Shown here: piece after piece, positions 1-64,000 of the stretch | How the letters are laid out: each line of letters opens with the position of its first letter | Position numbering within the stretch: the stretch's first letter is position 1 | Source: Pelagomonas calceolata | Lineage: Eukaryota > Sar > Pelagophyceae > Pelagomonadales > Pelagomonadaceae | Direction of reading: 5' to 3' | Length of the DNA: 64,000 nt | NCBI GenBank assembly: GCA_918797485.1 | Contig: CAKKNE010000001.1 | Coordinates: forward strand, 2,666,001 to 2,730,000 | Notes under the pieces: generated by a model | What the model was told of the DNA's origin: nothing | The model's input: only the letters and a program-made list of their open reading frames with translations | The model's database searches: none | Program-made: the position numbers and the translations under genes

Positions 1-3000
1 AACCTTCGCCGCTAGCAACGATGATTGTTCCACCTGTTGATGTTGTACCGCGGCCTGACCGCAGGGTAAGCTCACCTCCAGCGCCGCTGGTGCCACTCCC
101 GACTGCCAATGTCACCCACCCACCTTGTCCCTGCGTCGCTGCGCCCGAGCCGATGTATATTCCACCGCTGTTGCCACCCTTCGCCGTGCCTGAGCTAAAG
201 GTTAGTACGCCCGAAGAGCCGTCGACCCCGCTATTAATTGTCGCCACGCATACAGACCCGCTACTTGTGTGCGTGCCCTCGCCGCTCCCCACATATATGA
301 CCCCGCCAGTGGACTGTGTTGAGCGACCAGAGCACACGCTCACTCCACCCCCGCTACCCGAAGTGCCGCTGCCAACAACGAGGGAAAGACTCCCTGAACG
401 ACCATTTGTCGCCGCGCCTGTTCCAATGTATATAGCCCCACTATTTGCATCTTTAGATGTTCCAGAGCTAAAAGCCAGACGGCCGCTACTACCCCCAATT
501 CCGGAGTTTGCCGTGGTCAAGAGCACCGATCCGCTGCTGGTTGCCGTGCCTTCACCACTCATAATCGACATCTTCCCACCAGTTCTCATCTCACTGCGAC
601 CTGCCTGCAGCGTCATCATACCGCCCTTACCGGATGTGCCACTTCCCACAGTCAGGACGAGCGAACCAGCGCGACCGTCCGTTGCCGCACCCGAACCCAT
701 ACACATGTCGCCGCTATTCCCTCCACTTGCAGTACCAGATGAAAAGACAAGGCGACCACTTGCACCACTTGTGCCAGCATTTGGTACGCAAACGAAGATG
801 GACCCGCTACTTGTCGCTGTCCCCTCACCACTTGCTGCAGACAACTCGCCACCAGTCTGGACGATAGACCCTCCTGCCATTATCCAAATCCCGCCTCCCA
901 CTCCCGATGTGCCGCTCCCAGCAGTTATGCCGATGGCTCCACCTCGTCCGCCTGTCGCGGCGCCCGTACCCAAGAATAGCATGCCGGAATTGCCCGCCTT
1001 GCTAGATCCACTACTAAAAATAAGATATCCGCTCGCACCAGAAGCACCACCATTCGCAGAAAGAACTATTACCGTCCCACTGCTAGTTGCCGTACCTTCA
1101 CCGCTTGCGAGCACCACCGAACCGCCGGAGCATGTGCCACTCTGGCCGGCACAGAGCGAGATGTCTCCACCGCGACCGCTTGTGCCGCTACCCACCGTGA
1201 GAAACACCGCGCCGCCCTGTCCACCTGTCGTGGTGCTAGTACCAAGCAAAATATCGCCACTGTTACCGCTTTTCGCAGATCCAGAGGAAAAGATCAGACA
1301 ACCAGAGGAGCCTGTAGTGCCGGAATTACTAGTGCGGACAGTGATCAAGCCGCTGCTACTCGAAGCACCTACTCCGCTCTCAATTGCAACCGAGCCACCT
1401 GTCCTCGTGGTCGAGAGGCCAGCGTCTAGGACAAGCGCACCACCCGATCCACTTGTGCCGCTACCAACAGAAATATATATAGCACCGCCTCTTCCGCCTG
1501 TTGCCGCTCCGCTTCCCAAGAGCAAACTGCCACTATTTCCATTACTTGCTGTGCCAGAAGAAAACACGAGGTGTCCACTTGACCCAGCCACGCCACTGTT
1601 TCCGGTTCTGAATGTTATGCATCCGCTGCTTGTCGCTGTCCCTTCGCCGCTAAGAAGCGAGAGAACTCCACCGGTCGCGGCCAGAGCATTGCTCGATCCG
1701 CTCTGTAAACCCAGAACACCGCCGTCTCCGCTAGTGCCGCTACCCACCGTCATATACATGGCGCCACCACGCCCCCCCGTAGCGCTGCCGCTGCCCAATA
1801 GCAGGTTTCCAGTGTTTCCCGTTTTTGAGGTTCCCGAAGAAAACGACAAACGACCGCTCGTGCCTGCGGCGCCAGCGTTGGGCGTGCGTATGCTGACTGA
1901 TCCGGAGGAGGAGGCGGTGCCTTCTCCGGACTCGATTTTGATCAGCCCACCGGTGGAAACCGCGGACTGTCCAGCTAGTAAACTCATTGAGCCACCGGCC
2001 CCACTTGTGCCACAGCCCACACTTAGTGTTATGGCACCGCCACGTCCACTTGTGGCCACTCCAGTACCGATGAGTAACGCGCCACTATTTCCGCAGTTGG
2101 CTGTGCCAGAAGAAAAGACAAGATGGCCACTTGCCCCTGTAACCCCCGCGTTGCCAGTCTGAATTACTAATGCACCCGAGGTTGATGCTGTTCCCTCACC
2201 ACTCGTCACTGCAACAGTACCGCCCGTTGCTACTTTGCTGAGACCGGCCGATGCATATAGATCTCCACCCCGTGCTGAAGTACCACTACCAACGCCTATA
2301 CTGAGCATGCCACCGCGACCGCCAGTGGCGGTTCCGCTGCCAATAAGGCAGCCCCCAGTATTGCCATTACTTGACGTGCCGGAGGAAAAGGCTACTAGCC
2401 CACTCGCTCCGTTGCCACCCGAGTTGGCTGTGCGGATGGTCAAGGCGCCCGAAGTTGTTGCAGTTCCTTCACCTCCCTCTAGCTTCAGGCTGCCCCCAGT
2501 GCGAGAGGTGCTGCGGCCAGCAAGGATCAGAAGTTCGCCGCCTCGGCCAGAGGTACCGCTGCCAACAGAGACTTTGATGGCACCACCACGGCCTCCTGTC
2601 GAAGCGCCGCTTCCAAGGAGCACTCCGCCCGTATTGCCGTCTTTTGAAGTCCCCGATGAAAACGAGAGCCATCCACTGGCTCCATCCTCCCCACCGTTGG
2701 CTGTCCGTATAGAGACTGAGCCGGAGGTAGATGCGGTTCCTTCGCCAGACTCGAGTAGCAGAGCACCGCCCGTGTACGAACCTGAGCGGCCAGCAGCAAC
2801 AAAAAGCATGCCGCCACCGGCGGACGTGCCGCTGCCGACGGTGAGACTGATCCGACCCCCGCGCCCAGAAGATGCGGCTCCACTCCCGATGAGGCAAGCT
2901 CCTGTATTTCCACCACTTGATGTTCCTGCAGAGAAAATCAGGGAGCCGGATACACCGCGAAAACCGGCATTTGCGGTAAGAAAGCAAACTGTGCCTGAAG

Positions 3001-3300
3001 TTGACGAGGCCCCCTCGCCAGTGGTCAAGATTAATGAACCGCCCGTACGCACGGAGGACGCCCCAGCAACCACAGTGGCGTTTCCTCCCGTCCCGCTGTC
3101 CCCTGTTCCTACGACTATCGTCATGTTACCGCCGCGACCGCCTGCAGAGTCACCAGACGTTATGTTTATCCAGCCACTGTTGCCATTGCTTGCTGTGCCG
3201 GTAGAAATGATCAAGTGGCCACTAACACCAGCGATACCTGCATTCGCAGTGGCAATTGTCATGTTGCCTGAGCTGTACTTTGCTCCATATCCCGATGTAA
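1..3300 (-). repeat. Higher-order tandem repeat of about 275 bp (about 91 residues) in exon 12
   Basis: From the left edge to about 3.3 kb the coding repeats form about 12 copies of a larger unit. Each copy passes through a TANAG..GASG segment, an FSSGTS..GNSG segment, a GSGAATGGRGG segment, a VGSGTSGxGG segment and a TGG..LxSGEGTA segment. Spacing of equivalent points is about 270-280 bp throughout. Copies here resemble each other more than those in exon 3, suggesting later local amplification by unequal exchange. The array continues beyond base 1. Confidence 0.75.
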
Positions 3301-6300
3301 TCCAACAGCTCCCGCCGCTCGATGTGTATCCCTGCCCCGCCGTGATGGCAACGTGACCGCCACATCCATTGCATATGCCGGTACCATCGCCCGCGTGAAT
3401 GCTAATAGACCCGCCCGTCTTGTCGGACTGTGAAGTGTCTCCAGCGGTGACAGTGATGCTACCTCCATGGCCGCTGTCACCGGCACCGACCGAGACCTCA
3501 ATCGCCCCGCCTCCGCCGATATCGGCTGTTCCTGTTGCTATAAGAACAGAGCCCGTGTTTCCAGATGAAGAAGAGCCTGTCGTAAATTCGACACGCCCCG
3601 ATGCTCCCATTTCGCCACCGTTCATTGTCGACGTGGTTATTGAACCGGATGTGGATGTCGATCCATATCCTGATTTGATGAAGACAGATCCACCGGTGTC
3701 TGATCCTCCGATACCTGCAGAAACTGAGAAAGCACCGCCCATGCTAAATTCTTCACCGGCACCATGACCAGCAACGATAGTCACCGTGCCGCCACGGGAT
3801 ATTCTGCCATCTGTGCCGTCCGCGCTGGTCCCTCCCGCTGCGAGACTGACCGATCCGCCGTCGCCACTGTCGCCGTCTCCAACGAGAATAGTGAAAGCTC
3901 CTCCTCTGCCACTTGTAGCGGCCCCGGTTTCTAAAGCTACGTAGCCGGAGTTCCCTCCCGAAGACGTGCCTGTGCTAAGGAACAGATAGCCGCTTATGCC
4001 ATTATCTCCTGCATTCATCGTGCGCATAGACACCGTTCCCGATGTCGATGCAGTTGAATAGCCGGCAACAATAGATATCCTGCCCCCCGTACCCGAGTCC
4101 CCCCCTCCGACCTCGACGGACACGCTCCCCCCTGACCCAGACTCTGCAATGCCCGTAGTCATCTGGATCTGCCCCGAGTTCCCTTCACTTGCGTCGCCCG
4201 TCGAGACAACCATTCCGCCCGAGACTCCTGTTATCCCTGAGTTCGCCGTTTGCAAGGTCATAGCTCCAGATGTGGTCTCTTGCCCGTATCCCGTTGTCAC
4301 AAAGACCTCCCCTCCCGTGCCGATCTCAGACTCTCCTGCTATTAGTTCGACGCCCCCTCCATCTCGAGTTTCGCCACAGCCAGCATGGATAAATATAGAG
4401 CCACCACTTCCACCCGAGGCTGTACCTGTCGACAATAAGATCGCACCCGTGTTTCCATCATTTGTTGAACCGGTCGTCAAGGATATGGAGCCAGAAGAGC
4501 CTTTACTGAGCACGTTGGCTGTGCACATGTAGAGGCGCCCTGAGCTTGACTTCAACCCTTGTCCGGAGGAGATATAGATGTCGCCTCCCGGCGATCCACT
4601 CCCGGCAACAAACGAGAGGCCCCCTCCGGTACCATAAAGGCCTTCGCCCGAAGCAAGTATGATCTCACCGCCATCCCCTGCTGTAGAGTCTCCGGCATAC
4701 ATTTCCACATTACCTCCCGTGCCACTGTCGCCCGTACCAACCATGATCGTGATTTGGCCTCCGCGACCGCCAGCACCTTCGCCCGAGAGAATATCGATAG
4801 TTCCAGACGATCCCTCTTTCGCGTCTCCAGTTTGAAGCAGCAGCGCACCGCTCGCGCCACTTCGCCCAGCGTTGGCGCTTGCAAGGGTCACATCACCAGA
4901 GGCAGACTTTTCACTGTAGCCAGATAACAGACAAAGTTCCCCACCTGTTGCTGTGCTGGATCCACCGGCCCTTATTTCAACATTACCACCCTCCGATGTT
5001 GACGACATGCCAGCGCCACCCTCAATGGCTGTAGTGCCCCCCTTTGCATCCTCGCCCTCCGTAGATCCTCCAATCACCGAGACGCCTGCACCGTTGCCCT
5101 CCGCAGCATATCCTGCGGCGATGGCGACGGCGCCACCCCGTCCGTCCAAGCCATCGCCAGAGACCAAGCATAGGCTGCCGCCGATCTCGCCGCTGCCTGA
5201 TGACATAGTAATACCCCCTCCCATTTCATCATCACTTGAGTTTCCGGCGTAGATGTATGCGCCCCCCCCCCGGCCAGATGTCGAAAGCCCAACTTCGATG
5301 GAGACAGACCCAGATGCACCGGACGCGGTTGACCCACTCGAGATGCGGATCTTACCAGAATCGCCCTCCCCAGCATCCCCTGTGCAAATCGCAACGGAGC
5401 CTGAGCCGCAGTTTGCCTGTGCCGTTGACACGCTGACATCACCTCCTTGGTCTGAAGAGGAGGTGCCACTTGATATGGTCATGGCGCCTCCGGAACCATC
5501 AATGGCATCGCCTGCGGTCATGGTCATGTTTCCTCCTGAGTCCGCCCCATTCCCGGCTCTAAGCTCCACCTGCCCTCCTTTGCCTGCAGAGGAATCACCG
5601 CCATCTATGCGAATCTCGCCCCCCTGAGAGCCATCGCTCAGTCCAACTGACAAGAAAATCCCTCCTGCAGATCCGGAAGTTGCCGGGCCCGTGGTCATGG
5701 CGACGCTCCCGCTGTCGCCACTATTTGTTTGGCCTGTCTCAAACAGCAAATTTCCCGATGAAGTCTGGGCTGGTGATGTCATTATCGACACATCGCCACC
5801 CTTGCCGTCCGTTGATGGACCGGACCGAATCTCTACGGCACCACCGCCGCCGCGGCCCAGGCCGCCCTCGACCAACAGGCTCCCCCCCTGTTCACCCCTG
5901 CCTGCTGCGATGGAGGCGTTGCCCGCACACCCTGCTTCGCTCTCGCTAAGTGAGTCACCCGCTCGCAGTGTCACAGCTGCGCCACATTGCGCATTCGAGT
6001 TTCCACCCAGTATTCTAAGCCCACCCCCCTCCGACGTCTTTCCCGAACCTCCTCTAATCGACACCCCGCCACCAGCTCCAGACTCCGAATTAGAATGGCC
6101 GGCGACAAATGATAGATGACCGCCTGCGCAGGTCGACGAGTTTCCGGCTGACACTTGAATGCTTCCACCTATTCCCAGGTCGCTACGACCGACTCGAAGC
6201 GAGAGTGCGCCACCATTGCCCTGAAAGGAGCTGCCAGTTGATATCCAGAGTCCGCCCGAATCACCATTCATACTATCACCTATGTGCGAAGTTCTCAGAT

Positions 6301-9300
6301 ACAGGCAATGTCCGAACGTCTATGGGCTTTGAAACAAGCAAACGAAGGACGCCGGAGTATAGACCAGTGGAGATTGACATCGTGCCGGTCTCTGCCTGAC
6401 TGTCGCCGCTCTGGATCTGAATTTCGCCACTAGAGCCTGTGGCGGATGCGCCAGATGCGAGGCACAGGTCGCCTCCTTCCGCCATTTTCCCAGATCCACT
6501 AGCAAGAGTCACACTTCCGCCCGCAGTGCCAGAGCCCGCGCACAGGCACAAGGCGCCGCCGTTGCCTCCGAGAGCAGTTCCGGCCTGTAATTCCACGTCG
6601 CCTCCGGCACCAGAGCTACTGTAGCCGACTGAAAATTTAATACCACCAGCCCGGCCCGTAACGGCATCGCCCGTGCGGAAGCAAAATAAACCTGAATCTC
6701 CTTTATCCGTCGTGCCCGTTGCCGCACCGGTTGTAAAATTAATCGATCCCGAAGATAAAGATGAAGGAGTACGCAACCTACAAGTCAACAAGTCATAAGG
6801 ACGTGATAAGTAAGAAAAATTGGATGAGGGCAGATAGTAGGTACAACAGTGTTGATACTGTCTGATCCCCCGCCAGCTGTTAAAACTGCGGTTGTGGGCT
6901 CTATGTGTAACACTTTTTTTAAGGCGCGGGACTGCGAGACGTGATGTTACCTGATGGCCCCATTACCGAGGTGCCGGACTGAATCGCCACTGAGCCGCCT
7001 TGATCATCAGCTCCCGCTCCGGCTTGGATAGTAAAGGACCCCCCGACTGATCCAAAGCCTGCTAGAAAGTCTGCATCGCCGCCAGCACCCTCGGTTGCAC
7101 CACCAGCTTCTAGATGCAGCGCACCACCGTGAGCCGTCCCATTTCCACCACGAAAGCACACACGGCCTCCAGTTTCCACCTCGCCGTCACCGGCTGACAA
7201 GACCATGTCACCGCCAACTCCTCCGCTACCAGCCCTAAGATGAACACTGCCACCACGCCCACATTCGTCACGAGAGCGGCCAGCCGTCAGGTTAGAGTCA
7301 CCACCGACACCACCAGTCGCACAGCCGACGGCTATGGAAATAGAGCCAGACCCGGCTTCTTGGGCAACGCCAGTACTAATACTGATTGAACCTGCGTTCC
7401 CAAGAGCCGAGGAACCGGTTTTTAGTTCGAGCGCACCGGTGTGACCTAGCGCAGGTGGACTCACGACGTTTATATCGCCTGAACTCGCTTGATTGCTTGC
7501 CGTGTTGCCAGTAATTCTGCCCGAGGTGATGGCAACCGACCCACCCGTCCCCTGAGTCGTGCTACCTGCGCCAAGACTGAGGTCACCGCCACTTGCCTCG
7601 GTCCCATTCCCGGCGACCAGTCGTAGTGTACCTCCGGTTCCGCCCGCGCCCGCCTGCATGATTATAGCACCACCAATACCCGACATTCCCTCACCGACCG
7701 ACATGCTGATACCACCACCACCGGTCGTCGTGCTTTTGCCAGTGTGCAAACGTATTGAACCTGAGTTCATATCACCCTCTCCGGTCTCAAAGCTTAGATG
7801 TCCAGATTGGCTGTCCACGGTACCACACGCTGCACACGTTGCCACTTTTATATCACCACCCGCTGCGCCGTCGCCCGATGCTATGCTTACGCCACCACCG
7901 CAAGCGCTCCCAGCACCTGCATTGATTATGAGATTACCCCCCGCTACACCCGCGCCAGATGTAAATTCCAGGCTGCCACCTTCACTAGAGTCGTCCGTTT
8001 CGGAGAAAGACCTGCCTGCGTTTACGCTTATGGAACCACCGTCGTCCTGCCTGGAATCTCCCCCCTTGATGTTCAAGTTACCGCCGTGGTTGTCGGTTGC
8101 GTCACCGCCTTGGATTTCGACTCCGCCTCCGGTGACACCAGAGCCTCCTCTGAGCAGCAGGTCGCCTCCCACGCTAGCCTCTACATCACTCAACTGGACG
8201 TCGGAGGCGTGCGCGCCTCCTGCTGCGAAAACGACGTTACCGCCATGCCCATGGCCCGAGGTTCCCGCCAGTAGCTCTATGGCTCCAGACATTGACCCAT
8301 CGGAAGCCCCAGTGTGTGCTTGGATGGCGCCAGACTGGCCGGAGTTCACATCACCGGTACACAGGCAAATATTCCCATGACTTTGAGCATCGTTGTCATC
8401 AGGCCCATCCGATCCAGGCGGTGTGGTAATACGAACGTCACCTGACTTTATCATGCCAACACCTGATTGCATCGACACACTCCCCCCTTGTGCTTGGGTA
8501 CTTGTCCCGCCTTCTATTGTAACGTTTCCACCACCGCATCCTGATCCGCCCGCAACCCGAACAGAACCACCAGTGTTGCTGGTTGAACTACCCGCGCGGA
8601 CTTCCAGGGTTCCGCCTGGTCCACTGCACGACTGGCCCACTCGCACAGATATGTCGCCAGCACCTAGGGTTGATTCTCCAGAGCAGATCAACACCCTCCC
8701 TGACGTCGTGGTGGCGTTTCCAGACGACATTGTGAGATCTCCAGACTGTACACTTGCTTTGCCAGTTGTGAAGTTGAGACATCCTGATCGTCGTCCATCG
8801 CCAGATCGGATCTCGGCGTCTCCTCCACTTTCAGAACTACGTCCTGCTGAAATATGAATGGCGCCACCCCGACCGTCACCGCTTCCACCAGTCATATTTA
8901 TAGTACCTCCGCCTCCATTCTGCGACGAACCAGCGCAGACCCTAATTGACCCCCCAAGACCCGACGTCGCCTCGCCAACGACAACCGAAAAATTTCCCCC
9001 ACCTCGTGACAGCAAGGTGAGGCTACCCCCAGATTGAGTCCCAGCTCCCGAGGCAACTGACACGTTACCGCCGCGCTTACCGTCGCCTGCGAAAAACGAC
9101 GGCATGCTGTCAAATTTGGCACAGCCCAGGGACGCCCCCACATGCGCGAGAGGGGAGGGGTTGATTTGCAACGACACCGGAGGTAGCCTGCGCTCATTTG
9201 TATGTTGCCACCATGTCCAGTGCTAGATGTCTGCACAGTTGCATTTATAGACCCCGTGTTGCCATTGCTACTTGCGCCTGTCGAGAGACGAACGTCACCT

Positions 9301-12300
9301 GAATCGCCCGCGCCTGCCGTTCCGGTCGTAAGCGAGATAGCCCCCGAGCCACCCGCGCCCCCCGGACTCGCGCTGCCTACGAAAAAAGTGGGTTGCGACA
9401 AATCAGGGCTTACTTATTAGGGCCATCGAGCTATGGGGCCTTTCATTTTTACAAGACGCTGATTTCAGACCAGTCGCAATGCTAATGTTACCAGATGATT
9501 CCCCACCAGGACCAGATTCAAGTATTAATGCGCCACCATGATATACGCTGCCTTCCCCACTCCGAATTGTCAAGTTGCCTCCCGAGGCACCGCCGCCGGC
9601 AGCAAGGTTGGCAGACCCACCTTGTGCTGCCTCGCCCCAGATAGAACCAGCGGAGATGTTGACTTTTCCACCGCCTGATATACCGGTTCCCACCTGCAAG
9701 CTTAGGTCCCCCGCTTTGCCCTGCGGTGCATGGCCAGTCCGAATGGATACAGAGCCTGATGTTCCAGACGACACGTCGCCGGTATTCATCTCGATGCTGC
9801 CCGTCGTGGTACTGCCGTCGGCCTCGCCTTGATCTAGGGCAGGGCTTGCGGTGCTAAGCGTAAGATTCCCGGATCGAGTCGCGCTTGCGCCAGATTTGAC
9901 GTCAATGCCGCCGCCGTCTTGCAGAGCATCTCCACCGGCTACCGAGATCTCGCCGCCCGTCGTACATGTCGATGCACCGGCATGCAATAAAATTGCACCA
10001 CCTTTGGCTTGCTTTGAGTTGCCTGCGGTCACCGTCAGCCACCCTCCAGAGCCAGAGGATGCATTGGCGACACATACAGAGACGTTGCCGGCAGCTCCAC
10101 CAGCGACACCCAGCCCGCTTGAGATACTCACTGTTCCGCCTACTTGGCCGTTTGCAGCCGCAACGGTGACGTTTCCACCTAAGCTTCCAGTTGAGTTCCC
10201 AGCCTCGATGCGGATCTCGCCACCCTGCAGACCTGATCTGCCTACGTGCATGAGAATGCTGCCTGCGCTGCCGGTCTCTGATGTGCCCGTGGAAACAAGC
10301 ACCGTCCCTGAGCTTCCTGCAGGTGAATCCCCAGTCGACACCAAGACATCGCCGCTTGGTCCAACCTCTGAGGAAGTTTGCGCTGTCGCAAGACGCACGA
10401 TACCTGACCCTCCCTTCATACCAGCACCGGAATATACATCTATTCGCCCACCCACACTGTCCCCACACCCACCGCGCAAAGCAACTCCGCCACCCCGCGC
10501 ACCTTCTCCGCCGACGACTTGGACATGACCCCCAGCATTACCACATTCGATCGCAGATCCCGCCGTAACATTTATGGTCCCACCCCTGCCAGAGCCACTC
10601 GAGCCAACTGCGATTTGAATCCCCCCGGCCGCACCCTCTGGGTTTTCGCCCGTGCCAAGAAAGAGCGCACCCGAATCCCCAGCTCCGCCAGCTTCCGTAC
10701 TGCCCGTCGAAACGCAGATTCCACCCCGCGCAGAAGCAAGCGTCGCGGAAGCACCTGAAGTTATCCACATTTCACCACCCTGCGCAGCGCCGGTGCCGCT
10801 GGTCAAGTGCAGATCAGCTCCGGAAGTCATGGACACATTGCCGTCTGGTCCGCCGGTTCTTACGACGATGTTGCCTGAAATGCCTCCACCCCCGGCAGCA
10901 AAGATTACGTCACCACCTGCCTCGCCATCTGAGCCTCGAAGAACAATGTCGCCGCCCCCGACAGCACCACTCCCGCTACAAACAACAACAGCACCTCCAT
11001 TTTCTCCCTCCCCTCCCGCCACGCGCACACTCCCGCCGTCAATGCCTGCACTACTAGCTTCAAGTGAAATTCCTCCTGACGTGCCAGTCGCAGTGCCTGT
11101 CGAAACACAAATCCGGCCAGAAGAATCTGATGCGTCACCAGTCCCAATGCTTGCATCACCGGTATGACTCTGACTATCCTTGGTTTGCATGGAAATTCTG
11201 CCGTCCTTGTGAATCGTAAAATATTGATTGTGCGACTGCATGGCTGCAATCAAATCTAGCGTGAGGCCTTGCTTGTCAACTTGGTGGAATCCATCGAGGG
11301 AGAAATTGTAGGCTGGGTGGGTGTAGTTATCCACCACTTCGACACGCTCTGGGAATACCTCGCGTACATTCTGCGCGATTACGCCTCGCACAACCACGTC
11401 GTCGACTCCGCGTATTTTCAGCCACTCATCAGTGTATCGATAATTAGCTAACTTGATCTGGGTAAACCTGTCGTAGATATCATCTAGCTCCGCATCGTCA
11501 AGATAATGTATATCCTCCTTGATGCGTTCGTCTGACGAATACTCGATCTTGGTCACACGCATCGGCACTGTCGAGATAATCGACCCGCCGGCGCCCGCAG
11601 ATTCAAGCCTAAAGTCTGGTCCAGGTCGATTTGACACAGAAAACTCGATGGTGTTGCCAATCGCGCCCGATGCATCCAAACTAATATGACTCGCCGTCAC
11701 ACTTTGCTCCGCGGCAAGCATCTCCACCGTGGTCCCGTCGACTCTAATTGAACTACTGCCGGATCCAGATAGCACGCGCACCATGCCATGTGACTTTCCG
11801 CCGACGCCTGCCGATACTGTCACATTGGGGCCCGAATCTGTGCTGTTTGCAGCGCAGATGGATAAAGAGCCACCGTTGCCGTCGCGGGATGCTCCTGTCC
11901 GTAACGATACCACTCCGCCAATTTCTGGGTCTCCCCTACCGCCACCATCTATGATTATAGACCCACCCCTGCCAGACTCAGCAAGACCGCCACGGACAAT
12001 CACGTCACCGCCGGCATGCCCTCCACCTGCGGCTACTTCTACAGAGCCACCAGATCCGGAAGCATCGGAACTCGCGCCTGCTCTTAGGCTTATGTGGCCC
12101 CCAGCAGCGTTCGATGACGTACCAACATGCAAGAGAATGCTCCCGCTCTCTTCCTGTGCGCTTGCTGTTGACAGTGTCATGCTGCCCGAGACGCCCCGAG
12201 CTGCCGCTCCAGTCGATAGCTTGACAGAACCAGATAGTTCCCCGCTATCCGAACTCGCGATGGAAACTTTGCCACTCGAGCCCGTCGCACCGAGACCACT

Positions 12301-15300
12301 GGCCAACAGTAGACCGCCGCCGTCGAGCTCGCGACCAATTCCACCTGTTAGAATCACCTTTCCGCCAGAAACGCCATCACCACCGGTCAAATCAATATAT
12401 CCTCCAGTACCCCGCTGGGTTGCTCCCGCCTGAGCACATATATTTCCCCCGCACGAACCTGAGCTCTCCCCCGCTGCGACGTTGACTCCACCCGCTACGT
12501 CTGCTGAGCCAGTTTCAATTAGAACACTGCCACTTGAAGCCCCACTTGGCCCGGACAAGACCATGACGTCCCCGCTATCTCCCTGCTCGGAGGCTCCTGA
12601 GCCCAATGTCGCCGAGCCGCCAGTACACGACGCACTTGCGCCTGCAGCGATGCGCACATTACCGCCTATTCCCTCGTTGCTCGAACCCGATTGGAGTAAC
12701 AGACTACCACCTGATCCTCCCGAGCCCGCCTCCAGACTCACACTACCACCACATCCAATACCATTGGATGCACCTCCGCTTAACCATATGTCGCCCGACC
12801 TATCAGGTCCCGCACCGCTTATCAGCGCGACGCCACCGCCCAATTCACCTGCACCCGACGCTATCTCCACCCTTCCTCCGCTTGTGGCTCCGTCACCGGC
12901 AGAAACTGATATGTCCCCGCCATGACCTAGGGCCGACGCGCCAGTCGAGATGCCAATGGAGCCGCTTTGGCCCCCAGAGTCTCCAGTGGCAATCCTCACC
13001 CCACCTGATACGCAGCCCGTTCCGGTAGCCAGCAAAATAGCCCCGCTATCTTGGGTTGCCTGTCCACTCATAAGGCAAGCATCCCCGCTTGTTAAGGTAC
13101 CTGCGCCGCTGCGCATCACCACAGCTCCTCCAGGACCACAGCTACCAGAGCCCGCCTGTAAACTTAGCTCGCCACCACAACTGCCATCTCCCCCGATGAG
13201 CGACGTGCTACCGCCCAAACCTGATGCGGATGCGCCAGCCTGCATTGTAATAGCAGCACCATTGTCGTTGGCGCACAATCCAACGGACAGGTCCAAATCA
13301 CCAGCAATGCCGCCGGGTACGTTGCCCGTCTCAAGCCGAATATTTCCACTTGATCCGCTGGCGTCAGTCAATGTTGCCAGCCTCACGTCCCCACCTCTGG
13401 TTGCACCCGGGCCAGAGCTTATGTTGAGGTGACCACCAACTCCAGACGTGCTCCCGCCAGCTGTTATACATACCTCGCCGCCGTCTCTCGCAGCACCGTT
13501 GCCGCCACTGAGCGACAACTTGCCGCCGCGTGCACCGGCTCCTCCGGCTATTTCCATGCTACCACCAGTGCCCCTTGTAGAAACTCCGGCCGCTATTTCG
13601 ACGTCACCGCCGCTGGTGTCACCAACACCAGCACGCAGATCAATTGCCCCTCCTATACTTCCATCGCCTGCTGCGAAACAAGTAGAACCGCCAGATCCGC
13701 CCTCATCTCTCGTTGTACCCGCTTGCAGAGACAGTTCCCCACCCGATCCTACTGTGCTGCTACCGATACACACGTTGATGGAGCCACTGTTTGTCTCGGC
13801 TTCGCCAGTTGAGATGAATATCTCACCTGAGGCACCTGCGTATGCCACGCCGCTCGAAATAACAACGCCGCCAGACTGCGCTTCACTACTTGCACCTGTA
13901 ATGGACACGACCCCCCCTTCACTACCGACGAGCTCCAGATGTCCGCCGCCACCCCCGCTTCCGGTCCCGTCTCCGGCTATGACGGACACGGTACCGCCAC
14001 AGGTGCCATTCCCGCCCACTAAGGCGATATTACCACCTTGGCCTTGAGACGAGTCACCCGCTGCCAATTCTAGTTGGCCTCCCGCTCCGCTTGAGCTCTC
14101 GCCAACATCAAGGGTCAAGTTTCCTGAGCGTCCAGCCGACCCGGTGGCAAGGGTTATCCCCCCGCTTTTCGTTCTACCCTCACCGGTGCACAGAGACACT
14201 TTTCCACTTGAGGAGGCTGCGTCCGTGGACCCAAAGGAAGCGGAGCCGCCGGATGCCGCAATGATTGAAACTTTTCCACCGCTGGCGTCCTCATTACCCC
14301 CGGTGCCCGATGATGCACCACTTTGCAACGAAATATCGCCGCCCTTGGTTCCCGATCCCGCCCGAAAGCACACAGACCCGCCAGTCTCTTTCGAAGCGCC
14401 CGCACGCGCAAGTATGTTTCCGCCTGAAGCACAGCTACCAGAACCGCTTTGTAACGCAATGGTTCCTCCGCTCTTACCGTCTCCGGATGAAACATCCACA
14501 CCACCACCTTTCCGCAGTCCGTCACCAGCAGACGCAATTAGAGAGCCACCGTTTCCATGGCGTGACGAACCGACTGACAGCTCAATTGTGCCACTTTGGC
14601 TCACTGAATTGCCCGTGCCAATGATTACCCCACCCGAAACATCAGCCGATCCGCTTGCAATAGCTACTGAGCCACTCGTGCCGCAAACGTCCGCACTTTT
14701 CAAGAGTACGTCGCCACTAGCTAAGGCACCAGTACCACTGCCAACCTGAAGAGAGCCCCCGGAGTCGGAACCAGCTCCGGCCATGATGCTAACTTCACCA
14801 CCGGCTAGTCCATCGCCTGCCATAATGCTAGTCGGTCCTCCAGCACCAGCGGTTGCCATGCCGGCTCGCAACGCAATGGCTGAGCCCCCTCCAGAAGAAC
14901 TCGCGCCCGTAAAGCAACTAATGTTCCCGGCTCTACCATCCGTTGCGTCGCCAGTTTTGATGAGAACTCTACCACTCGACGCTTTCGCATCGCCGGTAGC
15001 CAGGTGGATCTCCCCGCTCGCTCTCTGGCCCATTCCGGCGGACAGCTTAATGTTCCCACCCGCCCCGTCGCTATCGCCGCCGATGATGTCCACGTTGCCA
15101 CCCCTGTCCCTATCTGAACAGCCTGCGGTCATCAAGACGCTTCCCCCGCAGCTGCCATCGCCTGCGGAAATCGTCGTGCTTCCTCCGTTGCCTTCGTCTG
15201 AGGTGCCGGCACTAAGCTCGACATCGCCGCCCTTCCTTGCAGTTCCCACACCCGCCCGGAGCCGAATGGCGCCACCAGCGTTTCCGCCGCCACCTGAGAT

Positions 15301-18300
15301 TCCTATGGATCCGCCATAGCCGCCGCTAGCCGTTGAAGCCTCGCCCACGCCCAGGACCAGATTTCCAGCATCACCTAACAAACTCGAACCAACAAAGAGA
15401 CTGATTCCGCCGCTACCGCAATGGCCAGCACCGGTGGAGACAAAAATGTCTCCGGAGGCGCCTTCAGCCACACAACTAGTTGAGACCTCAATGTCTCCTG
15501 AAGAAATAGTGCCCTTTGCAGATTTGATGGTAACGTCACCACTCTTGCCGGCCCTTCTAGTAAGCTGCGTTCCACTGAAGATTTCCAAGTTGCCGCCGGC
15601 TGCGTCGATGCCAGCGCCCGCGTTCAAGCTTATGTGGCCTGCAGAGGCTCCATCTCCAGCCGCAAGGCGCAGAAGCCCACCCTGACTAGCCGCCGAATCG
15701 CCGGCTACAAAAATGACGCTGGCCCCAACACCGGTTTCTGAGTCGCCCGCCTGAATTGATAAAGTCCCCACAGTATCTCGAGCATCACCAGTGGCAAGAA
15801 TGATTTTGCCACTGGCGCCCCAAGTCTGTGCCCGTCCCGATGATATTGATACGTCCCCGGAAGCTTTGCCGCTAGCAGTGGTTATGGCAACCTGTCCACC
15901 CACATCACCGGTGCTTGTCCCGCTTTCGACGACTACTGAGCCGCCCAGTTCCATATCATCCCGCCCCGCTTTGATAATTATTTCACCGCCCTTACGTCCC
16001 CCACCCGCATGTAGGTCAACCGCTCCACCGAGTCCTCCGGTCGCCTCGCCTGCCACAAGCTCGAGGTTGCTGCCGCGGATGCTCGTGTGGCCCCCAAGAT
16101 CACCTTGACCAGACGCAACAATAATTTCACCACTACCACCACTGCCGCAAGATGAGCCCGTCGAGCATACTTTCACCGCGCCCCCACCGCTGGTAGCCAA
16201 ACCAGCACAAAGCTCGATGTTGCCAGCTGAGCCCGCCGAATCCCCGGTGGCGATGGATACGTCCCCTGAGTTCCCTTGAACAGATGTCCCAGTTGCGAGT
16301 AGAATGCCCCCACTTGCACTGCTTTCGGCACTTGCGATCGTAAAAGTGCCGCTGGTCCCTTCGCCACCACTTCCGCTGCATAAAGTGAGGGTGCCACCTC
16401 TTTCTCTACCATCGCCAGCTTTGAACTGGATGCTGCCACCGATGTCTCCATTGCCGGCGTTTACGTCGAGTCTGCCGCCAGAAGCCCCTCCGTCGCCTGC
16501 GTGCACGGATATTCTGCCGCCGTCGCCGGCAAGCGAGGCCCCGGACGCCAGCGAGATGTCGCCAGCGATACCAGATACAGCATCCCCCACGGCAACACAG
16601 ATGCCATTGCCCGAATCTCCGTTCATTGCTTCCCCTGTTGTGAGGGCAACGCCGCCTCTGGTGGCGGTCAGGCTTACATCGCCAGCGTTCTCACCATCTC
16701 CCGCTTTCAGAGAAATACAGCCACCATCTGCGACACCAGAGCCGGTAGATAGCAAAATATCTCCCTTGTTCTTGGCCTTCGAGCTAGTCATGAGTGAAAT
16801 AGAGCCGCTATTGCCGCTTGCGGCGGCCCCACTCTGTACGAGAATGTCCCCGCTCTCACCCGAAGATGCGCGCCCCGTCTGTAAGTAAATGGCGCCAGAG
16901 CTCGGCGCAGCCTTTGTGGTCAGTGCGAGAGAACCGGACTCCGAAGATGTAGACTCACCAATAGAGTACCGGTCGTGAAGGGCTTGGAGGCCGCCGATGA
17001 CGTCAAGGGCAAGCCGTTGTTTATCAACCCGATAAAATCTCGTTTTTTGGAACCCCTTGTCTGGAAGCGAGTATGTTTCGAGGACGGATATATGCTCAGG
17101 GAAAATCTCATTGAGCTCTTGTGCAATCACGCCGCGGACTCGCTTGTCGGGAATCCCCCGAACGGCCCGCCACTCGTCCGTGTATCCGTACTCAGTAATT
17201 CGAACTCTTTGCAGGCGGTGAAGCAAGTCGGCCGTGTCAACCGGCTGAAAGTCTTTCTTGATGCGACGATCCGAAGGGCTTGTAAATGACGGAGCCGAGA
17301 TTGGTACGTCAGAATATAACTCGGTGTTGCCGTCACCATTTGTGGTGAGTCGAACATCATACGTCGCAGAACTGCCATCACTATCAGTGATGCCCCAACC
17401 AATTGTGCCGTCCGGACCAGCGAGGAAAGAGACGTTGCCTCCCGAGCCACTCACCACATCGATGTTGTCGCCAGTGATATTCAAGTATGCATCTGTGCTC
17501 AAAAGTGTGGCCGATGCTTTATTTGAGGTAATCGAGACGTCCCCTCCCCGACCACTATCCGACTCGCCGGCTTGGAAAACTATGTCGCCGGCGTCACCAC
17601 TAGTTGTGCTTCCCGTCGCCAGGATTAAATCCCCAGAATCGCCGCCGGTGGAATCCCCTACACAGCGCAAATGATACATGTGAGTAAATACGGGGCATGG
17701 GGAGGGCTTGTTTATGGGGTTTGTTTTCATGCAGCTGCCGGAAAAAGTGAAGTTCGAAAAGACAGATCCGTTTTGTGCTAAAGGTATCCCCCTTATCAAT
17801 ACCCAGGATCCCGATGGCTAAACGCACCTGTGGTTATGGTAATACTTCCGGCAATGCCTCCAACAGCATCCCCTGTTATGAGACTAAGGTCGCCAGAATT
17901 TCCTTCTGCGATGGCTGTGGCACAAGATAGACTACCCGTCACGCCCCCCGGGGCGGCTCCCCCAGTCAGCGATACCGCGCCACCGGCCACTCTCAGGTCG
18001 CCCCCAGCATCGCTCGTTGACTCGCCGGCCACGAGAGAGATAGCGCCAGCAGCACCGACTTCCGAACCGCCTGCGCAGATGGTAACGTTTCCCGAGTTCC
18101 CACTTTCCGCAGTACCCGAGGTAAAGCAAATGTTGCCTGTGTCCCCGGTGCTCGAAGTTGGCGTCGAGATCTCGACGACGCCTCCAGCTCCGACCGTCGA
18201 TGCGCCGCTCGAGATGCTAAGTGTGCCGCCTCCAGCTGTGCCCGCGCCGCTTGTCATAGAAAGATTGCCTCCTGCATCGTCGGTACCGGCCTTTATAGAA

Positions 18301-21300
18301 ATACTGCCAGCGCTTGAAGATGCAGGGGCAGTGTCACCTACGTAAATTGATTTAAACGGCGGGGAAAATAAATCTGAACTCTCTCAATTTGTATCAATTA
18401 TGACTTGTTGACTACGATAGCCAACAAACTGACTCTGATTTCTGCCTGTCGAGATTGATATGCTGCCCGACGACCCTGATGAAGTAGATGAGTCACCCGT
18501 AGACAGAACCAACTGGCCCGTTGTGACAAGCAGCGAGCCCGAAGCGCCGGACGTACTATCGCCGGTCGTCACGCTAATCGTACCCGACGATGATGTCCCT
18601 TGTCCGGAAGAAACCTCCACGTCCCCCCCGAGACCACCTGCAGTGACACCAGCTTCAAGCAGGATGGTGCCACCAGCACAACTGGCCTCGGTCGATGCGC
18701 CAGCTGTCATCGTCAGGTTAGCTCCGTTGCCTGAGGTGGCATGTCCGACAGACAACGCAATGCCACCTCCCACCGAAGTTGTCGCTCTCCCGGAGAGGAC
18801 GCAGACTGAGCCGGAGGTGCCCGAGCTTGAGATCCCAGTCGAGATTGCAAGTCGACCGCTTCCCGAGGTGGCGCCGCCGCCCGCTGTGGCGATTGTGACG
18901 TTGCCGCTCTCTTTTCCCGCACCAGAGGATATTGACAGGTTGCCGCCATGCTGCCGGGAGGAGTTACCGGCAGCCAGTGACAGAGGTGCCCCCGCACCAC
19001 TTATTGACATCCCGACAGAGATAATCACATCTCCAGCTTCTCCAGCAGAAGAGTCTCCGGATGCAATTGCAATTGACCCTGAAGCCGGCAAACCTTCACC
19101 GGCACTACCAGTGGCTGCACCAGTAGCTACTTGTATAGATCCAGACGTACTGTCCGTTTGGCTCGCATTACTTGTAGCGATGGCGATCCCCCCTGTTGCC
19201 AACTTTCCGCCGCCAGAGAGGAGAGCCACCGAACCACCCGCGGCTTGCGAAGATCCAGCGCCAGCGCTGATGTGGATGTTCCCGCCGGCATAATTTTCCT
19301 CTGGTACTTCGTTGAGATTATCTCCTGCGGTGAGGTATAGCGAACCGCCGCAACCGGTATCACCGTAACCTGCGCCTGCTTCCATAATAATCGAACCCCC
19401 AGCACCAGTTGCTGTGCCTGTCGCCAAATGAATGCTACCCGAGTTCGTGCGATATTCGTCGTCACTCCGTCCTCCATCTGCCGTCCTTACCGTGATACAG
19501 CCACTTTCCCCATAAGTTGACTTTCCTGATGTGAGTGCGATGGCACCCCCAGAAGGGGTGGTCTCTGCGTCGTCCTCTGCTTCTTTGAGATCAAGCTTTC
19601 CGGCAGTGATGCGAATGCTACCTGCTGAACCTGACGAAGCCTCGCCAATGGACATGGATATATTTCCTGATCGGCCACTTGATGCAGAGCCTACAAGAGC
19701 AGTTATAAATCACACTGATTGCAACTACAAAATATAGCTGACGCTCAGTCGCGAGCCTGTGCTAAGTGAAATGTCGCCGGTCGTGCCGGTCGACGCGGCA
19801 CCAGTTGTCAGCATTATGTCGCCCGAAGCGCCATCAGTTGGATCTGCGGTACCAATGGTCAAATTTCCGGAGAACGTTTCGCCTGTCCCCGAAACAAGTG
19901 TTAGAAGACCACTTTGATCACCAGAACCTGACGCTATGAGGATGTCCCCAGATTCGGAGCCATTTCCAGCCATCAAAGAGAGACTGCCTCCCCGCGAACT
20001 CTTTGAGGACCCCGCAGTGAGAGAGATTGACCCCGCGTCGCCTGCTTCTGAGTTTCCCGTAGTCAGGGAAACTGCGCCTGAACGGCCGGCTGTGGCACTG
20101 CCAGACTGAATCACAATATTTCCAGAGTTGCCCGTCGTTGATGCCCCACCAGAGGTGATTTGGATACCCCCGGAAGCACCTGTGCCCGACCCCGTCGACA
20201 CATTGAACCGGCCGGAACCGACCCCGTCGCCGCCGTCTGCCGATGCCAGCGAAACAGAGCCCGACGTACTAGAGGTTGACGCACCAGAACGGATCAAGAC
20301 CAGTCCACCGGTGGAGTCTGTCGAGGATCCGCCTTGCAGCACCAGGTCACCGCCAGCACCAGCCGTTGAGACTCCAGGAAAAACTTCGACAGTCCCCGAA
20401 GTACTTTTAGACGAGCCCGTGGCCACGCTGATGCTGCCCGAACTCACGCCATCGCCTGTTGCTATTTCGATCGCTCCAGATTGTCCCGTGGCTGCATTGG
20501 TTTGAATTGTAGCATGACCACTTGATGATTTCGCTGAAGCGCCCGAGCTGATTGTCACAGAACCGCCGCGGCCTGATGTTGAGTCTCCCGCGGCCATAGC
20601 GACGTCACCGCCAGCTTTGCCGGTACCAGTCGACACCACGATCGTACCAGCTTGACCAGACTTCGCATCACCCGTGCAAAGCGAAATGCTCCCTGAGTTG
20701 CCTTCTCTTGACGTACCCGTCGCCAGGGTCAGAGTGCCCGTGTCTGCTTCAGCCGAATACGCTGAGGTTAGATTGACTGCACCACCGTCTTGCTCAGACG
20801 ATTCGCCTGCGAGCAGTGCAATATCTCCACCTCCCGTTGCTCCGGATCCAGCTTGGATGATGGCATGCCCACCTCGCCCCGATTGAGATTCGCCCGCAGC
20901 GAGTATGATGGCACCACCATCCCCGCCATCCTCTAAGGAGGCCCCTGCAGTGAAGGATATGTCCCCTCCAGTACCAGAGTCACCCTCTCCAACGGACATC
21001 GATATTGAGCCGGCCGTGCCTCCACTAGCACGCCCGGTAGATACATTGACCCAGCCACTGTCTCCGCCTTCGGCCGTACCGGATTGGAGCAAAAGATATC
21101 CGCTAGCACCGTTGCTGCCAGAATTGGCTGTCTCGATGATGACTAAGCCTGAAGTAGTTTTCCTTGAATAACCGCTGACGATCCGTATGTCACCACCCGT
21201 CTCATCTGTAGCATCGCCACCTTGCAAAATAGCATCAGCACCGACCCCCGACTCCGAAATGCCGAGCCTCATGTAGACTGTTCCCGCTTTGCCTTGTGTT

Positions 21301-24300
21301 GCGGTGCCTGCGGGACAGAAATTCGGCGTACTTCAAGATACTTAAGTCAATGCGCTGGAATGAACCTGTGGTCAGCAAAACATCTCCAGAATTACCCGTG
21401 GTAGCATTCCCTGTCACTATTGTTACCTGGCCGGAATCCCCTGAATCTGCCGTGTTACTTGAGGCGATTTCAATATCCCCTGTTTTGCTTGAGGTGCCCG
21501 TCGCCGCACCGGAAAGCAGTTCAATGTTACCACCCTCGTCAGTAGCGCATCCCCCCTCAAGACACACGGCCCCGCCTCGAGCAGATCCGTCACTCGTATC
21601 GCCTGCTGTCAGCGAGATGGCGCCCGCAACGCCACCTGCGGCCGCACCCGTGCCAACAGTCAGTCCGCCTGTGTTGCCGTTCGAGGTCTGGCCAGAGGCT
21701 AGAGTTATTTTACCCGTGGTGCTTGAGTCGTCTGCAGATTTTAGGCTGATTTGTCCCGCTGTTCCTTCGGTTGATGGGCCAGAGAGGATTAAGATTGACC
21801 CACCTTCACCTTCCGTCCCACCAAATGCGGACCCGGCTACTAGCTCCAAATCACCGCCCGAGTCGCCGTCTGACGAGTCTGATGCGTTGCCAGACCGAAG
21901 GATGACTTGACCGCCACCACCCGCCATCCCGCCGCCTGCCAGCAATTTGACACTACCACCGGGCGAGTCTGGGCCGTTTGTACCTCCCGCATTAATCGTG
22001 ATATTACCACCCGCACCAGTTAGACCTTCACCGACGCAAAGTTCAACGTGACCTCCGTCGCCTGAGCTAGCAAGACCAGTTCCCAGGGTGAGGTTCCCGG
22101 ACAGACCATTTGTGCCGCCTTTGCCTACGAGCGGGGGACTGCTTAACAAGTGCCAGCACCCACGTGTGCTTGCGTACAAAATTGTCACGTGAGGACACTG
22201 AAACACGACCGGTTGTGACAAGAACATCTCCCGAAGAGCCACCTTCACCGCCGTCCGGCGTTCGAAGGGTGATTGGTCCACTAGTCGATTCAGCTGCGGC
22301 TCCAGATGTCACGCAGATGCCCCCACCACGAGCTGAATCTGCGCTCGCACCTGCAGTTACACTGATATCGCCCCCGATTCCCGTTGACGATCCGACCGAC
22401 AGCGTTAAGCGCCCTGCATCGCCGCTTTCTGCATCGCCAGTTTCGATAAGTATGTCGCCAGAGCTGCCCGTAGACGCGCCCGTGTGGATTGAAATGCTTC
22501 CAGAGCCATCGAGTCCATCAGATGCTGTTTTGAGACTCACAGAACCCGACCTGTCGGTATCTGAGGGTCCAGATAGCAATTGAATGCTGCCGCCATCACC
22601 TGACGCCGCTCCTCCTGCTGTTATGACAAGAGATCCGCCCTCTGAGGCCGCATCAATAGAGTCGCCGCCAGCGAGCGTCACATTGCCGCCCGTTCCACCT
22701 TGACCGGCGGCGAGGGCCATAGATCCGCCCAAGCTATTCGAGCTATCCGAAAGCTCGCTTCCTCCAGCGGCCATGGTGATGGACCCGCCAGGCCCACATC
22801 CGGTTTTACCAACAAGCAATGTGATGCAACCGGCGCTCGCTTCAGCGGAGTCTCCGGTCGACAGCATAATGCCGCCGCTCGTCCCATCTGTAGAGGAACC
22901 AGTCTCGATATCTAGCTTACCCGAGCTTCCATCCGACCCTGCGTTCACCGTCCGAATCGTAACTTCGCCTGAGGACGTGTCTGAGCCTGTTCCCGACTCA
23001 ATAGTGATGCTGCCCCCTGCGCCCTGATTGTCTGAAGTTCTCCCAGCCTGAATGTATATCTCGCCGCCAGCACCAGAGGCTGTTGAGCCCACTTCGAGCA
23101 AGAGCTTGCCCCCTGTTCCCTGTTTTGTTGACCCTGTCTTCAGGCAGATAGCACCTGAGCTTCCTCCAGTTGCGATACCAGTACTTAATAAAACATCTCC
23201 TGAGGCTCCCTCGGAGCCTGCATCGGCTGTGAGGAACTTAATTGACCCTGACATCGACGATTTTGCGTTTCCGGAGCGCATCAAAATGTCCCCACCGGCT
23301 CCGCTGTCGGCTTGCGAGTCGCCCGCTTGGAGCGTCAAACAACCGCCCATGCCGGAGTTGCTTTCGCCAACAGCAAGTGAGATGTTCCCGCCTGGACCAC
23401 CGTTCCCTTCGCCCGTTTTCAGGTGAATTGCGCCCGAATCTCCACAACTTGATGATCCAGTGCAGAAGAGGATGTCGCCGGACACACCCGCCTCACCAGC
23501 ATTGGTAGTAGACAGTGTAATTTTGCCAGATGAACTGTCCAGTCCAGCTCCTGAAGATACTAAAACAGAGCCCCCACTGCCGCTGAGGGCAGTGCCGCCT
23601 GCAAGAGACACGTTTCCACCTTCACTGTCTGGAGATTCGGACGCAAGTGAAAGTCCGCCCTGAAACAGTATTCCGCCCCCGTTACCACCATTTGTGTGAA
23701 TGGAATTACCACCAAATAAGCTCAATTTGCCGCCAACACCATCGGTCGCTTTCGAATCACCAGCAACCAGTTCAAGATTGCCACCGTCTCCACTGGCACC
23801 CGTCCCGACGCACATAGAGATAGAACCGCCCGAGCCGCCCTCCGCGGAAGACCCAGTCTCCATCACTATTGAGCCCGAATCGCCTGATTCTGCATCTCCA
23901 GTTGTGAAATACATCGAGCCACTTGCGCCGAGAGATCCCCCTTCGGCTGTTCTGATGAATATTGGACCTGACGTGGAAAGGGTGGATGCGCCCGAGGACA
24001 TGCAAAGATGGCCCCCAGTCAGTCCGCTACTTGTAGAAGTTGATCCCGCAGAAAAAGTGATATCGCCACCCGCACCATAATAGGCATCACCAACCACGAG
24101 CGAAATGGCACCACCCCGACCATCGTATGCATCGCCGGTGCGTACCTCGAGGTGGCCGGAGTTGCCACTAGAGGCCGTGCCGGTGTGCACGAATACCCCC
24201 CCAGATACACCCGCTTCGCCTGCATTGGCTGTTTGGAGCGTCATGTCACCTGAGGAGCTTGCCATGCTATATCCAGTCTGCAGCAGTATTGCCCCGCCGG

Positions 24301-27300
24301 GGCCTGCCGCCGCAGGCCCGCCGTGGCACTCAAGAATTCCTCCGTCGTTGTCAGCAAGATTGCCCTTGGCTGCGCCGCCGTGGATCATCACGGTTCCCCC
24401 GCTTCCACCGTTTTGGCCCGATGCTGAATACGAACCATGGCCTGCTAGGACTGAAAGACAACCGCCCGTTTGTCCCGCTTCCGTGGTTTCTCCAGCATAA
24501 ATGTACAGATTGCCGCCATCGCCAGAGTCTCCGGTCCCAACCTGAAGCGATATATTCCCTCCCCTTCCATCCGTAGCGTCGCCTGTCCCGCAATACAGGT
24601 ACCCGCTGTTGCCAAGAGTTGTTGTGCCTGTCTCAAAAGAAATTGAGCCAGAAACGCCGCCACTGCCAGAAACGGCGCCGTTTGCGGTCCACAGGTAAAC
24701 ATTTCCAGAGCTCGTCCGGGTACCAGAGCCGGTCTGAAACATAAGAGAACCGCCCGTAGCTGCTGTTGCACACCCACCGACTATCTCAATGTTCCCGCCA
24801 ACATCATCGGTTGCCTCCAAGCCACTCGCTTCCCCGCCGTACAAGAGCAGGGCGCCACCGTCCCCACCATCGTCGCTTGCGGTTGATGATCCATGACCAG
24901 CAGAAATTAGAATCAATCCACCCGAAGAAGCCTTATCGGTCGTTTCACCGGCAGAGACAATGACATCGCCGCCATCGTTGGCGTTTCCCGTGCCGACAAG
25001 AAATTCAATGTTTCCACCAGCACCTGATACTGCATCACCGGTTGCTAAAGAAATCAAGCCCGAGGTACCCGCACTTGACGTCCCAGATGCAAAATGTATG
25101 GCTCCAGAGACACCACTTTGACCAGCATTCGCCGTATCTAGGGAGAAGGTTCCTGACGTTGACTGCTCTGAGTATCCAGTAGTTATGGAAATCAGTCCTC
25201 CCGTTGCCGCTGCCGTGGTCGAGCCGCTAACCACGACGAAGTCAGCACCGGCCGCGGAATCCCCTGTGCCAACTAGAACGTGTATATAGCCGGCACGCCC
25301 TCCTGAAGCTTGGCCCGTCTCAACGTTTACGTACCCAGAATTCCCATTTGAACTTGTGCCCGTGGAGAAATCTATCGAGCCACTCGTGCCCTGGGTACCA
25401 CCGTTTGCTGTCGAGATGTCAATTAGCCCAGACGAAGATGCCTCGCCGTAGCCCGTGCGAACAACGAATGAACCGCCGCGTCCCTGGTTAGCGTATCCAC
25501 CAGCAAACTCGAGACTTCCACCGTCGTCCTCTGAGAGTCCGCCCTGCGCGGCACCACCGAATAGTTGTACTAAACCACCATTCCCACCATCATACTGGTA
25601 TGTGGACGAGCCCTCGCCGGCCTGAATTGTCACGGAACCTCCTGTAGCCTCATCATCTGTAGATTCTCCAGCAGCCAAGAAAACATTTCCTCCATCGTCA
25701 GAATGGCCAGTGCCGACTCGTGCCATAATAGTTCCGCCATGGCCATCATGTGCGTAACCTGTTTCAAGTGCAATCGCCCCCGAGTTCCCTGCAGATGTGG
25801 TGCCTGTGGCGACTGATATTTCCCCACTCACGCCAACTGAACCGGCATTTGGAGTACTTAGGTCAATGAAACCAGAAGACGTCTCAGAAGAGTATCCTGA
25901 TTCGAGGACCAGGAAGCCGCCCGTCGCTGCGTCAGTCGTGTCGCCGGCCACGAGTTCTATCTCGCCTCCTTCTCCAGTGTCACCATCGCCGACTCTCACA
26001 TTAACGTAGCCACCACGGCCAGACGTCGCTTGGCCAGAGACAATCTCGACTGCGCCACTGCATCCATCTTTGGATGTGCCCGTGGAAAGAGTCATACTTC
26101 CAGATATGCCGCTGAATCCTGAATTGCCCGTTGCAACAAGCAGGTCTCCACTCGAACTGTGAGTAGACAAGCCACTTGATACGCGCAAACGCCCACCATA
26201 GCCCGACTGCGACTGCCCCCCTACAACCGAGACATCGCCGCCGTTGTCATTGACGTTTGAACCTCGGGCTGTGCCGCCCTTGATCATCACATCACCGCCA
26301 TCGCCGCCGTCATTCAGATTGGTCGAGGCGCCCGTGCCCCCTTGGAGTGTAATTGCACCTCCTTGTGAAGCGGCAGCAGACGAACAGCCTGCTCCGAGCA
26401 AAATGTCACCGCCGGCTCCCAAATCACCTTCACCAGCACGCAAGGCGATGTCACCACCCGCCCCATCGAGTGAATCGCCAGTACTGATCGATACTTGGCC
26501 AGAGTCTGCAGTCACCGCATCGCCAGTTGCGATTGTCACAGCCCCACTTGCTCCGTCGCCCCCGACATCTGGCGACCCCACAATAACGCGGCCCGAAGAC
26601 CCTGCGTGGCCGATTCCTGATTGTAGCGTGACGGAACCGCCGGTCCCGCAAGTTGCAGATCCACCGCTGATCATCATAGAACCGCCAACATCGCATCGCG
26701 CACGACCAAGCGCTGCTCCGCCTTCTAAGAGAATGGCCCCGCCATCCCCACCATTTCGCGGATCCAGCGACAGTCCATTGCCACCTTGGAGGGTCACTGC
26801 GCCGCCTGCCGCGGCATCTGCCGATGTGGCACCAGCAACTAGAGCCACGTGACCACCGTCTCCAGAGGCTCCTGCGCCGACGCCAAATAAAATGCTACCA
26901 GCCGCGCCACAGCCTGACGTACCAGTTGTGAACTTGATTGATCCCGAGGTTCCAAAGGCCGTAGTGCCCGTTGCGAGGGAGAGGATCCCTGATGTGCTAG
27001 AGTCGCCTCCATTGGCTGTACATAGCAGGCAGGAACCAGACCCACTCAGTGTGCCGGCACCGCTTACCAGAACGCAATCTCCACCCACCGCAGCTTTGGA
27101 ATCACCTGCGGCGATGTAGATACCACCGCCGCCATCCCCCGATCTTCCCCCGTAAAAATTGATGTCACCTGCGTGTTCAAGGCCACTGCCGGCACTTATC
27201 GTTACGGGCCCACCGGCACCACAAGAGGAGTCACCACCAGCAATTTCAATCGAACCACCACATGCATCACCGCCCATTGTAGTTCCCGCGCTGATGAAGA

Positions 27301-29468
27301 AACCCCCCCCCACTTCACCGCCACCAGCCCCGAGCTCAATATTGCCAGAAGATCCATGACAAGAGGATCCAACTGCAAGGGCGATGCATCCCGAGTTACC
27401 AGACACACTGGTCCCAGTAGTGAAGCCCATATTCCCGGTGTTGCCATTTGAGTTGTGTGGCGTACTAATGAGTAGCGCCCCTGGCGTTCCAATGCCACCT
27501 CCAGATGCAAGCCTGATATCTCCCCCTGAGCCATTAGCATCGGGCGAGTCGCCGCCTGAAATTGAAATGGTGCCACCGGTCTCATAACCGTCTCCGCCCA
27601 CGAGCGAAATGGTGCCCGAGGTGCCTTCCGTCGAAGTTCCCGTGCCAAGCAGAATTGCCCCGGAGCTTTGTGATGACGCAGTGCCAGTCCGCAGGTACAC
27701 ACTTCCGCTGGCACCATTTTGGCCAGCATTCGCCGAGCTTACATACAGACCACCAGATGTCGAAAACTCACTTTCACCAGAAAAAATACAAATCGAACCT
27801 CCGGTTCCCATTACCGATGTTCCACCCTTGATCAATACATCTCCACCCGCACCACTCCCAGCAGCATGCCCGCCTCGAAGAATGACACCACCTGCACTTG
27901 CACCGTCATCCCCGGCGCCGCTACTGACCAAGACTTGTCCACCTTGCATCGAGGAAGCGCCGGCACGGATCTCGACACTTCCTCCAACCCCGTCGCCACT
28001 ATCACCGGATGCAATAGAAATACCACCGCTCTCCTGGCCGCTGTCTGATGTGGCGACCGAAATGTCTCCCGAGCTACTCGTGGCCGAGCCGGTCAAGACC
28101 GAAACGGAACCTGACGACGCAGTTGCATTCGCGGTTGAAACAGTCACGCTACCCGAACTTGATTTGGCATCTCCAGAAACAAGCACTATTTCACCACCAG
28201 GCGTTTGTTCGGCGCCCTCGCCCGCGGTGAGTGTTATGGAACCACCTGCACCACTGCCTGACTCGCCGACGCGCAAAGCAATCCCACCCGCAAGTCCTGA
28301 AACGGCATCTCCGGTCGAGATACACACAGCTCCGGAGTCACCATGGGCAGTGCTCCCGGTGGATACCGAAATATCACCGGAGCATGAGCCATGGCTGCCG
28401 CCACTTGCTGTCATGAATGTTAGCACGCCTCCATTTGTACCACCGGAGCCAGACATCAGTTCCAGAGCACCACCAACTCCCACTGCAGACTCTCCTGCTC
28501 GAAGGCTCACAAGGCCACCCGCTCCTGCCATGGAATCGCCGCCTGTAATGTCCACATTTCCTCCGTCGCCGACATAGCCACCAAGGGCGGGGCTGCCATA
28601 GCCATCACCACCACGGAGGGTCGCAGAGCCACCTTGGCCGCCATGCGGGTTTACACCTGAACCGGCTGCCAGTGACATTGACCCACCCATTCCATTTTCT
28701 TTGAAGTTTTGACCTCCCTTGATGGTTACCTACACACATTCATTGTGTTCGGAACGCGAAATCCTCCGGATCGGGAAATTAGACACGGAAACTCAAGTGT
28801 TGCTCTCCACGGGAGAGCAACAAACGAGAAATCAATAAATACATCGCCAGCTGAAACGACGGATATTTCGACCTCGTCTATGATGAATTCGAAAGTGCCG
28901 CCGCCCGTCCCAACACCCGATGAGCGGAAGTGCCCACCTCCAAACACAGGGTCAGCCTCAACAATAAGATTACCCACAATACGGTTCTCGACCTGATGAG
29001 AAAGAAGTTTGTTTCAGTATGACCTCGCAAGACTCTGCCTAACCCTCAACAGGAACATGCATGAATTTAGACGGGGTTAGATGGACACGGCGGGTCGAAG
29101 ATGGAACCTTCGCACTCTGAGAGAAATATCTCAGATACAGTGAGGCATCGCTGCTCGGAGGCACACCACGCACACCCTTCCATATCCACGCATACGCCAC
29201 AGCTGCTAAGTTGCTCACACTGGGGTATCTCAGGGCATTCCGCAGCCGCCGTTAGCCAGTAATTACACGGGAGCCCACTCAAAGGCCCATTGCTTCCCCG
29301 TTCCATGCACTGAAGTGTCGACAAACAAAAGCCACAGCTTGGGTTGGCAGCGCAAGCGCCGCAATCGCTGATTGCCTCATAGTAGTCACCGCCGTCGTTG
29401 CTAAACCGCTCGCACTCGTGCGCTGCCGCCTCTAGCACCAACGCGATCACGAGTGACAAGACCCGCAT
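1..29468 (-). CDS. Giant secreted Gly/Ser-repeat protein with two internal S74 auto-processing domains (3' end beyond window)
   Basis: Twelve exons can be read on the minus strand: 29468-29073, 28992-28843, 28729-22210, 22124-21366, 21307-19757, 19690-18446, 18337-17828, 17657-9471, 9376-9188, 9086-6941, 6777-6365 and 6279 to base 1. All junctions keep frame, giving at least 9,448 residues and no stop. The start is the ATG before a clear signal peptide (MRVLSLVIALVLEAAA). Order: signal peptide; two Cys-rich PSI-like modules (residues about 20-130); a short beta-rich linker; then hundreds of repeats like SGDISLSTGDA, broken by S74 domains at residues 3839-3943 and 5752-5858. Repeats of this kind suit stacked beta-strands, as in fibre or beta-helix proteins. 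Known of S74: it trimerises and releases itself from phage tail spikes and from eukaryotic MYRF. Inferred: a secreted or surface fibrous protein. Its biological role is unknown. Exons 4-9 all start and end in phase 1. Confidence 0.85.
9087..9187 (-). other. Intron 9 of the giant gene, probably GC-AG
   Basis: Exon 9 ends GCAG and the intron begins GCTACC; the acceptor is TTCGCAG|GCGACG (101 nt, phase 1). GCAGGC occurs at both borders. The join gives the regular repeat SAGDGKRGGNVSVASG. A GT alternative a few bases further on would add four residues foreign to the repeat pattern. Confidence 0.55.
11215..11535 (-). other. Internal peptidase S74 / intramolecular chaperone domain 2
   Basis: A second, diverged copy lies about 5.7 kb downstream in the same exon. 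It begins KIEYSSDERIKEDIHYLDD and continues with ANYRYTDEW, VRGVIAQNVREVFPER and VDKQGLTLDLIAAMQS. The Ser-Asp-x-x-x-Lys signature is kept: Ser5752 (codon 11535-11533) and Lys (codon 11520-11518). Before it comes the segment FSVSNRPGPDFRLES, reminiscent of phage fibre tips. The two domains share the same core but differ at many positions, so the duplication is not recent. Repeats continue after it to the left edge. Confidence 0.88.
16960..17274 (-). other. Internal peptidase S74 / intramolecular chaperone domain 1
   Basis: Within exon 8 the repeats stop at a spacer of about 100 residues. A domain of about 105 residues follows, starting SPSDRRIKKDFQPVD and continuing through TEYGYTDEW, RGVIAQELNEIFPEH and VDKQRLALDVIGGLQALHD. 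This is the classic S74 layout (SDxRxK...Y.YTDE...GVIAQE...P......VDY/K..L......A). The putative nucleophile is Ser3839 (codon 17274-17272) and the Lys lies five residues on (codon 17259-17257). By analogy with phage endosialidase and MYRF, the chain would be cut at this Ser after trimer formation. Repeats resume directly after the domain, so it is internal rather than C-terminal. Confidence 0.88.
18338..18445 (-). other. Intron 6 of the giant gene, probably GC-AG
   Basis: Exon 6 ends ...TCGACAG and the intron begins GCAGAA; the acceptor is CGTAG|GTGACA (108 nt, phase 1). An alternative GT donor 13 nt downstream (A|GTCAGT) also keeps frame but adds residues that break the repeat spacing. GC-AG is therefore preferred but not certain. 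Confidence 0.5.
19691..19756 (-). other. Intron 5 of the giant gene, GC-AG type
   Basis: Joining exon 5 to exon 6 in the repeat register needs the donor ACAG|GCTCGC and the acceptor TTGTAG|GCTCTG (66 nt). I found no GT donor nearby that keeps phase 1. The hexamer AGGCTC lies at both exon-intron borders, so the exact cut is ambiguous by a short direct repeat. Confidence 0.65.
22210..28729 (-). repeat. Exon 3: long array of 15-20-residue Gly/Ser/Thr repeats with a higher-order unit
   Basis: A single 6,520-nt exon encodes almost nothing but degenerate repeats of the form GGxIxLxTGxSxSGxSG. In its middle part several minor repeats group into a larger unit of roughly 90-100 residues. Each unit runs through a TANAG..GVSG segment, a TGTSSxGNSG segment, a GRGG..VGTGDSGDGG segment and an AGETT segment. 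Copies differ at many sites, so the array is old or evolves quickly. Beta-branched residues alternate with Gly/Ser turns, as expected for strands in a fibre or beta-helix. The complementary strand gives long Pro-rich open frames, which are an effect of the repeat composition. Confidence 0.8.
28843..29468 (-). other. N-terminal secretion and PSI-like module of the giant gene (exons 1-2)
   Basis: Exon 1 (29468-29073, 132 codons) encodes a hydrophobic signal peptide of about 17 residues followed by two Cys-rich modules. The first contains CGACAANPSCGFCLSTLQC and the second CGVCVDMEGCAWCASEQRC. The CxxC...C..C spacing and the W/F-C pairs resemble PSI (plexin-semaphorin-integrin) domains, which are disulfide-bonded and extracellular. 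Exon 2 (28992-28843, 50 codons) adds a Gly-rich, beta-prone linker that leads straight into the repeats. Both introns here are phase 0 (80 and 113 nt), unlike the phase-1 introns further on. The module shows that this is a true gene start and that the protein enters the secretory pathway. Confidence 0.8.
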
Positions 29469-30565
29469 GCCGCCCGACGAGCCTCGCTTTCCAACCGCTC
29501 CTATAGGAACTCCATCTCAAAGACACTTATTTTGAGCGGACCGAAGGTATCTATCCAGGTACCATATATCATGCTTGAAGTTTTTTATTTACCGCAGTAA
29601 CCTCCAGTCCAGCCCTATATGACGGGCCGCGCCGAGCCCTATAGGACGGCGACCTGTAAGACACTAGCAAGCAAAACCAAACGCGTCACGCAGCCGTCTG
29701 AGTATCCTTCCGTTCGCTACTGGTCCAAAGAGATCAATGCCAGTGGGACAAGTACTTGTAGACCGCCGCGCTGCCGCCGCCGCCGGCCCGGGCCCGCCGG
29801 GAGTATCACTAGGCGGCCTGGCATGACTCGGGTGGGGCCCGGCCCGGGCCCGGACCGGACTATCGTGACTGCCACGCACAACTCGGGACTGGAAACTCGA
29901 AACTGGGCAAACCGTTGACCGTCGGACTGGGCCGGGCAAACTGGTCAATCGGGCTGGCCTGTTGTTGCTGCCCCCTGTCACTGGCAGTGCACTTCAACTT
30001 GTGCTACTATTGAAAAATTGATAGTTCCAATTATTCACTGGCAAGTTCGACTCGGAGTAAAATTCCATATTCCACATTACTACTACTAGGCTACTGGTAT
30101 TCAATGGGTCCGAGTCCCGGGCCCGGACCATCATGCTATCATGATCGTGCTACATAGCACAATTACCAGCGTAGTATGCTAATCTCAATAATATTATAAT
30201 GCTATTTCTAAACTTTGAATGCTATTCTGCTATTTCGCATTTTGAACGTCACGGTGCTGCCAAGGTCCAAGTTCAAGTTCAAGTTGGAGCCTAATACACT
30301 TCGGGTCTAAGAGGCTAGTAAGAGCAGGCCCTTGTTGTGAACCTAGCATTGTATGGGATTGATGGATTCCACCAGGACAGCACCTTGATCGGGGAGGATG
30401 TCTTGAGAGAGGCTGGTATCATCATCATCATGATGATGCCAGCCCCGGGGCCCGGGCCGCCGGGCCTGAGTGATAGAAATGACCTTAGAAACGATCAAAT
30501 TTTACGAATCAACTATCTTGGAGCTAGACATTCCTGGCATAAGAGAGGCGTAAGGAGCTTATGGA
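29469..30565. other. Spacer: 5' flank of the giant gene, no gene seen
   Basis: This begins the spacer between the divergent giant gene and ferlin. It is GC-rich near 29.76-29.85 kb, with several CCCGGGCC-type stretches, then AT-rich near 30.0-30.25 kb. Short motifs found again in other spacers occur here (CACTGGCAGTG at about 29.99 kb, GTCACGGTG at about 30.25 kb, ATCATCATCATGATGATG at about 30.42 kb). Nothing looks coding. The promoter of the giant gene should lie just right of 29468, but no TATA box or other element is convincing. Confidence 0.5.
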
Positions 30566-31006
30566 GTGGAGTGGTACCTATGGGAAGCAAATCGTGGTGG
30601 TCTCTCCCCAGCCTTCAAAGAACAGTTGAAATATTTCAACAGCGATTCCCCTCAAGAAGAAGATTCTGATTCTACAGAGCAGGAACAGCATACGGCTGCG
30701 GAGATTCGGGCCAAGCTTAAAGATGCCATAGAGTACAGTAAACGAGAGGACGAGGAAGATGGAGACAAGACTTCATACATTCAATTAATTATGATCGCCT
30801 TAGATCACCTTGTCGCCACTCAGGAGAAACATCGGATTGAATTGAAAACCATGAGTGACCCAATGCATAGATATGTTCTCCGCATTCTCGATAAGCAAGT
30901 CAACGAGACTAGTGGACCTTCTCTACCGAGATTCCTAGCACTCCAAAAGTGGCACGTACGGTACACTTTGACAATAATGAAGCTCCTAACTCGTATGGTG
31001 ACATAA
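30566..31006 (+). CDS. Orphan reading frame, 146 residues, unknown function
   Basis: An intact ATG-to-stop frame encodes an acidic, charged protein (EEDSDSTEQEQHTAAEIRAK and similar), probably helical, ending in a basic, hydrophobic stretch. I recognise no family, signal peptide or membrane segment. It lies alone in the spacer between two divergent genes, with no neighbour on its strand until ferlin. Its composition is less GC-biased than the flanking spacer, which mildly favours coding. It could be a genuine small gene, an exon of a longer unit, or a leftover of a mobile element. Confidence 0.3.
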   Translation: MEWYLWEANRGGLSPAFKEQLKYFNSDSPQEEDSDSTEQEQHTAAEIRAKLKDAIEYSKREDEEDGDKTSYIQLIMIALDHLVATQEKHRIELKTMSDPMHRYVLRILDKQVNETSGPSLPRFLALQKWHVRYTLTIMKLLTRMVT

Positions 31007-31325
31007 ATGCCCCCTAATTACCCGACACCTCAGTACTACATTACCACGAGCTACGACCTACCACAAAACAACCTACAGAACACTCTACCAATTCTCACGT
31101 GGAAGGTTAAGTGTATTCATTGAGAGGCAAATGCCCATGTGCTACTTGATGATATTTGCCAAAATGCACATTTCAATGAAACGAACGACAAGGATGGAGG
31201 ACAACTTTCACCCCATATTTTCCTAAGGGAAACAAGAGCTTACCCTCATGAAAAAGGGGAGTGCGATAAATAGGGCGAAATACCCCCTATCCCCACCCTT
31301 CCGCGCCACATCATCGCTTTTCAAC

Positions 31326-31935
31326 AACGCGTAATAAACACAGTTAAAACCAAAACTACTTAGTGTATTTAAGGTAGCTCCGCGGCAGACTATCTCAGCC
31401 GCCGTACTCCCAAAGGTGCGTACTCCTTTGGTCTTGCATTATTCGCAAAACCTTTGATGTCACGGCCGGGTTGGTCATCATGATGCACGCGTAATTAAAC
31501 ACCGTCCGTAAACCAAAACTAGTTAGTGTATTTTAAGGTAGCTCCCCGGAAGACTATCTCAGCCGCCGTACTCCCAAAGGTGCGTACTCCTTTGGTCTTG
31601 CATTATTCGCAAAACCTTTGATGTCACGGCCGGGTTGGTCATGCACGCGTAATTAAACACCGTCCGTAAACCAAAACTAGTTAGTGTATTTTAAGGTAGC
31701 TCCCCGGAAGACTATCTCAGCCGCCGTACTCCCAAAGGTGCGTACTCCTTTGGTCTTGCATTATTCGCAAAACCTTTGATGTCACGGCCGGGTTGGTCAT
31801 GCACGCGTAATTAAACACCGTCCGTAAACCAAAACTAGTTAGTGTATTTTAAGGTAGCTCCCCGGCAGACTATCTCAGCCGCCGTACTCCCAAAGGCGCG
31901 TATCCCTTTGGTCTTGCATCACTCGCACCTAGTCG
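31326..31935. repeat. Four-copy tandem repeat, unit about 158 bp
   Basis: Equivalent points (ACGCGTAATTAAACACC and GTCTTGCATTATTCGC) recur every 158-161 bp from about 31.33 to 31.93 kb. Copies 2 and 3 are almost identical; the first and last are diverged at their outer ends. Each unit contains a hairpin (CAAAGG, 8-nt loop, CCTTTG) and a GATGTCACGGCCGGG segment. The last copy ends about 225 bp upstream of the ferlin start codon. A diverged piece of the unit (CTTGCATTA...ATGTCACGG) can be seen at about 46.86-46.90 kb. Confidence 0.85.
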
Positions 31936-32157
31936 CAAGGCCCCGCCCGGGTCACGGTCACGGTAACTTGAGTTCATCTTAATTACAACTCATGGAGGAA
32001 GGGTCGAATTCTCGTTCGGGAGGACTACGCGACGTCAGGTGAGGCCTAAACAATGTCGGAAATTCGCATCTGAATTTCGCGCGAAACCCCCCTCCTCCCC
32101 CTCGCTCCCCCACTAGGAGGACTGCTGCTGTGCTCATTGTCCGCTGATACGCATAAC

Positions 32158-35100
32158 ATGAGCGACCTAGCCGATCGCCTCGAGGTGAAAGTTATCGCTG
32201 CTCGAGATCTCGTTGAAGCCGAAGGAGGCGAGTGTAATCCTTTTGCTGTAGTGAAATGCAACATGGTACGTGTCAAAGGCTAAAGTTACCTGCATTCACA
32301 AAGTATTATGACAGGAGCTGGAACAGACCATGGTCAAAAAATCGCGTTGTGTGTTGGTTCGAAAGTATTAGTAAGTGTGTGTGCAGGTCGCGAGTCACAC
32401 AACAGACCCAGAATGGAATTCTGCAACTATGATCTTTACGGGCATAGGGAAGTATGATGCAGATCACATTGTTGTGACAGTGATGCACAAAAGTCTGTCT
32501 GCACAATCTGATGTAGAACTCGGACAGGCAATTGTGGACCTGCGCACTGTCGTACTATCGCCCTCCATAGAGTCTGACGCATGGTACATGCTCCAACAGA
32601 GGACAGGCATGAGGCATGAAGTCTCGGGGCGCATACGGATAGAGTGCACTTACTTCATATCAGACTCGAATAATATTGTACCTGGGCGTAAGGATGCAGA
32701 AGATGGGGGTGACCTTGTGCACACGCCAAATATGCTCGTTGGAACTATCATCTGTGGGCGTTCTCTGCATCTCAAGGGAAGAGAGCTTGTTGACGCTTAT
32801 GTGACACTCAAGGTAGGCGCACATAAACATTCTACGGCCGTTGTCGGGAAAAACTGCAATCCGCATTGGGACCATGAGTTCAAATTGCCAGTTTCTGATG
32901 GGTCAAGAATGATCACTGTGAAGGTCGGGCTCAACATAAAAAAAGGAGCATTGCCAATACTTTGGCTGTAGGTCAAAGACCACGGTGTTCTTCGTAATCG
33001 TCTTATCGGCACCTGCATCATACCCATGGTTGAAGTAGCCGCACATGGCGAGGCGGGCTTAACAAAATGGTGCTCTCTTCATGGCAGTGACGGTCTTGTT
33101 GATAATCATGCGAGTGATCCATAAAAAAGAATAAATTTTCATAATCCCCTTAGGGACGCGGCGATGTCGAACTTTATCTTGCGTGGCGTTTTGACGCGCA
33201 GTATGCTCAAAGTCTCTCGCGGCATATGCTGACGACCAGCAAGACTCTCAGCGAATTTCATAGTATGTTTAGCATTAATTTCTCTCCTACTTGTCAGGCG
33301 CTGGGTTGCTCACAATGAGTCGAAAGATGCAAGGCCCCAAATCAAGCTCAGGGGCATTAGTTGACAGAGAGAGCGCATGGATGATAGAGGAAGATGCATT
33401 TATGCCGCTGGAGCTTTCTTCCAAGGAACGAGAAGAACGAACTGACAGACGAGAAGCAAATGTAACAGCCCTTGGCATATTGAAGTACACACAGTCGCAC
33501 AAGCACATGCGCGCACACACATTCATAATACCATCATCACACAACAATATTGTATTGTTTGAAATTTAACAAAAATGAAATGTAGGTAATGACAGCGAGC
33601 CGCCACCTCGATCAGCTTGAGCAACGAAGCCGCATAATGCCCTCTGGCGATTACCAAATACAGGTTCACCTTATTGAATGTCGTGATCTCACCGGACTCC
33701 ATGATCCTTATGTCAGAGTCAAGGTCATGGGGAGAGTAAAAAAGACGCGTGTCATTCGCAAGGTGTGACGAAACAACAGAGAGTTTAATAGCCAATTATA
33801 TTGGGGTCGTCTGTTAGGTTTCAGCTTGCGTTTTTGACGACACGCTTCAGTTTAACTTCGCTGGACTTTCCTGCTCAGCAATTGAAGAGGCGAGCATTGA
33901 AGTTAAAATGTACGACTTTGATGCTTTCCTAGCCCATGATCTTATTGGTGCGACTGTGTTTGATGCGAGATCAGTGCGTGAACTTCCAAACCATGAGTTT
34001 TACCGCAAGTGGGTTGGCCTCACGAATAGTCAGTCAAATGCGAACAGAAGCAAAGACAACTGCGCTGCAGTGCACCGAGGGATTCAAAACACACTCTAGA
34101 GCCACAGGTTTTCGTGGATTCCTTAAACTATCAGTCACAGTCCTTGGTCCTAATGATGTGCAACAAGCACATGATCTAGATGCTGAGTATCAAAAAGAAC
34201 TTGTTGAGGAAGTCGGCTATGGCGTGGATGGCATGGTAAAACCGAACTTTACTATGTGCAATCTGTGTCAACGTGCTTATTTGTGTCGCATTCTCTATAT
34301 TGTAGGAAGACCACTTACTTGGTCATTTTTGTCTGGGAAGCTGAGGATCTCAACATAATGGAAGCGAATCTTTTCTCCAACACCCGGATCGAAGCATACG
34401 TGAGAGTTAACTTTTGTGGATCCCAGGCAATTACATCCGTAGTATGTGTTCGGGGACGTGCTCGTTTGGCTCCTGAGTTCAATGAAGAACTTTGGCTTCC
34501 AGTCACAGAACCGACAGAAACAAGACGCATTTCAGTTGGGCTCTGGAACTATAGCTCCCATACTAGAGATAGGCCGATTGCACACTTGTATTTCGACCTA
34601 GACGACATCGAACGGAGCAGCAAATACATATCTGGAAGTTTTTTGGGTGGCGGGCTACTGGAGCAGAACAACTATATGGGGCCTAGGCCTCGCTGGTATA
34701 ATTTATACGGTGCGCCCATCCGTATTCAAGGTAAGCGTGGTGCCTTGCAGAATCGATATGGTAATGAAGCCTCCACCTATCGTGGTCGACTTCTTCTTTC
34801 CATGGAACTTCTTGCTAGACCACCTAACGAGCAACGGCATAAGAGTATGGCTCATCGAAGGCCATTTCATTTCAAGCCAAACACACGCCTCACATCGGCA
34901 TCTGCCAAGTATCATCTGCGTGCTCTTGTGGTGATGGGCTCCGAGATACCACAATTTCGTTCCCCAGCCATCGGGAACTGTACCAAAATGCGTTTGGTGA
35001 TTTCTATAGGTGCGGATGTAATTTCTGTTGTCGATTGCACTGCGCTCTGCAGGTAATCATACGCTTACTTATGCTTGGGAGCCAAACAAGCGCGGTGTTG

Positions 35101-38100
35101 TGATGTGGAACATGCTACTAACCTTGAAGGTAGTATTGCATGTTTGCTCTCGTATACTTCTTATTGATATAGGCAATAAAGCTTCCAGTGCTTGTAGAGG
35201 AGATACCAGATGTGTGCTTGTACCTTGTACGTGGTCCGCCTAAAATCTTAACGGTGTGCTTTAGCCGCATAGCTGCTGCAAGATTGCTCAGGGAGCAATT
35301 TCGTGCAGGACCATGCTGGGAATTGCTGAAACCCGAGCCATCAAGAGCGTCTCAACTTGGTGGAGCTGCGCTCAAAACAAATCCTGGTGCTGTGCTTCTT
35401 AAGCTTGGCTTTGGTCTATCAGAAGATGCACTGGATCCTGACTTTAGTTGGCCAGAAGAAGAGCTCCTGAGGAAGGCCAAGGATCGTGTGCCTTTTTGCC
35501 TTCGGGTTTTTATCTACCAAGCAAAGGAATTGCCTGCATCGGACCAAACTAGTCTCCTTGATCCATATGTCAAAGTACGTTTCTGCGGTAAGAAAGAGAA
35601 AACACGAGTGCATGCAATGACAACGGCGCCGCTTTTCTATGAGACATTAGAATTTCATGAGATGCTTCCACTCGACGTGCGCTTTGGGCCTGACATCGTT
35701 GTGCAAGTGTGGGACAGGGATGTATTCTCGTCTAATACTCCGAGGGCGCTCTTGCGTTTCCCATTGACCAAGTGCCATGTTCTTGCTTCAGAAGGATCTA
35801 AAATTCCTTCTCCCAGCTGGGAAAACCTCACCAGTATTGGTGCAGAGCCAATAAGCAGCCAAATTCTCATGTCAGCAGCGCTTATTCGAAAAAGAGACCT
35901 CTCTGAAAGACTCGGCCGTTCCGAGTGCATAATCCCACAGATGAGACAGGCTTGGGTGGAGATCACATGTGTTGGCGTACGTCAGCTAAAAGCTCATCGG
36001 CTGCGGGCACCCCAAGAGCCATGTGTGCGCATTGATGTGCCCGCTCCGAATGATAGAGGCAATTGCTTCAGAACACAACCAAGTTCTGTGCCGTCTGGAC
36101 GGAATGCAAATTTTCTAGAGCGAAAAGTCATGGCTATTGATATGCCAGAAAACCCCCTGTACGCTCCGAACCTTGACCTACGTGTGTACGATGCCCGGGT
36201 TGGTATTTCCGCAGGGCTTCACAAACGTCTTCTTGGTGCAAGCTCAATTGATCTTTCCAGCAAACTGCCATGGAATTCTGAGGCCTTTGTGGCGCCGCAA
36301 ACAGAATTATTCAGCGGCAGCGATGTGTGGCAACAAGAGAAGGAAAGGAATGAAGAGTCGCATCTGCGAACCCAATCTGAGCTTCTAGGTAGTGGTTTAT
36401 CACAATGGACTATCAAATATCCTGGTGATGCAGGGTTGCAATTTCGTGAGAGACTTGATAGCAATCATGAAGACGACTATGACGAATTTGAGTGTGATGT
36501 TGAGCACCTCGAATTAGAACGTCATTCTCCAGATGCCTTGAGTTCTATGCCTGGAGATTCTGGGACAGGAGCTTTTGATCCCATGATTTTGTCCGGGCTT
36601 CCAATGATCCATGAAGATGTTATCTTCAGAGAGAAGCAGATTCAATTTGCCGAGAAATTTCCACTTGATGAAGATATCACTCCCTTCCCTGAGATGATAA
36701 ATGCGAGTTCCACTTCGACCGAATACTCTACCCTCCTTGGGAGCCAGGCGAGCTATAAACTAAGTGAACTTCCCATCTCATTTCCATCACAATGGGCTGC
36801 TGCAGAATATATCGAGGGACGTGAGTGGTGGACGAAACAGGGGGGAAGGGAACTAGAGAATCACTTGAAAACTAAACCTTTTGAAACATACAAGTTGTTC
36901 CGAGGAAAGTTTCATCCAAATGCCTCAAAATCTACTCTTCGCTGCGTTGGGGTATTCAAGGGAATACTACGAGTCCTAGAGACAAATCCATCGTGTGAGA
37001 AGGAGCCTTTTTTTCCGTTACAGATTCTTTCATCCGCTATATATACAGTGCGTCTGTACATAATACGAGGCTCTAATCTCCAACCTGTAAATGGGAACTC
37101 AGCTGATCCATATCTCAGGGTGAAGTTGGGCACTGATATTCAAGACAGCAGGAGCTCACACTGTACTAGGACACTTAAGCCTGAATTCTATGAAACGTTT
37201 GAGTTCCGTACAGTGATCCCTGGTCCTTCCCTGCTTAAAGTCCAAGTCAGGGACTGGAATAGGTTTTATCCCGTGCACGAGATTATTGGTCAAACAGAAA
37301 TTGATCTTGAAGACCGGTGGTTTCATTATGGGTGGCAAAAGCTAGATAGGTTGAAACCAATTGAAATCAGGAGTTTACACAAAGACACATCACCTATCAT
37401 CCAAGGCCAATTGCATCTTTGGTTAGAGATCAGGCCAGAGGCAGAAGCTCACAGGGAGCCACCTGTCGAGCTCCACGGACCAAAGAAGCAAAAGTTTGAA
37501 TTGCGCATAGTCTGTTGGAAGTCTAGGGATGTGCCATTCGATATGGGTGACTACTTTGCCGAGTTTTGGATTGGCGATTCCCGGAAGCAAAAAACTGATG
37601 TCCACTGGCGTTGCAGAAATGGACAAGCTAGTTGGAATTGGCGAATCAAGATACCAATTGAACTTCCACTAGACTCACCAGAGAAAGGTCGCCTCATGTT
37701 GCAGCTTTGGGACCAAGATGTTATCAAGTGGAATGAAGTAATTGGCGATACACAGGTTGATCTGTATCGCTGGTTTCTCAAAGCCTACCACGAACAACGT
37801 GTCGTGAATGTATTCAAGGAAGTCAAGGACGCAATTTCCAGACAGCAAATGAAGGCCGCCAAAAAAGAGACATATGGGCGCAACATAGATTCGAATGAGG
37901 AGGGAACAGAAATTAATGAAACAGAAGTGCGAACCTCACCAGATACTCTGGAGGTAGGAGGATCTGCGTGATATTGTTCTTCTTATTTTAGCAGACAGCC
38001 CTTTTGTAGAATCATCATAAGGCTATCGAACCGGATGGAGACTCGAAGGATGCCAGGCGACACGCAACTCAAATGGCGAGAATTGAGGCACGAAGCGACT

Positions 38101-38657
38101 CAAAAGATGCTGCCTACTTTGTCAAGCAGCTCAAGGAAATGGTCGGTCTTGGTGAAATTGATGAGTCGGCGGAATGGATAAATATAACGTACCATGATAG
38201 ACGCAGAAGCAGAGTGCTCCCTCGTGGCAGTCTTGCCCTCTCGGTAGGCACATTCGACGTTACTGAAACAACCAAGTATCATTATTTAATCCTTAGATTG
38301 AAATATTGCCTGAGGAGGAGGTTGAACTGAGACCTGCTGGACATGGGCGCACAGAACCAAATGCAAATCCATATCTTCCACCAACGGCTGGCCGCTTTAG
38401 ATTTTCCTACAATCCATTGGCCCTGTGTTCCGCGAGGAGACAGCGTCTTTTGCATGGCAGAAGCATATAAAATTACCTCAAAGGGTTTTTAGGCTTTGCT
38501 TGGCCCAAAAATTGCATTTCAGGTCTCCATCGATATTCCCAGCCTCAGCTAGCAGATGATATTTTTTATCTCTATAACGTAGGTCGGATGTTGCTTTTGC
38601 TGTCTTTTGGTTATGATTTTAATAGGGTTTTGCGGTATATATTTTACATCCTTGTGA
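32158..38657 (+). CDS. Ferlin (multi-C2-domain membrane-trafficking protein)
   Basis: Ferlins are large tail-anchored proteins with several C2 domains that act in Ca2+-regulated vesicle fusion and membrane repair. Exons read by frame: 32158-32265, 32387-32923, 32972-33097, 33154-33262, 33298-33461, 33586-33762, 33818-34028, 34108-34264, 34306-35009, 35053-35129, 35173-37953, 38022-38243 and 38297 onward. Together they give about 1,850 residues. Diagnostic pieces in order: C2A at the N-terminus; a C2 with VHLIECRDLTGLHDPYVRV; FRGFLKLSVTVLGPND; RWYNLYGAP...YRGRLLLSMELL (FerB-like); then three C2s in exon 11, including FELRIVCWKSRDVPFD. The C-terminal signature is PAGHGRTEPNANPYLPP. A possible last exon, 38583-38657, encodes a hydrophobic helix (VGCCFCCLLVMILIGFCGIY), the expected anchor. 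Its join to exon 13 is unresolved. Several introns are only 35-48 nt. Confidence 0.85.
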
Positions 38658-40091
38658 GTTTTTTGTCCACCTTATGCTAACTTTGAAGGGCTTTTTAATA
38701 GTTATACTGTATTGGAATCGCTTGGGTTGACACAATCAGGAACTTCCTGAGGCTTCTAGTTGGCGATGAGGTATACATCCCTCTAGTTGGGACTGAAAGG
38801 TTTAGGCTGTTTCAAGGTTCTCCAATAGGACTTTCGGCATTTTGTCGTGCGCCGCACCAAGACTTGATGCGGGAGCGCCCAGTCGCCAGCGACGGGCCGA
38901 CTGAATGAATGATTATGAGCGGATGAACGCAGGGGACTTTTAGAATTCCCTGTGCGCGCCGGGGAGGGGAGCTAGCGCGCATTTTCCTTGAAGTCTATAT
39001 GTGAAAGCCCTTCAAGCCGTGGCTCATAGCCCGCCAAACTGACTCATCGCCGATGCAGCAAATCAAAACCTCCGTTTTAGGAGACTGACAGCGGGCGATT
39101 CATTTCCTACTGGGTTTCCAGAGTAGAAAAAGCAGAAGGTAATTGTCGCCTGGTCCCTCGGGCGGCAGCCCACCGTACACCGCCTAAAGCCGGCTCTGGG
39201 TCGCAGCGCCAAGTAAGGAAGGCAAACGCACGGCGGCGCCGGGGGCCCCCGTGCGAATCAATGGCAGCGGCCGGGCCCAGTGGTGGCAGCCTTAGCTGGT
39301 TAGAAGCGGTGCGAATCAATGGCAGGGTAACTGTCCAATAAGAAATTACTAAATTCGATTTCATGTTCTGTAAAATCTACAAAAAGTATTTTGTGTATCT
39401 TTGTTGGGTTCGGGCGATCCGGACCCTGCACCATCCGGACTTATGCTGGCTTTCGTCGAAAATTTGAAAATCCAGGGTTGGCCCTTAGTGGTTTTCTTGC
39501 TAAACTTGAAGTCACTAAACGGGTTTTATGCGCTTCAAAATAAGCTCAGCAGTGGAGTCCGTTGGAGACGCTGTTGCGGGAAGAAAATTCAGTAAAATTT
39601 ATATCGATCATACGGTGGGTTCTAAGAAGACTAATAGCGGCCGGGAGAGCTACGACGATTTCCGTACATTCTATTTTTTATGTATGGAGAGATATTTATT
39701 TATCCGAGTCATCATGCCCTAGCTTGGGTTCAACATTGCAGGGTATCTTGGCTTCATGCCCTGGTCGAAGTGTCGCCCTTGGGAGCCTGGGGTCCGGGCG
39801 CGGCACAAAAAAGTGCTAAGCGCTGTGATGTGGCCGTGACCGTGACTCGGACTGGCAGGTAGTATTTCAAGTTTTACTCACTGTTTCAGAGGCGCAAGCA
39901 TACTATATTATGCGGACTACAATGATGCTGCAGGTGAGTCCTGATTATCATGACGGATGTCATGCCTTATCTTTGTCTGCTTTCATCAACCGTGACCCCA
40001 ATGTGCAGGGGATACAACTTGCAAACCGCCACAGGCTGCTAGATTGTTACGAGATGCAATGTGTTCATTGTAGGAGGGTTTTATTCCTGCA
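38658..40091. other. Spacer between convergent ferlin and TM9SF genes
   Basis: I see no supported gene. A short open stretch without ATG lies at about 38.71-38.91 kb and matches nothing I know. GC-rich segments at 39.15-39.28 kb alternate with AT-rich sequence. CCGTGACCGTGACTCGG at about 39.83 kb and ACTGGCAG at about 39.85 kb belong to the motif families seen in other spacers. Confidence 0.45.
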
Positions 40092-42108
40092 TTAGTCAAC
40101 CTTGATGGAACCAAATATGACAATGTTGAACCACAATGCAGCGTAGAAGCCAGTAGTTCCAGTAAAAAGAAATATACCGAAGCAGATGATCAACATGTAG
40201 CCAAAATAGAGGAGGTATGTAATCGGAAGATTGGACTCTAGCTTTGTAAAATACAGTGAAGAATACACGAAGACGTAGGCAGCGGTGGATCCTGAAGTAA
40301 GAAATGTTCTCCACCACCAACGATAATCTTCCGCACACAGTTGGAAATATAAGAACACAATGGTGATTTCTGCACATGTAATCAAGAGGATGGCAAAGAC
40401 AAGGAAAGTAAAACCAAAGACATAATAGTATTGGTCCATCCACATAGAGGAGAGAATAAAAAATAATTCAACGAAACAAGCACCAAAAGGCAAGATGCCG
40501 CCGGTGGTTACGGTAAAAGCGGAGCTAAGATACCAAGGCGGCATAGGGATGGGCCGAGGAATGTTTGAATACTTTGCTGGGAATTCTATAGGTTCTTTCC
40601 GGAACCCAAGGTAAGCACCCAGAAAGACCAGGGGGACGGATATACCTAGCCACAGTGCAAGTAAGGCGACCATGCTGGTAATAGGCACAGCGCCCGTCGA
40701 GTCTTTATAGGACGCGAGCGCCAAATCGAGGCTCACAAAAACCAAAAAAGAACCACCCGGGAAGAGAAGTGCCGTTGCTGCTGTAGCGCGCTGCCAATGT
40801 TGGCCTTTGAAAGTCTTGTAAAGGCGGGCACAGTGGTACCCCGCAAAGGTACCCATCAAGGCAAATAATACAAGCATCACAAACATGAGTGATCCTCGAT
40901 TAGCAGGTGAAATAAAGCCGACGGCCGCGAACGCAATTGTTAATAGGGCCATGACAAGAACTTGTACGCCCCCCCCAATAAAAACACAAAGAAACATGGG
41001 ACATGTTGTCGGGGGCCGAAATACATCCTGGTGTACCAGCTTCCAGCCTGTCTCTTCGCTTGTTGAAATTTCGGACTCTGGATCTTCATCAGTTGGTAGA
41101 CGATTGTATTGACTTATGTCGCGACGCAAGTTGCGCGTCAGGATTATGGCAATCATACCGCTTAAGCAGAATACGATCAAGAGCGAGTTGACGATGGAAA
41201 ACCAGTGCACCTTTTTGGGCACTGCGTTGTCCATCGATAGGTATATGTCCCAGCGGGAAGCCCATTTGATATTGCTAGGTTTCCATACAATGTCATACGT
41301 AAACAGCACCTCGATCGATTTTGTTAGCGCCAATGCATGATCTTTCGCCTGATTCAGATCCATGGGTTCCGCCGTCGAACATGTCTGCAGAGCTGGTGTC
41401 GTATCCTTGCCATCCCAAGACACACCACCAACAAATTCATGTTGCACGGAAAAGGGCTCGACGTAAAAGCCCACTATCCGATTCCCACCAGGAACTGCTT
41501 CATGATATTCAATGACGATGTTTGCGTGGTTATAAAGAAAGTGCTTACCCGAGACTCGGTCGTAGTAACCCACGGGAAAACCGCGACTATAACTTGTCGT
41601 TACAAATGATTCCGTATCTATCACGCTTGCAGCCGGAATATTGTCTACAATCCAATTATGATGGTACCATTCGTCAATAGATCGTTTAAATTGTAGTATG
41701 TTGTGTGCATTAAGCTTGGTCTGACACAACACCTTGCAATACTCATCCATACGCATGAATAGCAAGTACCTATCGTGTATAGAAAGATTTCAAAAATCGG
41801 GCATGACAGCTCACGGAGAATTTTCGATTCGGTCTCCACTAAGAAATTCCCCTAGATTCTCCGCAGTCGCTTGCACACCGCCATGCGGTTTGCAAAATTT
41901 ATGGCTGTAATAATCATACGGTAGTTGCGTGCGGACCGAGGTCAACTTGTTTACCTGTGGTTGACGTCATATCGAGCACCTAGAAAATTAAGACTACCTT
42001 CAATTCGACCTTCTCTCCGGATTCGTATTCCCTAGGAGCCACGCCTGGGAGGTAGAACGCACGAGCAAAGTTTAATGCCCACGCGACCGAGACCAAACGC
42101 GCATTCAT
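40092..42108 (-). CDS. TM9 superfamily protein (nonaspanin / EMP70)
   Basis: Nonaspanins are nine-pass membrane proteins of the Golgi and endosomes that help sort membrane cargo and take part in adhesion and nutrient responses. Three exons join cleanly: 42108-41998, 41954-41815 and 41769-40092, giving 642 residues, the usual length. Introns are 43 and 45 nt. A short signal peptide precedes the hallmark [20 protein letters not shown]. The next exon carries [20 protein letters not shown] and [15 protein letters not shown]. The large exon holds the lumenal domain ([15 protein letters not shown]) and then nine hydrophobic segments with the conserved [13 protein letters not shown] and SPANRGSL regions. 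The protein ends in FGSIKVD, matching the family's C-terminal KxD Golgi-retention motif. The start codon is the first ATG before the signal peptide. Confidence 0.95.
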
Positions 42109-42197
42109 TACAGTGCTTGGGAACAAGTTACGCAGTGCGCTAAGGGCTAAGCAGTCGTTTTTAGGTAGTGAATGCCGTGACAGAAAAGCGCCGGCAA

Positions 42198-42572
42198 TTA
42201 GATAAATCTGCTGCTCGTAACACAGGGTATGTTGACCTGATGTGTCCGTGCGCCGATGGAGTTGTAGCGGCACGTCGGCACGTTTAATTGGACTGGCAGC
42301 CGTCCGACAAAATTCTCTTGATGTATAAATCCGTTGGTTGAATTATTGTTTGAAGATGAATTGGTGTTGTCATCTGCTAGACCATACATGGATCTTAATG
42401 GATTTTGTTCAAATGTATCCCAAGATCGTTCTTCGTATTGAGTAGGTGTGTATGCTTCATCTTCATCAGGGTCTTGAGCTCTTGGAGCAAGGCCTGATAG
42501 TGTGTCTCTTAGTTCTTCTTGGTGTTCTTCACCAAGAGTTACGTCACCAGAGTCATGAGAACTCTGTAACAT
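42198..42572 (-). CDS. Orphan reading frame, 124 residues, low complexity
   Basis: An intact frame on the TM9SF strand, ending 90 bp upstream of its start codon. The N-terminal half is acidic (SGLAPRAQDPDEDEAYTPTQ); then come an Asn/Ser run and a polar tail. It looks disordered, and I recognise no domain. It might be a separate small gene, an upstream frame in the TM9SF transcript, or chance. The spacer to its right shows no further exon on this strand. Confidence 0.25.
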   Translation of the reverse strand: MLQSSHDSGDVTLGEEHQEELRDTLSGLAPRAQDPDEDEAYTPTQYEERSWDTFEQNPLRSMYGLADDNTNSSSNNNSTNGFIHQENFVGRLPVQLNVPTCRYNSIGARTHQVNIPCVTSSRFI

Positions 42573-44541
42573 TAAAGTATTCGTTTCGGGGTCGTTTTTA
42601 TCGTTTCTAGGTGTGACTGGGAGAGTGTAGCGAGTTAGCGGACGCTGCCTCTGACCTCCGTGCTAGGAGAGGCCACGCAGTCACGTCAGAGACGATATCC
42701 ACGGAGAATGACGCCGGATCCGCTCTGCGTGTGGGCCACACAACCTGCAGGAAATAAGTAGGGTGCGGTGGTATACCGACCCTCTGCAACGGTGTGAGTG
42801 AGTTTGGCGTAAGTGACTCCCCGTGTAATACTAGCACTAAGAATGAATGTGGTGTAAACCTTCATTACGTCAAGGTGGGACTAAGTAGGAGAGTAAGAGG
42901 GGCCTAGTGTAGTACTAGGGGGTATATTCTTCGCATCTAGAGCAGCCGCGTTGCAATGAATACGGGCGCAACTCGAGAATAAGAGGTTTCAGGCCCCTCG
43001 GGACCTCTGCGCGGACTTTGGAGAAGCGTGCGTTGCAGGAAGTGGGCGGTTTCGAGGCAACGTCGGCTGAAAAACCCTTCGATGCCACTTATTGCTGCCG
43101 TTCGGGCCACCGCAGTGTCGGAAATCATCGACTATGACCCCGCGCCGGCCGCCGGGCCCGTGGTTTCTCGCACAAGCGCTCTCGAAGCTCTCAATTTGTC
43201 CCACGTCGACCTCGATGCGGCCGCCGCGGTGCGATGATTTCCAGCGTTTTGAGCGGGCGAAGTCGTCCGCGGGGCTCGGGGCACACCCACCGTACTGCAC
43301 GGACCGGTTTTGTGGTGGGCGGGTGCCCGCATCGCGTCGGAGAGCTGCCGCGCTCTTTTGTGGCGTACCGCCTCGGTTGACCCCTTGGGCGGTCAGAAAT
43401 AGCTTGGGGCACACGAGGCCAAAAATGTCTCGTTTAATCGAGTTTCACGGGTTTTTGCCGTTTTTGAGGCTTTGCGCCCTAATCCCGATCCCCGTAGAAC
43501 CCATCGCCCCCAGGATCCGTGAATGGTCCCCCCAACCCTCGAAAGCCGGAGTTGCCCCCATATCCATCCGCGGGAAGGCGAGATTAGAAACCCGTCTGAC
43601 CCCCCAGACACCCCGAAGGGGACGTGGCTATGCCTAGTCTAAGTGAGGGCAGCTTAGACCTAAAGATAGGCTACTTAGGCCAAGGTCCCCCCCCCCCAAA
43701 ACCCGAAATCAGTGGTTTATAATCAAAAAGTCTTAAACCCGCACGGAAGTTCCCCCACGCCGGATTTTTTACCCTTGCGGAGCAGCCCCCCGCAGGGGGA
43801 AAGGTGTGAACTCCTCCAGGGTTAGCTGCCCTCAGGGCAGGTGACCCTGAAGGAGTTTATACCTTTTTTGCGCATGAGGGCCCGGGAAGCCTGGGGGCCA
43901 CTACAGTACCATCATCATAGTAGCTGTTTTGCCTGGCTCTTATCCTCGGCTTGGAATTCGGTGCCACGGTCACGGTGCGGCATTCAAAGAGATGCTCTAA
44001 GCCCAGAAGCCTGGCGAAAGGGCAGTCCAGGAATGTCCTGAGATGCGTGAGAGGGAAGACACGAGAGGGGCAGCGAACGCTCCGGAGGCTTTGACGATAA
44101 ATAGCTTTGATTCCAGTCTCACAAACCTCCAGGCCCTTTCAACGTCGTAAGTTCATCGCCAGAATTCTCAAACAAAAATCATCTGTCTAATTCTATCATC
44201 TAAACTATCATCAACATGTGGATCGATTATTGTGACAAAGACGCATGTCGATGGCGCTTGAAGAGCGCATTCATCGGGTAGATGGTAATTTTGGTAATCA
44301 ATTACTAATATCTGGAGCCTTAGTACAAAAATTTAGACTTTCGTTGAAGAATAGATGATACGTGAGGGGGGACTCCTTTTTCTTCGCAAAATCCGGGTGA
44401 ATCTTCAGCTGAGTACCAGTGATTTCAGTCCGACAGGCGGTAGTGAGGATTGTCGTTTGAATATACAGCCGAGATCCCTAGGGACGAATATACACCTGTT
44501 TGTACATAAAACCCTCATCACAATCTCAAATGCATATCTAG
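42573..44541. other. Spacer between the TM9SF 5' side and the MFS gene 3' side
   Basis: There is no convincing gene. Sequence from 43.1 to 43.6 kb is GC-rich and carries overlapping open frames on both strands, none with a recognisable domain or regular codon use, so they are probably fortuitous. A 12-base C run lies at about 43.69 kb. A near-perfect fold-back at 43.80-43.87 kb is listed separately. From 44.1 to 44.5 kb the sequence is AT-richer and featureless. Confidence 0.45.
43800..43866. repeat. Near-perfect inverted repeat (33-nt arms, 1-nt loop)
   Basis: The left arm (43800-43832) and the reverse complement of the right arm (43834-43866) agree at about 28 of 33 positions. Shared blocks are AAAGGT, AACTCCT, CAGGGT and CTGCCCT. 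The DNA could extrude a cruciform, or an RNA could form a long hairpin. No open frame spans it. It could be a small fold-back element or a structured RNA; I cannot tell which. Confidence 0.7.
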
Positions 44542-45973
44542 CTATTCGCTGCTGTCTATGAATAGACCCTTCCCCCGTAACAACGGCTTTTTCTCTTGTG
44601 TGACCAGTGTGTCTAGCCTAGTCAAGGTCGCACAGTAGAGAAACAGGGCACCCGCGAAAACATATGAAGTAACAACAGACCACAAGACCAACCATCTGAT
44701 TATAGTGTCTGGGTAGCCGCGGGCAAGCATTGCATCGTAGATATAGCCAAGGATATAGGAGGCTAGAGACCCAAAGAAAGTAGCAATGAGGGTAAAACAT
44801 GCTATCGCGAGTGCGCGACAATCTGCTTCAAGAGCTGATTGCATGGTAGCGACAACAGGACCAAACCAGCACTCCGCAATTAGATATTCCACAAAAAGGC
44901 CAAGGAAAATTGAAACATAAAAATCAGAAGCCAGGCAGCAAATAGCCATGAAAGGTAGTGAGCCAAAACAACCGCAAACTGGAAGGTACATGCGCGCTCG
45001 TGGCTCGACGGCGCGCCATTTATCTGCCAGCATGCCTCCAAGCCATGAAGAAATGAACCCACCACCAGCAACAACATATGCGTTTATATAGGAGTATTGA
45101 TCGTCAAAGTTTGGAAACACGGAGGCAAATAGTGCAGGCAAATAGCCTGCAATCACGTAGCCACCCATGTAACGCAGGGATGAAGCCGCAAAAACCAGTA
45201 CAACTAATTCATTGCTAAATATAGCCCAAATTGCCTGAACAAAATTCTTCTTCGCCGCCGCTGGGATATGCCCGCCTTCAGCATTTAAGGCGGGCAATTT
45301 CGATTTTCTTGAAGGACGTTGTGGCTCACGAATGCTCACGACCTCGATTACTGAAATACAAAAGCCAATTGTTGCAATTAAAAAGCAAGTATTGCGCCAG
45401 CCCAGGTCCGCACTCATGGATATACACATGGATGCCATCCCGCCTCCAATGTACACACCACAAGCAAATAAGCCATTGGCTTGTGACCGCTGGCTCTCCG
45501 GGAAGTAGTCTGCAATTAGAGAGTAGCTAGCAGGGCTCGAAAATGCCTGGCCAAAACCGAGAACCAGCCGCCAAAGTAGGACCTCCAAGTAGGAGTGGCC
45601 TACGTTTCACAGACCTTAGGCATCTATTAAATATTTAATAAAAGGAAATGTGCTCACTGTAGCCAATCATAAGCAGGGCCACGTTCCAGGCAAAGATGCC
45701 AGTAAAAATAATCAATTTTCGTGAGGAGATGTCTGCCGCGCGTCCAGCCACCAGTCCCGCCAAACAGAACGTCCCGCTAAATCCATAGCCGGTCAATATA
45801 CCGTATTCCGTGTAGGAAATGCTGTCTGCATGCTTGATGGACACAAAGTCATCATCTTGACTTACATTGTACAGGTAATTCAGGGAGTAGCGTGACCACT
45901 GCTGTTGCGTATAAATCAGTCCTAGTACAAGAAGTACGAACCAGGAGAATGCGGGAACTTCACGAGCAATCAT
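44542..45973 (-). CDS. Major facilitator superfamily transporter, spinster-like
   Basis: Two exons, 45973-45658 and 45599-44542, join through a 58-nt GT-AG intron in phase 1 to give 457 residues and about 12 hydrophobic segments. Evidence for MFS: the loop 2-3 motif GLVAGRAADISSRKL; RLVLGFGQAFSSPASYSLIA in helix 4; and a second-half counterpart GGMLADKW. The layout (short N-terminus, DRYS/NYLYN-like first helix, GRAAD loop) resembles the spinster/SPNS group, which moves lysolipids or sphingolipids out of endomembranes. The substrate here is not deducible. An upstream in-frame ATG at 46036 would add 21 residues, but these are encoded by a repetitive, CCTACGGTA-like stretch. I therefore prefer the ATG at 45973, directly before the first membrane helix. 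Confidence 0.85.
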
Positions 45974-46036
45974 ACTTGCCAAAAGCACCTCATGTACCGT
46001 AGGTAACTCGTGTGCCGTAGGTCCTACCGTAGGCAC

Positions 46037-47151
46037 TAGAGAGAGAGAGAACCCTCTAGCCCTTCCTACCCTAGATAGGGCCCCGGGCCGAGTAACCCCG
46101 GGTAATTCTTTCTTCTAAGATTGGACGCATCCTCCATGAGTCCCGGGCCTAATTAAGATAAATTACTAGTACCCTGCGGCGAATCTTAATCATACTGCGT
46201 GGAGACTTCAAGTTCGAATTTTATAGGGGGGTGAGCGCAATTAGTCGACGTTGATTTTGATTTTGCGCAATGTGCGTACAGCCACGCGCCGGCCGAATGG
46301 CGGGGAATTTTTGCTAACTTGAAAATAATGCCCGGGCCAGTGGGCGGCTGTGCGCAGTTTGGTACCATCATGATGCGGGCAGCCTCGCGATATCTATATA
46401 GGGCTATATAGGGCTCAAAGGGATTTTCCGGTGTTTGGCTAGGCCGAGCCGTGCGATCATTCGGAGGGGGCAAACCGAGTATCTCCGAGTCGAAAGAAAT
46501 CATACCTCACGTTCTTCCTCGAAGCCTGAGGCCGATGATGATATAAGTTGAGTGGTTTTTTACACCACTTTTTCAAAGTTTGATTTTAGAGGCCAATTAA
46601 GCCCTGTTCGCTGCGCTCACTGGCATAGGACAATCGGCCTCTAATCAAAAAAGCGGCCTGGGATGATGAAAAAAAGACACTGGCACATCAACTTATTTTG
46701 GGGTTCCCCCGCCCCAACCTTACCAAATGTACTAGTAGATTTTAGAATTTTAAGATTTATATTTAATTTGTTATGCCAGCACTGGCAGTGACGAAAATAA
46801 TTTTATGCAATATGTGTGTGTGTGTTGAACTTGCTCAAGATATACACCAATTTGCCTTGCATTACTCAGGCTACTAGAAATAACTTTTATGTCACGGTCC
46901 AGCGGTGCGCGTGACATTAAAAATAAATAATTAATTAATGAGGAATACCTCTAAAGGCCTTCTCACTTCAAGTTGCCTTCCCCCGCGAGTGACGTCATGC
47001 AGGTAAGTATACGGGGGGATCCGGACATTATAATTTAACTCATCACTGGGATCCTTGGCCAGCACCCCGATGTAAGCAATTCTAGGCAGCCCCACAAGCT
47101 CGGGCGCTTCCACAAGCCCACTGCAACTTGCGGGCGATTCGGACGTTGAAC
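46037..47151. other. Spacer between the MFS gene 5' side and the APC1 3' side
   Basis: No gene is seen. It holds an AG-dinucleotide run at about 46.04 kb, repeated TATAGGGCTATATAGGG at about 46.39 kb, an AT-rich block at 46.74-46.83 kb and a TG-dinucleotide run at about 46.81 kb. A diverged fragment of the 31-kb tandem repeat lies at about 46.86-46.90 kb. The MFS promoter should be near 46.0-46.2 kb, but I see no clear element. Confidence 0.4.
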
Positions 47152-50100
47152 TTAACGGTCAACTTCAATCTCTTCCCATGGAACCAGAACTGGCGAGAGA
47201 GTGTCTATCGAACTTGCTATTTGCGGGTCTCTATGCTCGCCCTGGCGCAGGACAGTGTTTATGTAGACTCGAACCGCCTCCATAAAATGATGTAGCAAAA
47301 GTGGTTGATCCTCTGTAACAGTCCTGCTTCTCATCGACTTTTGAAGTTCACCATTCGAGTACCTGCGGGGTGTACATATGATCCATGGCATAATAAATGT
47401 CTTTTCTGGTATGATTTTACACACAAGATACTGGACACTGCTTGCTCTGAAGTGAGAACAACAAAGTGTGAGGGCTCTAAAGCAATTCGAAGTGACCATA
47501 TCTGTGCGGAACATACTTTCCACCAGATGGATAGCGCAGCATGACGCAGCTGGAGGTAGAGGGTTAAAGCAGCAGGTTTATCGCATGCCACACATTCATA
47601 GAGAATCCTGGCACACCAATGTTCGACTGATGCCACTCTTCCAAGCAAACTGTCAAAAGCCAATGCTTGAGGATCATGCCCAAAACTTACATGATAACCA
47701 AGATTATCACAGAACTGTCTTGCAAAAGTTAGGAGAAATGGATCATCTGCATATGGCACAAGAACATCACTTTGAGTACCTGTGTAAGCTGAGTTGTGGT
47801 TGATCGTGATTTCATGCGTAAATATAAGCAATGATTCAAATCAAACAGGGCGCTACCCATATTAGCAGAGGCGTGGAAGGTGCGACGCGCCCATGGTGCT
47901 AAGATGCGTAAAGAGCAGAGATCTGATTTGTTGTTGATTCCGGATTCTCCAGCTACACCGGATGCCTCGCGCAGTGCACATGGGTCGTGAATGTAGCTCA
48001 AGTACCCAGGGCGACGTTTCACGTGAATAATAAGACACACAATTGCACGAGCATTCTGGAGATGCCTACATTAAATTGTGCGCTTAACGTGGGACAGTCG
48101 GCTTTTTAGTTCAGGGCGCTGTGCATTTCTGTAGACTATGCAGAGTAGCTGGATAGTAGCGCCCTGATGCGACTTGCACAGAGCCAATATTACACACAGG
48201 TGGAAGAAGGCACGGCGACATCACCCGCAAGATCTGTCTGGATGCAAATGAGCCAGCGACACCCTTCGCAATATAGTCTATGTCAGGATCTAGGTCTATC
48301 TGGAGTGGGACGGGGACATCGGTGCCAGTCTCTACATCAACCGTCTTTAGGCCCCGCCAGTCAACGGCCAGTACCCACAGATGCCTTAGGGGCTGAAGGT
48401 GATATTGGTTGTCGCTAGCGCTCCGAGGATAGCGTGGAAAAAGAGCAACAACGAGAGCTGCGATGGCTTCCTTCGATCTTGACAATGATGCACGACCGCA
48501 GCCAATAAATAGAAGACCAATAGACATATGCAAGGCCATGTGTGTACCTATATTGCGTAAAGTGCGAACTGATTTCAAACTGAGAATCATTCAAATGCAC
48601 CATATGTGATGTCTTCGTCGATGCGCAAACGAAGCTGGCGAAGTAATCGCAGGGACTCGAGATCACCAGTACCAGCCATCACCATTCCCAACGCAATTGA
48701 TATTGTAGCGAGGCACATCTCCAAGGTAGGCCGATCTGGCCGCCAAGCCAGTGAATGTTCTCGTATGACTGGATCTAAGAGAGCGTTGCTATGGGAGGTG
48801 TGCTTTGACTCCCGCGTCACGACTCCAGGGACCAAGTCGCATGCATTTCTCAGAGCCTTGAATCGTATTAAGAAGTACTTAAGGGTTGCAGCAGCCATAG
48901 CACAACCAGTTCCGGCATAGCGTAGACCAATTGCCTATGGGTAGATTGAAAAATGCTGTCAATAGGTTGTACACGGGCGCACGAAGCAGCCACCAGCGAC
49001 AATGTTGGCATGTGCTTGCTTTAAGGTACTCCAGTCAGCTGCGTCTTGCAAGGGCAATTCTTTTTGGCAACTGCACTTGCAGAACAGGACCTTTGCGCAC
49101 ATCTTACTCCTAGATGACCTACACATGCATCGCCTGAAATACTAGCACGAGCAGCAGACTTTAGACTGTACGAAACGGCTAGCAGTGCTTGCATCGAGTC
49201 TACAAGGACAGATGGAAGCTGGGCTTCAACCCACTCGGTTGTAGGTCTAATGAAATCCCACAGTATCAACCCGCGTGCTATCACACGAAGTAGCATAAAG
49301 TCTGGTCGTACTGTATCTATGAGGACACCTGTGTCTGGAAGACGAAGTCGTGCGGCGGCGGCGGTGGAGTTTGTCTGAATGAAGTAAAGTCCGAGTGCTA
49401 GGGTGGCACCAGGCGCAGTCAGGTCTGTGTTTAGATATTCACCCTCACGAACGCGAGAATTGCATACATGGTCTTCACACAAATAGTTACCTTGGTCTAC
49501 TGTGCTACTTAAGAGACGTAAGATCTGGCCTGATTTGCTCTCAGTGCCACCAGCAAGGGCATGATGCAAGCGCTGGGCGATCTCGAGGTCCCCAAGACCA
49601 GCGGCCTCATTGCTTGAACCCTTACCCAGCGTGACGAGTCCTAGCGCCAGACCGGCAGAAAGTGTATAAGCTTCGCGGTCCCGCATACGATCTCCACGGG
49701 AGCAGCATGCTATCTCGCCAAGGAGAAATTCTGCCATTAACCGGTGAGCTGTGCCGCAATAAAGCATGCCGATACCAGTTATTGCGGCTGTTTGTGCTGC
49801 AGCAGAGACCTCCATCTCTGCGAACGGCTGTGGGAGGAGAGCCGGGATGTGCAGACATAGCATCTTTGATACTGCTGCGTCACAGGAGCCACATTTTGCT
49901 GCAGCCATCCCGAGCAGCATACCAACTGTTGTCGGATCATGACCTAGGGTCAGATATTCGTATATATCTGTCATTGCCAAAACATGAAGTTGCTGTTGTA
50001 AGCCCAATGCGAGCAACAGCCCACCATGTTGGGGTGTGGGAATCTCTGGCTTGTTGTACACTATCCAAGTTCGTGTGATGCACACTGACTTTCTTTGTCT

Positions 50101-53100
50101 AGCAGTGAGGCGAGATGTCGATCTTAAGGACTGTAGTCGCAGACCAACAGCAACACCGTTGTGAAACTTTGGCCATAAGCTCAGAGCTCCTGCGAGAGGC
50201 GACGAGAGGTCAAGAGCCACAGTGACATTGCAAGGTGGTGAACGACCCAAAAGACACATTCTTGGTACCTGGAAGGCAGGTTGCACTACATACGTATATC
50301 AGTCACTCACCAGGAGAACCTCCGCTAGGGTACTTAAGGATGGTAATGACCTGAAAGTGATCATACCTCGGCCTGCAGCTGTCGCAAATGATCGGGTGCA
50401 TGCTAAAAGGAGAGATGCTTGCTTGCGCTGCTCAAAGTCATGATCAGATATCTCAGGGGGACGTGTTGCATTAAACAAAACCAGTTTTGATGAACATAGT
50501 AATCGAGATACTTCACGCAAGAGGGAATTGTCAGCATGGCACAGAGAGGCCATAGTACATATGCGTGTAAGTCTATGTAATTAGAGTGTTGATAGTGCTG
50601 CCTGCATCTAACAGTGTCTTCTATGGACACCGAGAGATACCCATCTTCGTCTAGGTAGGATATGTGGCCCTTATCCACTACATAAGCAGCGTACGTGTGT
50701 GTCCTGGCGCACATCATCTGTACTGCTTCCCAACTACGTGCCTCTATGGTAACTAATGATTCTTCACGGTGTTGGATCGCTAGATTTAGACAAGCAAGAT
50801 CACCACGACCAATAAGTTCATATGCAGAAGTAGGCCAACAGTCGGGTGGTCCCAGGCAACACACATTGAGAGCATCTTGTATAGGCACAACAAACCCCGG
50901 GGTCAGAAAGCCAAGCTCATCCAAATGTAGTCCAGTGCGTACCATCGCAAGGATGAGCTCTTCAGCTAGTTTTCGTCGCAAATCTAGGCAAGCTTGACCA
51001 CTAAGTACGTTTAAGATGCAAGAAAGGCGCCTTGCGCGAGAGCGAAAAGAAGCACAAGAACCATATTTTACGTCACCAAACAACTGACTTTTCAATATAT
51101 CAGAAACCCATTCTTGAACGCCAATTAACTGCTTCTTGTTTAGAGTACCTGAAGAAACAAAACCTATGCGCTCACTGACATCAGGTTCGTAGTTTATTTA
51201 AACGCAAGACTCTTACAGCTGTCTCTACTAGCATGAGATTGGCCCCTTTTTAGATTGGATTGAAGATCCTGGGAATTTACGCGGTCTGCTGGCTGAAAAT
51301 CCGTGCTTAGGGAATCAAGCAAGAAGCTTAGCGGTTCTAAGTGAGCCCAGGAGAGTGATGATAGCTTACAGTCTTCGCGAGCTGCATAGATCGCATCATA
51401 GATACGTTTCAGGTGCATTCTCCACTCAGCATCCACTTGGGTGAAGCCCAGAGCTCGATGGGCTACGTCTTGGGCGGCAGAAATTAGAGTAAAGTAACAC
51501 ACACGAGAGCGGTCTGTTAGTAAGCTCCCGGCTCTGATAGGCAAGGCAATCGCGATCTTGTATGCATATAACGAATGCTTTCGGTGTGTTTGATTGCAAA
51601 TCAAGTTCAACCAGAACCATTTGCTGTCGCTGCGATTATCACTGACAAAATCATGGCTCGGATTCAGATTAGCATTCAATAGTTTGCTACCTATGTGGAA
51701 AATGCTCAACAAGAGCGACGCTTTCATTGTAAAGGACACAAGTTGCTCATGATGCATCCAGGGAACCAAAAAGAGATTTAAGCGTAACTACAAACGCAGT
51801 CCATATGACTTCACTGAGTGAAATACCACAAGGGTAAGTGCTGCGGCCCAGAAAGTCCACGACAGTAAGCACCGAGGCACGCCTGTGTAGTAAGAACATC
51901 GCGCGAGGCATGAACCGCAGTACTTGGACCCTCAAGGTAACTTACAAGATGGATGCGAGCGAATGTGGTAGTGTGTCATCGAGTGCTGATAGAGCTGATT
52001 CTGCGAGTGCTGAATCAAGCGTGAGGGAGACCTTCAGGCGCATGTGCTGCCAGGAGGATGTCATGGTCAGGGCGGAGCAATCGTCCCATTGCGTGCCAAG
52101 AAGATGTGCCCCAGGTGCAAACAGGGGACTCGATAAACCTAGACGTTGTCATTTGAAATCAGGTTATCATTTGACATTTTTTGGCACTAGAAGTAGTAGC
52201 TGGACTGGCTAGCAAACTCGAAGTCTCTATGTATGACAAGGAAAGACCATCAATCATTAAAGCAAGACTCCCTTCTTGCCTTAAGACTACAAAACCAACA
52301 CGGTGCCGTTGTACGTTAACAGGTTGGGCATCAATGCATTGTATATTAAATGCAAATTGGAGCATAGGAGGTAAAAGAATATCAACCTCACTCAGTGAGG
52401 TAACTTTCAGCCCAATCAACCTGTGTGGTGTATGTCCATCTAAGTATCCTGTAACAATTTGCACAGACATCTCACGAAGGTTCTAAGTTAAAATTACTTT
52501 TATGCAACAGGAGGCAGAGCATGGACTCATTTTGCTCGCCACTCACGCAAAAAATTCGAATAGCAGCGGATGAACTAGCAAGGTGAATATTTCCATTTTG
52601 AGCCCCTATGCGTTGAGCTAATAGCTCCGGCCTTTGCGGGAATATGCTCTCTGTTGGTGTATGAAGCAGAGACATGTCTGATCCTGACACTTGACCACCG
52701 CACCTGCCTTCTTTGGATGAGGTGACTACTCGAGGCAAACGCGGCGGATCAAGTTTGCATTTTGTACACGTGCTTGGAGACGGAGTGCTTCCATAGTCTA
52801 CTCTAAGTGAACGTGAAGATCGTTTATGGATGCGCCATACAAAATGCTTTTGTTGCGACTTACTGTATGTGACTACTAAAAGGGGCACACCTTCAGCGAC
52901 GAAGACCACACGGTCTGGCGAACTATACGATATGTTGCCGTCATATGCTTGGTATGGGGCTTCAACAGCACAAAAATTCTCGAGTGGATGAGTCATTGAG
53001 AATAGGGGAATTCGTGGCGATAAATTAGATGCACAAAGCTGGGATTGCACGCACTGAAGAACAAGCCCCCCCTTGCTTACAGGACATGGTAAGATTGGCC

Positions 53101-53452
53101 AGATGCAGTCAACATGAAACGGTAGTGCTGCTTCTACTTGGCTCCCGTCGGGTGCAAAAAGGACAAGACTGCAACTATCCAGAAGCACGACAAGCCACGG
53201 GCCAGTGTTTCCACTGAATGAAACCCAGGTAACGGTTGCCACCTTTGCGACATCATCAAATTTCAGACTTCTGTAAGCGCACTGTCCAATCAAGGATTTC
53301 ACTATGACCCGATTTGCTGATACCTGTAATATCGTGGGACTGCCGTCAATGTCGTGTGCCCCGCGGACTTGGCGTGTAATGTAGGCCGTAACTCTAGCGT
53401 AGGTCATCGCATGCCGCAGCATCTTATGGCATCTTACGCCCGTTTTCAACAT
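47152..53452 (-). CDS. Anaphase-promoting complex subunit 1 (APC1 / Tsg24 / BimE)
   Basis: APC1 is the scaffold subunit of the APC/C ubiquitin ligase that drives mitotic exit. The gene is split into about ten or more exons on the minus strand. The N-terminal beta-propeller exon (about 53452-52547) includes EAALPFHVDCIWPILP. It joins 52482 onward (NLREMSVQIVTGYLDG) through a GT-AG intron, 52546-52483. The proteasome/cyclosome repeats are clearest at about 50286-49021: GGLLLALGLQQQLHVLAMTD, DPTTVGMLLGMAAAKCGS, LCLHIPALLPQPFAEMEVSA and EAYTLSAGLALGLVTLGKGS, all diagnostic for APC1. Further exons cover 51.9-51.2, 51.1-50.3, 48.9-48.1 and 47.8-47.2 kb. The C-terminus is ...LVPWEEIEVDR at 47152. 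Exon edges between 52.2 and 50.3 kb and left of 48.6 kb are not all resolved. The start may be 53452 or the in-frame ATG at 53422. Confidence 0.88.
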
Positions 53453-54532
53453 GCAACAACAGCATGATCGAATTCGCTCGCATGTGTGGCTTGAGTCGTA
53501 CGGCTAAAATTCGATGCGTACCAAGGGAGAGGTGCAAATAAATGGCAGCAGCGTATTTTCGAGTCCAGTACTAGTGGAATGTCACCCGGGACCCGCTTGG
53601 ATACCCCGTTTCGCCAAATCAGGATTCGACCCCGCAGTTGTACCTTCGGGAGCAAGCGGAAACGCTCGCTTCGCCAGTAGGTCGAAGTGGCCGTGGCGCG
53701 CGTCGGCGGCGTGCGGCACGCGTAGCACGCGTCTTCGGAACAAGCGAAACCGCAGTGTGGGCAGATGCCCATGCGCGTGGGTGCGAAAGCGATGCTACGA
53801 GCTGACAGAGTCGCCGAGATCATCGGAAACGGTCCCCGCACGGAGCCAAGTTATCTCTGGCGGGCGCTTCCAGTGGAGAAATCGTCCCACACGGGGCGTA
53901 TAGAGGTGCTCGTAAAAAGGTGGTGGTGGCGTTGCGCACATGCGGACTCGTGTTTCTCCCATACCTACTAGCTCGGTGCGCGACGGGCGCGGCGCCTCGG
54001 CGGAAATCACGGCGGCTAGCCGAGTTGGCACCGAAAGGGCGGGGGTTGAGCCAAAAATATCGGAGTATTTGGCGATTTCGCGCACGCACGGGGAAAAGGG
54101 TGCAATTTGGGAATTTAGTCTTTGACCACTTGTAGACCCAAAGGGCAAAACTAACCCGGGCCCACCAGATGGAACGTACGAGGCCCGGCCTTCCGCTCGA
54201 CTGTTCCTTGGTCTGCTCGAGGCCCACGCTCGGCGCCGCGGTCCTGTGTGAAGTTCTCTCCTTCTTGTCTTGTCTCAGTGACGGAGTCGGAGGGCCTTGG
54301 TTTAACTCAGCCAAAGGCCTCCCAGGCTTCTCCCCCCCCCAAATTACCCAAGATATAATAGTCCATTCCTTCAAATTGATCCGAGTCTGGCTCTGTCCTT
54401 CAGCACTCCAGCTCCCGACCGTGACTAAAAAAAAATCCTATAAAGAACTTACATCTATATTTTGCAGTGTAAAACCCTGGCTGCTCTGGTAGCTCAAGCG
54501 CGTGCCAGCGGGACACTCTTCAAGTTGTAAAT
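53453..54532. other. Divergent spacer between APC1 and TMEM107
   Basis: This 1.1-kb region should hold both promoters. It is GC-rich from 53.6 to 54.2 kb. Open frames run through it on both strands, including a minus-strand one with a CPHCGF...CYAC pattern, but no domain extends over a believable length. From 54.3 kb towards TMEM107 the sequence becomes AT-richer. Confidence 0.4.
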
Positions 54533-55033
54533 ATGGGTCGTAGTTCTCTTAACCTTCTTATCCCGGCACGCTTCTTGCTGACCGTGGGTCATCTTGTTTC
54601 TGTTTTAACGATGGTTCATACGCGAAAAGAGAATCTCTCTTCTGCGGTCTCCGCTGATCCCAAGGATGCCCAAAAAGAGGTAGACTTGTGAAGCAGCCCA
54701 GCATCTAATTTATTACTGTAGTTCATGATGGCATATGCAATCTGCCTGGTGTGTTTCGCCGTTGATGTGCTGGGAATTCTTATGGGCACATCCCTATTCT
54801 TCCCCAAGGCAAACCTTCTTCAAATTATCTGCCACTTCGTGGGTAGCTGTTTTATAACATCTATGATTACCCAATCCTGGCAATATCAGTATATCTGGTG
54901 CGATCCGCAATAAAAATGTTTTCACATTCATAGAATGCTTAGGTTTTCTATTGCCACTTGCAACATACCCTGCGCACTCTGTGAAGTTAGCATCCTGATT
55001 GGGACTTTCGCATTAAAAGTTGTTGTCTTCTAG
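54533..55033 (+). CDS. TMEM107: TMEM107-like ciliary transition-zone membrane protein
   Basis: TMEM107 is a four-pass protein of the MKS module at the ciliary transition zone, where it helps gate entry of membrane proteins. Three exons, 54533-54679, 54722-54897 and 54943-55033, join in frame through introns of 42 and 45 nt. The result is 137 residues; human TMEM107 has 140. The N-terminus MGRSSLNLLIPARFLLTVGH matches the family start (MGR...LVPSRFL..LAHLV), including the basic residue before helix 1. Exon 2 gives VCFAVDVLGILMGTSLFF, then ICHFVGSCFITSMI and QSWQYQYIW. This corresponds to the family's SxxAHxxASVxLSFFIFExWECTTYW. Exon 3 supplies helix 4. The match rests on remembered family sequence and the fit of all four helices. 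The gene is short and intron-split, so automated callers could miss it. Confidence 0.8.
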
Positions 55034-55304
55034 ACCAGTGACGGAGTTAATGCAGTTTCAGGTCCCTATCCGAGTGGCTGATCACGGGCTTGGTCCAACG
55101 AGCGAGATAAAGAGACTACCCAGGCATCTACGAGCGGGCCTGGGTGAGCCTGCCAGTGAGGAGCATTTTATTCAAAAGTACAATTTTAAGTTTTGCTACA
55201 TCGCCTGGCTTGCCGCCGCTTACGCCTGGCTCACAGCGTAAGTGATCTGCGCCGCAATGCTCTGCGGCTAGAGTTAGTTGAGCCTGAGATCAGCGAGTCG
55301 GCGG

Positions 55305-55824
55305 GGGACACCAGACTAGGATTGCTCCATAGCGAATATAAACATGCCAGTGTGGCCTGGGGGGGAAGCCACTAAGTTGCCATTAACCGGTTAATAACCG
55401 GTAATTTACCTATTATTACCCCTGAAGGGGATCCGGGGTAAATAACCCGCTCAATAACCCGGCGGGTTTTCGACTAAACCCGTTTAGTGAGATTAGCGAA
55501 AGACCCCTCCGGACGAGCGGATGGGCGCAAGCAGCCCGTTGGGCTTTTGGATACGTACAGGTGCGCCAAGGCAAGTACCAAGTCATGTGGCCCGGCGCGG
55601 CTCAGGCCCGCGCCAGTGGCCTGTGAGGCCCCCTCCCCTACCCCTCTATAACTTGAAGATCCTGAGGTAAATATCCCGTACTAACCGGCAATTACCCGGG
55701 TTATTAACCCCGGGCGGCGCCAGGGGTAATACCCCCTCAGGTAAATGGCAACCCAGGGAAGCCAGACTAGGATAGCCTGAGCTCCATAGCGAATATAAAC
55801 GCACTGGCAGCCTGTAGGTCAGGA
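55305..55824 (+). repeat. Diverged direct repeat pair of about 65 bp
   Basis: Two segments, about 55305-55372 and 55758-55824, share CCAGACTAGGAT, then CTCCATAGCGAATATAAAC, then a GCCAGTG/CACTGGCAG block followed by GCCTG. They lie about 450 bp apart in the same orientation, in sequence with no coding sign. They look like two copies of a dispersed spacer element. Confidence 0.6.
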
Positions 55825-56356
55825 TTTTCCAGAACAAAGGGCACACAAGTCGATTCCCGTCCCCTAACAAAAATGGGGGTGGGGTCGTCGGGATTTGGCA
55901 AGACTGACGATGTGACTCGACACGCTCTTCTCCGGCCCGAACGGCGCCAGAGCCGCCACTAAGTCATCACCTTTGCTGCAGTACCCTTTGATGCCGCCGC
56001 CAGTCGCGTGCGGTTTTACTCAAAAAGGCTCGGGTGTTGAATGACTCACCATTCTAGCCGTTGAGGGGGAATTGGGGAGCAACCCGCACGCGGGTGGCAT
56101 GATATTGTGCAGCTGCCGCTAAACCTACTAAACGGGGTTTTGACGCTTTTTGGAGCTCTCATCGTCATAAATCATAAAAATATAAATCTTAAAATTCTGA
56201 AATCTACATCATGATTTGGTAAGCTCGGTCGGAACGCGGAGAGCGAGAGAAACGTTTTTACAGGGACGGAAAGGACGAGCGGCGAAGAACAGCGTTCTGA
56301 CGAGCGGCGCATAACAGCTTAAATGCTAGTGGCGCAAAACTCACTAGGGCCTGTGT

Positions 56357-56382
56357 GCCCCGTACCGTTAACGGTACGGGGC
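56357..56382. repeat. Perfect 26-bp palindrome
   Basis: GCCCCGTACCGTT is followed immediately by its exact reverse complement. It lies in a GC-rich spacer 417 bp upstream of the SWR1-type gene. It could be a protein-binding site or a hairpin; no function is known. Confidence 0.8.
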
Positions 56383-56798
56383 CCGCCGGCGGGGCATGCA
56401 AAGTTCGGTGCAGTGCGGGCAGCCTCGCGCTGAGAAATCAGCTGCACAGCTGCCCCGGCCCGGGGCCTGGGCCGGCGCAGTGTGCCAGTCACGGCCCGGG
56501 TGCCACCGTGACGTGGACGTCACCGTCACGGTGACGGTGTACTCAGGCTAGTACTCACTGGCAGGCTACTAGTAACTTGAATGCGGCTGTGGGCGTATAA
56601 ATGGACCCGCAATACGAAAAGAATCCCTGACTTCAATATCTATAAGGCTAAAAAGGAATTTCCGGGTGTGTCTAGCCCGACCCGCGGGTGTCTGGTTATT
56701 TCTATCATAAGCTGTCACAGTACCGTACTGTAGGTAGGTACGTGCCTACGGTAGGTGTATCGGCATCGCGATAATCCTCCGGCACAGAAGTGCAAAGC

Positions 56799-59700
56799 AT
56801 GGACGGAGCCAAGAATGACATTTGTAGCGCCTTACTGGAGGCGGGCGGGGGGGCGACGCCTGAAGCTTCTCGGAACGAATGCGTTGTCAGAGTCTTCGAG
56901 CTGCGGAGAATGCTTGAATCGACTGCATGTCAGACGACGGTGGAGCCGATAGAACCTCCATTAGTTCTTGAGACACATCGAGGCTTTCTGCTGAAGGAAA
57001 TGGCATGGATGGCCGCAGACTTCAGGGTAGAAAGCCAGCCACCGGTGTTCTTGTACTTTTCTTTTAGTTGCAGCTAGTTCTTACTTTTAGGGAAGCGACA
57101 CAATATAATGCGAAAGAAACGATCAAAGGTCCTGGCCATCTCAAACTCAACCGATGAACTCTAGCTCAATTATAGGCCGTTGTGCAACACTTCCGAGGGG
57201 CGAGGGGCCGTGCACAGAAACAAGAACGCGAACACCAGGTAAGTCAAAGTTTGCAGGCTAAATTTAGTTCGATCTCATAAACCGTCAGGTATCAAAAAAA
57301 AAGTTGGCCCAGCGGGCATCACGCTTGATTAAAAAGTTCTGGGTAAAAATTGATCGGGTCATTGCGCACAAGCAACGGTTGGCTTGGCAAGCGTCACAAC
57401 GAGCAGCGATGGATAAGCACTTAGTCGAACTTATACGCCAGACGGAACAGTACACTGGAGATCTAGCGGAACGCATGCACGGTGGAGGAGCAAGCAGCTT
57501 TGGTGGGCTAGTGACATCAAAACAAATAGTACCACCACATCGCAGCCAGACTGAACCTATAAATATCCGCACTAGCGGGAAGAGCTCGAGTCTAATGGCA
57601 CAGTTGGAGGCAGCAGACGCGCGTGTGCGAGAGGCAGAGGTCGCTCGACCATATTTACTCGATAGTACTGTCATGTTGAGGCCTTACCAACAGATTGGTC
57701 TTAATTGGCTTGTGTCAATGCATGAGCGACGATTGAACGGCATCCTTGCAGATGAGATGGGGCTCGGCAAAACTTTGCAGACAATAGCCCTCCTGGCACA
57801 TCTTGCGGCTTGTAGAGGTCTATGGGGTCCGCACCTTGTTGTTGTTCCGACTTCGTGCCTCGTGAACTGGGAGCTGGAGCTGAAGAAGTTTTGCCCTGGT
57901 TTCAAAGTGCTCACCTATTATGGTGCAGCTAAGGCCCGCAAACAACTGCGGGTAGGCTGGTCGAAATCATTATCTGTGCATGTTGTAGTGACATCATATC
58001 AACTTGCTGTTCAAGATGCTTCGATCCTCCGCCGCAAGAAATTCTACTATCTCATTCTTGATGAAGCTCATAACATCAAAAACTTTGACAGTCGAAGATG
58101 GCGCACACTTCTTTCATTCCAGGCGCAACGGCGATTGCTACTGACAGGCACACCGTTACAGAATTCGCTAATGGAGCTTTGGTCTTTGATGCATTTCCTA
58201 ATGCCTCATCTATTTCGGTCACGACACGAATTTTCTTACTGGTTTGCAAATCCGCTTCAGTGTGCCATTGAAGGAAATTCCAACATATCTGAGGACCTAG
58301 TTAAGCAGCTCCATTCAATTATGCGTCCATTTGTCTTGCGTCGTCTTAAGAAGGATGTCGCTAAACAATTGCCTCTTAAATTTGAACACGAACTCAAGTG
58401 CCAACTTTCGAGACGTCAGCAGTTACTCTATGAGGAGTTTATGAATCACAGCAAAGGTCGTCGCGTTGCCTCAGGTAAATATGGTATCTGCGGTAGTAGC
58501 TTCGTGTCACTAATGAACATTGTGATGCAGCTGCGAAAGGTGTGCAATCATCCCGATCTATGTGAGCCACGCTCTGTTTTGGCACCTCTTGTTTTGCCAG
58601 GTTTGTCATTTGGAATTCCCCTGATGCTGTCTGGACTTACCTGTTTGCGTGGCATCTCGTGCTGCGTGGAGGATGCCAGGTGCACCTCTTGTATGACCAC
58701 ACTGCCTGCATCGGCATTTCTTGTACTTAGTGAACATTGTTTAGTAAGCTCACCACGGTCCTCTAGCAACTTGCCTATGTCAAGCCACACGTTGACGGGT
58801 AGATTACTTGTCAAAAACACTATTGCTATGATGTTACGCCACACAGCGAGATGCACGCGCGCGCTAGATGCTACACTACCTTCTCATCTTTCATCTTGTA
58901 CACTCCACTTCATCTTACAGGTTTTTGAATCATCTACGCCTCTTGCATTGGCTTGGCAATCTCTCATTCATCCAAATGATAGTAGGCTCCATTCAAATAG
59001 GCAAAGCCTAAAGGCATCAGACACATTGCGAAGACACCTGGAGCATCAAGCTACGGTGAACGCCCGATATTGGAATCTTTTTGACTTACTAAAGCGCTTT
59101 GCATTTGTAGTACCAGCAGCCCTAGCCAGTGCCCCTCTCTTCACATTCAGAGAACAAAACAAAGTTTTGTCTGGGGTGTCTACCAACATTGCTGCTAAAG
59201 TTACCGCCGCCTTCTTGCCAATACGCCACATTACACTCGCATTGCGCGTGTCATTTCCCGATAGGACACTTTTGCAATGGGACTCGGGAAAATTTCATGA
59301 GCTCGCACCATTGTTAAGGCGCTTAAAAATTCAGAAACATCGTTGTTTGATTTTCACTCAGATGTCTAAGATGCTTGATGTGCTACAAGGCTTTCTATGC
59401 TGGCATGGACATAGTTATCTTCGTCTTGATGGCGGCACTTCACCAGATGAACGGCAGCGATTGATGACTCGTTTTAACTCAGACACAGCTGTGTTCTGCT
59501 TTTTGCTCTCGACCCGTTCTGGAGGACTAGGTGTTAATCTTACGGGTGCGGACACCGTCATCTTCTATGATAGCGACTGGAATCCAGCGATGGATGCGCA
59601 GGCTATGGACCGCGCACACCGAATTGGGCAAAGTCGCGATGTCCACATCTATCGACTTGTTTGCACCTCGACAATTGAAGAAAATATCCTCCTCAAAGCT

Positions 59701-60519
59701 CGGCAAAAGCAGAAGCTTGAGCTTATTACTCTCACGGAAGGGAATTTCTGCAGCCAGCTGCTCAACACGGAAGGAGATAATGATCAGAGAAAAGCACCGG
59801 CAAAAGAGGACGACGCCAAGCTCGCAGCTACCATGGCCGAACTTGAAGATGAAATCGACGCCAAATGTGCACGGGAAGCGGCAGCCGAAGCAGCCTCCGA
59901 ATCTCGTGAGTTCGAAGAGCCCTGTACCGAAATTGGAGCGGACAAAGGGGCTGCCTTTGGAGTGGGCGCGGTGGCGCGAGGACCAGAGACTGTGTCATGG
60001 AGAGAACAAATCGGGATGGATATTGGCACATTGACGAGGTCTTTGAGCGCTGTTGAGCGATACGCTATTTTGATCCGCGAGGCTCAAATTTCGAAAGTTC
60101 CTTTAGCGGCTGCAGAAGAATCTTTCTTAGTACCAGCTGAGCGCAGGCTTGTAGCAACGATTAAAAAAAAAGAATGGGAAGGGGGCGCGGGTGCCAAAAC
60201 AACCGAAGGCCTTCAACAGATAGAGGAACACCGTGCTTGTTCAGAAGGTGAACTATCAGCGACTGATTTGTATTTCATCCCTAAAACTAGAGCCGGCACA
60301 TCGTCTAGTGTCCCTGAAAATTCCAACAGGCGGGAATTCCTCGAACGCCGCCAGCTTGCACAGTCAGCCAAGCGCAAGCGCAAGTGCACGGGCGCTGCGT
60401 GGGAAGTTCGCACGGATGCTATTACTGGCAGTCCTTTCTGGTACAATGTAGACACAGCAGAAGCCACTTGGATGAAGCCATTTGTCATTCAGCGTCGCGA
60501 TGCCCGGCGAGGAAGTTGA
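56799..60519 (+). CDS. SWR1/SRCAP/PIE1-type chromatin-remodelling ATPase with C-terminal WW-like motif
   Basis: SWR1-type ATPases exchange histone H2A.Z into nucleosomes. Exons: 56799-57033, 57091-57128, 57176-57238 and 57289-60519. Together the first four encode an HSA domain (KEMAWMAADFRVERKR... AVVQHFRGARGRAQKQ... RLIKKFWVKIDRVIAHKQRL), the actin/Arp-binding region. The ATPase core follows: RPYQQIGLNWLVSM, Walker A DEMGLGKT, DEAH box LILDEAHNIKNF, LLLTGTPLQNSLMELWSLMH, and MQLRKVCNHPDL. Between the two lobes is a Swr1-like insert of about 230 residues. Lobe 2 has LIFTQMSKMLDVL, YLRLDGGTSPDERQ, STRSGGLGVNLTGADTVIF and DRAHRIGQ. Near the C-terminus is WEVRTDAITGSPFWYNVDTA...TWMKP, a WW-like motif I do not recall from other SWR1 proteins. 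Intron 1 (57034-57090) appears to be GC-AG. The start is the ATG 57 codons before the HSA helix. Confidence 0.9.
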
Positions 60520-60591
60520 AATTTGAAGGGTGTCTTTTTAGTTGAGATTTTTTCGTGAAGATAGAGAATTATCATGGTTTATTCTACACAG

Positions 60592-61645
60592 GCGACGCCT
60601 ATCTGCAGGCGTGCCAGGGTGGGTATAGCCATTGGCCCCGAGAAATTTCGTTCCTCTTCATCGCAATGTGTGAGCCAATTCCCACACGTTTGACTTGCGC
60701 ACTCGTGTGCCAAAATTGGGCCCGCGCCTGCCGCGAGGATAATCTTCTTGTTCGAGTCTTACCTGCGAACAGCCCAACCCCAACCCTGACTCATAGGGAC
60801 CAACAATCTTCACAACCACCTTGTAAACGCCACACCTCACTAAGTTGCGCGTTGAAGTCGGTATTGCCGGGAGAAACTCTTATTCTTGGGCCCGGTCGTT
60901 ACTGGGAGAGATCAAGCCTCTTCATCGACAGCAAAATCCGCATTGTTGGAGATTTAAACATGCCAGAGCGGGTTCTCATTGAGCTCAACAACGCACTGGA
61001 ATGGCGCGGTCGCTCCGGTGCTCTTATTGGTATCACAATCCACCGCTTGCAGTCACGGGGTATCACAAACTCAGCACTTGTTGTTAAAGGTGGTCATCTT
61101 GTTTGTCATCGTGTGGTAGTGGATTGCTCTGGGGCACCTGGCGCTGCGATATCTCTTCACAAAGGTTTGTCTCCTGGCGCTTGCCCATTTGTGTTGTAAC
61201 CCAGAATACTCTAATGCGAGCAGGCGCAAGTTTGCACGTCAGCTGCTCCATTGTGGTGAGTGCCACTGCCGCCGGGGTGTTCGTCTACCCTGGTGCCAAG
61301 GCTACGTTCTCACTATGTGATATTAAGAGCAATAATCACTGTGGTCTCTGTGTGGCACCCAACGCAATTTGCTTTCTCAGCAACTGCAACCTCACAAGAA
61401 ACGGTGTAGCTCAGGTGGCTGTGAGAAGCTTCCCGCGCTTAACTTGACAAGTGCTCATATGATTTGATCAACACGACTCGTAGGCATTTGCCAAATCTGC
61501 TGTTGTCCTCAAACGAGTGCTACTCTCTAGTGATATAACGAGTGCCGCTCTCATTGTTGATCATGATGCTCATGTATTCACAAAGAAGAATATTGTAGAC
61601 AGTGACACTGGCACTCCCAATGATTTTAGGGAGTATAGACATTGA
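60592..61645 (+). CDS. F-box protein with parallel beta-helix (pectin-lyase-like) region
   Basis: F-box proteins bring substrates to SCF ubiquitin ligases. Exons 60592-61164, 61224-61414 and 61494-61645 join in frame through 59- and 79-nt GT-AG introns, giving about 305 residues. An F-box-like segment comes first (WPREISFLFIAM... RLTCALVCQNWARACRED). Then come a stretch setting up a right-handed helix (GETLILGPGRYWERSSLFID) and beta-helix coils (GHLVCHRVVVDCSGA, LHVSCSIVVSATAAGVFVYP, CDIKSNNHCGLCVAPNA). The layout is like FBXO10/FBXO11, though those are longer. No ATG lies in frame before the F-box in this exon, and a splice acceptor (CACAG) sits at 60591. The first exon is therefore missing from this model; an internal ATG at 60666 would cut the F-box. 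The gene begins within 75 bp of the SWR1 stop codon. Confidence 0.65.
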
Positions 61646-63107
61646 AATAAGGCGCCTTCTGCATCGCGTTGCCACACAACAAGGTCTACACACAACAAGG
61701 TTTCAGACTACGTCGCCGGCCATAGCACCGCCAGCACTGTCTTCATTGGGTTTACTGAGTCTAGCACGTGCTCGTTCAATAACGGCATGATAGTAGAAAA
61801 CAGAACTTGAATAAGCCTCAGGCTCAGGAGCTTCTTTTGACGAGGGCAAAAAAGTCACGGTCACGGTGTAGTAAAATTAATCGGCCGGGCCCACCGGGTG
61901 GGGGGTATTCTAGAGGTATATTCCTTGCCACTGGCAGTGCAGTCTAGAAGTCACGGTGCAGTCCTCTGGCCCCTTGATCATCACTCCCCCTTGATCAGTT
62001 GGGGAGGTCCATCAGGGGAGTTTAGCATTTAATCGACCTGTCGGAGCACCATTTGGCGCTCAGTTGGCCCAAGGTTTTTTTATTCCGGCTCAGCCTGTGG
62101 TTCTTAGCTCAGTTGGGGAGGTCCATCAGCCGAAGCTAGCCTAATTACCCTCATCTAGTAGCTTTATCAAACATTTTATCGGCTCGCTGGGCCGGCCGGC
62201 GGCGGCAAGGCTCCCATTTTTGTGCCAAAAAACGGCAATGCGCGCCCGCCCCGCCCGCGCGCGGGAAGGGAGTCTATCGACGCTGACCAGCTAATGAGCG
62301 TGAATTTGGCAGCATCGGCGACCGGGGCGGTCGATCCCGCCCCCGCTTTTTGACGTAAAATGCCACGATCCCAGCTTCTGCGCGCCCCCCAAGGACGCCG
62401 AAGTCTCCTAGGCTAGATCATTACGATACTTGCGGGCCCCGGCCGCGGCCCGGGCGGGCCGGGAAATCATCGGGACCGGGCCTACCCTAGCTCGCCCCTA
62501 GGAAGTTCCCTTCCCCCTTATCCACATACTATCTACATTCAACAGCGCAATTATGACACTTCCTCGCATTACACCACATGAAGTGCTGATCCCTTACGGG
62601 GACCCTCCTATGACCTCAGTCGCCAAACCCGCTGGGATGCCGGCAGTGCCATACTGCCGGCCTACCGTTTTCCACAATACTAGTATGGTCTGGGCACGTA
62701 ACCTGAAACATGACTTCAACGTGAAGTGAAAGTCAACTTCAAAGGAGTTCAAGTTGATTGTTTTGATGGTTTCCGAACCTGCCAGTGGCCGCTGAGCTTA
62801 AAACTCAGCAGCCCGAGGCAGTCGAGGTCACGGTGTAACGTTCCCCGAAATGACACAGGCACACACTTCGGTCCGCGGCACTGACAATCATGATGACTCG
62901 GACTCGGAGGTGCACTGTCCGAGTCAACGTGACACCGGTCGTGCTCGGCTGCTTGCTGCCGCGCACGGCGGCGATGGTTCCCTTGGAACCATCTCGTTTA
63001 CCTAGTTAGCGCCTCGCTCGCCCGCTCCGCGAGCTCGGCGCCATCGGCTCACAAGCAAGATACGTCGCTGTATATCTTATATTGTTTTAATCAAAGCTGT
63101 TGTAAGC
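61646..63107. other. Spacer between the F-box gene and androglobin
   Basis: No coding region is supported. A short terminal frame at 61.60-61.79 kb overlaps the F-box 3' end and looks fortuitous. The spacer contains a 20-bp exact direct repeat (listed), very GC-rich stretches at 62.19-62.48 kb, and GTCACGGT motifs at about 61.86, 61.95 and 62.83 kb. Confidence 0.45.
61996..62129 (+). repeat. Exact 20-bp direct repeat
   Basis: CAGTTGGGGAGGTCCATCAG occurs at 61996-62015 and again at 62110-62129, 114 bp apart. The bases before it (TGAT and GCT) differ. No coding context; probably part of a small dispersed element. Confidence 0.75.
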
Positions 63108-64000
63108 ATGTCCAAAGCCACGGATCCCCCAATAACTTCTGAGAGCAGTGACAACCGGACTCCTCTGCCTGCCCTGGGACAGGCGGAGTGTACCTCAAAT
63201 AAGCACGCCGGTCTCTGGCCGCGGGTGGCAGACGCTCTTTTGCCTAAATGGCCACATGAGCTTGAGGGCGAGAGATGGTTTAGCACAGATGATGCGTATG
63301 TGGACCAGGAGTTCGACCTTGAAGCTCTGCCGTTCTGGCTTCGGGATACAAGTGTGGGCTGGGTTCGAGCACCCAGTCTTAGCTCTCAGTCAGCGCAATC
63401 AGCGAGCTCTGAGATATTAGTCAAGACGAGCATAATAAGTAATGAGGAATTTGTGACAGATGACCAGTCAAATGTACGAAGTGCACAGGCCGTGGAAAAC
63501 ACTGCTCTTGCGGAGTGGAGTGAGACAGCTATTGATGCAATCACAAATGAGCCGCTCCCACAGGTTGTCGTTCTACCACCACAAACTGACAGGGGACCCC
63601 CCCCCCCGGATTCGTTGCCACTTGAGAGGGGTTTTGCTTTGGCGGACCAACCAAATGGGATCGCTACATCATCCAAAGAGCAAGATGAGATTGGAGCATC
63701 GCTGCTTCGGTTGGTGGCAATGTATGCACGTCAGTGCGATCAAAATCGGAATAAACCTTTTCTTTGGGAGGCCATATACCCTCAAGATAGATCAGGAAGG
63801 CCGTGCTATAACCCCGGTGGCAAATACGTCGTAAAAGTCTTTTTTTGTGGCTCATGGCGCAGAGTTCAGATTGATGATCGTGTGCCCATAAATGCACGTG
63901 GACAAGCGACCATCGTGTTCTCGCGCGAGAGGCGCGAGTTGTGGCCATTTATTCTGGCAAAGGCAGCATACAAAGTTGCCCATCTAGCTTATCGGGCGAT
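63108..64000 (+). CDS. ADGB: Androglobin-like protein, N-terminal part (runs off the window)
   Basis: Androglobin is a large chimera of an N-terminal calpain-like protease region and a permuted globin with an IQ motif, linked to cilia and sperm flagella. A single open frame of 297 codons starts at the ATG at 63108 and is still open at base 64000. Family signs: an early FPKWPHELEGERW, matching the family's FPLWPEW...EKWD. Later come NPGGKYVVKVFFCGSWRRVQ, IDDRVPIN, and RRELWPFILAKAAYKVAHLA, closely like human androglobin (GKYVVKLYWMGCWRKITIDD ... ELWPMLLSKAIIKLAN). Between them lies a Ser-rich, probably disordered stretch and a Pro run encoded by 11 Cs at 63597-63607. Neither the full calpain core nor the globin is in the window. 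A general calpain is the alternative, but the WPEW-like start favours androglobin. Confidence 0.85.
   Translation, partial: MSKATDPPITSESSDNRTPLPALGQAECTSNKHAGLWPRVADALLPKWPHELEGERWFSTDDAYVDQEFDLEALPFWLRDTSVGWVRAPSLSSQSAQSASSEILVKTSIISNEEFVTDDQSNVRSAQAVENTALAEWSETAIDAITNEPLPQVVVLPPQTDRGPPPPDSLPLERGFALADQPNGIATSSKEQDEIGASLLRLVAMYARQCDQNRNKPFLWEAIYPQDRSGRPCYNPGGKYVVKVFFCGSWRRVQIDDRVPINARGQATIVFSRERRELWPFILAKAAYKVAHLAYRA

Follow-up and report, generated by a model that had tools for sequence, protein, structure and literature searches.

S74/ICA domains are self-processing domains that are removed by phages as end caps after fibre folding and that serve in MYRF as the switch releasing the protein from the membrane. 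The ICA domains of MYRF, and reportedly those of phages, trimerise, and cutting at the serine requires the trimer; MYRF alanine mutants at S587 and K592 are described as uncleaved (PMC8326128). The ICA domain of MYRF lies within the protein, and its cut is reported to yield an N-terminal trimer and a C-terminal homo-oligomer (PMC3742443). S74 fibre genes are also described as ubiquitous in polinton-like viruses across most eukaryotic groups, where the domain is present in single copies, often C-terminal, in proteins of up to 3.9 k residues (PMC12220804). A cryptophyte giant virus is likewise described as carrying an S74 gene (PMC10960955).

The window analysed here (the whole stretch of 64,000 nucleotides) holds on its minus strand a gene that a preliminary description had read as encoding a secreted repeat fibre with two self-processing domains. 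The gene was rebuilt from the sequence, its domains and repeats were compared with profile, structure and contig collections, and the resulting readings were weighed against one another. The internal position and doubling of the S74 domain, MYRF as its nearest solved structure and the preference of the introns for one site are new beyond the preliminary description.

Results

Gene Model and Splicing

The rebuilt gene runs from position 29468 to position 1 on the minus strand and consists of 12 exons with a coding sequence of 28,345 nt, or 9,448 codons, which contains no stop codon and is still open at base 1 (Table 1). The totals of the preliminary description, at least 9,448 codons in 12 exons, were thus recovered from the sequence, although they were known beforehand and its end coordinate was adopted as the start; the ATG at 29468 is the first one downstream of an in-frame stop. 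The largest unspliced open frames of the minus strand, counted from stop to stop, have 2,804, 2,220, and 2,106 codons.

The 11 introns are 58–170 nt long; eight are GT-AG and three (introns 5, 6, and 9) read as GC-AG, and a G follows the acceptor AG in 11/11. An AG followed by G was also seen by eye in three introns of neighbouring genes, at 45.6, 41.8, and 35.1 kb. Dinoflagellates, too, have a G after the acceptor AG. Unusual donor dinucleotides are described for dinoflagellates, and GC donors are possible there as well (PMC7789003). Such splice signals offer a lead on the placement of the source organism, short of an assignment.

The exons join without frame conflict, as the preliminary description had emphasized, and the absence of stops agrees with that statement, but in-frame joining is weak evidence for the gene model because every junction offers many stop-free splice pairs: a scan with a donor range of −90 to +150 nt and an acceptor range of −150 to +90 nt gave 33–79 stop-free GT-AG or GC-AG pairs at ten junctions and 13 at junction 1 (J1). 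Stronger support than the open frame comes from the repeats, since a repeat unit of 13–18 residues is restored at each of J2–J11. The model is further supported by the long frames that are open before any splicing and by the constraint on the super-repeats described below. A GT donor 12 nt further on also fits at introns 6 and 9, adding four residues, and further junctions have nearby alternative sites as well; small changes to the number of codons are therefore possible.

Within the repeats (J3–J11), eight of nine introns split the codon of glycine 8 of the unit in phase 1; the intron at J2, the start of the first unit, lies elsewhere. If any G|G or AG|G site of the repeat coding sequence is allowed, the chance of at least 8/9 introns at that site is about 2e-6, and that of 8/10 with J2 counted is 7e-6 to 1e-5, figures that are not independent of the repeat register because the register guided the choice of splice sites. 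Each exon from 4 to 9 begins and ends in phase 1, and any one of them could therefore be lost, duplicated or skipped with the frame intact.

Table 1. Features of the giant gene in the window. Cleavage sites are predictions.
Feature	Position	Strand	Basis or remark
Exon 1: ATG, signal-peptide-like N-terminus (MRVLSLVIALVLEAAAHEC...), Cys-rich region	29073..29468	-	Signal peptide judged by eye
First Cys-rich PSI-like module (aa 19-78)	29235..29414	-	PF01437; limits from Cys pattern
Second PSI module (aa 84-119)	29112..29219	-	PF01437, best stretch; limits from Cys pattern
Exon 2 (aa 133-182): lead-in before repeats	28843..28992	-	No Pfam match
Exon 3 (aa 183-2355): beta-repeats	22210..28729	-	
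Exon 4: beta-repeats	21366..22124	-	
Exon 5: beta-repeats	19757..21307	-	
Exon 6: beta-repeats	18446..19690	-	Both flanking introns with donors read as GC
Exon 7: beta-repeats	17828..18337	-	
Exon 8 (aa 3711-6439): repeats, S74a, repeats, S74b, repeats	9471..17657	-	
S74/ICA domain a, predicted cleavage at Ser3839 (SDRRIK; Lys +5)	16954..17274	-	PF13884, 5.6e-13; end approximate
S74/ICA domain b, predicted cleavage at Ser5752 (SDERIK; Lys +5)	11203..11535	-	PF13884, 6.1e-11; end approximate
Exon 9: beta-repeats	9188..9376	-	
Exon 10: beta-repeats	6941..9086	-	
Exon 11: beta-repeats	6365..6777	-	
Exon 12 (aa 7356-9448): beta-repeats	1..6279	-	Open at window edge
91-residue super-repeats, six unit types, regular (about aa 8451 onward)	1..2995	-	Lag-91 identity

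N-Terminal Region and Beta-Repeats

Residues 1–18 of the product resemble a signal peptide by eye. They precede two stretches that pass PF01437 (36.8 bits against a gathering score of 23.1; E 5.2e-9 for the protein), in line with the two PSI-like modules proposed before. PSI modules are extracellular in familiar proteins, and together the signal-like N-terminus and the PSI modules point to a secretory route for the predicted product, which so far amounts to about 876 kDa and is acidic (770 D+E against 367 K+R).

From residue 181 to the window edge, S74 regions excluded, 582 repeat units were segmented, which agrees with the several hundred announced earlier; the count depends on the segmentation, a looser one giving 232 units from aa 5877 onward only. 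The unit, with the consensus G-x-[IVL]-x-[LIV]-x-[TSA]-G-x-[SAG]-x-x-G-x-[GS], has about 15 residues and combines one predicted beta-strand with a Gly/Ser/Thr turn. Unit spacing is exactly 15 in 312/579 cases, and in the units of exactly 15 residues (first pass) glycine occupies position 1 in 98% and position 8 in 97%. A 2,000-residue stretch reaches a score of 1,242 with 125 units, whereas three shuffled versions score between 14 and 63 with 2 to 16 units, under a matrix trained on the same protein that it scored.

Towards the C-terminal end of the visible protein the units are organized into super-repeats, with a lag-91 identity of 0.48 in aa 8200–9448. Eight super-repeats align without gaps, two copies that differ in length having been left out; across their 28 pairs pS is 0.67–0.85, that is, saturated, and pN only 0.27–0.39, ranges that seven copies (21 pairs) give as well. 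All four Gly codons are in use at the near-invariant glycine positions. Selection therefore acts on the protein: the C-terminal repeat DNA has drifted freely and the protein pattern has been kept.

Structure prediction for the repeats was of low confidence (mean pLDDT 45.6); the model had no PDB fold match at E up to 0.001, and many solenoids are in its list of matches below significance. A search of the PDB with the repeats gave one match (E 0.069), and repeat searches of phages and of viral contigs gave none. No Pfam family matched the 2,220-aa repeat ORF at E up to 1, other repeat pieces had sub-threshold Pfam matches only (DUF2917 at 0.0036 and 0.0096, CD24 at 0.09, DGF-1_N at 0.033), and two repeat ORFs searched against Pfam, NCBIfam, and PHROGs had no family at 0.001. 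The repeats differ from known beta-repeat families (RTX, YadA/Hep_Hag, adenovirus shaft) in that none of the corresponding Pfam profiles matches them. HMM searches with the repeat and S74 segments, which the preliminary description had suggested, return S74 from Pfam and, through a repeat profile, a bacterial protein described below, but no known repeat family.

Two S74/ICA Domains

PF13884 matches both stretches jointly at E 1.1e-23; taken alone, domains a and b score 49.4 and 42.9 bits against a Pfam cut-off of 22, and the Ser-Lys dyad is intact in each, so that the two self-processing domains recognized earlier stand. When aligned, the two domains share 37% identity, with Ser5752-Lys5757 of domain b in the same place as Ser3839-Lys3844 of domain a, which in turn align with MYRF S587 and K592. 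Both domains also conserve, as read from the alignment, the residues that correspond to MYRF R590, Y615, Y617, I637, and Q639. The two serines are 1,913 residues apart, the second lies at least 3,697 residues from the window edge, and beyond the helix of each ICA domain the chain soon returns to repeats.

Among PDB sequences at E up to 1, the only match of domain a was the MYRF ICA structure 7dc3 (E 6.1e-11). AlphaFold2 modelled domain a with a pLDDT of 91–97 per ten-residue block over model residues 131–220, followed by a 24-residue helix to residue 235, the end of which is less sure. Foldseek placed three 7dc3 chains at the top (best E 5.5e-8, 33% identity), the only PDB matches at E up to 0.001; the runners-up were the endosialidase chaperones 3gw6/3gud (E 1.5e-3 to 1e-2). 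Predicted viral structures gave 155 matches to domain a with E no higher than 0.001, the best at 1.6e-7, and the likeness to MYRF does not settle the origin of the domain because these viral structures match about equally by E-value. A tblastn search with domain a matched 60 phage records, all at less than 60% identity, and PHROG tail-fibre profiles match S74a together with a portion of the preceding stem. Domains a and b group together in an S74 tree of 152 rows (from 163 after removal of near-duplicates; restricted to plus-strand ORFs with 75 or more residues), with mixed support: a bootstrap of 98, a value that had not settled, and an SH-aLRT of 35.

S74 Domains and the Repeat in Other Genomes

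Used alone as a query, the two S74 domains had no relatives among the contigs of viruses or prokaryotes, probably an effect of overly specific patterns. With two phage rows added to the query, a comparison set of 161 loci was obtained, comprising the best 80 of 132 loci from viral contigs, the best 79 of 182 from prokaryotic contigs, and 2 phages; these loci were picked by S74 patterns and not by position, none is a known eukaryotic gene, and the S74 profile applied to them was built from domains a and b and two phages. The loci listed contain 198 S74 ORFs, 194 of them closed within the locus, and 194/194 of the closed ORFs stop no more than 230 residues past the serine or, where the dyad motif is lacking (27/198), past the domain start. 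A second S74 domain at a domain E of up to 0.01 was found in 0/198 ORFs of the loci listed. A bacterial S74 protein (L184) was considered as a six-fold S74 protein and rejected, since five of its six matches score 4–5 bits with a domain E of 0.23–0.37; it has at least five near-identical 91-residue N-terminal repeats, which are not S74 copies.

A four-unit repeat profile finds one protein of 512 residues (L137, 10001–10189), from a Cryomorphaceae MAG, at E 2e-7 among 6,257 ORFs; read by eye, about five 15-residue units stand directly before its S74 domain. A homologue of 507 residues (L168), 75% identical, comes from a genome of the same taxonomic order and likewise has about five of these units directly before S74. 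An initial statement that the repeat is absent from S74 ORFs, drawn from a strict pattern under which none had two or more unit pairs, was dropped when the profile found L137. A 643-residue ORF (L134), not one of the S74 ORFs, is the only one of the 6,257 with two strict-pattern pairs. The repeats are also present without S74 in an 815-residue bacterial protein (L167) that is fibre-like by eye and has no PHROG match, no phage match, and no relative in viral contigs. The repeat profile A6 hit 2/395 genomes of the phylum to which L137 belongs, one of them L137's own, and 0/337, 0/343, and 0/339 genomes of three other phyla, zeros that show little because those phyla hold no positive control. Repeat and S74 are therefore combined in a small bacterial module, apparently a rare one.

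Genomic Neighbourhood

To the right of the giant gene lie a multi-C2 gene, EMP70, an MFS transporter, pieces of APC1, an SNF2 helicase, and the beginning of a calpain-domain gene, a content that gives the window the look of eukaryotic nuclear DNA. These neighbours are general eukaryotic genes and do not by themselves point to a microalga. Scans of the window for tRNAs and for Rfam families at gathering score were negative. The multi-C2 gene (32375-37968, plus strand) is divergent from the giant gene and is possibly a ferlin by its sequence, with a weak FerI match (E 0.011, under the cut-off); the calpain (C2 peptidase) domain belongs to a gene start at 63006-63998 on the plus strand that is cut by the window edge. 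At 31319-31956, roughly 1.9 kb upstream of the start codon of the giant gene, a 158-bp unit is repeated four times in tandem; two of the copies are identical, and the outer two reach 78% and 85%. A 51-nt inverted repeat (46714-46764/56178-56228; 82% complementary) brackets the APC1 region, with 9.4 kb between the arms.

Discussion

The explanation that we consider best, with a probability of roughly 0.55, is that the locus is a single nuclear gene for a giant secreted trimeric fibre precursor, which would be aligned by its ICA domains and cut by them into at least three pieces. Trimerisation and cleavage are here inferred from homology; going by the conserved residues, the ICA domains probably do cut the precursor. 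Three chains would assemble side by side, each ICA domain with the helix that follows it would clamp them in register, and each would then cut its chain just before the serine, leaving at least three trimeric rods out of one precursor. The first predicted rod has 3,820 residues and 229 repeat units (353 kDa per chain), the second 1,913 residues and 117 units (178 kDa), and the third at least 3,697 residues and at least 236 units (at least 342 kDa). At an assumed rise of 0.48 nm per unit, 582 units would extend over about 0.28 micrometres. Internal ICA domains would ease the problem of register that arises when hundreds of similar repeats have to be aligned. The reading as a secreted repeat fibre, already put forward in the preliminary description, gains from the sequence, from both dyads, and from the predicted fold of domain a; its signal peptide was judged by eye only. 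Such fibres would most likely be cell-covering or adhesive extracellular material, and the choice among coat, sheath, and adhesive is a guess from composition.

A more specific version of this precursor is a tentative proposal, to which we would give clearly less credence: a self-dissecting fibre polyprotein in which the ICA domains act as register checkpoints, each firing only once the preceding rod is correctly zipped. One gene would then give a defined set of rods of fixed length, a molecular ruler for an extracellular coat. We know of no virus, bacterium or animal in which a coat is built with a molecular ruler from a self-cut polyprotein.

The alternative that comes nearest to the cut precursor is one in which the ICA domains are internal trimer clamps only, cleavage being absent or the pieces staying bound, so that the fibre would be continuous. 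The prompt return of the repeats after each ICA helix would fit such a fibre, as would the consideration that some 580 similar units make register control a real folding problem; both Ser-Lys dyads are nevertheless kept, together with the five further residues matching MYRF, which argues for kept activity, and we regard a purely clamping role as unlikely, if well worth bearing in mind. Less probable again is that the repeats form a single-chain beta-solenoid and that the S74 domains are inactive relics of domain shuffling. One strand and a turn per 15 residues or so would suit a solenoid with one coil per unit as well as a trimeric helix, and solenoids are frequent in the non-significant fold list, but the dyads have been kept in domains that are just 37% identical to each other, and S74 occurs together with the same repeat in both L137 and L168.

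It is about equally improbable that the gene is an endogenised or captured attachment fibre of a polinton-like or giant virus and not a structural protein of the host. The ubiquity of S74 fibres described for polinton-like viruses (PMC12220804), where single C-terminal copies are frequent, and the S74 gene described in a cryptophyte giant virus (PMC10960955) would accommodate such an origin. Against it stand the eleven introns, the PSI modules and signal-like start of the protein, the internal position and doubling of S74, a length of at least 9,448 residues, general eukaryotic genes on the right side, and the absence of any viral hallmark in the ORFs scanned with Pfam, which belong to the giant gene and to the right side of the window. 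That the interval holds several independent genes, or a decayed one, instead of a single giant gene seems highly improbable: the many alternative in-frame splices would permit it, but there are no stops in 9,448 codons, the junctions J2–J11 restore the repeat unit, and the C-terminal repeats are under constraint. Read as one gene for a secreted fibre precursor, the locus supplies a definite candidate for an extracellular protist protein of very large size, and an example of fibre parts, familiar from phages, that resemble material of the cell surface.

Among the literature matches listed, and apart from the MYRF papers, there was no eukaryotic protein that combines such repeats with S74 domains in an internal position or in several copies. 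Pfam scans of pieces that together span the 12 exons gave no MYRF-type DNA-binding domain or transmembrane segment. The transmembrane part of this result is less sure: the highest 19-residue hydropathy is 1.62 in the visible protein, the C-terminus of which lies beyond the window.

Several described systems share parts of this layout. Phage tail fibres and endosialidase tailspikes resemble the giant protein in having a stem before S74, but in the comparison ORFs listed S74 is single and, in the closed ones, near the C-terminus, whereas here S74 is internal, doubled, and located in a spliced gene. The bacterial proteins L137 and L168 have one C-proximal S74 domain and about five units, compared with 582 units in the giant protein. 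Fibres of polinton-like viruses are similar in that S74 is described in large repeat fibres within protist genomes; the laminin-G, collagen, phage-tail or baseplate domains reported for them (PMC12220804) were absent from the giant-gene pieces scanned with Pfam. MYRF shares the ICA fold, the Ser-Lys dyad, and an internal ICA domain with sequence on both sides of the cut, but it is described as an ER-membrane transcription factor with one ICA domain (PMC3742443), whereas the giant protein combines two with repeats over at least 9,448 residues. Two internal S74 domains in a giant secreted repeat protein are thus unmatched by the comparison loci, by polinton-like fibres, and by MYRF. If they are active, the two ICA copies in this giant secreted eukaryotic protein would represent a third use of the domain, beside the phage end cap and the MYRF switch, in which it would set the register of an ultra-long fibre and cut it.
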